Shown one piece after another: positions 1 to 64,000 of a stretch of DNA of 64,000 bases; position 1 is the stretch's first letter; each line of letters starts with the position of its first letter. Origin of the DNA: Sipunculus nudus (Eukaryota > Annelida > Sipuncula > Golfingiida > Sipunculidae); assembly GCA_026874595.1 (NCBI GenBank), contig CM049306.1, forward strand, positions 61,138,019 through 61,202,018, written 5' to 3'. A program made the position numbers and the translations under genes. The notes below the pieces were generated by a model. The model saw nothing but the letters and a program-made list of their open reading frames with translations. It did not search any database and was not told where the DNA came from.

Positions 1-202
1 TGGATCGTACCCACGATGCTGGTGACGAACGGATGGCTGTTGCTTGCCTTCTGTATTGTTGTCACATCCCCCTCCAGCGGCTTGAGGACTTCTTCCCACT
101 CCTTCTCCTCTGGTTCCTCCATCACCAGTGCTGCCTGTAGGGCCTGGCAGGCCAGCCACAGCTCCTGGGCTTGCCTCCCCTGTTTCTCCTGCTCAGCACG
201 TG
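1..202 (-). CDS. IMMT: IMMT exon 13 (runs off the left edge)
   Basis: Acceptor cactgttttag; phase 1 in. Encodes ARAEQEKQGRQAQELWLACQ then ALQAALVMEEPEEKEWEEVL. The ELWLACQAL stretch matches human HQLWLSVEAL. The frame is open to base 1 and reads ...VTSIVGTI, like human LTAAIP, so I treat the exon as continuing outside rather than splicing at the weak internal GTGGGT. Confidence 0.88.
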
Positions 203-3200
203 CTAAAACAGTGACATTATCTATACTTTAGAGGATTTATTAAAATCCCAGGGTGATCACAATAACTGTCAGAATACCTCTAACATGATCAACCATACCA
301 AAAAAAATATCTGTTTTTTTTTAAATTAATACAGTGACATCACTAATTTACATCCGTATAGTCCCTGTCCCTGTGTGTTATTAGGGTTTTCCATTTTATT
401 CTTTCAACAATAAACAACAATTCTGTTTTCTGTTGGCTTGCATAATAAAAACAAAAAAATATGTTGCATACAGTTTTATTTGACAGACCTTCAGTAAAAA
501 GCAGTAAATTTTAAACTATCAAATTTATTTCCCCCCTCAAAATGTTAACACAGAAAACAAGTAAAATAATTTTTCAAATACATTTTTTTCTGAAATAATA
601 TAAATATTATTTTGATTTACTTGTATATCCAAGGGATAAGTGGGCTTCAGAACCACGTATGGTCAATCAGTAAACTGCTGAGTGTGTACGGTAGGCTGAG
701 AGTACATTGGGTCCATACACAGGGTCCATACACACTGAGATAGACCCACCTTCAATAGCAGATTCGATGCCTCGGAGTCTGGAGATCCAGCCGGCAATCT
801 CGGTGTGGAACTTGTCTCTCTCGAGGGTGAGCTTCTGACTGAGCAGACCCTCAAACTTATTGATGAGTTCCTGCTTCTGCACCCTCAGCACCTCTGCAAG
901 ATGGTCACTGTGTGCCGCAGCCTGCCTGGCCAGCTGCTGTCTCAGCTCCTGTTCAAATCTACCACGAGCTTCTACATCCTGTAAAAAATAAAGATTGGTA
1001 TATCCTTAGACAAAGCAGTCAAGAAATGACAGTAATGAAATAACATAAACTGGTGGTTCTGCTTCCTTGTTGACAATATAGATATAACATCTAGATAACA
1101 GAATTAATAAACTGAAAGAAGCATGTCCAAGAAGAATGTGACATCATTGTTTGGAACTACCACCTTCATAAAAACCTCAAGAAGTCATTTAGTTTCAGGT
1201 AAGATCTTGTTAAGTTTAGCATGATAGACTTTCTATCGAATGCTATATGTTAAGCAGATGGATTTTAATAATTTATTCAAGGGACCACATAAAGAGATGA
1301 GGACTGGACCACTTGGACTGGTCTTGTCTACAATTTTGGGTTGGACCGGACCGCTAATACAAAATACTGGACTGCTTATCCCTGGACCAGACCATTCCAG
1401 ACTGCTCTATCTAACGTGTAAAGGTTAAAGCTCAACATAACAATGGAGTTCGTTTCAACCTGCAAAAGGAAACTGCACTGCCATCTGGTGGAGACATTTA
1501 TGAACTATCGGTACTCTCAGTTCCAATGCCAGTTATCCCTGTGCTGCCATCTGTGATTAAGTTAATAAACTATAAACTGGTGCTGAGTGAATGACTTTAC
1601 CACGGTGATCATTAAATCCTCACAGAAACTGAAATTCTGTATATTGATCATGAAATATTCAATGTAAATAGGTTTTTTAGACACTTAAATAATTCTCCTT
1701 TAAAATTATAGATGGCTGAGTAACAATGACTTGTACAGACTGCATATCACGAATGTGCAGTCCATTTGTGTTCATATGCATACATATTCATGTAACTTAA
1801 GGATTAAATATTGCTCATCTTTCATTTATTATCATTTGAGTATGGGAAATAATAGCAGGAATGAAATTTAGTTAACAAGAGTTATTTGCCTGATTTACCA
1901 GTAATGCATCCAGTATATAACAGGACATTGGAAACTGATCAAATGGCGAGCAGGCACAATTTACAATTAATTTACCTGTTTTACCAAGCACTTACCCAGA
2001 CATCCTTCTCCAGTTCAAACTGTGCTTTCAGTCTGTTCAGCTCTGTGTCCAGCTGCTGTTCTGCCAGCCGTTCATCCTCAGTGCGCTGTCTGTCCACAGC
2101 CTTTTCCATCCTCTGTTGTTCCAGCGCTTGCTGCTCTGCGAGCTGCTTCTGAAGCTGCTCGATACGACGGTGAGCGTGGGCGATCAGCGAGTTTAACTCA
2201 TCCTCTGTCAGCTTCTTACCTAAAACATTAATCAAACTTGAATAACAAAGGAAAACCTTGTCAACATGTGACAGAATACAATGACCATAGAGATTTTTAA
2301 GGTCAGGTGAATTGGATAATACTTAATGAAACAACATTAAGAAAGATTAAGTAAAACAAAATTATTTTTTTTCTAGCACTGAAATAGTGCTCCACAACAG
2401 ACCGGTGTTATTGCCACATATAAAACAAAAGTACTATGAAATACTATGTATACAAGAAGAATTGCTAGGTCTGATCAATGGAAAAACATGAGAAAGAAAA
2501 CAGACAATTTTTAGACAGAAGCAATCAGGATGACGACAATTTAAAATCAGCAATTCTGCAGTGTTGTAACTGACCTCTGCGACCTCCAATCTTAACATCT
2601 GGTCTGATGCTCTCCAGTTCCTTCTTGAACTGTTCACGGCCCTTCTCTACCAAATCTTTGAATTCTTCCATCATGCGAGCATCAGTCAGTGCTTTATCAA
2701 ACTGAAAATAAAATCTGCAGTCAGTTAGGCTGGCAAATGTCAGAAATGTAAATACTTAAGTATTAATCATCAGTGTGAGATTATCTTTAAAAATTGGCAT
2801 CTTTTATTCAAGAAAGTATGTGACATTTATCTGAATAACCATGAAGGAAACAATGTAGCAACTGTTACACAATAATAGTACTGTCTGTATTGTCATGATG
2901 AACTGATGAAGAGAACAAAAGACTACATATTTTGACTGTATTTAATTTGCTTTGACATTGTGAATCACCAAAAAATCATTGTTGCATCATGTGAATAATC
3001 TATAAACCTTTTTGATTTGCTACATCATTCTTTGTAGTCTTGCACTTATTTTTATACAAATTCTTCTTGGAGGAATCAATAATCATATCAGTTCTTGTCA
3101 GAGCCAGCAACATTGTCACTTATTATTATTTTGATTATTAGAGAAACTGACCATCATATCAGTTCTCTTGCATCAAAGGATAATCATACAAGCCTTAGTA

Positions 3201-6200
3201 GTCTGCCACCTAAAAAAAACCTAAACCTGTTCCTGTAAAGAATTTCTTTCTAACTGGACAAATTCATCTTAGATTTAGAAAAAATTTTAACACACATCAT
3301 ATTTATGTTAAAGAAAATATCTTACTCAGTTTGTATTTTTACCAATATTTCAACAGTAAGTACAGAGAATAACGGAAATTTTCAGAATTGAGAAGAAATA
3401 AGCATTATGTTTGACCTCAGATAATCTGCTAAACTAGAGTGAGCTTCAGTAGGAGATTGAGGTGCTAAACTAGAGTGAGCTTCAGAAGGAGATTTAGGTG
3501 CTAAACTAGAATGAGCTTCAGTAGGAGATTAAGGAGTTAAACTAGAGTGAGCTTCAGTAGGAGATCTAGGTGCTAAACTAGAGTGAGCTTAAGTAGGAGA
3601 TTGAGGTGCTAAACTAGAGTGAGCTTAAGTAGGAGATCTAGTTACTAGAGTGAGCTCAAGTGGGAGATTTAGGTGCTAAACTAGAGTGGGCTTTAGTAGG
3701 AGATCAAGGTGCTGAACTAGAGTGAGCTTCAGTAGGTTTGACCTCAGAGAATTATGCAGTAATGAGGGAGATTGAGATGCTAAACTAGAGTGAGCTTCAG
3801 TAGGCCTTTGAGCAGTAAAGGGTTAAAAATGATAATTTTTTTAGTCTTCAATGGGATACACTCAATGAGACCAGTCATTTAGTGCTAATGTCTCTGTTGT
3901 CTACAAAGCCATATGTAAGTGATCTTCTTAATGACCATTAATTATCATAATGCATATGATATATATCAAGAATGCAACCATTTTTTAAGTGAGAATTAAT
4001 AACAGAATGATAATTCATTTTTTTTTCCGTAAACTGGTTCTAATGAAAAGCTATCTCAAATCAACTGATGAGGTGGTTGCAGATAAATGACATAGTTGGA
4101 TATAAATCTTTCAAAGGATGAGGTGTTGAATTAAATCTTAAGGATTTACTTGACCTAAAGGATTTACTTGACCTAGTTATTAAAAGTCATGTTTTAGCAC
4201 AGGGGTTGATGCTAATTATATGTCCTATTAAGCACATAACTGAAGTAAATTTGGGCCTGTCAGTGGTAGTATCATGAACAGTATCTGTTTACAGTGAGTG
4301 AGCTTTTACACACACCTTGTTGGCGGCTGTCTGGACATTGTATCTCAGCTTACTCAGCGTTTGTTCCACATCGTTTATGATCTTGTTTTTCTGTGTTATC
4401 ACATTCTCTTTACCTCCCTGTATAGCAGCCTTCAGCTTCTCAAGGTGCATGCTGGAAATTAAATTACAACTAGAATATCAGCAGAAGCTGACAAAAGCCC
4501 TCAGCCAAAAGAACAGTGTTTAGAGGTGGTAACAGTAACAAGTACTAAATATCTGTTCTCACATGGATGTATATCATCTGTACATGTCTCAGTTACAAAT
4601 TTAAAATGGAGAGGTATGTACCATGATTCATAACAATCCACCAAATGCTTCCTGAAAAATAAGCTTCTAAGTTTTATTCTATTATCAGCTCTGTGACCTT
4701 GAAAAGTAGGTCAAGGTCACCCATCTTCGAACTTGACAGAGATTTTGTCGATATACATCTTCACCAAAGAAATAAAATTCCTATTGTGAATCCTTTTAGA
4801 GGTATCCCGCTCACAAGGCCAAAGTTGAAAAATCCAAGATAAATTCATTAAAAATCAGAAATTGCAGGTGGCGCCCCCAAACTTGTGCAGCAGTTACAGA
4901 CCATCACTCCCTATGATCATAGCAAGTATTGTGAAAATCCAGCCAATGGTTCCTGAGAAATAAGCTTCTAAATGTTTTTTCTATAATCAGCTCTAAAACT
5001 TAGAAAAATAGGTCAAGGTCACCCATCTTCAAACTTGACCGAGATTTTGTCAATATACATCTTCACCGAAAAAATAAAATTCCTACGGTGAATCCTTTTA
5101 GAGATATCCCGCTCACAAGCCCAAAGTTGAAAAATCCGATAAAAATTCATTAAAAATCAGATATTGAAGGTGGCGCCACCAAACTTGTGAAGCAGGTACA
5201 GATTATCAGTCCCAATAATCATAGTAAGTTTTGTGAAAATCCACCAAATGGTTCCTGAGTAATAAGCATCTAAGTGTTTTTCTATAATCAGCTCTAAAAT
5301 GTAGAAAAATAGGTCAAGGTCACCCATCTTCGAACTTGACCAAGATTTTGTCGATATACATCTTTACCGAGGAAAAAAATTCTTACGGTGAATCCTTTTC
5401 AAGATATCCCGCTTACAAGGTAAAAGTTAACGGATGCCGGACGGACGGACGGACGGACAGCTTGGGTGACGACAATAGCCCATCAGCCTAAGGGCTGAGG
5501 GCTAAAAAGTACTTGCGATCAGAATTACCTTGGAACTCAATTGACCTATCCATGAACTCTATATGACCTTAATCACATATTCATTCAATGAATAATAATA
5601 AGCACTGGACTAACGAGCAACCAATCAGCTGACCTTAAACATTGAAAAGTGTCAATCATCTGAAAAAAAAAAACAAAATTTTGCATAATTTGACAGAGCT
5701 CTGTCAAACAGAACATGTGTAGTCTGTACCAGTAGGCAGTACCCAGGTCGGCATGTTTTCCAGGATATTTTTTTTATACAAAGGAGACAGTTTAAAGAAT
5801 TCTAGGCAATAGGCTGCAGGAGCCATTTCTCTGACTACCGAGTAAATAAAAATGTCTTACCTGGCATGTAATTCGTATAAGACAAATAATCCATAATATT
5901 GCAAAACAGTTCACAATGACTGCGATATGAGGACAGCAATACCAGTTGATGAGGTCAGTCAATACAAAGACATGCCTCATCTACCTTTGTGACATCATTA
6001 TTATATTGTAAGAAGCTCTCGCTACCATGGGCATGGGCCACCTTCTGTGTAGGAGCGTTTGGGGGGCTCATTGTAATAATTAGGTTAAAAGGGCTGAGCA
6101 TTTGGGCTCTGGTGGATAGGTCAATTGTCCAACTTGACTTGAAGGTACAGGTGTGTATTGCCAAGAAAAATGTGTCTTTGGAGCTAGTGTTATTAGTCAT

Positions 6201-8397
6201 GGTAGTTTGTGTATGAAGAAAAAAATTCATGTTTATTAATAAAACATTATTGTGATTATTACATGACAGACCTATACAGCTGTGATTGGATTTTATTTGA
6301 AAATCCAATGTTTTCATACATTTTTTTACTGAAGCCTGTGCCCCCATCAAATTTCATTAACAACCATTAAGCCATATCTCTGATAGAATGTGACTAATGT
6401 ATAATGTTCAGGGAATATACAACTACAAATGGGACCGCAATAAGATAGTTGTCTAATAGAGGTCTGAAATAGAGATAAAAAAAGAATTGGGACCCTAAAA
6501 ATGGTTATTATTTTGAGGTGGTAGCTAAATATAGGTGGTCGTTAAATGAAGTTTAACTTTAATTGTATTCAATTGTATAATATCAAGATTACTCACAGTC
6601 AAGGACAATACAAAATTTTAAGCAAGCCCTTTTATATTGCCCATGGTTTCAGACATGCTTTTTGTGAAAGGAAACTGCCCATTTTTTATAAGTGATCCTG
6701 CCTGAACTGTTATATCTTATCTGTACACTCTGCAAAATTTTTATTTAACAGTTTTTTTAAATTGATAAAAAAAGCCCCAAATAAACTTGCAATCACTCAG
6801 TAATGGTTTAACTTATATGCACACTATCACATTCTACTTACTTGGCATCCTCTGACACCTGTTCAACTTTTGCCATGGCGACAGAGCGTGCATCTAGAGC
6901 CTTTGATACTGCTTCCCACTCACTCTGGGCATTAGTGGCCTAAAAAAAGATCACCCATGTTTAAAAAGTAGAACCTGACTGCATGACCAACTCAGTGTAA
7001 AACATACTCGTCTTTGTCCTGAGACTGACCAACATCTCATGTGACCATAAGAGTATCAAGTTAATATTTTTTGCATCCATCAGGAATCCTATTGTTATCA
7101 TCACATTTGCCGTTGCTGTTTGCCAAAGCATGCCTGGCAAAATGGTTTACAGATGAAAATAATTTAGGTGCTGTCATTCCTCCAAGAAAACAGCATCTTT
7201 TACACTTTAAATCACAATATTTGTGACCCTACTGCACAGACTTCAGAGACAATGCTGTATGAGGAGATGTTTCAAAGTTTTTCTAAGTCATATTGTAACT
7301 CCTTGGTGAGAGCACAGGGATTCCTTTGCAAATGAAACAAGGGACCCATGGTTTACATCACTCAGCTGAACTTTGTAAAATTTTAGAAAATGCAAACTGA
7401 ACTTATTTCTATTTTTTTTTATATATATTAGCATTTGAAATGGCCCTGCTATCTGGTGATAATCAAATATTAAATATGTGAATGCAAGACAAATACAGCA
7501 TGTGCACTTTTATGGGCTACATCAAAGATGCAGGAACCTCTCAAATCAATGGTTTTCATACCATAGTAGGCATTCTTCAGTCTTGGAAGGCTATGGAGTT
7601 GCGCCCATGATGGGTGTTCTAGAATAGCACTTTTCTTGTATGGCTGGTCAGGCAAACGTTGGAGGGGCAGTCTCTCCCACAGCGAGTAATCAGGAACTCT
7701 GATGTTGTTTTGTCAGTTTGGCTTCTGCATCTCGACTTTGGATTGCTTAGCTAGGGTCTCTTAAACTTGACGAGGCCTTTCTGTACTGTCTGCCTCCAGG
7801 TTGTTCGTACTGAGGCAGTGGCTTCTCAGAAGCAATTTTTCGGCCCTCTGACATTAAGACCAGATTACTGGCTGAGTGCCTTTACATCTAGGTCTGAGGA
7901 ACGCATTATAAGGCCCCATGAGGATGCAAATATTTTCACATCCTTTCAGTTTGGGTTGTGAGTTCACATGTATTCTCTTGTGTTAATTCATCATTCTTAG
8001 CATAATGTTAAGATTATGGATTGTTTACCACATTATGACTGCAACATGATGGAAGACCAATGCTATGCATTCCTCAATATTGCTTGTTTCGCGACTCAAG
8101 TAGGCTTACAAGCCCAATTATAATTGCCTACTGAGTCAGGTTGTCATGGCTAGCTTCTCAGTTGCTCAGTTCGATGCCCATGGTCTCTCTCGCAGATATC
8201 TTGAGATCCTTAGGAATACGACCTTCGTCCATTCTCACTTCATGTCCCAGCCTTCCCATGTGTCTTTGTATGGGTAAGGCGTACATGCTGGGGATTTCAG
8301 CTCTTCTCATGACAGCAGTGTTTGGCACTTTATCCTGCCAGCTGATGCCCAGGATGCAGCGGACACAGCACATGTGGAAAGCATTCAGCTAGTGCTG

Positions 8398-8463
<66 letters not shown>

Positions 8464-11400
8464 CACTTTATTACATATATACATGTAATATTTAAACGTT
8501 AAGTATTATATAAAGAGTTAGTGAAAATATGCATTTTAAAAAGTTTAAGGTGAAAACAATGCAAAGCATGTCTAAAAACAGATTTTCATTAAGGTCTGTC
8601 TGTCCATCAGTTTTTTGGTTTTTCAGTAATTTTTATTTGCACATCTCAAAATGTTATGGGTGGATTTCCAACAAACTTTAGTGAGAGATATTCCCTGGGG
8701 CAAAGACAGAACCTGTTATCAGTAGCTGATAAGGGTCACTATAATATATATATATGCAGGAGCTATCATGAAGTAGTAACAAATGGTGGTGACATCTGGT
8801 GGTGGACTTTTTATCTCTTTGTTATACATGTTTATTGATAAGTTAAGATTTTACCTCATCCTGGATGTCCATGGCCTTTCTCAGCTGCTCAGCGTGAATC
8901 TTTGTTGCTGCTACAGCCTCATCATAAGCCAAAATCATACGACTGATCACTTCTGTAGCACCCATACTGGCCTCCTCAAGGATCAGCTCCAGAGCTAAAA
9001 CAAAAATTTTGAATTCATTTAAAGAAAAATATATGCCTCAGCTCAGAAGTATAACACTAAAAAAGTAATAATAACTGGCAGTCAGGCTAAGCATCTGAGC
9101 TGAAGTATGATGTTTTACATAAAGCAGGAAGACCGAATCTCAGAGTTAAGTACAACAGACAGACAGCAACCAGACGCAGCCTCAGCTCAGAAGTATAACA
9201 CCATAGACCCAGCCTCAGTGCTAAAATCACTAAAACTGAATTAAAATGCACAAAATGTCACAAGTTTAGATAATACACACAAATATATATACACAGCCCT
9301 ACTACAGTGGAACTTGATCATTTGATTTAAAAACATCATTTAGCATAATCTGTATAAAAATGCAACTGCAATTGTATTGTCCAGTTGTAATGTACATCTA
9401 TAATGTCTTATTTAAGGCACATTTTAGTTACTGAATAAGAGCAGGAGTGGAAGGGGGTGAGTAGTAAGACTGAATAGTTATTTTAAACCTTTTATGATTA
9501 TAACATACTTCTAAATAATTACATAGGCTGGTGTAGTATAATACATGCAAGGATATACTACTCACCAATCCAAAACAGCACCTACTGATGAGCAGTAATT
9601 GTTCAACAGTCTGACATCAGTGGATGAAAATGTCACAAAAAGTAATTTTTTTTTTTAATGTTTTTTTTAATGTAATTGCCTCCAGTTTTTTAATGCTAAC
9701 TTTACAAGCTTTATGTACATGTGCAGATTGTCCTTCAGGTTTTGGTCTACATGACAGGGCAGCAGCACAAGGTTCCTTTAATTTTTTATACTGGTATTAA
9801 CTAGGCCTGATGACTACAGGACCAGATGCCCCTGGGTGTGTAATTGACCCCATTGCTGGGTCATACCACGAAGGAACCCTTGAAAGGTGCACTTGTTTCT
9901 GAGTGAAATACCGCCATGGGGCATATCTTTCCCGTTAGCCCTGCACAGTGCTCACCCTAAGTGTGGGCCCAACATAAAACAAGTGACCCAGGGGTCATGA
10001 CGCTCAGCTGACCAGGAAGACATTGACAAAAGTAATTTTATCATCTGAATGTCAAATTTGAATGAAATACTTTTTCCAAACTTGACCTTTTGTATAAAAT
10101 CATCCAATATTCATTGGGGTACTATGGAGCTCTGTAGCATGAGGGATATGGGTAACAGACACCTATTTTCAAGGTTTACAAGATGACTTTTCAGGGGTCT
10201 TCCAGCATGTCAAAAAATAAAATTCTAGGTCCAGTTATTATGATTTGTGCCCTGTTAACAAATCCAAATGTTTATTCTGGGGGGTATTTCAAAGCCGCAT
10301 AGGATGAAGGATATGGGTAACAGAGATGTAATTTCAGGTGCACAAGGAGACTTTTCAGGGGCCTCCCAGCATATCAAGAAAGGAGATTCTAGGTCAAGTC
10401 ATTATAATTTGTGCTCTGTTAACAGATGACCAAATCTTTATTCTGGGGAGTACTTCGGAGCCCCAGAGCATGAAGGATATGGGTAACAGGGACCTTATTT
10501 CGGGTTTCCATGTAGACCTTTTATGGGCTTCCCTGGAGGTGAGGACAGAAGATTCTAGGTCCAGTCATTATGATTTGTGCCCTGTTAATATATGACCAAA
10601 TCTTTATTCTGGGGGGTACTTCAGAGCCCCATAGCTTACAGAATATGGGTAACAGGGACCTTATTTCAGGTTTCCATGTAGACCTTTTATGGGCTTCCCT
10701 GGAGGTGAGGACAGAAGATTCTAGGTCCAGTCATTATGATTTGTGCCCTGTTTACAGATGACCAAATGTTTAAAGATCACAAAAGTAGAGAAAAAAAATC
10801 GTAAAAAATAAAAAAAATATAGGTGGCGCCACCAATCTCCAGAAATTGATGAAACACTGCATGATCAATATCCATGCAAAGAATCATGGTGATTAATGCA
10901 TTAGTTGTTCAGAAACTTGAGCTTTTGTATTAAATTTTGCATTATTCTGGGGGGTACTTCAGAACCCCATAGCTCGAAGAATATAGGTCACAGTGACCTA
11001 ATTTCAGGTTTACAAGGAGAATTTTCATAGACCTCCCAGGATTTCAAGTAAGAAGATTCCCGGTCTAGCGGTTTCGATTTGTGCCCTGTTAACAGACAGA
11101 CGCCTGGATGGCTGGACGGACGACGGACAAAAGGTGATCCCTACAGCTCAGATGACTTTCAGTCAGCTGAGCTAAAATTGAAAAAATACAGGTGGCGCCA
11201 CCAGAATGCAGAAACTGATGAAACATATCATGATCAATATCCATGCAAAGAATCATGGTGATCAATATAATAATTGTTCAGATACTTGAGCTTTTGTATC
11301 AAATTTTCCATTATTCTGGGGGTACTTCGGAGCCCCATAGGTCTCGGTTATGGGTAACAGAGACCTAATTTCAAGTTTTTAAGGAAACTTTTCATGGGCC

Positions 11401-13916
11401 TCTCAGCATGTCAAGAGAGAAGATTCTAGGTCCAGTTGTTATGATTTGTGCCCTGTTAACAGATGACCGCATCTTATGAGGTCTCAAAAATAGAGAAAAA
11501 ATTCGTAAAAATAAAAAAAATACAGGTGGCGCCACCATACTGCAGAAACTGATGACACATTCCATGATCAATATCCATGCAAAGAATCATGGTGATCACT
11601 GCAATAGTTGTTTAGATACTTGAGCTTTTGTATCAAATTGTCCATTTTTCTTAGGGATACTTCAGATGACTTACAGTCAGCTGAGCTAAAAACACTTAAT
11701 GGTCAATATCCATGCAAAGAATCATGATGATCTCCGTATTAGTTGTTCAGATACTTCAGCTTTTGTATCAAATTGTCCATTATTCTGAGGGATACTTCAG
11801 AGTCCTATAGCTTGAAGGATATGGGTAACAGAGACCTAATTTCAAGTTTCCACAGGCACTCTTCATGGGCCTCCTTGCATGACAAGAATGAAGTTTCTAG
11901 GTCCAGTTGTTGCAATTTGTACCCTCTTGATAGATAACATAGGTGGCGCCACCAGTCTGCAGGAACTGATAGAACATCTCATAATCAATATGTATGCCAA
12001 AAATCATGACCATCAGTGATGTAGTTATTGAGATATTGAAGTTTTTGTATGAAATTTTTTACTACTCTGGGGGGGGGGGTACTTTGGGGCCCCATAGCTC
12101 GAAGGATATGGGTAACAGAGACCTAATTTCTGGTTTCCATGGAGACTTTTCATAGGTCTTCGAGTGTGTTGAGAATGAAGATTCTAGGTCCAGTCGTTAC
12201 TATTTGTGCCATGCTAACAGATGACAGCATCCTTAAAGGTCTCAAAAATAGAGGAAAAAATCGTAAAAAATTGAACGATACAGGTGGCACCACCAGTCTG
12301 CAGGAACAGATGACACATCTCATGATCAATAGTTATGCCACAAATCATGACCATCATTCAAGTAGTTAATGAGATATTGAAGTTTTTGTATGAAATTTTT
12401 TACTTTTCTTGGGGGTACTTTAGGGCTCCATAGCTCGAAGAATATGGGTAACAGAGACCTAATTTTGGTTTCCATGGAGACTTTTCATAGGTCTCTCAGT
12501 GTGTCGAGAATGAAGATTCTAGGTCCAGTCGTTATGATTTGTGCCACGTTAACAGATGACAGCATCCTTAAAGGTCTCAAAAAAAAGAGGAAAAAATCGT
12601 AAAAAATCAAACAATTCAGGTGGCGCCACAAGTCTGCAGGAACTGATGGAACATTTCATAATCAATACGTATGCCAAAAATCATGACTATCAGTATTGTA
12701 GTTATTGAGATATTGAAGTTTTTGTATGAAATTTTTGACTACTCTGGGGGGGGGTACTTTGGGGCCCCATAGCTCGAAGGATATGGTTAACAGAGACCTA
12801 ATTTCTGGTTTCCAAGGATATTTTTCATGGACCTCTCAGTGTGTCAAGAATGAAGATTCTAGGTCCAGCTGTACGATTTGTGCCATGCTAACAGATGACA
12901 GCATCCTTAAAGGTCTCAAAAGTAGAGGAAAAAATTGTAAAAAATCGAACAATAAAGGTGGCACCACCAGTCTGCAGGAAGTGATGACACATCTCATGAT
13001 CAATAGTTATGCCACAAATCATGACCATCAGTCAAGTAGTTAATGAGATATTGAAGTTTTTGTATGAAATTTTTTACTTTTCTTGGGGGTACTTTGGGGC
13101 TCCATAGCTCGAAGAATATGGGTAACAGAGACCTAATTTCTGGTTTCCATGGAGACTTTTCATAGGTCTCTCAGTGTGTCAAGAATGAAGATTCTACGTC
13201 CAGTCTTTACAATTTGTGCCTTGTTAACAGATGTTTACATTTTGAAAGGTCTCAAAAATAGAGAAAAAAATTTGTAAAAAATTGAACGATACAGGTGGCG
13301 CCACCAGTCTGCAGGAAGTGATGGAACATCTCATTATCAATATGTATGACAAAAATCATGACCATCAGTCAAGTATTTAATAAGATATTGAAGTTTTTGT
13401 ATGAAATTTTGGACTTTTCTGGGGGGTACTTTGGGGCCCCATAGCTGGAAGGATATGGGTAACAGAGACCTAATTTCTGGTTTCCATAGAGACTTTTCAT
13501 AGGTCTCTCAGTGTGTCGAGAATGAAGATTCTAAGTCCAGTCATTACGATTTGTGCCTTGTTAACAGATGTTCACATTTTTAAAGGTCTCAAAAATAGAG
13601 AAAAAAATTCGTAAAAAATCGAAAAATACAGGTGGCGCCACCAGTCTTCAGGAACTGATGGAACCTCTCATGATCAATATGTATGCCAAAAATCATGACC
13701 ATCAGTCAAGTAGTTAATGAGATATTGAAGTTTTTGTATGAAATTTTGGACTTTTCTGGGGGGTACTTTGGGGCCCCTTAGCTTGAAGGATATGGGTGAC
13801 AGAGAACTAATTTCTGGTTTCCAAGGAGATTTTTCATGGACCTCCCAGGATGTCAAGTAAGAAGATTCCAGTTCTAGTGGTTACGATTTGTGCCTGGTTA
13901 ACGGACAGACAGACGG

Positions 13917-13951
<35 letters not shown>

Positions 13952-16900
13952 GACGACGGACAAAGAGTGATCGCTATAGCTCAGATGACTTTCAGTCAGC
14001 TGAGCTAAAAAGGCCTATATGCCTAATGCGAACCTGTGCAATGGAATATACATCAGGTATAATGCTTCCATGTTGGACCATTACTTTTCATGTACATGTG
14101 TGACATGTATATGTACAATGCAAGTCCTAAACATTCTGAACCCAAATATAAGCACCAATTACACAAACAACACTCCTGAGTACTGGCATGGATGTACACA
14201 ACATGAATGTATTGTAGATGGCGTCACCAGTCTTATGTAGAAGAAAGCCCACAAAGATCTATGAACAGGCAGATACTTCAAACCACTCCTAAGCTATGTG
14301 CACAAATGCATGAAACCCTAAAAAAATTATACGTGATGCCACACTGTGCAAACATTATTGTAGGTGGCGCCACCAGCCTTGTATAAGAGGAAGCTATCTG
14401 ATATGTACAGATATGCACAATTTCAGGCAGATATATCAAATCCCTCTGGAAAGAAGGGACATACACTGTGCAAAAATCATTGCAGGTGGAGACACCAGTC
14501 TTATGTACCTGAAAGCCATCTAAGATGTATGGACAGGCCAAAATTTCAGGTAAAGGTAAAAGGTAAAGTCCGCTGGGTTTTTACACCCGAGCCCAATGGC
14601 TCATCAGGCCGGAGCTCATCCCGGTTTCGGTAGCGTAAAGCAACTTAGGAGTTAAACTCCTCCTGGATGGGATGCTAGTCCATCGCAGGTTACCTTCCCA
14701 GTATTTACTGGTACCCATTTCTACTGCTGGGTGGACAGAGGCACACTTGCGGTCGGGACCTTGCATAAGGTTCTTGGCCCGGTGGGGGTCTGACCGGGAT
14801 TCAAACTCGCGACCTCCTGATCATGAGCCCGGCACCTTAACCATTACACCACCGCGTCCACTATACACCACTGCCCCCACCAAAATTTCAGGCCCATACA
14901 ATAAACTCCCTTGAGTCAGGTGCAACGGGCTGACCAAGCTCAGCTGAACTCCTTATCTGTTCCTAGCTGCACTGGGTGAACTCTTGACCTGTTACAAAAT
15001 CTGATACAGTTGGCAGTCTGACAAAGCCATAAATAGATCCAGACTAAAACTTGGCCTGTTGCCAAATCTGAAATAGTTGGCAGTCTGCTAAGTTTTTATA
15101 ACGCAGACAAAATTTTGGCATGTTGCCAGATCTGTTTATACGTACTGAAAGACTTTAGCGACAATGCTTTTTTTCAAGCTTCATATTTGAAAGAGTTGTT
15201 TTTTTTATCAAAATGTTTAGAATAAAAACAGATGCCTATTGTTACGGAACCTAATATAAACAGATCACGTATGTGTGATGAAAACAAAATTTGTAATGGA
15301 GATAAAAAAAAATCAGATTCTGTAACACTAGGCAGGGTGAAATGTCAAGGGGAATAAATAAAGAAGTCAGTGTTTTCTTGTTAACAAATAACTATAATTT
15401 ATTCTTAAAACAATCCTAACAATACAATACACTAAATCAATACAATTACACAGTAAAACAGCGTTATAGCAACATGTCAATATAATCACACAGAAAGATA
15501 ATGGTACAGTACCTCAATACCAACACCGTCACCACAATAAGTCCTTTGAATATAAACTCTCAGAGAATGACAGTCCAGTGGAAAGTTCTTGCAACAACAC
15601 AGAAAGTAAACTGAAGTCCAAATGTCCAGAAACAAACTTTTGTTTGTCATAAGAGGACCTGGCCTCATTTGAAATACTCTCGCAAGAGTCATAAAAGGCC
15701 TTATACAGAGAATACTCCTCACAGGAGTCTTGAAAGGACCTAGCCTTATTTAATTCCTCGCAGGAATCAACTGAGGTTTTTACCTTGCAAATCTATGGAT
15801 TCTTCTTTGGATTTAGACCCCACTTGGGCCTCCGTAGCATCAAACTCTTTATTTGAGTCAACAAAGGAGTTGTACCCCCTATCCACATGAAAAGAGCCTG
15901 GCTCTTGTACTATGCTATGCATAGATTTTGAAACAAAACCAGAAGGTTTGCTATTTGTTTTATTCGCAAGTTTCCAGCAGTCAGATATTAGTTGACCTTC
16001 CTTCTTGCAGTATTTACAGAATTTCTTTGAAAATGACTGGTCTCCACACACCAGGCTCATCATGTGACCCATGACCAGGCGTGAAAACTCAAGGCTTACA
16101 AGACAACAAGGGTTCAACCAGTACGGATTAAACATAAAATGTTACAACAACACGAGTTACGCCTGTGTCACACAATAAAAAGAGCACCTGTAACACTACT
16201 GAAAGCTAAATCAGAATACAGAAATATTTTATCCATGAATTTATCTTACACATAAGCTGGATATGGACACTAATTATTTATGTTGCCTGTACCGTTTTGC
16301 TTATATACCCATAGAGCTCAGTTTGTTAATACAATAAATCTACTAGCTTTGTTCAACAAAGTAACTCACAGTCCTTTAATTGTTAAAGGTCCAATAATTC
16401 TGCCACAAATCATTTAAGTAAACTTGATCAGATGCCACCTAAGAATCATTTTTGTGCAATGTTACAGAAGTTGAAACAAAAGTTTTGGAGAAGAAGACTA
16501 TTGCGGCCCTCAGTTTGAAATAGGTTTACTTATTGCTACAAGACCAACTTCAGATTTCTATGAATCTGACAAAAATCAATGAACCCAATCTATTCTTATA
16601 CAATTGAGAGATCCCTACCCTAGGATAATTCTTGTGAAAAATTAAATCATTTAGCTTGAAAGATTCATCATAAAACATTTTTAAGCTTAGAGAGGCTTAA
16701 ATTACAAGTTTTTTGCCCATAAAAACAGGACGATTTAGGTGGCCCCACAAAAACTCAATTTCAAATATGAGACATGTGACCTATATTTGCACAAAACTTG
16801 GTGATGCTTGGTTTTGTTGTTTCTGAAACTGTTATGTTAGTATGCTTACTTGGCCAAATGACTAGGTTCAAATTCCTGTAATTCTGCCAAAATTCATGGA

Positions 16901-19900
16901 ACCCGAACCATTTGAATAAACCTGAGCTCATCTCTGAGATCATTTATGTGAAATATTGAACAATTTGGCTGAATGATTTTGTAGAAGATGATTTTCAAGC
17001 TTTCCCCCCTTAAAATGTAAGTCGATGCAGGCGGTGCCACAAAAAGCTCAATCCCACAACATTTGACATTTGACTGTTTTTTGCATAAAATTGGGGTTGC
17101 TAGGTCCAGCTGTTCCTGAGATATTATGGGTTAATGAACTGATGACTGATGTACAAAAAAGGTCGATGCAGGTGGCGCCACCAATACCTCAATTTCAAAT
17201 ATGACTCATGTGACTAACATTTGCCTAATATTTGGTGATGATAACTCCAGCCAATTCTGAGTTTGTTATTTTTTAGTATGCTTTTTCGTCAAATGACTAA
17301 GTTCAGCTTCCTGTAACTCATCCAAAAATCACCAAATTGGAACATTTTTTAACAAAATTGAGAGAGATTGTTTCTGGGATCATCTCTGTGAAATATTGAA
17401 CAATTTGGCTGGTCATTTTCAAAGACAAAGATTTTTAAATGTTTTTCTAAGCTTTTTCCCCTCTAAGTCAATGCAGATAGCAAAAAAAGTAAGCTCTATC
17501 CAATAATGTTTGACATGTGAATGATTCTTCCATAAAATTTTGTGCTGCTAGCTCAAACATTTTTTGAGGTAGCAAAGGTTAACGTATGGACAACAGTGGA
17601 CTGACAATGGTGGACAGATGTCTCCAGACCATAGCATAAGTTCACAGGTTTGCTAAATATCTCATTGCTTCGGATGACATTCAATCTTATGACCTCCCAG
17701 CTTCGAGTCCTGTGCTCTACCTCAAGAACACAGAAGCTGGTTACCACAGAAGCTACAGTAAGTATGTGGCTGTACACAAGAATATCCATATTATAATTAT
17801 AGCATAATTTAAAAGGATAGGCAGGCAAAGTACGGAAAGTAAGTGTAATTTTTGGGAAGGTCAGTCAGGCCCAATGATGCTTGCAATTTCTCTCACTTTG
17901 TGAATACATTGTGTCAAGCCTGTCATTGCTGCTACCCGGATGAACAGCAGGACCGTGGGTTGTACTGACCTGCATTCTCTGCGGCCTCCTCTGCTGCCTT
18001 CTCTTGTAATCTCTGCTTCACCATCTCCTCCTGCTGTCGTTTCCTCTCTTGTTCCTTCTCTTTTTCTGCCAGCTTTCTCAGTTCTTTCTCTGATTTTTCT
18101 GGGAGTGCCATTCAGAATACTTTTTATAAATTTTACACCTTATACACATTTAATTTATTCCCTAAATCATATCTAATCTGTAATTTTTTAAACAGAAATG
18201 CTTAATCTCAATATTTATTCTGATAAATTTCTACCCTGAAGACGTTTTAACCCCATTCTTACAATTTGTATTACGCCACTGACTTCTGTCAAAGATGGTA
18301 AGACCAAAGTGAGCAAATGACAAAATAAGTTCAAATGTATACAAGCATGAGACTGCTGATAACACACCTTTATGAAAGTTTTATGCTTGAACACAAAAAT
18401 TAAAAAGAGCACAAACATTGATAAGCTAACAGCTTATGCTCAGTGCTTGAATTATTCAAAAGAAACATGTGTCTTATGTTCTTATGAGATTTTACAATCC
18501 TACTCTTGTCAAATTAAAGTAATCAAGGTTTTAGTAATAACTGGTAATTGATAAAGTTGTGAATGACGAGTAAACCAGTTAAGCACACCTGTAATTAGTC
18601 AATTATTTTAATTTGCTTTAGACCAGTTATTCAAAGTGTATGTTTTACAGTTCTATATTTAAAATGGAATAACCTTTAGGCTCCTTCTTCAAAACTTCCT
18701 GAAAGGAAAAAGAAATACATGTTTAAGTAGTCATAAAATTGGCAGAACTGAGACTGATGCAACACTTTAAATAAACACATTCTGATTTTAGCTAGAGCTA
18801 GAAAACCAGCTGAGGAAGAATGAACCATATGGTCCTTAAAGTCCCACATAAACAGAAGTTCACTCACCTTTTTAACTTCTGACATAAATGCTGTACATCT
18901 AATACTTACAGGACAAGCAATGTATATTGCAAAATAATTCTATGGTTACTTGAATAACCAGAAAGCTAAGGATATAAACATTGCATCATTACATCATATA
19001 CTTTCAGCCTTTCATTGTTATGGAGGCAAATAAAAATATTATATGGAAATTTAAATTCTACTGCAGACGTATATAAATATGGCTGGACTCCTAATTCGTT
19101 GGCCAGCTTTATCTTTTTCATAGACTAGGACTACACTATGACAGCAAAGCTTCAGGATAATTTGACTGTAATGTTCCTGAGTTACACTGCAATGTAAATA
19201 TACCTGTGCCAAGAAGGCATTAAGTTTTTTCCCTTGGTTGTTTTTTCAGTTACCAACCCATTGCAAAAATGTATGCCCCAATCATAGTGTAAAGGGCAGC
19301 ATTTGTAGAGTAACTGACCATATGAATCCTTTTTATTGAAGTGTGACACCCTTTACAAAACACAAGTGCTTGATATGGGGATCCTGGCAGCAGGTTTCCA
19401 GGTAGTTATACGATTGACTACATGCACCTTGTTTCCTGTATGTTGTAAGCGGTTGTAACCATGGAATGTCCCTACTTTACTCACCTCCTTTTTCACTTCT
19501 TCAACATTGACCTTGATAGTCTTTGCAAGTCCTCTCCGCTTAGCCTCTTCTGTGTCAGTCATAATTGGACCAGTAGATGTATCAATTCTAAAAATAAATA
19601 CAAGATCACAAAATGAGATCAATTTTGACATCTTATACAATAAATACCAATACATTTTTAGATGGAAGCACATTTCAAGAATAATTGATTATCTTCTTAT
19701 TTAAACTAAATGAACTTTTCTGAAAGTAATTCTTTCAAAAAACCTGATAACCTCAATGAATTTTATTTGACCAAAGTTTCATACAACATATAGAAAATCA
19801 GTAAGAATGGATAAAAATGTATATAAAATAATGCTATACAATTACATTATTCAAAACATTGTTTTACAGCTGTATGCAATGTAATATATCTTTACAATTA

Positions 19901-22900
19901 TTCCATATTCATATGATATACATAAGATAACCTAGGATCACTTGGTATATAATGGTATAAATGTTTTTTTTTACTTTTTGGGAAGTGTAGCCTGTGGTTG
20001 TGCAGGTTTTTGTGCTTCTGGTAAGTACTGAAACAGGACATCAAAAGCTTCCTTTGTGTAGGGTACATTGTCTTCAACTGTTTTCTTGAAGCCTTCGTCA
20101 TACCATGAGTACCCGACCAAGCCACCTCCAGCCACTCCAGTCAGACCTAGCAGCTTCAGAAAGGTGCCAAAGGCACTGCTAAAACCCATCAAAGAACACC
20201 TGTTAGTGATTACTGGGTACATTACAAAATTATGAATGGCTTGCAACTGTATAACTTAAAAAAAGCTCATACATCCATCACAGAGACTTAAAAACCTTTC
20301 TAAAAGGAATTACCAAGAGTTCATTAATTTGTATGCAGAACAAGTCAGAAGTCACACAACTTCTACATGTGAGGCAAGTGAATGGCCAACTTAATCTCTG
20401 TTCTGTTTACATTTATTTTAGATTTCGTAAAAATTTGGACACCCTGTACATTACTGGAAAATTTTACTCATCTTTTGTTTTTTGCTTTACCAAATTTTCA
20501 ACATTGTCTACAGAGAGGGTATGCTTTAGATTAAAGGGATTCTTTAGATCTGAAAATGAATATACAATACGTGTAACATTGGAAAATGTAATGAGGGGGC
20601 TCTAGGTGCCACCTTAAAGTGTGCCTTAGTGAGCCTGCAAACAGTACAGGATTCAACAATAGGTTAATTTTTTTTTTGGAAATGAAGGGGCAAACATTAT
20701 TTTAAGACACTCTGGTGCAGGGTTGGTTTTCTGCTGCACAGAAAGATATTTCCAATGGAAGAAATAAGGCAGAAACCCCTTTCTGCCAGGTGGAAATACT
20801 TTCTGTCAGGCAGAAAAGCAGATAAAGGATAAAAACTGTTTAATGAGTCTGTGGGACTAATTTTCTCAGATTAATCATTTAAGTAGGTTTTGTAAGTTTG
20901 TTGTAGACACTTACATGCTATTGCTTGAAGAAAGACAGTTATATGCATTGGTTTTTAAAGGCCAGTGTTTAATATCTCAGTTGATTGTGTGTTTGATGTA
21001 TCTTAGTCAAACAGATGTGCTATTATTAACATAGTTTATTGCAGTTCACAGGGTATTTCTGCCATTATGGTAGAAACAAAAGCAAAAAGATATTTCTAAT
21101 AATATAAGTACTACCCACCCTGATCGCTGTGGAGGCGGTGGTGGAGGGGCTTGTGGAGGTGGAGCCCTCATAGTGTTCTCAGCAGGCTTTGGGGCTTTTG
21201 GAGCTTCATTTGAATACTGCCGGCCCTGTAAAAAACAATGCATGGAGTATAGATGGAAAAAAACATCTTCCTATTTCATGAAGAAGACAAAAAAACCTTG
21301 ATAAAAAAACAAAAAAAATATGCATAAATAATACCTGATCATGCTTGCCATGCCCCAAAAGGTCTTGGGCCCAACAGGGTAAGTTTGAATCAACAACATT
21401 CTTTTGTTTTTGTAAAAAAAAAACTGTACAAAAATGTTAGTATTTAATGATCATTGTCAAAACCTGGCAGCCTACCTTGGTGAAACAGATAAAAGACCCT
21501 TGAACTTCAAAGATCTGTGATCCAACTCAGGACAGGTGTCAGTTTTTTTCATTAAATATGTTTTTAAAGAATATATTTCACAAATAACTTTTCAACACAT
21601 GATACTCTGCCTGGAGTTAATCCACAGGAATATCACCCGACCAGTGCTGTCATATGTTTACATTTGTTGGGTGCTACATATATACATACTGGTTATGTAT
21701 TCACATGTGGATTTACCACTGGTACGCCTATACATCTTGGCAATCTATGGACTTCACATTGTGCCAGTCACTAAAAAAAGCAAATGAGGTATCTGTTCTT
21801 ATCGGCTGTTTTGGCCGTGTGCAAAATTTTCCTACACACAGGTAGGAAAAGATATAAGCAGTGGGAGTAGTGCCATTTTCTTATTTATAAGTTTTGTGTA
21901 CTGAAAAGTATATCCTGTTGTCCAATCCGGTAGGCGTTTGATTGCAGGAAATGGTGTCTAACACATACAATAAATAATCCATTCCATCACCCCTGTCCAC
22001 TCTTTTTTTTGCATGATTATTTATGAGCAAGTCAAAGAATGGCAAAACTTTTTTTTATCAAAGATAGAAAGAGAAAAATGTGTACTGCAATTAACAATTT
22101 AGTAAATTAGATCGTTAGAGCTCATGTTAGAATTGGTTGAAGCTGTTAAAATGAGGGTTATTTCTTGGTAATTACATGCAATGTCTTTGCGCACGTACAT
22201 TGCAAAAGCTTAAAATAATTAACCCTCGGCTATTTTGTTAACTGCCTGCCACTATAATGTACTCCATCTCATTTTTCGCATAGACAAGGTCAACTTACTG
22301 GTTTAACCCTTGAAATATACCAAATATACGTGGAATACTTGGAACAGGCATCAAGAGCAAGTGAACACTAATGCCTGGAGGGCCCAAGATAACAGTAAGG
22401 GATAAGGAAGACAGAATGTGCACACAAGCCATGATGTAAACTAAAACAGGGAGGTATCATGGTGGATGTTGAATCCAGGTTGGGGCATTTACAACACAAT
22501 GTGTTGTTATGGGTTCATAACTGAAATGAGATTTCAGTTATGGGGATCCTCTTATGGAAAAGCGTAGCAGGGGTATATTGGGATATTTGTAAAATAAACA
22601 GAGAAAATGGAGGCAATTTAGCAAATTTCTTACCAATAATGGCCAACAAACTGTTCTGGAGTAAAAATAAATTATGTAGAAGTGCCCACATAAGGAAATT
22701 GTTAAGATTTATATAACATAAACAGGAGACTCCACATGTATGGAAACTGATATAAAAAGGATATATAGGTAGAGTGAACATAGTTTAAGCTGCATCTTAT
22801 TCTTAATTACTCTTTTATTCTTTCCTTCTGATAAATCAGAAGTTTCCTTCTGATAAATCAGAAGGACCGCTACAATATTTCGTAAGAACATGTTCAAGGC

Positions 22901-23507
22901 TGAGTATGGAGCCCGGGTCACCTGGTGTGTAATTCTCAGCCTTGCACCAAGGCAACACAATGTGATACCACTACTACTCAATTATGTGAGAGAAGACCGT
23001 GGATTATAGAAAAAAATTGGTCTACTATGACATAGACTTAGTCTTAAAATGTTGTGGTAGCAATCACTCAAGATAAATGCGATTTCCATTGGACAGGTAG
23101 TGCAGGAAAGATTCTATGTCTATGGTTGGGCGGAGGTTTCTTCCTGCGACCCCCCCCCCCCCCCCAGGTACGGTACGAAAAATTATTAATTTTCCTCTTT
23201 CTGCCAGTAGTGCAAGCTTTGTTTGGCTTGTTTTTCTGACCCAAACATAACTGCGAAAAAACAGGTTGCCCAGCGTGGTGGAACGGACTATGTTATGTAT
23301 ACACTTCAGTTTATACAGACAGTAGTGGCAGTGCTGTCTAATTTCACTGGAGTGATGGATCAGCCATCTCCCCTAAAGAAACAAAAAAAACACCTGTTAA
23401 TTATATGGTGTGACCAAATTACATATAACTGATCTCGGACAAGCCAAATGACGTGTGTTAACTATTACCCGAAGGACGGCAGGCACCCGCCGTGACAGCC
23501 TCCACAT
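1..23507 (-). CDS. IMMT: MIC60/mitofilin (MICOS subunit), 13 exons, 3' end outside window
   Basis: MIC60 is an inner-mitochondrial-membrane protein that organises crista junctions as the core of the MICOS complex. Thirteen exons join with consistent phase into about 587 codons: 23507-23469, 21225-21119, 20178-19975, 19587-19485, 18698-18674, 18098-17970, 8994-8855, 6939-6842, 4451-4316, 2701-2575, 2219-1996, 978-750, 202-1. Order of domains: arginine-rich presequence (residues 1-18, with RQYS near a likely cleavage site), proline-rich stretch (about 37-47), one membrane span (about 52-75, with overlapping GxxxG spacing at G63/G67/G71), then charged, Glu/Lys/Gln-rich coiled coil to the edge. 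LNSLIAHAHRRIEQL (about 378-392) and LRVQKQEL are conserved in animal mitofilins. Human MIC60 is 758 residues, so roughly the last 170, including the mitofilin signature, lie left of base 1. Assignment is by remembered family sequence; exon borders are from the sequence. Confidence 0.95.
203..749 (-). other. IMMT intron 12
   Basis: AT-rich intron with poly-A and poly-T runs. I see no repeat family or gene in it. Confidence 0.8.
750..978 (-). CDS. IMMT: IMMT exon 12
   Basis: Acceptor attttttacag; donor G|GTGGGT, phase 0 in and 1 out. Contains LRQQLARQAAAHSDHLAEVL and RVQKQELINKFEGLLSQKL, matching the human QLRRQAAAHTDHLRDVLRVQEQEL block, and ends in RLRGIESAI (human ARLRGIEQAV). Confidence 0.96.
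979..1995 (-). other. IMMT intron 11
   Basis: About 1 kb. The stretch 1280-1400 has a short reiteration of GGACTGG/TGGACC words. Nothing else is recognisable. Confidence 0.75.
1996..2219 (-). CDS. IMMT: IMMT exon 11 (LNSLIAHAHRRI block)
   Basis: Acceptor aatgttttag; donor TGG|GTAAGT, phase 1 in and 0 out. Contains LTEDELNSLIAHAHRRIEQL, near-identical to the human STDDLNSLIAHAHRRIDQL block, followed by a Gln/Glu-rich coil. This is the exon that most securely identifies the gene. Confidence 0.97.
2575..2701 (-). CDS. IMMT: IMMT exon 10
   Basis: Acceptor ttttattttcag; donor G|GTCAGT, phase 0 in and 1 out. Encodes FDKALTDARMMEEFKDLVEK then GREQFKKELESIRPDVK. FKKELESIRPDV matches the FKRELDSITPEV block of human MIC60. 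Confidence 0.93.
3427..3806. repeat. 36-bp minisatellite in IMMT intron 9
   Basis: About ten imperfect tandem copies of a 36-bp unit containing CTAAACTAGAGTGAGCTTCA followed by GTAGGAGATTGAGGTG. Copies vary at single bases, one is shortened (near 3640) and one is interrupted by ~30 bases near 3740, so the array is old. Confidence 0.9.
4316..4451 (-). CDS. IMMT: IMMT exon 9
   Basis: Acceptor aatttccag; donor AAG|GTGTGT, phase 2 in and 0 out. Encodes NMHLEKLKAAIQGGKENVIT and on to LSKLRYNVQTAANK, a continuation of the coiled coil. Confidence 0.9.
4621..5504. repeat. Three ~302-bp tandem units with a GGAC-repeat tail (intron 8)
   Basis: Three units are in register: the word TAGGTCAAGGTCACCCATCT recurs near 4707, 5010 and 5311. 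Units carry GGTGGCGCC-type motifs (4869 variant, exact GGTGGCGCCACC at 5169-5180). The array ends in a GGAC run (5438-5458) and then CATCAGCCTAAGGGCTGAGGG, a short inverted repeat (CAGCCTAAGGGCTG). It resembles one terminus of a non-autonomous element with internal tandem units. Confidence 0.85.
5505..6841 (-). other. Rest of IMMT intron 8
   Basis: No gene or clear repeat end seen. Short ORFs here are AT-rich and have no family resemblance. Confidence 0.7.
6842..6939 (-). CDS. IMMT: IMMT exon 8
   Basis: Acceptor tttttttag; donor AA|GTAAGT (consensus), phase 0 in and 2 out. Encodes ATNAQSEWEAVSKALDARSV then AMAKVEQVSEDA, corresponding to the SAQWRTVEGAL region of human MIC60. Confidence 0.9.
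8158..8400 (-). pseudogene. Non-LTR retrotransposon reverse-transcriptase C-terminal fragment
   Basis: The minus-strand reading CCVRCILGISWQDKVPNTAV then MRRAEIPSMYAL and RLGHEVRMDEGRIPKDL matches the post-catalytic region of animal endonuclease/reverse-transcriptase LINEs (L-R-x-I-L-G-I-x-W-Q-D-K... and GHVxRM-D-x-RIPK). Frame is lost after IPKDL. It is a short dead fragment in IMMT intron 7, in the gene's own orientation, immediately beside a TA microsatellite. The LINE clade is not resolved. Confidence 0.8.
8402..8459. repeat. TA microsatellite
   Basis: Uninterrupted TA dinucleotides for about 58 bases at the edge of the retrotransposon fragment. Confidence 0.98.
8855..8994 (-). CDS. IMMT: IMMT exon 7
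   Basis: Acceptor tttgttttag; phase 1 in, phase 0 out at GAG|GTAAAA. Encodes ALELILEEASMGATEVISRM through to QLRKAMDIQDE, helical sequence equivalent to the mid-coil of vertebrate MIC60. Confidence 0.9.
9978..14010 (-). mobile_element. Helentron-like repeat family A, copy A1 (4.0 kb, IMMT intron 6)
   Basis: Minus-strand 5' end at 14010: TTTTAGCTCAGCTGACTGAA then AGTCATCTGAGC, a 13-bp imperfect hairpin. The 3' end at 9978 reads GTCAGCTGAGCGTCATGACC and ends GGGTCACTTGTT, a short TGACC..GGTCA-type hairpin just before the end. GCTCAGCTG at the 5' end recurs inverted as CAGCTGAGC near the 3' end. The interior is a tandem array (10130-13870) plus a GACGGACA run at 13902-13960. Internal copies of the 5' end occur near 11150 and 11670, so it is composite. 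No protein coding. Class assignment is inference from structure. Confidence 0.7.
10130..13870. repeat. Tandem array, ~165-bp and ~337-bp units
   Basis: The core GGTGGCGCCACC or a one-base variant sits at 10822, 11191, 11525, 11942, 12283, 12619, 12957, 13294 and 13631. The last five spacings are 336-341. On the left (10.13-10.76 kb), simpler units recur every 164-167 bases (TATTCTGGGG..TACTTC near 10273, 10440, 10604). The 337-bp unit therefore looks like the ~165-bp unit plus a ~172-bp partner holding the palindrome. Short plus-strand ORFs here are by-products of the repetition. Confidence 0.92.
14551..14879 (-). mobile_element. tRNA-derived SINE with 13-bp target-site duplication
   Basis: The minus strand starts with a tRNA-like head: GCGGTGGTGTAATGGTTAAG (A box) and GCGAGTTTGAATCCCGG (B box). 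A conserved body follows (CCGCAAGTGTGCC..., CAGTATTTACTGG on the plus strand) and a TTTACC-type tail at 14551-14572. It is flanked by the perfect direct repeat CCAAAATTTCAGG at 14538-14550 and 14880-14892, which marks a complete retroposition. Transcription by RNA polymerase III is expected for the class but not shown. Confidence 0.9.
15331..16187 (-). mobile_element. Retroelement remnant with a gag-type zinc knuckle
   Basis: A minus-strand frame at 16135-15767 includes FCKYCKKEGQLISDCWKL, a CCHC knuckle (C-x2-C-x4-H-x4-C) with His replaced by Gln, so zinc binding is probably lost. It is typical of LTR-retrotransposon gag. No protease or reverse transcriptase follows; instead about 430 bases of LTR-like sequence with AATAAATT. 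The 857-bp segment is bracketed by an 11-bp direct repeat CTGTAACACTA (15320-15330 and 16188-16198). TGTTACA-like words at both edges could also be LTR termini, so the exact borders are uncertain. Confidence 0.6.
17970..18098 (-). CDS. IMMT: IMMT exon 6 (coiled coil)
   Basis: Acceptor ggcactcccag, phase 1 in; donor G|GTCAGT, phase 1 out. Encodes 43 residues almost wholly of Glu, Lys, Arg, Gln and Ala (EKSEKELRKLAEKEKEQERK onward), a coiled-coil segment before a 9-kb intron. Confidence 0.9.
18674..18698 (-). CDS. IMMT: IMMT exon 5 (25-nt microexon)
   Basis: Acceptor tttcctttcag, then GAA GTT TTG AAG AAG GAG CCT AAA G and donor GTTATT. Twenty-five nucleotides, phase 0 in and phase 1 out. It is required to reconcile the phase of exon 4 (0) with exon 6 (1). 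Encodes EVLKKEPK. A weaker donor than its neighbours, so possibly skipped in some transcripts, although skipping would shift the frame. Confidence 0.75.
19485..19587 (-). CDS. IMMT: IMMT exon 4
   Basis: Acceptor ttatttttag, phase 2 in; encodes IDTSTGPIMTDTEEAKRRGL, then AKTIKVNVEEVKKE, and ends in phase 0 at a perfect GTGAGT donor. This is the variable, charged intermembrane-space linker and has low conservation outside the genus level. Confidence 0.88.
19975..20178 (-). CDS. IMMT: IMMT exon 3 (membrane span and juxtamembrane motif)
   Basis: Acceptor gggttttag; the first base C completes a Gly codon split with exon 2. Encodes SAFGTFLKLLGLTGVAGGGL and on to GYSWYDEGFKKTVEDNVPY, which aligns with the human transmembrane segment and its conserved downstream stretch (acidic-FR/K-x-x-VE-x-x-x-PY). 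Ends CCC AAA AA|GTAAAA in phase 2. Confidence 0.93.
20179..21118 (-). other. IMMT intron 2
   Basis: Contains a run of short dyads built on TTTCTGCC/GGCAGAAA at 20728-20821, and otherwise nothing recognisable. Confidence 0.6.
21119..21225 (-). CDS. IMMT: IMMT exon 2 (proline-rich linker)
   Basis: Acceptor ...tttttacag just 5' of GGC CGG CAG; donor GG|GTGGGT leaves phase 2. Encodes GRQYSNEAPKAPKPAENTMR followed by a run of prolines and glutamines and then QRS. It links the presequence to the membrane span, as the low-complexity N-terminal segment does in other mitofilins. Confidence 0.88.
21226..23468 (-). other. IMMT intron 1
   Basis: About 2.2 kb with no recognised element. It holds a doubled 20-bp word (TCCTTCTGATAAATCAGAAG, 22822-22864) and a 17-base C run (near 23150-23166) followed by AGGTACGGTACGAAAAATT. 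Confidence 0.7.
23469..23507 (-). CDS. IMMT: IMMT exon 1 (start codon, presequence)
   Basis: Too short for an ORF scan. ATG at 23507-23505 with G at -3. Thirteen codons read MWRLSRRVPAVLR, a basic amphipathic mitochondrial presequence, and end in phase 0 at a GTAATA donor (23468). The next exon begins in phase 0 with GRQYS, so the junction recreates an arginine-rich cleavage context. Chosen because it is the only phase-0 ATG exon I found upstream of exon 2 that encodes a targeting peptide. Confidence 0.8.
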
Positions 23508-23941
23508 TTCTGGGTCTGTTCACCGGCTCAGTCACCTTGACCCGTCAGGAGCAACGTGCAAACGTACTCAAGAAAACCATAACCGCTCTCATACAGGAAC
23601 CGCACTGGAGATATCGCTCTCCATGCACCATTCACTACGCTTCGGTCTTTAAAATCAGAACGGCAAAGTTTGTTGGGAACCAGGGGCGTCAATTTAGGGG
23701 GGGGGGGGGATGGTCAATGTAATAACCCCCCCCCCCCCCCACACACACACTTTTAAGAGAATAATATTATAATATTGTGAACGAAATATATTAATTAATA
23801 GAATTAAAGTCTTAAATTGGATCTATTTACTAAAAAATATTATATCCTAACCTTGCTTAGAATTCACAAATTAACAAAATAATTTTCTAAAACATAATAA
23901 TTATTTGAAATATGACTAAGTATATATATATAATTATATAT

Positions 23942-23943
<2 letters not shown>

Positions 23944-23988
<45 letters not shown>
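23944..23988. repeat. TA microsatellite
   Basis: About 45 bases of TA in the divergent intergenic region. Confidence 0.97.
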
Positions 23989-23990
<2 letters not shown>

Positions 23991-25088
23991 AAGTCATCCC
24001 CCCCACCCTAGAAGAAAAATTGACGCTACTGTTATGTACTGATTTCAAAAGGCCGAAGCATAGTAAATGTCCATGCTCCAGGAGAGATCACACCGCTATA
24101 CGTTATTGTATACATATAAGGTATACATGACTGTAGAGCTGTACAGCTATTTAAATATAATAAATACATAAACAAATATAATAAAGGCCTAAGTTATAAT
24201 ATTGAAAACATTAAAATTTGATTTCCTGAAGTTTGAATTATACTGTATTCTTTCATCAAATTTCATTTCTATCGTAAATTAAAAAAAAAAAAAATAAACT
24301 CCAAGCGAATTGGAGAATTTGATCTTTACGGTGGGTGCTTTCAGTTTAAACTTTCGTGAACTTCGTTCTACGGAATGTCAAGTGATATTATTTTAATTGA
24401 AATAATAAATCCATCAGGACTTTAATAAAAATATCAAATTAATTCCTTCAATAGTCATTATTTCACTGGAATCTGGAGGAAAAACTTAGAAATTTGTCAT
24501 TGTTATCTCGTTGAAATGTATAATTACTTATTAAAAAAAATTAAAAAGCTTTTAAAAATTAGATCTATATTTCAAGGGAAATGATAATTAAGATATTTTC
24601 AGTGTTTTCATATGTGATAAAGTTAATTATCACCTAGGAGTATTATTATATTGTACAGAGCTGGTCATAATATTCATTCCGAATATATATCCAATGATCC
24701 AGTTAATACATGGGTCATATATATTTCTAAACCCATTTGTGGCTCTGTATATACCACGTACTGAGCCACAACTTGCATGGTCTAATGTATATCCTTCCCC
24801 CCCCCCCCCCCCCAATCATGTTGGAAAGGTACGACACGAATTACTAGAAGGTTGGTTTTGGTACATTTTAACGCGTGTGATAGGACAACTGTCGGAGAAT
24901 TTGTACAAATGAATTGTACATTTGGTCCAACAGTTTAAGATATGCCGAGAAAAGGTTCTTTTGTTTTAAAGTCATGTAATTCAAAGCCACAGATATTAAA
25001 TATGTCTTGGAATTGTAGTTTTAAATATTGAACGTATTAATTTTTGCATAAATTATATTGGATAAATCTGTATCTGCTTACAAAATGG

Positions 25089-25157
25089 TAGACTGGTACA
25101 CCGCTCTATTATGGTTCATGACCATAAAGCCCCATAATAGAGCGGGGTACCAGTCTA
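25089..25157. promoter_or_regulatory. Long hairpin immediately before the MRPL35 start codon
   Basis: Arms of 26 bases at 25089-25114 and 25132-25157 are complementary at 25 of 26 positions. The left arm starts TAGACTGGTACACCGCTCTA. The 17-base loop adds further pairing (TGGT..ACCA). The right arm ends 5 bases before the ATG at 25163. It may be a stable 5'-leader structure, a promoter dyad, or a small palindromic insertion. Confidence 0.85.
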
Positions 25158-25162
25158 GCAAG

Positions 25163-25196
25163 ATGGCAGCCTCCTTGCTGTGGAAGGTCACAACGG
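25163..25196 (+). CDS. MRPL35: MRPL35 exon 1
   Basis: ATG in a strong context (AAGATGG), eleven codons MAASLLWKVTT plus one base, donor GGTATGTG. Too short for an ORF scan. Supported by phase with exon 2, similarity to the vertebrate MAAS start and its head-to-head position with IMMT. Confidence 0.75.
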
Positions 25197-28100
25197 GTAT
25201 GTGACCAATTTTATCTGTAAGAAATATGGAATGTCAGGGTTAAAGCATAAAGAGAAAATTATAACTTGCGTCATCAAATGCCCAATTTTCTGCTAACAAA
25301 ATAGCTGGATAAGCAAATTCTCGGTGGCCAGGTTAACGATTTCGGTGAAGTAGTCAGTAAGGTGAAGTTTCCGGCGAGCTCTCAGTTATTTGTCCAGTCA
25401 TAAATTTCAGTGAATTGCTGTATCAATTTAAAGGGACGTAATCAAGAGCAATATTAATTAAGCCTTTTCAAAGTGCCTTAAGAATTAGCGCCTACGTGAA
25501 ATTTTCTTAGTCAAGGTAAAATTCTTGGTGTCTATGTCTACGTGGTTCTTATCTCTTGTTGAATGTTTGTATGTCTGCTGTGAGCACCTGTGTCGCTGCC
25601 TGGTGGCGAACCTGTAATGGGAAATTCATGAATTATTAGTGGAGGGTTAATTTTTGTTAAAGGGGCCTAATCACCTATAAAACATGTTGAATTAACACGA
25701 ATAATAGCTTCTTCCCTTTAAAATAAAATTGTACCTGCCAAAACAATGCCCTGAAACAGTTTGCTTACTCCTGTAAATGGGTGTTAAAAAACAGTGGACT
25801 GGGCACGATCAAAGGTGTCAACATAAACACAGTGCATGCATAGCCCAGTCACAACAGGTATCAATCAGGAGATGCTCTGACTGACTTGGCCCAAAAAAAT
25901 GTAATACATGTTCCCGCTGGCTGAAACACTGCTTGTTGAGGCTCAAAATCGGACCTCCGGCCTTGTTATGGTAAACAGACACACGTGGACTGTGTTTACC
26001 AACACGCAGACTCATAACAAGGTGTTAAACAGCCGTATACAAGGTACTGAGACTGTGTTTTTGTATGGTTTTGCTGGGAATCTTTTGAATAAAGCAAAAG
26101 CGGACTGATAGTGTGAATGAATAAGCATTATATTGCCCCTGATTATGTCCCTTTAAGCATTTCCCTGGCATCGAGAAATTTTGTAAAGATTAATCCATGG
26201 CTGTTTATTATCTGCCTGCCACTAAAGCATACTCTGTCTCATGCTTCGCCCACACAAGGATGATCACTGGAAATATAATCCCTTAACATGTTCCTTCCTG
26301 TTAGGAGGTGTTTATGTATATAGCAATAAGGCTTATATATTTAATAAATATAAATGTACTTCAGGTAATGTGTCAGTTTATCTTATTCAGCCCAAAGTTC
26401 AAATGTCAGCCATAAAGTATTTAGCTTAGCTGACTGAAAGTCATCTGAGCTATAATGATCACCCTTTGTCTGTCCTCTGTCCTCCCATGTGTCTGTCCGT
26501 TTGTCTGTGTGTCTGTTAATAGGGCACAAATCATAACCACTGGACCTGGAATCTTCTTACATGACATCCAGAGAGATCCATGAAAAATCTCCTTGGAAAC
26601 CCAGATTTTCCCCATTTCTCTTATAAGCATCCCCTAGCATAATTGAAAATTTGATACCAAAGCAGGGCACAAATCATAACCATTTGACCTAGAATCTTTT
26701 AACATAAATCCAGGGAGGTCCATGAAAAGTGTCTTTGGAAAGGTGAAATTAGGTCTCTGTTTATTAGCACCCCCAAGAATAAATGAAAATGATACCAAAG
26801 TAGGGCACAGATCATAATCATAACAATCTTCTGACCTGACATCCTGACAGTTCCTCAACAGTTCTCCCTATAAACCTGAAATTGGGTCACTGTGACCTAT
26901 ATTCTCAGAGTTTTGAGGTATGTTTGAGCACCCAAGAAATAATGCAAAAAACACACAAATGGCCAGATTCCCCAGGAAAGGCTGATTGGATTGTCATCAA
27001 AGATGGTGTGCTTATGGGTCTTGATGAACTTGGGCTTGTATGCATGAACGATGATGCCACCTACATTATCTAATTTAGTTGCCTGTGCAAGGACATATTG
27101 TCAACATGTCAGTCAGCTGAGCGTTATGACCCATTGGTCACTTATTTTACAACGTCACCATGTAAACAATGATCAGGAAACATTGTGTCTTGGTCATTGT
27201 CAATTTGGCAAATTTGATGGTCTGTTTCTTATAAAATATGATTTAATTCCTAAAATAGTCCCTACTTTTTGTATATATTTATATTCTTCCTATATAAGCC
27301 AGATTAAATACAATATACTAAAATATAACTATGCCTTTATGAAAGCCTTAGATAAAATAAAAGCTAAAGTACACTTTTACCGTAATCAGTGTAAATTTTA
27401 TTGAAATTAATATATATTTGTATCCACCAAAACAAAGTTTTGCGGATACTATGTTTTTGACTGGGTTCCACCGCTGCCGTATTTGTTACCGGAGAACTCC
27501 TCTGAGACTACTGGACAGATTTTTCCGAAACTTACATCAATTATCAGTTCACATGTGAACTGGTGCCTAACTATTTGGTGTTGACCTCTGGCCTATCCTC
27601 TCTCCAGTGCGTCCATCTGTGCGTCTGTTTTTAGTTTAACTTTTTACACATTAACCAACATATCTTTGGACTCATTTGATCGATCAGGAAAAACTTTTGG
27701 CACAAATATACCCTTGGATAGCTTTATAACATACACAAAAATGGTGGCGCCACCTGCAACCATTTTTGCACAGCTACATCTGTTCGTCTGCCTTGGGTTA
27801 AAATCACTCATATCTCTGCAGTGGTTTGACTAATTCACCTGAAATTTGGCATATGTATACATCCTGGATAGCTTTCTTGCTTTTATGACAGGTGGCGCCA
27901 CCTACATTTACGTTCACACTGCAGACATCCATGCTTATATCTCTGGACTGGTTTGACGTATCTTCCTGAAAATTTGCATGTGTTTAGATCTTGCATAGTT
28001 TTCATACAAGATACTGGTGGCACCACCTGCAACTGTTTTTGCACAGCGTCCATCTGTTCATTCGACTTAGATTAAAATCACTCATATCTCGGCGGTGGTT

Positions 28101-28757
28101 TGACTAATTCACCTGAAATTGGGCATGCTCATACATCCTGGATAGGTTTCTTGATTTTATGACAGGTGGGACCACCTACCTTCACGTTCACGCTGCAGAC
28201 ATCCATGCTTATATCTCCTGTTTATACATCCTGGACAGCTCTCTTGATTTTATGACAGGTGGCGGACCTTCATTCAGGTTTACTATGCTAATATGCAACA
28301 CACCTCGCTCTATTCCCCTTTCCACTAAATCCATGCCTCACTTCACCCATCCCATTCTGATTTCTGCGGATACACATAGTCGCATGTTGAATACCCATAT
28401 TCTAGTTTTAAAATGTCCTAGTCTGAAACTTTCAGGTCTGAAAAGTCCATTTTGCTGAAATCATAATGACTAAGGTAGATATGCAGGACTTAAGAGGATC
28501 AATATCAAATCTTAAAAACAAAAACCTCCATTCATACTCCCAAACTTTGCACAGGTTCGCATTAGGCCTGTAAGCCTTGTTAATACTTGTTATATATATA
28601 TATATATATATAGGTAAAGAATAAGAGTGATGATTTTTAGGTAGACTTGTGTTAAAAACGTGTGTTAATAAACAAGTGAGTATCTAAAACGCATCACTCT
28701 TTTTTTTACCTACACTTGGACTACAGACTTACACTGCTACACCATTATATATATGTT

Positions 28758-28796
<39 letters not shown>

Positions 28797-31700
28797 CCAA
28801 TTTGGATGGTACAAATGAGTATTTCTTTTCTTTCAATTACTTATTTTATGTTAACGAGACTATGCTGTGTCCTTTTGCTGTGAATAATTATATGCTGTAA
28901 CACCTATTGTCATCTTATTTCTCATATTTGTATATTTTCAGGTTTAGGCAAACTTTTTGGGCAGAGGACATCTTGCAGTTTTCCTCAAAATGTCCAATCA
29001 GTGGCAGGTGGTCTCTCCGCATTTAGTGGGACAAGTTCATCCACAAGGTCATTAGTGTCTTGTGCATACTCCTCACACAACCATCTCCAGAGGGGAATCA
29101 ACACCACATTATATACACAGAGTACATCAAGGTGAATTGCATACACATCATACTACAGATTACACACACACAATACCACAAGTTTAAACCTTACCTAGGT
29201 AGCATCAATTGTATCCACTTTGCACACTGTGGCATACGCTCCATAAGCAGCAGTTACGCTATGCTCAACTATTCGCAACACTACCCACTGCAATACTGCT
29301 GTTTCCTGTCAGGTTTGGCCACCAGGTGGTGCTGTCTCTGTGGAATTCCCCCAGCATAATATTTAATCAATCACATTTCAGATATCACCAGCACAATCCA
29401 ATGCTCTTCGAGGTATCGGCCCCTTTGCACTGCAGTGGAAAGTGCTTGGTAGCACAGACTTTTCCCATCCCCTGTTGGAATACACACGATGCAATCGTCA
29501 ACTTTCAACAGTCTCTATACTGACTTGCTGGTGTGGCCTGAGATCAGTTATCCCCCACTTTCTGCATATTTCCTTTTTTGCATGCAGTGCTACACAAGTT
29601 TGCCATGGGCACAGCCCTGTTTGTTTACACGCTGAGCCAATCAGATTTCTTCTACCATTTCTGCACATTTGTTTTAACGCAGGGCCAATCAGATTTTAGT
29701 TTATCCAGAGCAAAACTGACTGGAGTTGCCAAACCTGAAGAATCCTGCTATTTCTCACACCGTGTGAGTAGAAGGTCACCAGGAGGTCACGTGCTGTGTT
29801 CAGAGTGTAACTGTGGCACTGCTGCATGGTCCTGTGGGACTTATGTTAATCGACAGGTCTTTATTGAATACATTTTTAGCTCAGCTGACTATAAGTCATC
29901 TGAGCTTTAGTCATGGTCCTTTGTCCGTCCTCCTGCCGTCCGTCCTTTAACAGGGCACTTTTTGAAAGTGTTGGACCTACGAATAAAAAATTTTGCATAC
30001 TGTTAAATGTCCCCAAAACTCCTTCCATACCGAAAATTTGGTCACTAGGACTTCATTCCTTCGAGATATTAAGGAAAAACCTCTTTTTCCATAAAAAAGC
30101 CATAGTTACATTTCAAGGCTGCCTAATATCAAACCACTGATCTGTATTTGATCATATTTAGTATGCATATTCTTCCATACATTTTCTATGAATATACCAA
30201 AAATTTGGTCCGTATTCCTTGTTTTGAATTTATTTGCCCAAACATAATACAATTTATAAAAAATCAGGAAATATATTTACCCACTTAACATGAAAATGAC
30301 TGAAGCTAGAGACTTTTTTTCAGGGATATAACTTTATTTATTCAAGATTCAATTGTTTACCCAAAATTAGATCTGAATTTTGCAAATTTTTAAAGTTATT
30401 AGCATAAATAAAAAATCAGTACCTTAAATTTTGTCCAGCTTTGACTAGGCACATTTTTTCCCTGTAAGCACTGTTGATTTAATTTTCACAGCATATACAT
30501 ATAAGGATTTAATCTTTTAAAATCTGAAATTTCAAAGGAATTGATTGAAAAGAGTAGCCTTTATTCAAGTTTTCATACACCATGTCAAGTGTTGTTTACA
30601 TCAAGCCCATCTAGTAGTACAGCCTTCACTTGTGTTATGTAACTGACTCCAGGCAGCTTGCCTTGGCTTAGCTTGTCCACTATTAGCAAGCTTTTCCTCT
30701 GCCCTGTACTCCCCCACACCCCCACCCCTCTCCCCCAGTTGATGCATAAACTAGATGAATGTTATTATTTTCTGTATTTGATTCATTCTTATTCTAGGCT
30801 ATGCTACATTTTAGATTTTGTATTGTACCACCAGGGTTACAATGATTAAAGTGCACATTTAATTGTGTCCACAAAGTGGTGTACATGTATTGCTATGAAG
30901 GTGTGGATGTTCATTAGATAAGGAATTCCTTAGTTCAGAAGAGTAAAAACTTCACCAGGTGTGCAATTGACTTTTAATTCCAATAATAAATTATAGCTGA
31001 GATAGTTATTAGCACAATGATATTGTTTGTCCCTCATTCAAACAACAGTGTGTATACTTTATTTGAAAAGATGTTTATATTTTTTAAAATAAGTTGTTTA
31101 TTTTATAAAATTTACTGAATCTTTTATTTCGGTTAATAAAATTAAGCATGTACTGAAAACTCCAGTGTACAAAGCCTTTTAATTGGGATTCAAGGAATAA
31201 TCTTGAAGATGCCATGTTGTGGCATAATTTTCTTTTAAATTCAGTTTAAAAATTTGTGATTTAAAAATAATAAAATATATATATGTGTGCATAATATGAC
31301 CAGATATGAGCTTCACCCTGGATAAATAATGATTGCAGCTTAGAACTCTGATATTTTAACTTATATTTTCAGATTTTTTTTACATGTAAATAAAAAAAAT
31401 GAATCTGATAAAAGCTATTTATGGAAAAAGTAGATATACTGTAAAAATAGGCTTTGATATAAAGGTAAATGCATTATTCCCTTGAAAATGAAATAAAGGT
31501 ATCAGTCCTTTCTGTCCACTTGCCTGTTCATCTGTAAATTTTTCATATGCATCACAGTATCTCAAAACTTTTACCGTTTTTCTTCATGACAGTCTTGTCA
31601 GAGGATTAGTTTTGCAATCATATATTAAAAAATTACTATAACTAAGGGCCCCTTTCCTCTTAGCTTCTCATATGCTTATTTATATGAAAAACATTACAAT

Positions 31701-34700
31701 AGAATATTTTGCCTTTGCAAAAATTTCAAACTCGGCTGATTGCTGTAACCCATGGGTCCCTTGTTGTTATATTTGATAAAGCTCTTTAAAGAATACTTTT
31801 GTTTCCTGTGATTCATTATATTTAAATCACTTTTTTATAAAGGCTTTTATTAAATTCTTATTTAATGTGAGCCCAGGGCTTGTATGATTTAAATCACTTG
31901 ATTTAAATTGTGATTCATAATTTAAATCAATGAAAAAAAAATCATAAAAATAATCAAAATTGACTTTTTTAAAGTTAATTGACCAAATGCGATAGATTTC
32001 TACGTTATGAATTACATAAAAATTCACCAACTGCAGATCCTCTGTGACAAAAAATTCAAAATAGTCTGAAATTATCTGTTGTAAGCTTTGTATTTACACT
32101 GACCATGATACATACTTCAAAATTAACACTATCATTCAAGTTTGGTAAACCAGTTTCTTATACAGGACATGATAAACTATCCAGCTGTTTTATTAAGATG
32201 ATTGTCTTCCAATGCTGCTTTATTTTTAAATATACTGATAAAATGTAAGGAAGATATGCAGAAATATTTACTTAGATTCTGATGGATAAAGACTCAGTAG
32301 TGGTGAACAAAACCAGCAATGTTGCTTGGGATTAACATGCCACACATTCTATTCTCATAAACTAAAACTAAGTAGAGAAGACTGACAGATCATTAAAACA
32401 CTGCATGTTACATTATTTTATTATTTTAATTTGATTTTGTTTGGTAATTGGCCACTAAATGTAAGTATGCAGGCATATTATAGGGTTATAGTACATGATC
32501 AGCCTGAAATGACATGTTGGAATCAGGTTGGCCAATGGTCACAATTTAATAACAAAAAACTTTCTGTAAAGTTCCTTTTATTCTACCGGTACATATTACT
32601 TTCTAAAAGACTTTGAAATACCGTCATAATAACCTGCATTATTATAAAACCTGTTAATTTAGTTGATAAAAATAGAGGAAGTGATTAATTCATCATTAGG
32701 TGATTTAAATCAATAAAAGTTGATTTAAATCAAAAAAGTCAAAAATCATGATTTTTAGCTCAGCTGACTACAAGTCATCTGAGCTATAGTCGTGGTCCAT
32801 TGTCCGTTGTCCGTCCGTCTGTCTACCCGTCCGTCCGTCCATAGATGTGGCATGTTTTGAAACCGTAAGACCCAGGAATCCAAAATTCGGCATAATGTTA
32901 GATGTTCCCAAAATCTCCTACCAAGCCAAAAACTAGGTCTTTGCGACTTCGTTCCTTTGAGATACCGTATTTATTCTAATTTGGCGACCACTTAAAAATA
33001 ATTAATTTTCTCAGAGGTCGAGACAATAGAGGATATTTGAAAATTATCTTCCTGCAGAATTTGCGGTGGTCGAGATTTTAGAGGCACGCGGTTTAATAAC
33101 CTTCCCTAGAGCCACAGAGCTGCTCTGACACTCGAGCGGTCATATGAATTGAGTGATAATTTGGTCGTTTATAAGTTTGTTTTGTTAGCTAAACAGTATT
33201 TCCTACAAACGGGCTTCCAACCGTCACATGAATTACACGGTGTCCGCAAATGATTAATGAAACTGAGCTCAATCACTTTACAAAATGATCACTACTTCGC
33301 GTATAGGTACGATGACATAGACGGCAACTCATGCAACTACCAGTTGCTTCAAGTTAACCCACCAGGCGGCGATATCGGCGGGCCGAAAAGGGACAAGCAG
33401 CTGCACCAGGTTGGAAGAAGACTTTATAAAAATAACTGCCAATTATCAGATAAATTTTATTTGCATAATACGTAATAAATGTTGGAAAGTAAAGCCGCGT
33501 TAAAATATGTACGACCGGAAATGGTCCTAGCTGGCGTGCCCTCGATCGGCCCTGTTTTGTATACGCGGTCACCCATCCAAAAACTAACCGGAGTCGTTTA
33601 AACTTAACTAAGATGACCGGTCCAACTGTGTCACAGTTGTTCCACCACGTGTGCTTTCACGTACTTGGTAAATATTATTGCTAATTATCCCACGTGAATC
33701 ACACACGAGACACGTGCGTACCTGGAATGGTACACGAGTTTGCTTTGTCACGGACACCCATTTGGAACTTGAACGCTTTATCATGTTTATATATTATGAA
33801 AAACGCATCTTTGTATCTTCAAAAATTTTATTGCAAACAAGTTTGATGTGGATGCTCAGTGTAATAAGAATCTAGTCAGATACAAACTGCGGTGCCCGTG
33901 ACAGACGGAGGCATTACACCTCAACATCGTCGACAGAAAACATCGTCAGCAGTCGTGAAATTAGAGTCATTTTAGAAATTATGCTTTCAAAATATTTTTT
34001 GGGGTCGAGAAATAAGAGGGATCGCCAAATTGGAATAAATACGGTATTAAGGAAAAACCTCAATTTTTTATTAAAATCCTATTTTCACACTTCAGGACTG
34101 CCTAATATCAAAACTACTCATCTTTTTTTCCTCATATTTACTGTAAATATTCCCCTATATAGTTCCTATGTACATGCCAGAAATTATGTCTGTATTGTAT
34201 AATTTAAAAAAGTTATGGGCTCAAACATAATGCATTTTGTAAAAAATCAGGAAAGATATTTAATCACTTAACACAAAACATGTAAAAGCTATGGACTTTT
34301 TTTCCAGTTATATAACTTTAATTAATCAAAATTAAATGACCTAAAACTAGATAAAAATCTTTTGAATTTTTTGAAATATTAACAAAAATAAAAAATTGGT
34401 ACATTAAATTTAGCCCAACTTTGACCATGGCACGTTTTTTTTCCTGTAAGTACTGTGGATTTAATTTTCACAGCATGTTTTTGCTAGCATTTTGTCTGTT
34501 AATATTAAAAATTTGAAACCAGTTGATCAAAAACTGTAGATTTTATTCAGGTTTTTAAGCACCATGTAACATATTGTTTACATCAAGCTAGTGTTATGCA
34601 GTTTGCAAGAGCTCAGCTCCCCAGCTTCAGCTCTCAGTTCCTATAATTTGGCATACAATTAGATGTTTCCAAAATCCCCTACCATGCCAAGAATTTGGTC

Positions 34701-37700
34701 ACTAGGACTTAATACCTTCGAGATATTAATGAAAAACTTCATTTTTCCATTTAAAACCCATTGTTACACTTCAAGACTGCATAATATCAAAGCCACTGAT
34801 CTGACTTTAATCATATATAATATACACATTTTTCTATACATTCTCTATGCACATGCAAGAAATGATGTCAGTATTGTGTAATTGTTTTAAGTTATGGGCC
34901 CAATCATAATGCACTTTGTGAAAAATCAAGAAATATATTTACTCCCTTAACAAGAGGATTGCTGAAGCTCGAGATTTTTTGTCAGGGATGTAACAATATT
35001 TTATCAAGATTCAACTGAATACCCAAAATCAGCTCTGAATTTTTAGGGAACCTGTGAGCTAATGCGATGGTGCGACATCGTCTGTCGTGCGACATGCGTC
35101 GTGCGTGGTCTGTACGTTAACCATAGCTATCTCAAAAACGGCAGGAGCTAGCATCACCAACTTTTTTGCAAATAATCAGTCATCCAAAAAACTATATCGG
35201 ATTTTGTTTCTTTTTTTTCTAACTGCATTTTCTTAAATTTTATAGGGAAAAAGCTAAAAAAGCTTTAAAAATCTTCTTCTCTGAAGTTGTCCAGCCAAAT
35301 TGTCCAATATTTCACAGAAATGATACCTGGAACAATCTTTCTCAAGTTTGTTCGAATGGTTCCAGTTCGCAGATTTTTGGCCGAGTTACAGGAGGTTGAA
35401 CTTTGTTAACTGTGCAAAAAAGCATATTAAAATTTAAATCTCAGAAACAGCTTAAGCTATCATCACCAAATTTTATGCGAATGTTGGTCACATAGGTCAT
35501 ATCTGAAATTGAGGTATTGGTGGCGCCACCTGCATCGGCCTTTTTTGTATGGGGTCATCAGTGCCTGTATCACACTGAAGGCTACAAAAAACTTCTTCTC
35601 TGAAACCATATGGCCAAAATGTTTAATATTGCACAGAAATGATCCTAGGGTAGTGCTTTCTGAAATTTGTTCAAATGGTCTCTTTTCAGTGACTTTTGGC
35701 TAAGTTGTGGGAAGCTGAATTTAGTCATATGCCATAACAGCCCATTTTAGCTCAGTGGCTACAAAGATCTTCTTCTCAAAAACTACTGGGCCAAATTCTT
35801 AAATCTCACACATTAATTGTCCTCAGATGTTGATAATTCAAGTTTGTTCAAATGGTTTTGGTTCAGTGCTTTTTGGCTGAGTTACGGGAAGCTGAGCTTA
35901 GCCAGTTTGCTGTATCTTCCTGTATGAGTTATAAACCTGCGAAATGTTTTTCGACTGATGCCACTGAAGCCAGTTTGTTAAATATTTTACTAGAATAATC
36001 CCTACAATAATTCTTATAATAATTGTCATTTATGGTTCCACATGAATGATTTTTGGCTGAATTATGGAGATTGAATTGAGTCATTTTACCTTATATGTTA
36101 GCTGTGTGATGCTGTTACATCTAGCCTTGCACCAGTTTATCAGCATCTATTACATCATGCCACTAGACATTTAGATTTCAGGTTATCTTTGGTTAATATT
36201 GACAAGAAAGTTTTACTAAAAGCTTTTAAAAATTTAGATTTATGATTTTAGTTATTCATCATACCAGGCAATGTTACAATTATGGATATTCAGCTCTCTG
36301 TGGCTATATAAAGACAACTGTACGTGGATTATAAATTATTGGTATCCCTACTCAACTTAATTCAAGAATTTGCAATCAATGAGATATATCTTTATTTTAA
36401 TTTTGCATTCAGTATGCATCTGTAAGAATTTTACATAAAGTTTAGCCTGAATCTATTTATAGCTTTGGCAGACTGCCAACTGTGTCAGATTATGCAACAG
36501 GTCAAGAGTTCATTCAGTGCAGCCAGGTACAGGTCAAAAGTTCACTCAGTCTAGACAGGTGCAGGTCAAGAGTTCACTCAGTGCAGTAGCTTGAGGCAGC
36601 AATTTGTCACAGGTCACTCGGGGGCAACTTCCTTACTCACCTGAGCCTTGTCAGCCCAATGCATCAAACTCTGGGAAAGTTTGATGTATTGGACTGATAT
36701 TTTTACCTGTCTATGCGTCTTTGATGGTATTCTCATTTACAAGACAGGTGGTGCCACCTACATTGACTTTTGCAGTATATGCGCCTGCTAATTTCTACAG
36801 AGGAATTTGATACATCAGCCTAAAATTGGACATGTTTATACATATCGGGTAGCTTTATAGTGTAGGTACAAGACTGGTGGCGCCATTTACAATAATTCTG
36901 CACAGTGTATGTCTTAATTCACAGGAGAGGTTTGACATATCAGTCTGACATTTGGCATATTTTTATATCTCTTCATTGTATACAAGACTGGTGGTGCTAG
37001 CTACAATCATTGTTTTATGGATACTATGTTTTCAGTCGGATGCAGACGCTGCCGCCATCGCCGCATAGGTTTCTGGAGAACTCCTCCATAACCACTGGGC
37101 AGAAATTTTTAAAATTCTGAATTTTGATTGGTCACATGTGAACTGCTTCGCCCTCATTTTTGGTTGACTCTGACCTCTGATCGAGTTCACGTTTCGTCCC
37201 AGTTGACCTACTTTTGACTGTTTTACAGCTCCTGAACATAGAAAATTTCATGAAAAATACACATGTACTGACTTTCTTTGCAATACCTGAAGATATTGGC
37301 CTGATTTTTGGTGTGTGGGCAGATAATGACCAGTTACAGATCGAGTACATGTTTTGTCCCAGTTGACCTACTTTTGACTGTTTGACGGTGCTCTTACATA
37401 GAAAATTTCATAAAAAAGTGCACATGTACAGACTTTTTTTCGCAATGCCTGCAGATACGGGCCTGATTTTTGGTGTGTAGGCAGATAATGACCAGTTACA
37501 GATCAAGTTCTTGTTTTGTCTCAGTTGACCTACTTTTGACCATTTGACTGCTCCTGAACATAGAAAGTTTCATGAAAAATAGAAATTTTCATAACAAATG
37601 CATATGTTCTGACTTTTTTTCCTCAATGCCTGCAGATACCACCCTGATTTTTTATGTGTGGGCAGATAATGACAGTTACAGTTCGAACTTGCGTTTCATC

Positions 37701-40205
37701 CTGGTTGACCTACTTTTGATTGTTTTACGGCTCCTAAACATAGAAAATTTCATGAAAGACATAAATTTTAATGGAAATTGCACATGTATGGACTTTTTTT
37801 CACAGTGCCTGCAGATACTGGCCTGATTTTTGGTGTGTTGCTTTATAATGACCCGTAACAGATCGAGTTTGCATCCTCCTGAACTTAAAAAAAATTTTAA
37901 AATTTAACAAATGTTCCTAATTTGCCCCAGGCGGGGGCATTCCTGTCGTTCCGACACATCTAGTTAATAATAAATTAAAGAAAAATGGAAAAGGAATTTG
38001 TTAGTTGATAATAACAGGATATTAACTTGCAGTTACTGATGATATAAGAATCTTGTATAGATTAATAGAATGTCTCGTATTCCAAATAACACCATGCAGA
38101 CACCTTTGGTATTTTTCTGTTCAATTTTAATGATAAAAAATAAATCATATTATTCATTAGGGATCATGTGAAGGAAATTAATGATAGACAAAGATGCAGT
38201 TGATAATATTAATCTAGATTCCTGCTGTGTCTAGTGTGTACATTGATGTGAAATTAGTCCAAAATGAATATATTACATTTATTTTTTTTAATATGAACAA
38301 AAGCCATAAACCAGTACTTATGATCATTATTTAAATGGGTGAATTTTGTATATTCTGGATTCTCAACATCATTGTTTTGTGAAAACTGAATAAATACCAA
38401 ACATGGTGCAAATACTTTGCAAATGTATTTGAATATGAATATGTACTCCATTATAAAATTTCTTGCACAAGAATGGGAATTCAGGTAAAAATGAAAGTAT
38501 ATGTATACCAGTGCAAATACTTTCAAAATGTATTCATGAATGTATTCATGAATATATTCTTTGATATTATTTTAATAATCATTTTAGTTGTATTTTATTT
38601 TAAAAATCATACGATTCTTATTATTTTTAATAAAAATTATATTTAGGACAATTTGTATTTATTTTTAATAAATAGTTAAACTCTAATATTATATGTTCTG
38701 CTTATAAGTTATATGGCCAAGTCAAAATCTGTGTGACAATAGCACTCCATTTGTTAATAAAATAAATGAAATCAATCCTCTTCCCTGTCTCCAAAGATAC
38801 TATCAAAATCATACATAAGCTAAACACCCACAACTCATAATACAGCTTATATTTATTTCCAAACAAAACAAGCATGTGCCTCATTTCTAAATCATATTTT
38901 TTTATCATATATAACAGCTGAGCGCCGTGACCCATTGGTCCCTTGTTTTTTTTATAAAAGTCGATTTTTTACCAGCCCTGTGTGAGCCTATAGCTTTGTT
39001 TAGTTTCTGCTTTTGCTGATTTGTCTTTGTCCTATCTGACAAATCCAGCAACTGACCTTCTGTAAATCAATTTTATTTTATAAAGGCCTTTATTGACTGC
39101 ATTTTATTTGATGTGGGCCAATTTGAATACTACTGGTTTGAATGATATATGACTATACTGAACACCTTATGTGCTGTCAGACACAGACCTTCTCTGAATT
39201 ATTTTGTTTTTATAAAGGCCTTTACTAGCAAACCACACATCAGTAGGATACAGGGCCCCAGGCTTAAGGGATTGGACAGGTCAGTGAGGTCGTACCAGGT
39301 CCATATTGCTGCCAAGTTAATAGGCTTATATCTATCACATTGGGCTCATATAAGCCTGGCATGCAGCCTATGTTAGTGCTGCCACGCCCTTTAATATAAT
39401 TAACAAGCATTGAAAGACATGTGACATCACTGTGTTCAGTTACTCACTGCTCTGGAATACAGTCATAAGAATCCCACTTTCCCCAGCGCTCATGACAGAA
39501 GTGTATTACCCTGTATATGTGAAAGTGCCCGACCAATTGGTGCATGTACCCTGTTTAGGTGTTTTACTTGGTAAATGCATGAAAACATTTATCTGTGTTG
39601 GTAACAAATGTTTAATGAGCAATAAATATTTTGAACCTGCTTGCTTGGTATTGCTTTTGTATTGGCCTTAAGGCAGCCTATATGCTATCCTCTGGCCAAT
39701 ACAAGGCAATTTTGAACAAGCTGGTTAATAACATATATATTGCATACTCCCTTATGTGATTTTGGTCCTTTTCTTTCTGGGTTAGGCTATATTCCTTTAT
39801 TTATGATACAGGTGTTGACTGATCCCTTTTGTTTTATACAGGTCATTGCTGGTTGCCACAGCACCCATGGTGTCAACTCATAGAACACGGGTGACTTGTA
39901 GCAGAACTACTGGTAAACCACGCACTGTAAAGGCTGTTATTAAGCGATTCATGAGACTTAATAATGGAATGTGGATCAGGACACGTGCAGGGCGAGGCAA
40001 AAAACACTGGAAGAAGAGCGGTTCTCGTATCAGTCGACTACAGCAGCATGTGTTCTGTAACAACACACAGTGCAGGCTCCTAGACAAGATGGTTAACACT
40101 TACTGGAAGGAAAAGAAATTTAATGCTGATGATCCATATGAACATTATCATAAAAAGACCAATTTACCAGACTTCAAGTATGAAAAACGTCCATTTTATC
40201 CATAA
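25163..40205 (+). CDS. MRPL35: Mitochondrial large-ribosomal-subunit protein bL35m (MRPL35), 3 exons
   Basis: bL35m is a component of the mitochondrial 39S subunit, imported from the cytosol. Exons 25163-25196, 28942-29047 and 39842-40205 join in phase (1, then 2) into a 167-residue protein ending ...FKYEKRPFYP and TAA at 40203. Human MRPL35 is 188 residues. Residues about 1-60 form a basic, Ser-rich targeting region starting MAASLLWKVTT, close to human MAAS. The conserved block carries KPRTVKAVIKRFMRLNNGMW, then KKHWKKSGSRISRLQQHVFC and DDPYEHYHKKTNLPD, matching [35 protein letters not shown] and DDPYQKYHDRTNL in human. Intron 2 (10.8 kb) is packed with transposons. Identity and last exon are firm; exons 1-2 are inferred from phase and composition. 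Confidence 0.93.
26421..27146 (+). mobile_element. Helentron-like family A, copy A2 (0.73 kb)
   Basis: 5' end TTAGCTTAGCTGACTGAAAG then TCATCTGAGCTATA; GTCTGTCC-type run at 26467-26515; two to three diverged ~165-bp units (AATCATAACC.. near 26530, 26666); 3' end CAGTCAGCTGAGCGTTATGA followed by a CCCATTGGTCA hairpin and CTTATT. This is the shortest copy with both ends, in MRPL35 intron 1. Confidence 0.7.
27423..28405 (+). mobile_element. Helitron-like element C, copy C1 (0.98 kb)
   Basis: 5' end TCCACCAAAACAAAGTTTTG then CGGATACTATGTT; ~130-bp internal units centred on GGTGGCGCCACC (27743, 27891) or variants (28015, 28166); decayed hairpin GCGGATAC/ATAGTCGC at 28366-28383, 18 bases, then CTAG (28402-28405) followed by T. 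It shares both ends and length with 57448-58437. Hairpin plus CTAG before T is the Helitron 3' hallmark. No coding capacity. Confidence 0.75.
28550..28581 (+). mobile_element. Family B 3' end (orphan)
   Basis: ACAGGTTCGCATTAGGCCTG then TAAGCCTTGTT is the same terminus as at 42375-42406: inverted copy of the family 5' word, GGCC hairpin, TTGTT end. No matching 5' end nearby. Confidence 0.6.
28611..28712. repeat. Palindromic ~100-bp element between TA microsatellites
   Basis: Left arm TAGGTAAAGAATAAGAGTGA (28611-) and right arm CATCACTCTTTTTTTTACCTA (28692-28712) pair over ~21 bases. Inner words ACTTGT and ACAAGT also pair. TA runs lie on both sides (28590-28610 and 28759-28794). Either a small foldback/MITE or a TA-targeted insertion. 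Confidence 0.65.
28942..29047 (+). CDS. MRPL35: MRPL35 exon 2
   Basis: Acceptor tgtatattttcag; the first two bases GT complete the Gly codon from exon 1. Reads LGKLFGQRTSCSFPQNVQSV then AGGLSAFSGTSSSTR, basic/serine-rich presequence material. Donor AG|GTCATT is weak, but its phase 2 is exactly what exon 3 needs. Confidence 0.75.
29048..29872 (+). other. MRPL35 intron 2, proximal part
   Basis: Less AT-rich than the rest of the intron, with several overlapping short ORFs that match no family I know. A doubled phrase (GCC/GGCCAATCAGATTT, 29635-29648 and 29683-29697) is the only repetition seen. Confidence 0.5.
29873..31765 (+). mobile_element. Helentron-like family A, copy A3 (1.9 kb)
   Basis: 5' end TTTTTAGCTCAGCTGACTAT then AAGTCATCTGAGC; GTCCGTCC run at 29924-29946; a ~700-bp body shared with 32.8-34.6 kb; 3' end CTCGGCTGATTGCTGTAACC then CATGGGTCCCTTGTT with a GGGACCCATGGGTCCC-type dyad in related copies. 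Non-coding. Confidence 0.65.
32965..34044. mobile_element. 1,080-bp DNA element with ~25-bp inverted ends and TA duplication
   Basis: Left end CCGTATTTATTCTAATTTGG, right end inverted CCGTATTTATTCCAATTTGG. Flanks: GAGATA| and |TATTAAGG. Paralogous copies of the host repeat without the insert read GAGATATTAAGG (near 30062) and GAGATATTAATG (near 34721), so exactly TA is duplicated. No transposase ORF. A TA duplication fits Tc1/mariner-type or related transposition. Confidence 0.88.
35031..37010 (+). mobile_element. Helentron-like family B, copy B1 (3' end lost)
   Basis: 5' end TTTTTAGGGAACCTGTGAGC then TAATGCGATGGTG. The body matches 40.65-42.2 kb: GGTGGCGCCACC at 35519, TTCTTCTCTGAAACC blocks, then GGCAGACTGCCAACTGTGTC blocks and ACTCAGTGCAG repeats (36.48-36.59). 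The 3' terminus is missing; a different repeat begins at about 37011. Confidence 0.65.
37011..37963 (+). mobile_element. Helitron-like element D with ~165-180-bp tandem units and CTAG end
   Basis: Begins with the family C-like TTATGGATACTATGTTTTCA and a GCTGCCGCC stretch; four to five tandem units (GATCGAGTT-type words near 37175, 37339, 37502, 37682, 37861). Ends in a GC hairpin TGCCCC-AGGCG-GGGGCA (37923-37939), then 20 bases, then CTAG (37960-37963) followed by T. This is a canonical Helitron-type 3' end. Confidence 0.7.
37964..38900. other. AT-rich interior of element A4
   Basis: No gene or sub-repeat recognised; the short doubled word GTATTCATGAAT near 38530 is the only repetition seen. 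Confidence 0.6.
38989..39841 (+). other. MRPL35 intron 2, distal part
   Basis: Contains repeated phrase TTTATAAAGGCCTTTA (39077, 39210), also seen as TTTATAAAGGCTTTTATT at 31836, so an older repeat underlies this region. No gene. Confidence 0.6.
39842..40205 (+). CDS. MRPL35: MRPL35 exon 3 (conserved L35 domain)
   Basis: Acceptor gttttatacag at 39841; the first base G completes an Arg codon. Encodes the whole conserved domain, including TVKAVIKRFMRL, HWKKSGSRISRL and CNNTQCRLLDKM, and the stop codon. Confidence 0.97.
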
Positions 40206-40349
40206 GTTAAAATATATCACTATTCAAACACACGCTGTCTAAGCTTGCATGGCTGAAGGTGTATCATGGGTGTGAATAACAAACAGGGATGGCAGATTTG
40301 TAGATGAGGTGTGGTCATGTGCTTATTTTTTTTTATTGTCATGTATGGT

Positions 40350-40355
40350 AATAAA
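40350..40355 (+). terminator. MRPL35 poly(A) signal
   Basis: AATAAA 145 bases after the stop, followed by a T-rich stretch at 40375-40385. A Helentron-like element begins ~30 bases further on, so the transcript probably ends between them. Confidence 0.75.
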
Positions 40356-40412
40356 TTGTAAACTGTAATAATGTTGTTTTTTTTAAGTGTCTCTTAGATA
40401 ACTGGAATGAGA

Positions 40413-43400
40413 TTTTTAGCTCAGCTGACTGTAAAGTTGTCTAAGCTATAGCAATTCCTCTTTCTTCTGTCTGGCAATTAACAGGGCACTCTTCATAACT
40501 GTTAGACCTAGAAAATTTCAACTTTACATCCAGGGAGGTCCTAAGCAAATCTCCTTGGAAACCTGAAATTAGGACCTACTGGCCAAAAACATGATTTTGG
40601 GCAGGCAGAGGAGGGCACAAATTGTATCCATAAGACCTAGAATTTTTTAGCGAACCTGTGAGCTTATGCAATGGTGTGATGTCGTCTGTCATGTGTCGTG
40701 TGTCGTCTATAAGATAACCTATTATAGACATACTATCTCAAAAAGGGCAGGAGCTAGCATCGCCAAACTTTATGCCAAAAATCAGTCATCTAAAAAGGTC
40801 TATTGGATTTTGTTTATTTTTTTGGCTATCTCCATTTCTTAGATTTTATAGGAAAAAAGCTTGAAAACCTTTAAAAATCTTCTTCTCTGAAACCATCCAG
40901 CCAAATTGTCCAATATTTCACAGCTATCATCACCAAATTTCATGCCAGTGTTGGTCACATGAGTCATATCTGAAATTGAGGTATTGGTGGCGTCACCTGC
41001 ATCAGCTTTTGTATGGGGGTCACCAGTGCCTTTATACAGTGGCTACAAAGAACTTCACCTCTGAAACCATTGCACAGAAATGGTCCTAGGGTAGTGGTTT
41101 CTGAAGTTTGTTCAAATAGTCTTATGTTTTGTGACTTTTGGCTGAGTTATGGGAAGCTGAAGTTAGTCATATGGCATAACAGCCCTGCACAGGTCTTCTT
41201 CTCAAAAACCACTCGGTCAAATTCTTAAATCTCACACATTAATTATCTTTAGATGTAAATAATTCAAGTTTGTTCAAATGGTTTTGGTTCAGTGCATTTT
41301 GGCTGAGTTACGGGAAGCTGAACTTAGCCAGTTTGCTGTATCTTCCTATATGAGATATAAACCTGCAAAACCTTTTTTTGACTGACGCCACTGAAGCCAG
41401 TTTGTTTAACATTTTACAAGTATAATCCCCACAATAATTCTTATAATAATTGTCATTAATGGTTCCACATGAATGATTTTTAACTGAATTTTGAAGATTG
41501 AATTGAGTCATTTTACCATATATGGTAGCTGTGTGAAGCAGTTCCATCTAGCCTGGCACCAGTTTATCAGCATCTATTACATCATGCCACTAGACATTTA
41601 GATTAGACTGCCAACTATTTTAGATTTGGCAACAGGCCAAAGATCAGCCTGGATCTATTTATAGCTTTGGCAGACTGGCAACTATCAAATTAGGCAACAG
41701 GTCAAGAGTTCACTCAGTGCAGTAGCTGTATTATATTTATAGCTTTGGCAGTCTGCCTATTCTATCAGAATTGGCGCCAAAGGTCAGTCTGGATATATTT
41801 ATAGCTTTTGAAAACTGTCAACTGTGTCAGATTATGCAACAGGTCAAGAGTTCACTTACTAAAGCCAGGTACAGGTCAAATGTTCACTCAGTCTAGCCAG
41901 GTGCAGGTCAAGAGTTCACTCAGTGCAGTAGCTTGAGCCAGTAATTTGTCACAGTTGCCTTTCTCACCTTGGCCTGGTCAGCCCAGTGCCTTAAATCCAA
42001 GAGAAGTTTAATGTATTGGCCTGATATTTTGACCTGTCAATGCATCTTTGATGGCTTTCTCCTTCTCAAGACCGGTGTCGCAACCTTACAATGACTTTGA
42101 ACAGTGTATGTGCCTGCTTATTTCTCCAGAGGAATTTGATATATCAGCCTGAAAATGGGCATATTTATACAAATTGTAAAGCTTGGTGGTATACAAGACG
42201 GGTGGCGCCACCTACAATAATTTTTGTACAGTGTATGTCCCTGCTTATTTCTCAGGAGGGGATATCAGCCTGAAATTGGGCATATGTATACATCTTGGCA
42301 TGCACAAGACATGTAGGCCTACTTAAAAGTAATGGCCAAGCACTGAAGTATTATACCTGGTGTATAAACCATTGCACAGGTTCGCATTAAGCCTGTAGGC
42401 CTTGTTAAATTATCAGTCTGGGAGGTCCAGAACAAATGTCATAGGAAACATGTAACTAGGTCACTGTTACTTATAATTTGTGATCAGTAGAAGATCTAAA
42501 AGATGTCAAATGAGCACACTGAATGTCAAATGGGAAAAAATCATATCTATTAGGCCCAGAACCTTCTAATGCAACATCCAGGGAGGTTCTGGAAAAGTTT
42601 CCTCGGAAACCTTACATTAGGTCATGGTGACCTATATTCTGCAAGCTACAAACCAAAAACATAATTCTGAGCACCTAGACAGACAGGGTTCAAATTGTAT
42701 CTATTTTCCATGGAATCTTCTAATATATCATCCGGTCAAGCCTTTGGCAAATCTCCTTGGGAACCGGAAATTGGGTCATGGTGACCTGTATTCAACGAGC
42801 TGCTGGAAAACAACTTGAAACTGACCACCCAGGCGGTTACACAGGGCCCAACACCCAACTGTTAGACATAGAACCTTGTATGGTAAAATCAAGGGAGCTC
42901 CTTGACAAGTCTCCTTTGAATCTTGAAATTAGTTCATTGTGACATATAAACTGTGAGCTACAGGAACATACATGATTTAAGTACCTTGAAAGTAAGATGG
43001 GCAAAAATCATAACGGTTGAACCTGGAGCCTTGAAATTCAAGTTCTTTGGCAAATATCCTTTAGCACTCCACCTGAGTTCAGCTCATGATGCCCTATAGT
43101 CTGTGAGGTACAAGCAGAAAAAAATTAGTTTTGAGTACTCAGAAAGTCAGATGTGGCCATACTCTTAAATGTTGGATCAAGAAATGTTATTTTAATGTCT
43201 CCTTGCATAACCAAAATAAGGTCACCGTGACTATATTCTGTTAGCTATGAGATTGAACATGATGTTAGTCAGACTGTCACAAATGGTAGCAGTTGGACCT
43301 ATAAAAAATTAGGTTGCAGAGAGGGCCCTATTATATCTTAGAACCCCTAAATAAGGTCACTGTGACCCATATTCCGAGAGCCTTTAACACCAGATAAGTG

Positions 43401-43560
43401 AGATGGAGACAGATCCTAGCAGTTGGACAAAGAAGTTATCATCCGTGGAATTCTTGGTAATATTTTCTTAGAAATCCATAATAAGATCACTGTATCATAT
43501 TTTTAAGGCACAAAATGCCTGATTTGGAGCACTCTGGAAGTAATTTTATCCATTGTTCAA
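40413..43560 (+). mobile_element. Helentron-like family A, copy A5 (host of copy B2)
   Basis: 5' end TTTTTAGCTCAGCTGACTGT at 40413. After B2 is removed, the body resumes at 42407 (TCAGTCTGGGAGGTCCAG...) with five to six diverged units (GGTCAYGGTGACCTATATTC-type phrase near 42613, 42776, 42932, 43088, 43232, 43363; spacing 131-163). No 3' terminus found; right border approximate. Confidence 0.6.
40645..42406 (+). mobile_element. Helentron-like family B, copy B2 (complete, 1.76 kb)
   Basis: 5' end TTTTTAGCGAACCTGTGAGC then TTATGCAATGGTG; 3' end CACAGGTTCGCATTAAGCCT then GTAGGCCTTGTT. The 11-bp word GCGAACCTGTG (40650-40660) recurs inverted as CACAGGTTCGC (42375-42385), followed by an AAGCCT/AGGCCTT hairpin and TTGTT. 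Interior has GGTGGCGCCACC at 42201 and GGCAGACTGSCAACT blocks. Inserted in element A5 between CCTAGAATTT and AAATTATCAG with no visible duplication. Non-coding. Confidence 0.75.
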
Positions 43561-43599
43561 ATGTTTTTCACTAGATCATAACATTAACCATAACCAGTT

Positions 43600-44090
43600 C
43601 ATAACACATTATTTCTTGGCACCGCAGGTGCCATATTACCCCAGACAATAAACCCCCCCCCCCCCTCTATGAAAAAGCCCTCATCTTCAGCAACAATTAA
43701 TATCAGACCACTCTCACAGAAAAGGTCACTCTCATAGAAAAGGTCATGACCCAAATTTCAATATGCATCATCCCCTAATCCATGTCTATGTATATGTATG
43801 ATATGAAAGAAATCTGTCCATTAGTTTTTGACTTATAATGCTCACAGTACTGTGAAGTAGTAATGATGGGGTATTAAACGGCACGAAAACAAGTAAAAGG
43901 ACAACAGGCGGCGCTACCAGTTTCCGGTACGTGACAACACTATCCAAGATCTTCGGTCAAGTTGATTTTTGGACCAATCCATGGATCCCATATCGAGATA
44001 TTAATGATTTTGTGTAATTTTCACCACATATGGCAATATTCAAGGTCAGGGCCACTCTTATAGGAAATAGACTAGCGGCCAACCTCCCAA
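43600..44090. repeat. Dispersed repeat with GGTCATGACC phrases
   Basis: C run at 43653-43666; AAAGGTCATGACCCAAATTT (43739) and CAATATTCAAGGTCAGGGCC (44035) recur in diverged form at 60684, 61019 and 61052. A GGCGGCGCTACC variant of the palindrome is at 43907. Family not identified. Confidence 0.6.
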
Positions 44091-44099
44091 AAGAGGCTT

Positions 44100-45470
44100 A
44101 GAAATAGGTGTAACCCTAACCGGAGGTATAACAAAACACGACCTACATCTTAATAGAGGTAGTCATCTCCTCATTCTTAAAAAATATGTTGTGGCTTCTG
44201 AAAATTGTTCTTTGGCATATTTTTTGTCCCGTTTCCATGGCAACCTCTCAAATTTTAGATAAAGTAATTAATTTCACTTGTTTGTTAATACCTTGATTAA
44301 TATTAACGATAGGCACTTGCAGTCTTCACAAAAATGTAGTATTTCCTTTACAGATTTGGAAAACAGAAAAATATTATAAAAAATGTGAAATTTGCATATT
44401 TATTATGTTAAATAGATGCTAATTTTATTTTAAAATTGGCTATATATGCACCTATATTTTCTGTAGATTTGCAAATGTGTAAAAATGAGCCACAAAATGT
44501 CATCAGATAAAAAGACCAGCTACTGAGGAATAAATTAATATCAAATATGCCAGGGTTAATGGAGTATATTGTTATGAAACAGCCAGAAACAGCTACAAAT
44601 TTATGCAAATAAGGGTAAGTCTGTGTGAATAGAAATGTTAGTGCATACAAACAAGACTTTAAGTACACTGGTTTCTGTGCATGCTTTGTAGTGTATACAA
44701 TTATGTCTAAATGTTGGCTCCTGTGGAATTTTCACGTAGATTTTTGCAAACATACTTTATCATGACTTTGGATCATAATATAACTTAAATCGATGTTTGC
44801 ATTTTTTCTTCTGCCATCTTGGATAAATGGAGGCCATATTAAAACCAGGGTAATATATCATTCAAAAACAGTCATTTTAGACAAGGTTAAGGCAAACAAT
44901 TTGATAATCCTCAACCGAAAACTGTTCTTGGTTGATCCTAGGGTAATTTTTTTTCTGTAGTATCAATATCTGTTATAAAAAATGTTGTACTGTTCATATC
45001 TTTTTAGATAATTTGCATAAATTTGCAAATTTGAATGAATAAGTAGAGTTGATTGGACAACAAAAAATCTTGATTATTTGGCTTTTTATGGAAAGAAAAA
45101 GTATTTTGGGTTAAAATATTCAAATTTGATAATATATAACCTATGTCTATATAAATCTTATATTATAATTAATAAAATGCAGACAAATAATGCAAATTAG
45201 ACGAGATTATCGAGATTAGAGTAGGGTCTTGTCATAAGGACATCATGACGAAAACAGTATCTTAATAAATTATTTATTAGGGGTAATGTTTTTGTTTCAA
45301 TTTTAAAGCTAATTTACATATTTGTGTCTTTTTTATTAAGTAACTACAATTTAATTTGCATGATATTTCCAATAGGAATAGTAATGCTGATTTGAATTTT
45401 TTAATTGAATGTCATTTAGAAGCATATACTATTGCTAATGTGATTAAATGGTTTGTCTACTTACTTGGGT
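44100..45470 (-). mobile_element. AT-rich element, left copy of an inverted pair
   Basis: Its reverse complement aligns along its length with 58730-60650. Best block: GATGTTTGCATTTTTTCTT (44793) and GGCCATATTAAAACCAGGGT (44832), matched inverted at 59690-59770. Both contain ACAAAACACGACCT near one end and GTGATTAAATGGTTTGTCT near the other. Rich in ATTTGCATA words. No ORF. Confidence 0.7.
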
Positions 45471-45805
45471 AATTGGTCCCCCCGTAGTTGAATAATAACT
45501 AATAACTAATAATTACTGATTGGACTTCCCCTTCCAAAGACTGTGAAACAATTATCATGTAATAATTATATAATTCATTTGCATATGTAATGAGCCAGGG
45601 ATCGAATCATGAGTTTCGTGGAGGTTATGATACGTATTATATAATACCTCACCCTTTGGTTATCTATGCTAAGGTATCAATGTGCCATGTTTTAATTCGT
45701 CGTACCATCCAGTAGACCACTGAATATATCATTAGCTGATGTTCGTCCATCGCTTTGCAGAGATGACTATGATTATCAAGGTTTTGTAGTTGATCTAACT
45801 TTGTG

Positions 45806-47173
45806 TCACCGGAGATGCACGGTCCGTGCACGGAAGAACTTCCCACATGTTGGATACTTATGATCGGTGGTTGCCTTGGAGGTAGTTGCCATCCTCGCCT
45901 TGCGGACCTCACGTTTTCTCCTGGACTCCGCTAGTCGTGCTATCTCATCGTATACTGAACCTAAGTGTGCAGCTGCATGCCATGCTTTTCGATCCTGCGC
46001 TAGACTTTCCAATGTATCTGTATTGATGGATAGTTTTTTTTCAGTGATGCTTTCAGACTCTCCTTGTAGTGCCTCCGCTGACCTGTGGACCTTTTACCAG
46101 ACACAATAGTTCTCCATACAAAAGTTGTTTTGGGAGTCTTGTATCTGGCATGCGGCAAACGTGACCTGCCCATTGGACCTGGGATAGATGCAAGATGATG
46201 CATGGACCATGGGAGGTCGGCACATGTTAGGACCTCAGTATCTGGAACTTTATCTTGCTATCTATTATTCATCAGTCGACGAAGGCAGGTCAGGTGAAAG
46301 TGGTTTGATTATTTGGCATGTTTTGCATAGATATTTCATGTTTCGCAGCCATACAGCAGGGCAGTGATGACTACAGCCTTTTAGGCCTGGATCTTGGTTT
46401 CAATGTGGATGTTCTGCGCTCCCAAAATGCTGGCTTTTGCTACTCTAATGTTGACCTCATCATCTATGTTTGTTGTTTTGACAATGTGCTCCCCCGATAC
46501 GTGATTACGATACGAAGGTACGTTATATTGCTTTCCTTGTGCTGGTTGGTGCATCATTTCTGTCTTCTTTATGCTCATGGTAAGCCCAAAGTTGTCGCAT
46601 GCACAAAAAAAACTGGTTCATTTTGTGCTGCATGTCTGATTCTGAAGATGCATTCAAGGCGCAATAGTCAGTAAAGAGCAGGTCACGGATAATGGTTGCC
46701 TGACTTTCATGACAGCATAGAGTCTACTGCGATTGAGGAGCTTCCCATCTGTGCGGTATCTAACACGGACTCCAAGATCATCCTTGTTAAAAGCGACCAT
46801 TAGAAATGCAGCAAACATCATGCTGAACAGTTTTGGAGCCATAGAACGCAGGATTGTTTTTCGCCGTTGCCTACTGGGAAGTCGGAAGCTTTGAGAGCAT
46901 CATCATAGAATTTTTTAGAGCCATGCATATCCGCATGCATATCTCTGGATCTCTAGTGTTTTGTCTCTTAGCCAGGTATCTTGCATGCTGCGTAGTTTAG
47001 TTTGGACCAAGCGGTGGATGTTTGTGAAGGCCGCTTTCTTTGAGATTGAGGTGGGGTCCTGTTGGTACACAAGGTGAAGCCTGTGTTTTCTGTGAGGAGT
47101 CCTTGTATCTTGTTATCGTTCTCATCAAACCAGTCCTTGTGCCTCACAATTGTTGGTCCGAGGACATATCCAG
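45806..47173 (-). pseudogene. Non-LTR retrotransposon: linker, RT and C-terminal region (3' part)
   Basis: Minus strand, in order: HKDWFDENDNKIQ (linker before RT), APKLFSMMFAAFLM then RYRTDGKLLNRSRL (RT), DLLFTDYCALNASS (catalytic box, normally F-A-D-D, here FTDY at 46675-46664, so inactive), SIKKTEMMHQPAQGK, GKRSTGQRRHYKESLKASLK, SLAQDRKAWHAA and a final Cys box PTCGKFF. Frame changes between segments. Its 5' continuation is at 55848-56050, beyond the LTR element. An endonuclease/RT LINE of a type common in marine invertebrates; clade unresolved. Confidence 0.85.
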
Positions 47174-47745
47174 TGAAACAAAAATGGGCCCCACCCCTAA
47201 TTCTGATAAACAGTATTACAGGGATGGGGTTTTTGTAATTTATTAGTTTGGGTAGCGTGGCTGAATTTACAAATACTGCTCCATGCATCCAACAGACAAT
47301 ATTGACTAAGGCCGATAAAAGTCCATTAGTGGCCACAAGAATTTATTACAAAAGAAACTACATGATTACCGGTACATAAAAATCATGCCCTTGACTGATA
47401 TTACATAACAATTATATACAAATACGAACCAGAATGTGGCTGTCCAGGTTTCCCTGGTCCCTATAATCTCAGCTTCTGCTAAGATGGACCAGAGAGGCTC
47501 AAAGCCCTGTGGGACAAACACCCGCACATCTGCAGTGTTCACAAGTCCCGGGCCTAAGAGACAGGGCTGGGCTGGTACCTGGTATCAGTCTTTCCAGCCC
47601 TGTATCGCCAGCTCAGTGCAGTGGTCATTGGTCAACCTAAGAGATCTGCATCTGGTGGCATTAACCCCAAGGGAATCTCCCCTGGTAGCCATGATGTCAT
47701 AGGGTGTTCCCCCGGTAATACCAGGGGTAGGGCATTTGTGTAACA
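47174..47745 (-). repeat. 3' LTR
   Basis: 572 bases; TG...CA ends; AATAAATT at about 47338-47345 (minus strand). The ORFs reading MAVQVSLVPIISASAKMDQR and MATNGLLSALVNIVCWMHGA are frames of the LTR, not genes; both recur in the other LTR. Confidence 0.92.
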
Positions 47746-47758
47746 CTATCCCCACCCT
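47746..47758 (-). promoter_or_regulatory. Polypurine tract
   Basis: AGGGTGGGGATAG directly before the TG of the 3' LTR; the equivalent place outside the 5' LTR (CCTCACTGG) is not purine-rich, which confirms the orientation. Confidence 0.75.
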
Positions 47759-48398
47759 AGAGCGATGCGTCCTCGCGAGCTCACCTTATTAATAACCATT
47801 AATAAAATTTAACCACATCTAGTCTATTTGGGGCCAACAGGCCATCAACCTATGGCTCAGTTAAACATAAAAAAAAATATCATTATTTATTTACTACCTA
47901 TATTTGTAAAGTGCCAATATCCACAATAAACATATGTTTTATGTGGCGTGATACAAAATACAGAAACAATTTCTATCCTAAGGTATGCATGAATTACAAG
48001 TGATAAAATACAAAGGTTACATGTACAACCAATAAGATGATTAGAACAGCCTAATATCAATAACTTCACCACACGGATGATAAAGCTATTAAAGTTAAAA
48101 TACTCAGACACAACAGAGACTACATAGGGTTACATTATCCTATACAAGGATAAACATATTTAAATAAGCTGGTAATATAAATGATGGGATAACACCCAGA
48201 GAATAAAAAAATGAAATTTAATCTGATGGATAATAAATTTCCCGGATCACTTGCACACTTGTGACACAGAGTCACCGGACTTATAATTGATTAACCATCA
48301 GATAACCGCTAAGAACTAATACAAGTCTACAGCACATAATTAAGGATCTTATCATGTACATATTTATACCTGATAAGTATATAAAATAGAAATATATG

Positions 48399-48400
<2 letters not shown>

Positions 48401-48442
<42 letters not shown>
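48401..48442. repeat. TA microsatellite
   Basis: About 42 bases of TA, inside the LTR element. Confidence 0.97.
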
Positions 48443-48445
<3 letters not shown>

Positions 48446-48454
48446 TACACATAC

Positions 48455-49260
48455 GAGTTACTGCTTTATCGGCTCTGGGAGGAGTATTATTTTTTTCATG
48501 CCCTCAGTACAGACCAATACATACAGCAACACTTAATTTAAATATTTTAAGGCGCCGCCGCACCAAGCCTGCGAGGGGTTTAAATTCGTCATGCCCTGTA
48601 CAGACCGATGCGCGAAGCCCTGCTCCTAAATCTATATGCACATAAACATACATATAAAGATATAATGAAAATTCTAAAAACAAAATATTTGTAAAAGATG
48701 CGACTAGTGAGTACATTTCTAATTAGTTCCACTATAAACAAAAACAATGAGGCCGCAAGAACAGCACTCAAAATTGTCAAAGAGGCCTTGGGTTATGCCC
48801 TGATCAAATAGCATACATAAATATAATTAAAATATATATATATACATGTACAGATACACATACACATGCATACATCTAGAAGCTACTGCTGCACCGGGTC
48901 TGAAAGGGGTTTAATTTTCAGCATGCCCTTTCATAGGCCAGTGCAAGCAGTAGCTCATTGATACTATAACGTCATGTAAGGATCTGCCGCTTCAGTTCTG
49001 GGAGGGGTTTTAAAATTTTGCATGCCCTTAGAACAGACCGTTGCGAGCAGCCCCATTTTACTATAGATCTTCAGTGATATACATGTATACATACTGTAAC
49101 ATGAACATAAATTAATATTATATATATACATGTGTATAGCTATTACATTCATTCAAATTTATATAATTATATACATTGCTGTCACGCCCGAGTCATTGCA
49201 AGGGGGGGTTATCGGGCATGCCCCCAGGCTAAATTACATGGTTCGCGCAGCTCTGTTTCC
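48455..49260. repeat. Cluster of five diverged ~75-bp hairpin units
   Basis: Units at about 48455-48530, 48549-48625, 48885-48958, 48970-49060 and 49183-49255. Each has GCTGC..-like start, GAGGGGTTTTAAATTTT-type centre, CATGCCCT and an ACAGACC..TGCG.GCAGC-type end. The third unit folds well: GCTACTGCTGCACCGG pairs with CCAGTGCAAGCAGTAGC, and AAAGGG with CCCTTT inside. Spacers are TA-rich. Lies within the LTR element's interior. Confidence 0.7.
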
Positions 49261-50384
49261 TTCATTATATATATATATATATGTATACTTTCATTATCAC
49301 ATATACATACATATATAAACATATGATGCTACCATAAACTAACATTATTCTACAGTTAACCAAAGGATTTTCTTTGAGTACAACACAGGATATAAAATAC
49401 TAACATTAAATTTACAGCACTAAAATAAGAATGACCAGCATGCAATACATTGACAAATTATACGTTTACATTACAAATAAGAAAGCAATAGTAATCCCTG
49501 AAGCAAGTCATACATGATATTTGGCATACTAGCAGATAAAGATATTTATTTATACTTCAAGGTATATAATGACCAACATAAATAGAACATTTGAAAGATA
49601 ACAAGTCCAGGGTATATAACTTCTTATATATCGAAAGTGTAAAATGTTTTTTTTCTGACAACTTTAATTCTAAATAATATTTACTAACCCATAACTAACA
49701 ACTAAAATATTGCACAAATTTATATTACTTTTACTTTTTCCTGTTTCACAACAACAACAGGTTCTTGTCAGCATCTTTGTCCACCAGGTAGCACATTTCT
49801 GTGTTATGGATTATTCCATACAGAGAAGAAACATTACCAGGTATAGAGGCTGGGTGACAAAGACTACACGTGTATCACACATGGTGTCACTTGATCCCAT
49901 GACAGCCAGTGGGCACTGCACCGCACACATACAAAACTTTCCTATGGGGGCTGCATGTGTTTGCCTATCACATGATCAGCTCATGAATATGGCATGACCC
50001 AGCAGAGAACCAATAGGAGATAAGGACAAATGACATCACTCATAGACTTGTAACCTGCTCATGAGCTTATCACTAGCTGTCATGACACATCATGTTAACC
50101 CATATTAAAAGGCCTAAAGCCCTCATACACTTCTTATTGCCTCACCAAACCCTAACAACATATATTCTCAAATACTTTTTCAAATGATTTTAATAAGAAG
50201 TTATAATATAAGTTTTATTTTAGGGTTTATTTATTATTTTATTATGTTTAAAATACAACTAATTTCAACTGAATTTGAAAATATTTTTAAAATGTTTAAG
50301 GTATATAATCTGTGTTTGTATCATATGGAAAATTCTATATCTATTGTCATAGTTTATTTACACCTGTATCAATATTTTAATTAA

Positions 50385-50432
<48 letters not shown>
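50385..50432. repeat. TA microsatellite
   Basis: TA run with one TT interruption. Confidence 0.95.
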
Positions 50433-50522
50433 ACTTGAAAAATTAAACATGCTTTCAAATTATATATGTATTGCTATATTAAAAATGTTTTCAAGTGCAC
50501 ATATACAAATATTTTAATTTTG

Positions 50523-50554
<32 letters not shown>

Positions 50555-50815
50555 ATTTTGAGATATAATTCTTTATAATTATTATATTTTATTTTTTTCT
50601 TTATTCAAATATCAGCTATTTGACTGAAATCACCATTATGTTCAGTTATACGTGCGTATTTGTTTAGAAAATATTTAAGTATACATTGTTTCGATTTTTA
50701 TGCATGGCCATATGTACCAGTGATAATGTTAGCTAACTTTCAGATATGTAGGCCTATTATTATTAAGTATTTGTATTGAATAATAATACTAGATACTTTT
50801 GTACCTCATTTGTTG

Positions 50816-50819
<4 letters not shown>

Positions 50820-50887
<68 letters not shown>
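50820..50887. repeat. TA microsatellite
   Basis: About 68 bases, the longest TA run in the window. Confidence 0.97.
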
Positions 50888-50889
<2 letters not shown>

Positions 50890-51890
50890 AATAATTTTAA
50901 TGACATTTCTAATGGTTTAAGCAAATTGTAAAATAATTTTAAAATGATTATTGGTTCATACAGCTAAACCAATATTATTTTCCAAATACACATGAGTTTA
51001 CATGTTTTGTGTGTGTGTTATTATTTAATATCTTACAAATTTCATATATCATGTGTGTGTGTGTGTGCCAATATGTTGTGCATTTTTAATAATTTATTTT
51101 TTTTTATATTTATAAATCACCTCTTAAATTAAACTGGTTTTGTTATGTAACACTTGGGTAAGTTCATAAAGGTGTGTGTGTGCTGAAATGTATATGTTTG
51201 ATTTATATCAATCTAGGTTTTTATATCAATTATTTATACCATTCATATACTTAACATATGTTTTAACTTTTTAGGCGTTTCCAGGATCCATTTGTTATTA
51301 AATGCAAACACTGGCCCAGTTGATTCCATGCTCGGAATATGTGCGGGCTGTCTGGTTATGCAGCTTAAATATTTTCCTTCTGTAAGTTTTCAGAAGTGCA
51401 TCAAAAACTTAAATTTAAATAGGAGTTTTTACCTGTATTATATAATTGAAGTGATAAATGCTGATCACTTGTTTAAATGGTCACACACTTGATCACCCAC
51501 ACATAACGAGCACACATACACCAGAATATAGTGCTGAATGTGTTATATTAAAATAAACAACCAATATTACTGCTGTCACCTTTGTTATATTTACAATTAT
51601 TGTCTTGCACTATTCATTAAGGTTGATTTCCCTTGTTTTGACATAGAAATATGCACATTCAATAGGTGTAAATGTACAGCATTTTATGAATGATCAGTTT
51701 TACCCTACAACTAAGATGCTAATCTCAACAACTCATTCTACAGCTCTAGGATGTTTGATCCACTTAAGGGTGGTGGTAACATGGTGGCCAACCTCATTAG
51801 CAGCTAGTTAAAATAGCACCAAGTCTAGAGCTAGTCATTTTGTGAAATGCCTGAGTGAATCACATTCACTGATTTTGCACATTGACTATA

Positions 51891-51894
<4 letters not shown>

Positions 51895-51948
<54 letters not shown>
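51895..51948. repeat. TA microsatellite
   Basis: TA run followed by diverged TATATAC words to about 52005. Confidence 0.95.
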
Positions 51949-51954
<6 letters not shown>

Positions 51955-52593
51955 ATATATATATGTATATATACAATATATATGTGTATATATAAATATA
52001 TATTTATTAGGGTAGGGGCCAGGTACTTGTACCTGTACCTAGATACACATTTCAGAGTATATGTACCTGCTGGTCATGAGTAGGAAGTACCTTGTACCTG
52101 TACCTATACCCAGAATTAAAATACCTGTACCTGGAACAAGGTACTCCAGGTACAGTTTTTTTTAAGTTTTTTTCCTTTTTCTTGTTTTAAAATTGGTTAC
52201 CTGTAATGTAAAATAATCATCCATTTTTACGTATAACTTTTTTTTTATCATAAATAAAAACCTGTTAGCAACATAGTAAAAATTATTGTATATTTACATA
52301 ATTAATGAGTCCCCTGATATCAACATTATAAATAACAACACCTACCTAATATACATTATTATTTTCACGGATAATAATACATCAAAACACAGATTTATTA
52401 ATTTTTCATAACGTTGAATTTTCTAATAACTTAATTATTGTTGTTAATGTAACTATGTGATGTAAAAGTTGATGCCGCTTTTGGATGTCTAACCCAAAAT
52501 ATACACATATTCAGCATTATTAATTTTAAAGAATGTTTTGGATTAAGCAGTTAAAGACATCACCAATGTTCAAATGTAAAATGTATAAAGCAT

Positions 52594-52599
<6 letters not shown>

Positions 52600-52653
<54 letters not shown>

Positions 52654-52673
52654 TTTCGGGGGGGGGGGGGGGC
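52600..52673. repeat. TA run followed by a G run
   Basis: TA run to 52649, then TTTTTTTCGGGGG...; G tract at about 52660-52672. The IYIYIY ORF here is an artefact of the microsatellite. Confidence 0.95.
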
Positions 52674-53538
52674 TTTTGTCATCTTTATCATTAAGGTAGG
52701 TGGCTTTTTCCCAAGGAATCATTTTGTCCAGGGGTACTTTAGTCCTACACCTATTAAAAACCCACAAAAACATTAGTGTTCTTCATACCAAAAGTTTTTT
52801 GTCAAATCTTTTAGTATCATTTTATTTAATGAATTTGAAATAATCTAAGTATCATCCTACAATACCCTAGAATTTCATTATGTGTGTACAAATGAAAGAT
52901 ATAATAATTAAATAATTTTATTTGACCACATTATGTGTAATCTTTATTTTTGAAAATAATTGACATAAGATTGATTATACAAATAAAGTTATATAAGACA
53001 ATAAATTCATTTACCTTTTTTTTCTTCTTATGTAAGGGTAATGTTGAATTTTCAGCCAAGTATTGCTTCAATGTTTGCTTTTCAAGTTGATGTTGCTGCT
53101 TCAGTCACAGAAGATATCACTCATGATTGGAGATTCATCTCACATTTATAAACTGACCAGGCCTAACAAAGCTGAGTGGTGTACAACCATCTTCAGTTTT
53201 GGCAATTATTGACCTAATGATGAGGCAGCAAACATAGAGCAAAAGCTGGTCACCTACCTGCCCAGACATCTGTTGTTACATTATACATGACTGACTACCC
53301 CTCATTGATACTTTGATGTCTGCCATACTCTAGACTTGGTGCTATTTTAACTAGCTGCTAATGAGGTTGGCCACCATGGAACCACCACCCTCAAGTGGAT
53401 CAGACATGTTATTGCCTGGGATTGCATACTGTAAAATTTGTCTGCATAGAAACAAAATATATTTACACACAACACACACACACTGAATTTTGAATAACAT
53501 AAAGCACATTTACATCTATATATGATTTTTAAATATAA

Positions 53539-53541
<3 letters not shown>

Positions 53542-53573
<32 letters not shown>
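53542..53573. repeat. TA microsatellite
   Basis: About 32 bases of TA. Confidence 0.95.
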
Positions 53574-53575
<2 letters not shown>

Positions 53576-53666
53576 TTACAGACATATATTGTTTACATAT
53601 AAATTGTATGTTATTTTTTATTTTTGACATATAAAAGTTACATATTATATATATATACATTAATAT

Positions 53667-53672
<6 letters not shown>

Positions 53673-53713
<41 letters not shown>
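53673..53713. repeat. TA microsatellite
   Basis: About 41 bases of TA, continuing into diverged TATAATA sequence. Confidence 0.95.
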
Positions 53714-53718
<5 letters not shown>

Positions 53719-55269
53719 TATTATACATTAATATTTCATAACAATATAATAAAAAAATAATATAATATAGTATAATATAAGAATTAAAATAATGTATATA
53801 CCATTACATATATACTCTGATGTGTTTAAATGCATAAGTATTGAAAAGCCTGGATTTAATCAACATGAAATGTGAAAATGAAACTAAAAAGCCCTTAAAT
53901 CTCTGTAGATATAGCAGGACTAGACTGGTACCCTGCACAATTAATGATTGACAAAACCCTAGCTAAGCTATATAAATCATACAAAAATAATTAAAAAATA
54001 ACAATGGGCAACCTATTTACATATACTAGTGTGAAGGACAACACTTGTAGAATACGATTATTTATACTTTTTCTCCTGATGTGACCGGGATTGGCTGCTT
54101 TTAATCAGTGAAATGAAGCTTGTTGAATCTGACATGCCAATTCTGACATGAAGCGGCGTCATGAACAAGGGTTGAATTCTTCACTTTTTTTCGCTAGTAA
54201 CGATCTCTTACTGGTCATTTCATGTAAATAACCATTCAGGACATCATTTAATGTAACAGTTTGATGAAAAAAACTTTAATTAATTAAGATAAATACTCAT
54301 TCTAACACTGAAGCGATCTTCGCCAACATGCACGCCGCCTAGTGGTAGAAGTTTGAAACGGCTAATTATGCGTGGGTAAATCTGCACAGCATGTTTGATT
54401 GTGCCGCAGACCCCCCTGATCATGTGGGAGAGGACACAGGGACAGCTGCTTGTCTGTCCACAAATGTCTCAGCAGCATTCCTGCTACTTAATGAGGTGGG
54501 AAACACTCCAAAGCCATGTGACGATGCCATCTGCAAAGTCTATGGCCCTTACCCCCTCCCTTTGAAAATACAGCTCTCCCTAGAGCTGACCTAACAACCC
54601 AAGGATACCTCCCTGGTTTAGTTTCACAAAAGGACATGCCACAGACCAGCAAGACTAAATTACTGTGAAGTGTCCTAGTAATCAGGAGAGACAATGTCAA
54701 GGGGTTGAACTAAGCAGAGAATGTAGCCAGGAAACCAGATACCAATGGCCATATGACCCCGTGTGGACTGAGCCCGAGGCTGTATCACCAGGAGATGAAA
54801 CTAGATCCCGTGAGACAAGCAACAAGTAACAAGTGAAAATAAGGCCAAGCAAGGAAAACCATGCATGGCTGAAGGAACAAAAACAAAAATTTTACACCGA
54901 GCGAAAATGGAGGAGGCCAAAATGAATCACAGAAAATGTGAAGCCACAAACAGATCTGTAGGAAGTTTAAAGAGATGCAAAAGTGATCCTTATCTTTAAA
55001 TTACTATAAGTGAAACATGCACAGCAAGGTAGCCAATCAAGGCAGATCTGTGCTAAGAAAACTTGATTGGTGTGGCCTCAAAAAAAAAAAAAAAAGCACA
55101 GGAGCAGACTAGCCTGTTAGGGAAGATATTGTAAGTAAATCCATAGAATAGCAGTTTGATACAGTTTGAACTGTTAACAGTGCAACAAGAATATATTACA
55201 ATCAGCAACTCATTTAAGCTAAACTGACATAAAAGCTAAGATAAAAGAATGAAAGCGTGGGCCGAAAAA

Positions 55270-55281
55270 CCGCTGCCGCCA
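55270..55281 (-). promoter_or_regulatory. Candidate primer-binding site
   Basis: TGGCGGCAGCGG one base inside the 5' LTR; starts TGG as a tRNA 3'-CCA complement must. The primer tRNA is not identified. Confidence 0.6.
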
Positions 55282-55282
55282 A

Positions 55283-55847
55283 TGAAACAAAAATGGGCCC
55301 CACCCCTAATTCTGATAAACAGTACTTCAGGGATGGGGATTTTGAAATTAATTAGTTTGGGTAGCGTGGCTAAATTTACAAATACTCCTCTATGCATCCA
55401 ACAGACTATATTGACTAAGACAGTTAAAAGTCCATTAGTGGCCACAAGAATTTATTGCGAGAGAAACTACAAGATTACCGGTACACAAGAATTATGCCAA
55501 GACTGATATTACATAACAATTATATATAATTACTAACCAGAATGTGGCTGTCCAGGTTTCCCTGGTCCCTATAATCTCAGCTTCTGCTAAGATGGACCAG
55601 AGAGGCTCAGAGCCCGGTGGGACAGACACCGTACATCTACAGTGTTCATCAGTCCCAGGCGTAAGAGACAGGGCTGGGCTGGTACATGGTATCAGTCTTT
55701 CCAGCCCTGTATCGCCAGCTCAGTGGTCATTGGTCAACCCAAGAGATCTGCATCTGGTGGAATTAACCCCAAGGGAATCTCCCCTGGTAGCCATGATGTC
55801 ATAGGGTGTTCCCCCGGTAATACCAGGGGTAGGGCATTTGTGTAACA
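55283..55847 (-). repeat. 5' LTR
   Basis: 565 bases, same ends and order as the 3' LTR, with small indels (for example a few bases lost near 55720) and scattered substitutions. Confidence 0.92.
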
Positions 55848-56050
55848 CCAGTGAGGTGGATTAGACTAGATTTCTAAACGCTGCCTAGTCATCCTCGACC
55901 TCTAAATTGTCAAAGTGTAGCTCCTTTAGCTTCCTATTGAGGTCAGTTTTGAGGAGGGAGACATTATTGTCCACTTACAACTTGGAGACATCGACGCGCT
56001 TCAGTGACTTCTTACCCTATGGCCGACGTATAGCTTCTAAAGTTAAACTT
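55848..56050 (-). pseudogene. Non-LTR retrotransposon, 5' part of the same split copy
   Basis: Minus strand reads KKSLKRVDVSKL, NNVSLLKTDLNRKLKEL and HFDNLEVEDD, the linker between endonuclease and RT. It abuts the LTR element exactly where the left fragment stops, so both are one insertion interrupted later. No endonuclease is seen further right: 5' truncated, as usual for LINEs. Confidence 0.7.
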
Positions 56051-56089
56051 AATACACTGATGTGCAATGACAATTCCTGGCACAACTAA

Positions 56090-57440
56090 TAACAGTTTTA
56101 TCATATATTAATTTCTCGGCCAGTTATTAGACCACATTTGTACAGATTTGTACAGATCCCAACCCAGCTCAGGTTAAAGTTTAGGGACAACCCTTTATAA
56201 CTCAACAACCACTCACCATATAGCTTTCATATTTCATATATGTATTGTATATGGGGTTAGGAATCCCACATGTAATTTTGGGGTTTAAGGTTAAGGATTT
56301 TCTGAATGCCCCGTACCAATTAGCTTTGTTGTCCTCAGATGACTTGGTTCATGTTTCGTTACCCTGACCTTTTTACTCTATTTCAAATCCTTATCTTAAT
56401 GCTTGATATTGAATGTGCTATATGAATTTTTTAACATCCTTAGCTAGTTTAACTGTGGAAAATGAACTGTTCTGGATTAATGGTCAAGTATACATGTCCA
56501 TTTTGTCAAGGTTTTAATCATGAAGTATACTTATTTATCCATTAGTAATATTTATGCGATAAGCTTCATCATATGAATATTTTATTTGCCACAGACTGAT
56601 ACAAAATATCATTACATTTGCAATCAGGTCTACATTACTAGTATAAAAATGTACTTTAAATCACACTTTTTTTTATAAATTTGTTATTATACTGATCAAT
56701 ATAAATGATATGTAATATTTTATTTTCATCGCAAGGGGCTAGACTCCCATTATAACTCTTCAAAGTGGAGGAACAGTAAATAATAAATGCAAGCGGCCTT
56801 GGACTTTTATATGACGTAAAATATATACAATAGCGTATACAGTATGTTGAAATCCAAGAAGGACATGTAGGGTATACATTAAATGTATTGGTACAATGTG
56901 TACAGCAAACTGTAAACTGAAAGTTTATATTTCTGTTACATGTGAGTATAATAAGTGTAATTTCAGAGCATTTATTCTGGCCTGTCAACAGTAATAGACT
57001 CTAATAGAAGCATGTAGTAGTCATTTATCCTGAAACACTGACACCATTATAATTCTATATACATGTATCATCAAGTGTCGGTAATTAATAAAATGTCAAT
57101 TACAGTAACCACTTATCACCCTTGTCAATGACGTTAACTCAAACACCGTATTTGTTTTGTTATTTGTATGCTAATAGAGTGACCCACATCCAGCAACCAT
57201 TACAGCTATTACTGTTCTTGCTCAGAGGGTTCACATTGTTATCTTCTTTGACCACATTGGCTTATTACTTGGATACGGAACAAGCTTTTCAGTTAAATTT
57301 GCTAATTTTATTGCAAAATTAAGCCCTGTAAATATGTCCAATCGAAATCATGCAAATATCAATACAACTGGAAAGAATATCATATTAATTTATCAGCCAA
57401 GCATCACACGCATAAAGTTTGCATTCTCTGTTCCATATTT
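56090..57440. other. Unassigned AT-rich sequence
   Basis: No gene, repeat end or RNA gene recognised. ORFs are short and lack any family motif. Confidence 0.65.
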
Positions 57441-57447
57441 AATTGTA

Positions 57448-58437
57448 TTCGCCAAAACAAAGTTTTGCGGATACTATGTTCTTGACCGGGTTCCGCCGCA
57501 GCGCCGCCGCCGCGTTCAATTCCTGAATTGAACTCTGAGACAACTGGACCAATTTTTTCTGAAACTTGACCCTATTATCGGGTCACATGTGAACTGGTGC
57601 CAAAATATTTTGCGTTGACCTCTGATATTTCCTCTCTTCAGTGTGTCCATCTGTGCGTCTGCTTTCACACACATATCTTCGGACTCGTTTGACCAATCAG
57701 GCTGAAATTTTGCACAAGTGTAGCGCTTGGATAGATTTATATCATACAAAATAACTGGTGGTGCCACCTACATTTATGTTTATGCTGCAGACATCCGTGC
57801 TAATATCTCAAGATTGGTAAGACGTATCGGTCTGAAATTTCGCATGTGTATAGATCTCACATAGCTCTTTATCATACGCCCATTCAACCATTTTTCACTG
57901 CGTCCTTCTGTTTGTCTGCCGTGGGGTTAAAATCATCCATATCTTGGCAGTAGTTCGACTTATCCACCTGAAATTTTGCATATGTATATACCTTCGAAAG
58001 CTTACTAGATTTTGTGGCAGGAGGCGCCAACTACATTCACCTTTACGCTGCAGACATCCATGCTAATATCTCAGGACTGGTTTGACATGTAGGCCTGAAA
58101 TTTTGCATGAGTATAGATCTTACATAGCTCTACAGCTTAACAAACAGTTTTGCATGGTGTCAATCTGTTCATTTGCCTAGGGTAAAAATCACTCATATCT
58201 CAGCGGTGGTATCACTTATCCACCTGAAATTTTGCATACGTTTACATCTTGGATCGCTTTCTCTTTCAATTAACAGGTGGCGCCACCTGCAATCATGTTT
58301 TAGTGGCAGACATCCATGCTAGTATGCAACACATCTCAATCTATTTCCCCTTGCCACTCAATTCATGCCTCACTTCACCCATCCCACTCTGATTTCGGCG
58401 GCTACACGTAGTCGCTTGTCTACTACCCGTATTCTAG
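57448..58437 (+). mobile_element. Helitron-like element C, copy C2 (0.99 kb)
   Basis: 5' end TTCGCCAAAACAAAGTTTTG then CGGATACTATG with a CCGCCGCCGC patch; ~130-bp units with GGTGGCGCCACC (58276) or variants (57757, 58021). The 3' end has the intact hairpin GCGGCTAC-AC-GTAGTCGC (58398-58415), 18 bases, then CTAG (58434-58437) before T. Same length and ends as C1. Confidence 0.8.
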
Positions 58438-58729
58438 TTTATTTATAAAAATATACCCCTAATTTGGTGTATAAAGATAATTTATTTGTAAAGTACATGT
58501 CAAATTTTGGCCTCACACATGTTGGCATCAATAATAAATGGATGTATTATTTTGCAACTGTAATAATATTCGCTTAAATTGGTGCATCAAATTTATCTAT
58601 AAAATACATGTTAAATCTTGGCCGCTCACATCTTGGCATCAATAACGATAGTATTAATTTGCACCAAACACCCCACAACTGTTCATGATTTGACCGGCGG
58701 CTGCATGTGCAAATAAGTAAATTATTTAT

Positions 58730-60650
58730 TAACTAGACAACTTAATTGGTAGCAGACAAACCATTTAATCACACTGAATAAATGCTCTCAAATAACATCA
58801 TTTCTTTTTAATTTTCCGATATGTATCGCTATCCAAATTCGGTACATATATTTACATATGCAAACTAGTTAATAAATAACAGAGATATGTAAATTAGTTT
58901 TAAAAATGAATCACAACACATATTATGGCTGACAAGTGAAATAATAAACAACTATTGAAATAGCCGTAAAGTGAAATAAGTAGGATTGATGTTCTCATAT
59001 ACTCAATACATTACAAATTAGCTAATATTTTATTCACTGGTCAACTAGAGGTAAAGACAAATTACCATTTTAATCCATTAAATATATGTTTCTTAATTAC
59101 ATTCAATTTAAAAACAATACAATCAGTGTCGCTATTCCCATCGGAAAATTACATGCGTGGTCATATATACGAAACTAAGTTAATAAGTGACACAAATATG
59201 TATGTTAGCTTTAAAATTAAAAACAATTATTACATTTTTTACAATCAATAAGTGGACATATGACCACAAATAAGTTAATTATTAAGCAACTATTTACCTT
59301 ATGATGTTCTCACGAAAAGACCACTACCTTTCATCTCAATTTTCCAATTTGCATAATTTATCTGCATTTTATTATTCGAAAATTATGATTTTATACAGAC
59401 ATACGTTATATCTTATCATATTTGAATAGTTTGAACTTGAAATACTTTATTTTTCTTCCATAAAAGCCAAATAATCAATACATCTATATTTATTGTATAA
59501 TTAATTCACCAATTCAGTCAAATATGCAAATTTATGCAAATTATCTAATTTAATAAGTAAAGTACAACAATTGTGATAGCATAATTTAATTCAACAGGAA
59601 AAAATACCCTAGAATCAATCAAGAAAAATTATCTATGAAGGATTATGAAATTGTATTTGCCTTTCCGTGTCTAAAATGTCGGCTTTTGAGTGATATAACA
59701 CCCTGGTTTTAATATGGCCGCCATTTTTTTCATGATGGCGAAAGAAAAAATGCAAACATCGGTTTTTATAGTTACATTAGGATCCAAAGTTATGAAAAAA
59801 TTATGATTGCAAAAATTTATACGTGAATTCCAGAGAAAGGCACAAGCATATACACAATTCGACATTAGTGTGCAAATGATAGGTTTGATCTGGAATCCAA
59901 GCAACAACAGTGATGAACGAATGGTTTTACACACGTTGCTCCCAGTAATCGCCATCTTCATAAAATCTTTATGCCCCATAAGCTTCAGAATATAAATAAT
60001 ATTATCTATCCAATATAGTGCTAATTATTTATGCATAAAATAGCTTTCCTGATGAATATCATTAAAGCACTCATCCGTAACAGATACAGTTGCAGGTTAT
60101 TTATTTACTGCAAGAACAGTTCCAGTGATGACTATTTGTACACATTTTATATTATGGTAACTCTATATGCATAAACATTTGCATGTATATACAGGCCATA
60201 TAACTGAGCTGAAGTTATAAATTATGAAGAATTTATGTTCCCTGTCCCAAAGAGAAAATTTAAGCAAAGAACGATTAACATTTTTATGACATTTTTTATT
60301 TGAGATGACAAAAAATGCACATTTTAAATTGAAAATTTGCATATATTTACATATATTACCATAAATTAAACAAATAATGAATACATAATGTACAATATAA
60401 AAATCCCCATGTTATTTCCCGCATTTTGGTGCTGGTTGCATTTTTCTATGTGTAAAAACAACAGAGTTATGGCAATTTATTTAAAAATTATTCTGACCTT
60501 GTAAATTAGAATGGTTACCATGGAAACATGACTGTAAATGTAGGACAAAACACGACCTTGAGACCACGACCTATTTTTTCTGGAAGTATACGAGTTCATT
60601 ACTAATAAAAAATAGGTTGTGTTTTGTTATACCTTGGGTTGGGGTTTGAC
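58730..60650 (+). mobile_element. AT-rich element, right copy of an inverted pair
   Basis: Inverted partner of 44100-45470 and ~500 bases longer. Shared words: GTGATTAAATGG (inverted near 58768), ACCCTGGTTTTAATATGGCC (59700), ATAGGTTGTGTTTTGTTATA (60615). Contains many ATTTGCATA/TATGCAAAT words (59350, 59523, 60180, 60335). Non-coding. Confidence 0.7.
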
Positions 60651-60762
60651 CCCATGAAACCCCTCTCTGCCGCAGGTCTAAAAGGTCATGACCCCTATTT
60701 ATTTATACATCATCCCATAGCCAATGTCTACGGTGGCTAATTTAGGACACAGAAAAAAAAAA

Positions 60763-60784
60763 TTATCTCGAGATCTCGAGATAA
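60763..60784. repeat. Perfect 22-bp palindrome (XhoI-BglII-XhoI-like core)
   Basis: TTATCTCGAGATC and its exact complement; a second partial copy CATCTCGAGATCTCGA follows directly (60785-60800). Confidence 0.95.
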
Positions 60785-60809
60785 CATCTCGAGATCTCGA
60801 CATAGAAAT

Positions 60810-60958
60810 TCGCAAAAAAAAAAAAAATTTAGGAAGCAACAAAAAAAAAAAAAAAAAAAAAAAATTAGGAAGCATTAAAAAAATTTAGGAAGCAACAAAA
60901 AAAAACTTTAGGAAGCCAAAAAAAATTTTAGAAAGCAAAAAAAAAAAAAATTAGAAAG
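60810..60958. repeat. A-rich minisatellite
   Basis: Irregular repetition of TTAGGAAGCAACAAAAAAA-type units (six or so), between the palindrome and a diverged dispersed repeat. Confidence 0.85.
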
Positions 60959-61139
60959 TTAAAGAGATATTTTGAAATATTTAAGAATTTGTGTGATTTT
61001 CCCCAAAATTGGAACTATTCAAGGTAAAGGACACTCTCCTAGTAAAAGTCATGACCTCATTTTAAATAGGCGTCGTCCTCTATTCCATATCTATACATAT
61101 ACTAAGTTTGGTAAAGATCCGTGAAATATTTTTCGAGTT

Positions 61140-61230
61140 ATCGCGCAAACAAGATTTATACGCGGCGGCAGCGGCAGCGGCTGGACCGTCATGAAAACAT
61201 AGTATCCCCCGACATTGTCTGGGGATACAA
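61140..61230 (-). mobile_element. Family C-like 5' end (relic)
   Basis: Minus strand: TTGTATCCCCAGACAATGTC, GGGGATACTATGTTTTCATG, then CCGCTGCCGCTGCCGCCG, the same 5' layout as C1 and C2. It runs leftwards into the diverged GGTCATGACC repeat; no 3' end identified. Confidence 0.55.
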
Positions 61231-61391
61231 TGATATATGCATCACCCGTATGTCAAATTCAGCTGTGTGTCATGGCCAATGGGCAATTTTTTCTGTTATC
61301 CACAGCGGTCCAACCTGTGGTAGTCAAACTATTCGAAAGGTACATATACTATCTGTTATAAATGACAGGCTGGATGCCTTTTATATAATTA

Positions 61392-62651
61392 ACAAGTGAC
61401 CCATTGGAAATGACGCTCGGCTGAACAAGCGACTCATTGGAAACGACGCTAAGCTGACTGGCATAACTTTATAGCCCAGCATTCATAAGAGGAATGTTAT
61501 CATCTGAAAATCAAATTGAGATTAATCTCAGATGTGATGTTGACGTTTGGCCATCTGGCCCCAAATATGACCGGGTTCTTCCACAAGTGATGTCTACAGA
61601 TTGTACAAGAGAAGAATAAGGTCAAGGTAACAATTTTCAAACTCTTCCAAGAACTTGATGGAAACAACTTGTGTGTCACCAATGTAAAACAACTAAAGTT
61701 ATCGCATAACAAAAATACTGAAGATGATATCATAATAAGGCCAAAATAAAAAAAAGGTATGGTTCTCAGGCACTTTTTTCAGAAATCAATGCGGGCGGGC
61801 GCTTTTTTTATTTTAAATTTTTTTGGTATGTTTCGATAAAAATGTCAAATGATAAGGGAAAAGCATGAAAATAACAGGTTTTTTTGCTAAATAAGTAAAA
61901 GCACTACAAAACAAAGGAAATTGTATGGTTTTACCTTCTTGAAAGAAATGTCGGAGCGGCAGCAGCTCAAAATTGGAAAGTTTTTTATTGAAAATCAAAG
62001 TAAAAATTTTTGATGCGGGGGTTTAAAATTGATGCGGGCGGTGCCTGAGAACCATACCTTTAATTTTTTTTGGCCTAATATAGGAATTCTGCAGATTTAA
62101 CCTTGAAGATCAAGGTCACCAGGTTTTTTAATCATCTGAGAAAATATTGGCAGCAAGTGGTTTGTCAAATTGGAGGGAAAACTCTTGACTGCGAGTCAAA
62201 TTTGTTGGGGAATATGCAGTACTTCCAAAGTTATCACGATTACAAGAAATCATAGAGATGTTGAACTATAATTGGCTGATTTATCATGAAGATCCGTGCC
62301 ACGGTCTCCTTTTTCAGTCTTATCCAATAACTTGGTGAAAACAACTTGTGTGACAATTTTAAGGACGCAAAATGTAGTACTCCAAAAGTTATTCGGTTCA
62401 CAAAAAGTAAACATTTTGTATCAAAATTTAATTATTCTGGGGTGCATAAAAAAAGCTATATAGCTTGGAGAATATAGGTTGCCATGAACTAATTTCAGAT
62501 TTGCAAGGAGATATTTAGGACTTCCATTGAGATAAATTTAGAATGGTCTAGGTCCAACAATTGTTGTAATGTTTTCCTGTTATTGTACGCACGACGGACA
62601 AAGCGCGATCGCCATAGCTCGGATAACTTACCGTCTAGTCTGATCCGCTAA
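61392..62651 (-). mobile_element. Helentron-like family A, copy A6 (decayed)
   Basis: 3' end on the minus strand at 61392: AGCCGAGCGTCATTTCCAAT then GGGTCACTTGTT, followed by a second decayed copy of the terminus (61428-61460). The 5' end near 62600-62651 has GGACAAAGCGCGATCGCCAT then AGCTCGGATAACTTACCGT and GCTAAAA, clearly related but altered. Two near-identical ~35-base blocks flank 61742-62060 in inverted form (ATGGTTCTCAGGCAC.. and GTGCCTGAGAACCAT), suggesting another small inverted-repeat insert. Confidence 0.55.
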
Positions 62652-63157
62652 AACACTCCCTGAAACTGGGACTGGGATCTGTGTTCCATGACTATAGGTC
62701 TATACCGTATTTCTGCTTTCTCAAACCGCGGTCTCAGAAAGAAACTCAAATCCTGAAACTAGGTATATTTAAATTCTTAATCAACAATGTTTATATATAA
62801 ACTAACTTGTTAACGTCAATATGGATCAATAAAGATTCACCATGAATGTCCAACTCCATGAGTCATTAACATAAGACATTTCTTCAGAAATCGGCCATTC
62901 GCTTGATCCAAATAGACAACATGTGACAGATTCAAGATCATAATTTTTTTCTCTAAAACCTATATAAGCATGTACTACCAGATTAAATAAAATTTATATA
63001 TTTAAATGGTTTAGCACAATCCGACGGTCGGACCTTATGTGACGGGTTTTGACATTCACGAACAACACACGTGATTGCAGATTTGGGGTGAGACAGAAAC
63101 TGTTTCAACCTCTCGATCAGTATATGTCACAGTATAAAATATAATTTTTTGATATAT
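62652..63157. other. Unassigned sequence
   Basis: No gene or repeat end recognised. Confidence 0.6.
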
Positions 63158-63900
63158 CTAGCGATATGCCAGGCTAACTAAAGACAAGTGCATTACATTA
63201 TTGAAGATGGCGCCATCGGTACAATATAGTTTGTACTTTTTAATTTTTCTGGACCACCCAAGATAAACTAATACAAGAGTACATTGTTCTTCCATTTCTT
63301 TTAAATATTTAGCGAAGGATTTGACAACTTGAAATGCATATGTTAATTGTGATAAGATATGGGCTTTTGAAATAGCAATTTCACCCGAGAGTGACATTGT
63401 TCTTGTTGACCATATATTTAAAATGGACTTGATTTTACTTAGTATTTCTTTGTAATTGACATCTTTATCTTTCATTTTTCGCCAATCTGGATGTAGATAT
63501 ATATGCCAAGAATCTTATAATCCTTAATTTTTCATACTGTCACATATATGTTTTGTGTTTTCTATTACTGGCATAATAACAGTTTTATCTAAATATTCCT
63601 TAAGGCCTGATTATTTTGAAATGTAAAATGGCTTCTTTTATTGATTCTTGCCCCCATGTGAGAAAGAGAGCAGTATCATCTGCATATTGGATTAATTTAT
63701 GTTCTTTACCAGAAACATCTATCCCTCTAATTTTTTAATTGTTTCGTAAATTAATTGCCAATATTTCTGGAGCTAATATAAATAAATATGAAGCATCCTT
63801 GTCTAACACCAGGCGTTACTGGAAAATAATTCGTTGCCCATCCTCTTTTTATTACACAGCTACTGATGTCTGAATATAATATATTAACCCTTTACTGTTT
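63158..63900 (-). pseudogene. L1-type non-LTR retrotransposon reverse transcriptase (decayed)
   Basis: Minus strand in order: TPGVRQGC (RT motif, about 63829-63806), then a shifted frame with LAPEILAINLRN, GKEHKLIQYADDTALFLTWG with an intact YADD at 63686-63675, and after further frame loss KIKSILNIWSTRTMSLSGEI, SQLTYAFQV. The WSTRxxSLSGxI and TYAFQV words follow RT in L1/Tx1-type LINEs. Several frameshifts and stops. The right end of the window may hold more of it. Confidence 0.85.
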
Positions 63901-64000
63901 ACAAGCCACTAAAGAGCACTCTAAATCGGCAATTAGAATGCCATGATATGTCTAGATTCTTTCAGGACAAAAATATTGCATATTATTTCTAAGTTTCAAT

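Follow-up and report, generated by a model that had tools for sequence, protein, structure and literature searches.

Three repeat families of Sipunculus nudus, named A, B and D, are, with a probability of about 0.8, non-autonomous Helentrons (HINEs) whose copies also follow a local orientation pattern. In the places listed, this orientation is uniform over tens of kilobases and is mostly common to nearby copies of different families. The repeats themselves are ordinary non-autonomous rolling-circle transposons, of the Helentron type, of an animal genome. The orientation domains, together with a palindrome shared between families, are new here and were missed by the original prediction. The features of the window, which is the whole stretch of 64,000 nucleotides analysed, are collected in Table 1.

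Table 1. Repeat copies and reference exons of the window, with the ends recognised in each copy
Feature	Position	Strand	Remarks
IMMT (mitofilin) exons	667-1005, 1981-2322, 19971-20255	-	Gene strand reference
HINE family D	4635-5508	-	5' end at 5508; TTTTTAGCCCTCAGCC..GGCTGATGGGCT; GTCC microsatellite
D tandem units	down to ~4635	-	302 bp each; D 3' end not identified
A0, another A copy (3' end)	7336-7368	-	Absent from the original prediction; A0 5' end not found
A1, head-to-tail A copies	9978-14011	-	5' ends 14011 (exact), 11692 (exact, just ~34 bp of 5' sequence), 11178 (1 mismatch); one 3' end, 10010-9978; tandem units of 166 bp and 337 bp
B1, whole inverted B copy	14007-17659	-	5' end 17659; 3' end 14039-14007, adjoining A1 5' T-run
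A2, short diverged A copy	26418-27146	+	5' end 26418 (2 mismatches); 3' end 27114-27146; D-like unit near 3' end (D profile match 26943-27075, E 2.8e-4)
Mixed repeat	27415-28581	+	C-type 5' region; B 3' end 28549-28581; palindrome in units
A3, A copy without tandem units	29873-31765	+	5' end exact; 3' end 31733-31765
A4, A copy with nested repeats inside	32752-38947	+	5' end exact; 3' end 38915-38947
B2, inside A4	35040-37010	+	B 5' end 35040 and units but no 3' end of B; 37010 is an approximate limit
Family C copy	37010-37966	+	Degenerate C 5' region; 162-180-bp units; CATCTAG end; left limit approximate
MRPL35 (ribosomal L35) last exon	39819-40205	+	Gene strand reference; start of the gene not found
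A5	40413-43560	+	A 5' end (exact); A-type units enclosing B3; 3' end not found; right limit taken from the original prediction
B3, complete B copy nested in A5 unit	40644-42406	+	5' end 40644; 3' end 42374-42406; empty site in paralogous units
Second C-type 5' region with palindrome units	57435-58440	+	
A-like copy, diverged 5' end	61391-62654	-	3' end twice in tandem: 61456-61424, 61423-61391

Terminal plan, insertion and copy number

The Helentron-like design first proposed for A and B is supported, as the HINE structural features checked here are present, apart from spacings and word lengths. The published plan (PMC4067079, PMC7492417) is matched from the 5' T-run, subterminal inverted word and GTCY microsatellite, through the central tandem units, to the 3' palindrome and the CTTGT(T) end that follows it. 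Subterminal inverted repeats (subTIRs) are present at both ends, being 9 bp in A and 11 bp in B; the former is below the 11-15 bp given for HINEs in the available portions of the published descriptions. Spacings and word lengths fall slightly below published values of other species, with the 3' subTIR ~24 nt and the palindrome ~7 nt from the 3' end (38-60 and 8-35 bp in a mite, values that need not hold in other species). The 5' inverted repeat and microsatellite are clear in A and D and weak in B. The 3' palindrome resembles GACCCATGGGTC in A, in 25 listed copies, and AGGCCTGTAGGCCT in B, in 19 listed copies of which 18 are distinct. The predicted 3' hairpin is conserved as a palindromic sequence, but the strong hairpin sits at the 5' end of A instead (z of -4.1 to -5.4 in three copies folded), and folding of nine 3' ends was clearly better than shuffles in one only.

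A canonical Helitron starts with TC, ends with CTRR and inserts between A and T. This reading was rejected for A and B, which start with a T-run and AG and end with CTTGT(T). The family C 3' end is CTAG in all six places found, its 5' edge being approximate. A motif scan for a Rep-helicase/endonuclease partner found nothing in the sequence analysed here, and an HLE2 search was empty.

Family A 5' ends were located with the pattern TTTTTAGCTCAGCTGACT. When the window was shuffled five times, neither the A nor the B 3' pattern gave any match. A loose version of the A 5' pattern (at most five mismatches) averages 7.2 matches per shuffle, and matches with four or five mismatches are therefore no evidence alone. 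The ends of most copies originally listed were found, but neither the A copy from 40413, with its exact 5' end, nor the B copy from 35040, with its B 5' end, has a recognisable 3' end; inside the latter, the B sequence gives way to a third family of repeats (C). The inverted B copy, placed at 14011, is indeed inverted, with its limits now corrected. The A ends of 9978-14011 are present, but three 5' ends with one 3' end make this a head-to-tail array rather than a single copy. Taken as a whole, the original observation is partly confirmed: repeats, termini and plan stand, whereas some limits, the place of the hairpin and the full unrelatedness of the families do not. The D copy and the A-like copy near the right end of the window, both on the minus strand, are extra to its list.

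The claim of insertion in T-rich DNA without visible duplication held, with no direct duplication in seven of eight insertions and a one-base match in the eighth. There is also one clear empty site, that of B3, whose joined flanks match 13 rows, or 11 distinct paralogous places since rows L007/L009 and L008/L009 coincide. Insertion is thus next to T-runs and without target duplication. The same repeats, being short, non-coding and with inverted words near their ends, might be taken for MITEs of a DDE transposon, and the bivalve pearl elements were formerly named so, according to one study (PMC7492417). This reading is hardly credible, and was rejected, given the lack of target-site duplication, inverted repeats that are subterminal and not terminal, and unequal ends.

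The families have very high copy numbers, with 32,724 exact 5' ends of A, 4,726 of B and 1,105 of D (exact copies of the D 5' 30-mer) in the genome, and no matches to the reversed controls. Other patterns were scarce: two SINE patterns gave one and two copies, and a C-end pattern, which was too specific, gave 21. An LTR pattern gave 48 copies, too sparse to be used as a local control. The orientation domains described below may be a general property of this genome, other transposons included.

The shared palindrome

The two families were originally held to be unrelated in sequence. This is so for the termini of A and B, but their central arrays share a 12-bp palindrome, GGTGGCGCCACC, which has 67 exact matches in 353 kb, against none for 11 control palindromes of the same letters. 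With the palindrome masked, the alignments of A with D units and of B3 with C units score above all of 1000 shuffles (0/1000 reach the score in each case). The score of D against A2 (A2 unmasked) is reached by 1/1000 shuffles, and that of B3 against B5 units by 9/1000. Homology of the masked A unit was not significant against B3, B5 or C, where 285, 326 and 156 of 1000 shuffles reached the score, respectively. A text search of the literature for GGTGGCGCCACC returned no related paper.

Orientation of neighbouring copies and of genes

Orientation was counted by comparing adjacent ends; for each family the count covered the 100 places listed first. Among these, A neighbours agree in 68/70 pairs at 0-20 kb and in 20/22 at 20-50 kb. 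New copies entering the T-rich ends of old ones could inherit their direction, with head-to-tail nests growing as a result; A1 does join the end of B1, A1 and the ends at 61391-61456 are tandem, and in the stretch b3 an A 3' end passes directly into a B 5' end. Such nucleation is nevertheless very improbable as the source of the pattern, and its pure form was rejected, as listed A neighbours 2-20 kb apart agree in 55/56 cases and agreement at 20-50 kb lies beyond the single-nest sizes seen here. Agreement also crosses families in the places listed: A and B within 60 kb agree in 19/20 cases, and D with B in 9/11 within 60 kb and 5/5 within 20 kb. Two of the 11 listed D-B neighbours disagree.

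Within the window, the 21 ends in order are 7 minus, 11 plus and 3 minus (runs test, p 6e-5 by end and 0.015 by element). The first switch lies between 17.7 and 26.4 kb, the interval in which the IMMT exons (minus strand) come to an end, and ahead of the MRPL35 exon on the plus strand. Matches between stretches number 1625 in the same and 119 in opposite orientation, a count inflated by tandem units. Some repeats oppose their surroundings: a D copy in stretch b1 and one C copy in b3 oppose their domains, the repeat at window 43722-44067 opposes its relatives, and a looser cut in b3 brings in one weak opposing A end.

The supply of T-runs was rejected as the cause of orientation, as runs of at least five are near even or skewed the wrong way. 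The whole window holds 243 T against 265 A runs, with 81 T and 91 A at 1-20255 (minus copies), 63 and 65 at 27000-40205 (plus copies), and 67 and 70 at 40206-61000. The uneven regions, 20256-27000 (13 T, 32 A) and 61000-64000 (19 T, 7 A), are both skewed opposite to the orientation of the copy there.

Replication could impose the same polarity if strands joined the lagging-strand template, in which case orientation would follow fork direction and agreement with genes would be indirect. IS200/IS605 orientation does track replication (PMC5371812), and one uniform block of 1 Mb (C1:96 kb-1.15 Mb, with one plus among 75 listed A places and the rest minus) is long for one gene. Against this, B neighbours in the listed places agree in 20/20 cases at 0-20 kb and 13/16 at 20-50 kb, with agreement lost by 50-100 kb (11/20), and the window switch falls where the minus-strand IMMT exons end, before MRPL35 on the other strand. 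Replication is on these grounds rather unlikely as the cause. Without the first 1.15 Mb, the three B bins read 13/13, 9/12 and 9/18. The opening minus block of C1 is longer than a typical gene, which counts against the favoured reading set out below.

In stretches whose gene strand could be assigned, 13 of the 14 inferred copies run sense (p 0.0018) in a sample of few genes, and 10/11 do when MRPL35 is left out, the three copies on its side hinging on the position of its start. A B copy lying within an intron of a myosin gene (L038) is antisense, and the place L040, a caveat to the count, sits in a gap of 84 kb where no exon was recognised. A minus-strand RAF exon falls within the first minus domain; in stretches b2 and b3, neither of two reading frames examined as candidate exons matched a protein family. 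With neighbours usually aligned and, in these few genes, nearly all along the gene, the pattern hints that a directional property of the DNA influences where copies land or survive.

Survival would be decisive if copies landed in both orientations and antisense intronic ones were lost through disturbed splicing or transcription. Selection of this kind is the common explanation of intronic orientation bias in other transposons, in the available portions of the sources. In the same portions, LTR and LINE bias is usually an antisense excess, the opposite direction, beside which zebrafish data on distance to genes are set. Purging nearly all antisense copies of several unrelated families would also demand very strong selection, and we consider this explanation unlikely, while still a serious one.

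Proposed entry into single-stranded DNA and known systems

Our preferred explanation is that copies enter, in a strand-specific way, T-runs that are single-stranded while the DNA is transcribed or replicated. A Helentron Rep-helicase-endonuclease, inferred to be supplied in trans, would use rolling-circle synthesis to displace one strand, starting at the 5' T/AG junction and ending at the 3' palindrome with CTTG; the displaced strand would be joined to a T-run single-stranded at that moment. The exposed strand might be the non-template one in a transcription bubble or R-loop; alternatively, at forks running with the gene, it might be the template of the lagging strand. We propose that a copy would take the orientation of the gene because one strand is exposed by transcription or by such codirectional forks. 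Provided that the pattern holds, entry coupled to transcription is the tentative first choice of cause, and causes other than transcription, forks and selection are improbable. More broadly, it comes close to an even chance that rolling-circle transposons of eukaryotes enter DNA opened by transcription or replication in a strand-specific way, tens of thousands of Helentron copies then forming a permanent, readable polarity map of germline transcription, or of forks, along the chromosomes.

To our knowledge, the target choice of Helitrons and Helentrons is an open question. Strong local orientation, common to unrelated families and along genes, would suggest that single-stranded T-runs are the substrate, with transcription or replication acting as guide. 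If true, HINE orientation could be read as a natural trace of the direction of germline transcription or of forks, and any annotated HINE-rich genome would suit a direct look at the pattern. No title or abstract opening in the literature covered, which excludes most subscription journals, reports such orientation for Helitrons or Helentrons.

Cg_HINE of Crassostrea gigas (PMC7492417) is alike in its 5' subTIR with complementary inverted repeat, GTCY microsatellite, satellite-like central units, 3' subTIR with palindrome, and T-rich target without duplication. Its subTIR is 11-12 bp, against 9 bp in A, and sharing of the palindrome between families is a feature here that differs from it. Cg_HINE is reported to insert in both orientations, and the parts of that study consulted mention neither local domains nor gene-strand bias. 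HINE-Mo of a mite and DINE-1 of Drosophila (PMC4067079) share subTIRs, a 3' palindrome, optional tandem repeats and a T-rich target without duplication, and the 5' inverted repeat is as in DINE-1; an autonomous partner is known for them, and the 3' subTIR of HINE-Mo lies 38-60 from the end rather than ~24 nt. The pearl/DTC84 elements of bivalves (PMC5139131, PMC7492417) are likewise modular with ~160-bp central repeats, and close to its repeat junction DTC84 carries a conserved palindrome, likened here by description and not by sequence. The bacterial IS200/IS605 elements (PMC5371812), for which replication is the stated cause, are a different family from the elements here, but alike in working, as the orientation of a copy follows a directional process of the host.

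Termini, copy number and insertion sites

The stretch, taken as animal genomic DNA, spans C1:61138019-61202018 in a genome of 1.43 Gb and 153 contigs, to which all genome counts refer. The termini proposed for repeat families A and B in the original prediction were borne out, as both ends of each were located in the window and the 3' patterns occurred 0 times in 5 shuffles. Family A starts with TTTTTAGCTCAGCTGACT, a short spacer and AGTCATCTGAGCT, and ends with CAGCTGAGCGNNNTGACCCATGGGTCNCTTGTT (25 copies in the sequence examined). Family B starts with TTTTTAGCGAACCTGTGAGC and ends with GCACAGGTTCGCATTAGGCCTGTAGGCCTTGT(T), listed 19 times and 18 times distinct, as locus L008 overlaps L009. Exact genome counts were 16,251 + 16,473 for an 18-mer of A and 2,411 + 2,315 for a 20-mer of B, and a 30-mer of the additional family D (one open position) gave 551 + 554, with 0 for each reversed control. 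The predicted copy list stood in its termini and was corrected in part of its coordinates. Family C, with palindrome units, is also present, its 5' edge being approximate.

Several copies have unusual layouts. In A1 (9978-14011), three A 5' ends of the same orientation precede one 3' end, one of them a 34-bp scrap that, through a short word common to both, is fused to the middle of a unit, an arrangement compatible with rolling-circle tandem copying. At 61391-61456, an A-like copy has its 3' end doubled head to tail in 33-bp units, as if termination had slipped. By eye, family C starts at the same B-unit position at 36990-37050, in block b2 at 29204 (L029) and in L010 at 1674, as if a B and C composite had been multiplied. 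Within B1 lies a candidate tRNA-like SINE (14560-14890, with a B-box-like word seen by eye), whose 21-mer has only 2 exact genome copies.

No visible target duplication had been predicted, and 7 of the 8 window insertions indeed lack a direct duplication; the remaining one, B1, has a 1-base flank match, and its right flank is A1. The copy B3 (40644-42406) is nested within one of the units that make up an A array. When its flanks are joined, they match 13 rows spanning the junction, representing 11 distinct places, since two pairs are the identical place in overlapping loci. In four of the six alignments inspected, the uninterrupted unit has a T-rich segment of 5 bases opposite the T-run of the filled site, and in the other two the gaps are placed differently. 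From these empty sites, it appears that the target T-run is retained once and that the element proper is about AG...CTTGTT.

Coordinates and orientation of genes, repeats and compared loci (C1, C2, C8, C9 and C13 are contigs)
Feature	Location	Strand	Remark
IMMT (mitofilin) exons	window 667-1005, 1981-2322, 19971-20255	minus	family match
MRPL35 (ribosomal L35) exon	window 39819-40205	plus	family match
Family D	window 4635-5508		additional third family
Block b1	C1:1140001-1240000	7 minus then 3 plus	E <=1e-4
Block b2	C1:11965001-12025000	26/26 plus	E <=1e-4
Block b3	C1:14830001-14870000	13/13 minus	E <=1e-4
Myosin intron L037	C2	gene plus	no A/B end; repeat related to 43722-44067, direction undefined
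Myosin intron L038	C2	gene plus	one copy plus (sense), one minus (antisense)
Myosin intron L039	C13	gene plus	one copy, plus
Myosin intron L040	C9	gene minus	five ends taken as three copies, each minus
Myosin intron L041	C8	gene minus	no A/B end; one D copy, minus

The two window genes form a head-to-head pair (667-40205), as they presumably do in human. The IMMT region holds a 36-bp tandem repeat (3427-3804; TRF, 8.8 copies at 3427-3736) with no Helentron-array match in the window self-comparison. Direct repeats at 47170-47746 and 55279-55848, 92% identical and 8.1 kb apart, fit the pattern of retrotransposon LTRs; a 20-mer from them is found exactly 48 times in the genome, in several cases as pairs about 3.4-3.7 kb apart, and in the C2 myosin gene (59.38 Mb) one copy sits in antisense between exons.

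A palindrome shared by the arrays

The palindrome GGTGGCGCCACC occurs in the arrays of A, B, C and D and in one further unit type. The window holds 14 exact occurrences and 31 at up to two mismatches, and shuffles gave 0.4 each in all. Across 353,246 bases, omitting three overlapping loci, there are 67 exact occurrences and 129 with at most one mismatch, and 11 alternative palindromes built from these letters gave 0 each. Grouped by context, the 129 fall into eight clusters with four or more members and five singletons, and two of the eight clusters are taken to be D in opposite orientations. With the palindrome masked, the units of B3 and C show clear homology (E as low as 2.6e-16), D-type sequence is found in copy A2 (E 2.8e-4), and the A-D unit score lies above all 1000 shuffles. 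The A-B3, A-B5 and A-C scores do not exceed all 1000 shuffles, and A and B therefore have the palindrome in common, but not demonstrably the ancestry of the unit as a whole. We infer that GGTGGCGCCACC is a candidate site for a dimeric protein.

Orientation of copies along the genome and relative to genes

In the places listed, neighbouring copies mostly keep one strand over tens of kilobases. The first 100 listed of 32,724 A places (C1:96,436-2,225,363) form 6 strand runs against 36 expected (minimum 21 in 20,000 shuffles), and the first 100 listed of 4,726 B places (to C1:17.4 Mb) form 33 against 49 (shuffle minimum 30). Among these listed places, neighbouring A ends share a strand in 68/70 cases within 20 kb and 20/22 at 20-50 kb, and neighbouring B ends in 20/20, 13/16 and, at 50-100 kb, 11/20; minus the first 1.15 Mb, B gives 13/13, 9/12 and 9/18. 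Different families agree within 60 kb as well, with 19/20 for A and B among the places listed and 9/11 for D and B (22 of 100 listed D places fall in the B-list range). Blocks b2 and b3 were picked for runs in the B list and b1 for a change in the A list, so that their counts, with one inverted-repeat echo dropped, illustrate the domains and do not test them; loosening the cut to 1e-3 brings in more echoes and, in b3, a single weakly matching end of the opposite strand. The window, not chosen for orientation, has 21 ends running 7 minus, 11 plus and 3 minus. Against the domains stand D, opposite in b1, one C copy, opposite in b3, and the repeat at 43722-44067, oriented unlike its relatives, as well as 119 blast matches between stretches in the opposite orientation, compared with 1625 in the same one, both counts being inflated by tandem units.

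The myosin genes came from a family search, and the intron stretches were chosen before their content was seen; L040 falls between recognised exons that are 84 kb apart and likely, though not certainly, belong to one gene. Between the IMMT exons lie four copies, all minus, and upstream of the last MRPL35 exon three, all plus. Altogether, 13/14 copies are sense to the gene (sign test p 0.0018), or 10/11 without MRPL35, whose gene start was not found. This is moderately strong evidence that local orientation is fixed in line with genes, and together with the decay length of B agreement it favours entry guided by transcription. A text search of titles and abstract starts, covering few subscription journals, found no description of gene-aligned local orientation of Helitrons or Helentrons.

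Entry guided by replication, or several co-oriented genes, is favoured by a nearly pure minus block at about 0.1-1.15 Mb of C1, where 1 of the 75 A places listed is plus. This first minus domain includes a minus-strand RAF exon (L011:1784-2128) and may represent a replication domain, a single gene or several genes. Where the next plus domain begins, a long plus-strand frame weakly matches MINAR1 (19.5 bits, cut-off 28), below better coiled-coil matches, and its name is uncertain. Selection against antisense copies would need to run counter to the antisense excess given, in the source text available, as usual for LTR and LINE elements. Orientation domains may also be a general property of this genome; the counts cover Helentron-type families and window-related repeats. 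The supply of T-runs was rejected as a cause, as the window has 243 T and 265 A runs of at least 5, and in its uneven parts they go against the copies present. T exceeds A on the copy-oriented strand in 25/25 stretches, although the overall excess is 3.5% and is in part contributed by the elements themselves.

Comparison with known elements

The Helentron Rep, like the enzyme of bacterial IS200/IS605 elements, is an HUH enzyme. The orientation of IS200/IS605 follows replication via exposed single strands, according to the accessible part of PMC5371812. By analogy with these single-strand users, a natural model would have the Helentron strand enter exposed T-runs strand-specifically.

A motif scan of open frames in the sequence examined found no Pif1-type Walker A or HUH-YxxK pattern, and 0/12 window frames tried match a Helitron family in Pfam (reporting cut 0.1; sets of 10 and 5, overlapping at three sites); on both grounds, the copies seen look non-autonomous. 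The strong structure is the A 5' subterminal inverted repeat (subTIR) with its inverted repeat (z -4.1 to -5.4, three copies folded against shuffles). Of the predicted short 3' hairpin, the palindrome is present, and folding is clearly beyond shuffles in only 1 of 9 3' ends folded.

The Helentron-like design that had been proposed holds, and we are confident that the repeats are HINEs, a known kind of non-autonomous Helentron. The traits given in the accessible portions of PMC4067079 and PMC7492417 are subTIRs, of which the 5' one has an inverted repeat nearby, as well as a microsatellite, central repeats, a 3' palindrome, and a T-rich target without duplication. Family D shows the 5' half of this plan, its 3' end not having been found, and B shows the listed traits, but with a weaker inverted repeat. 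Family A has all of them, including a GTCY microsatellite, with a subTIR of only 9 bp whose distance from the 3' end is smaller than that in the mite HINE, as far as the latter is described in the available text of PMC4067079.
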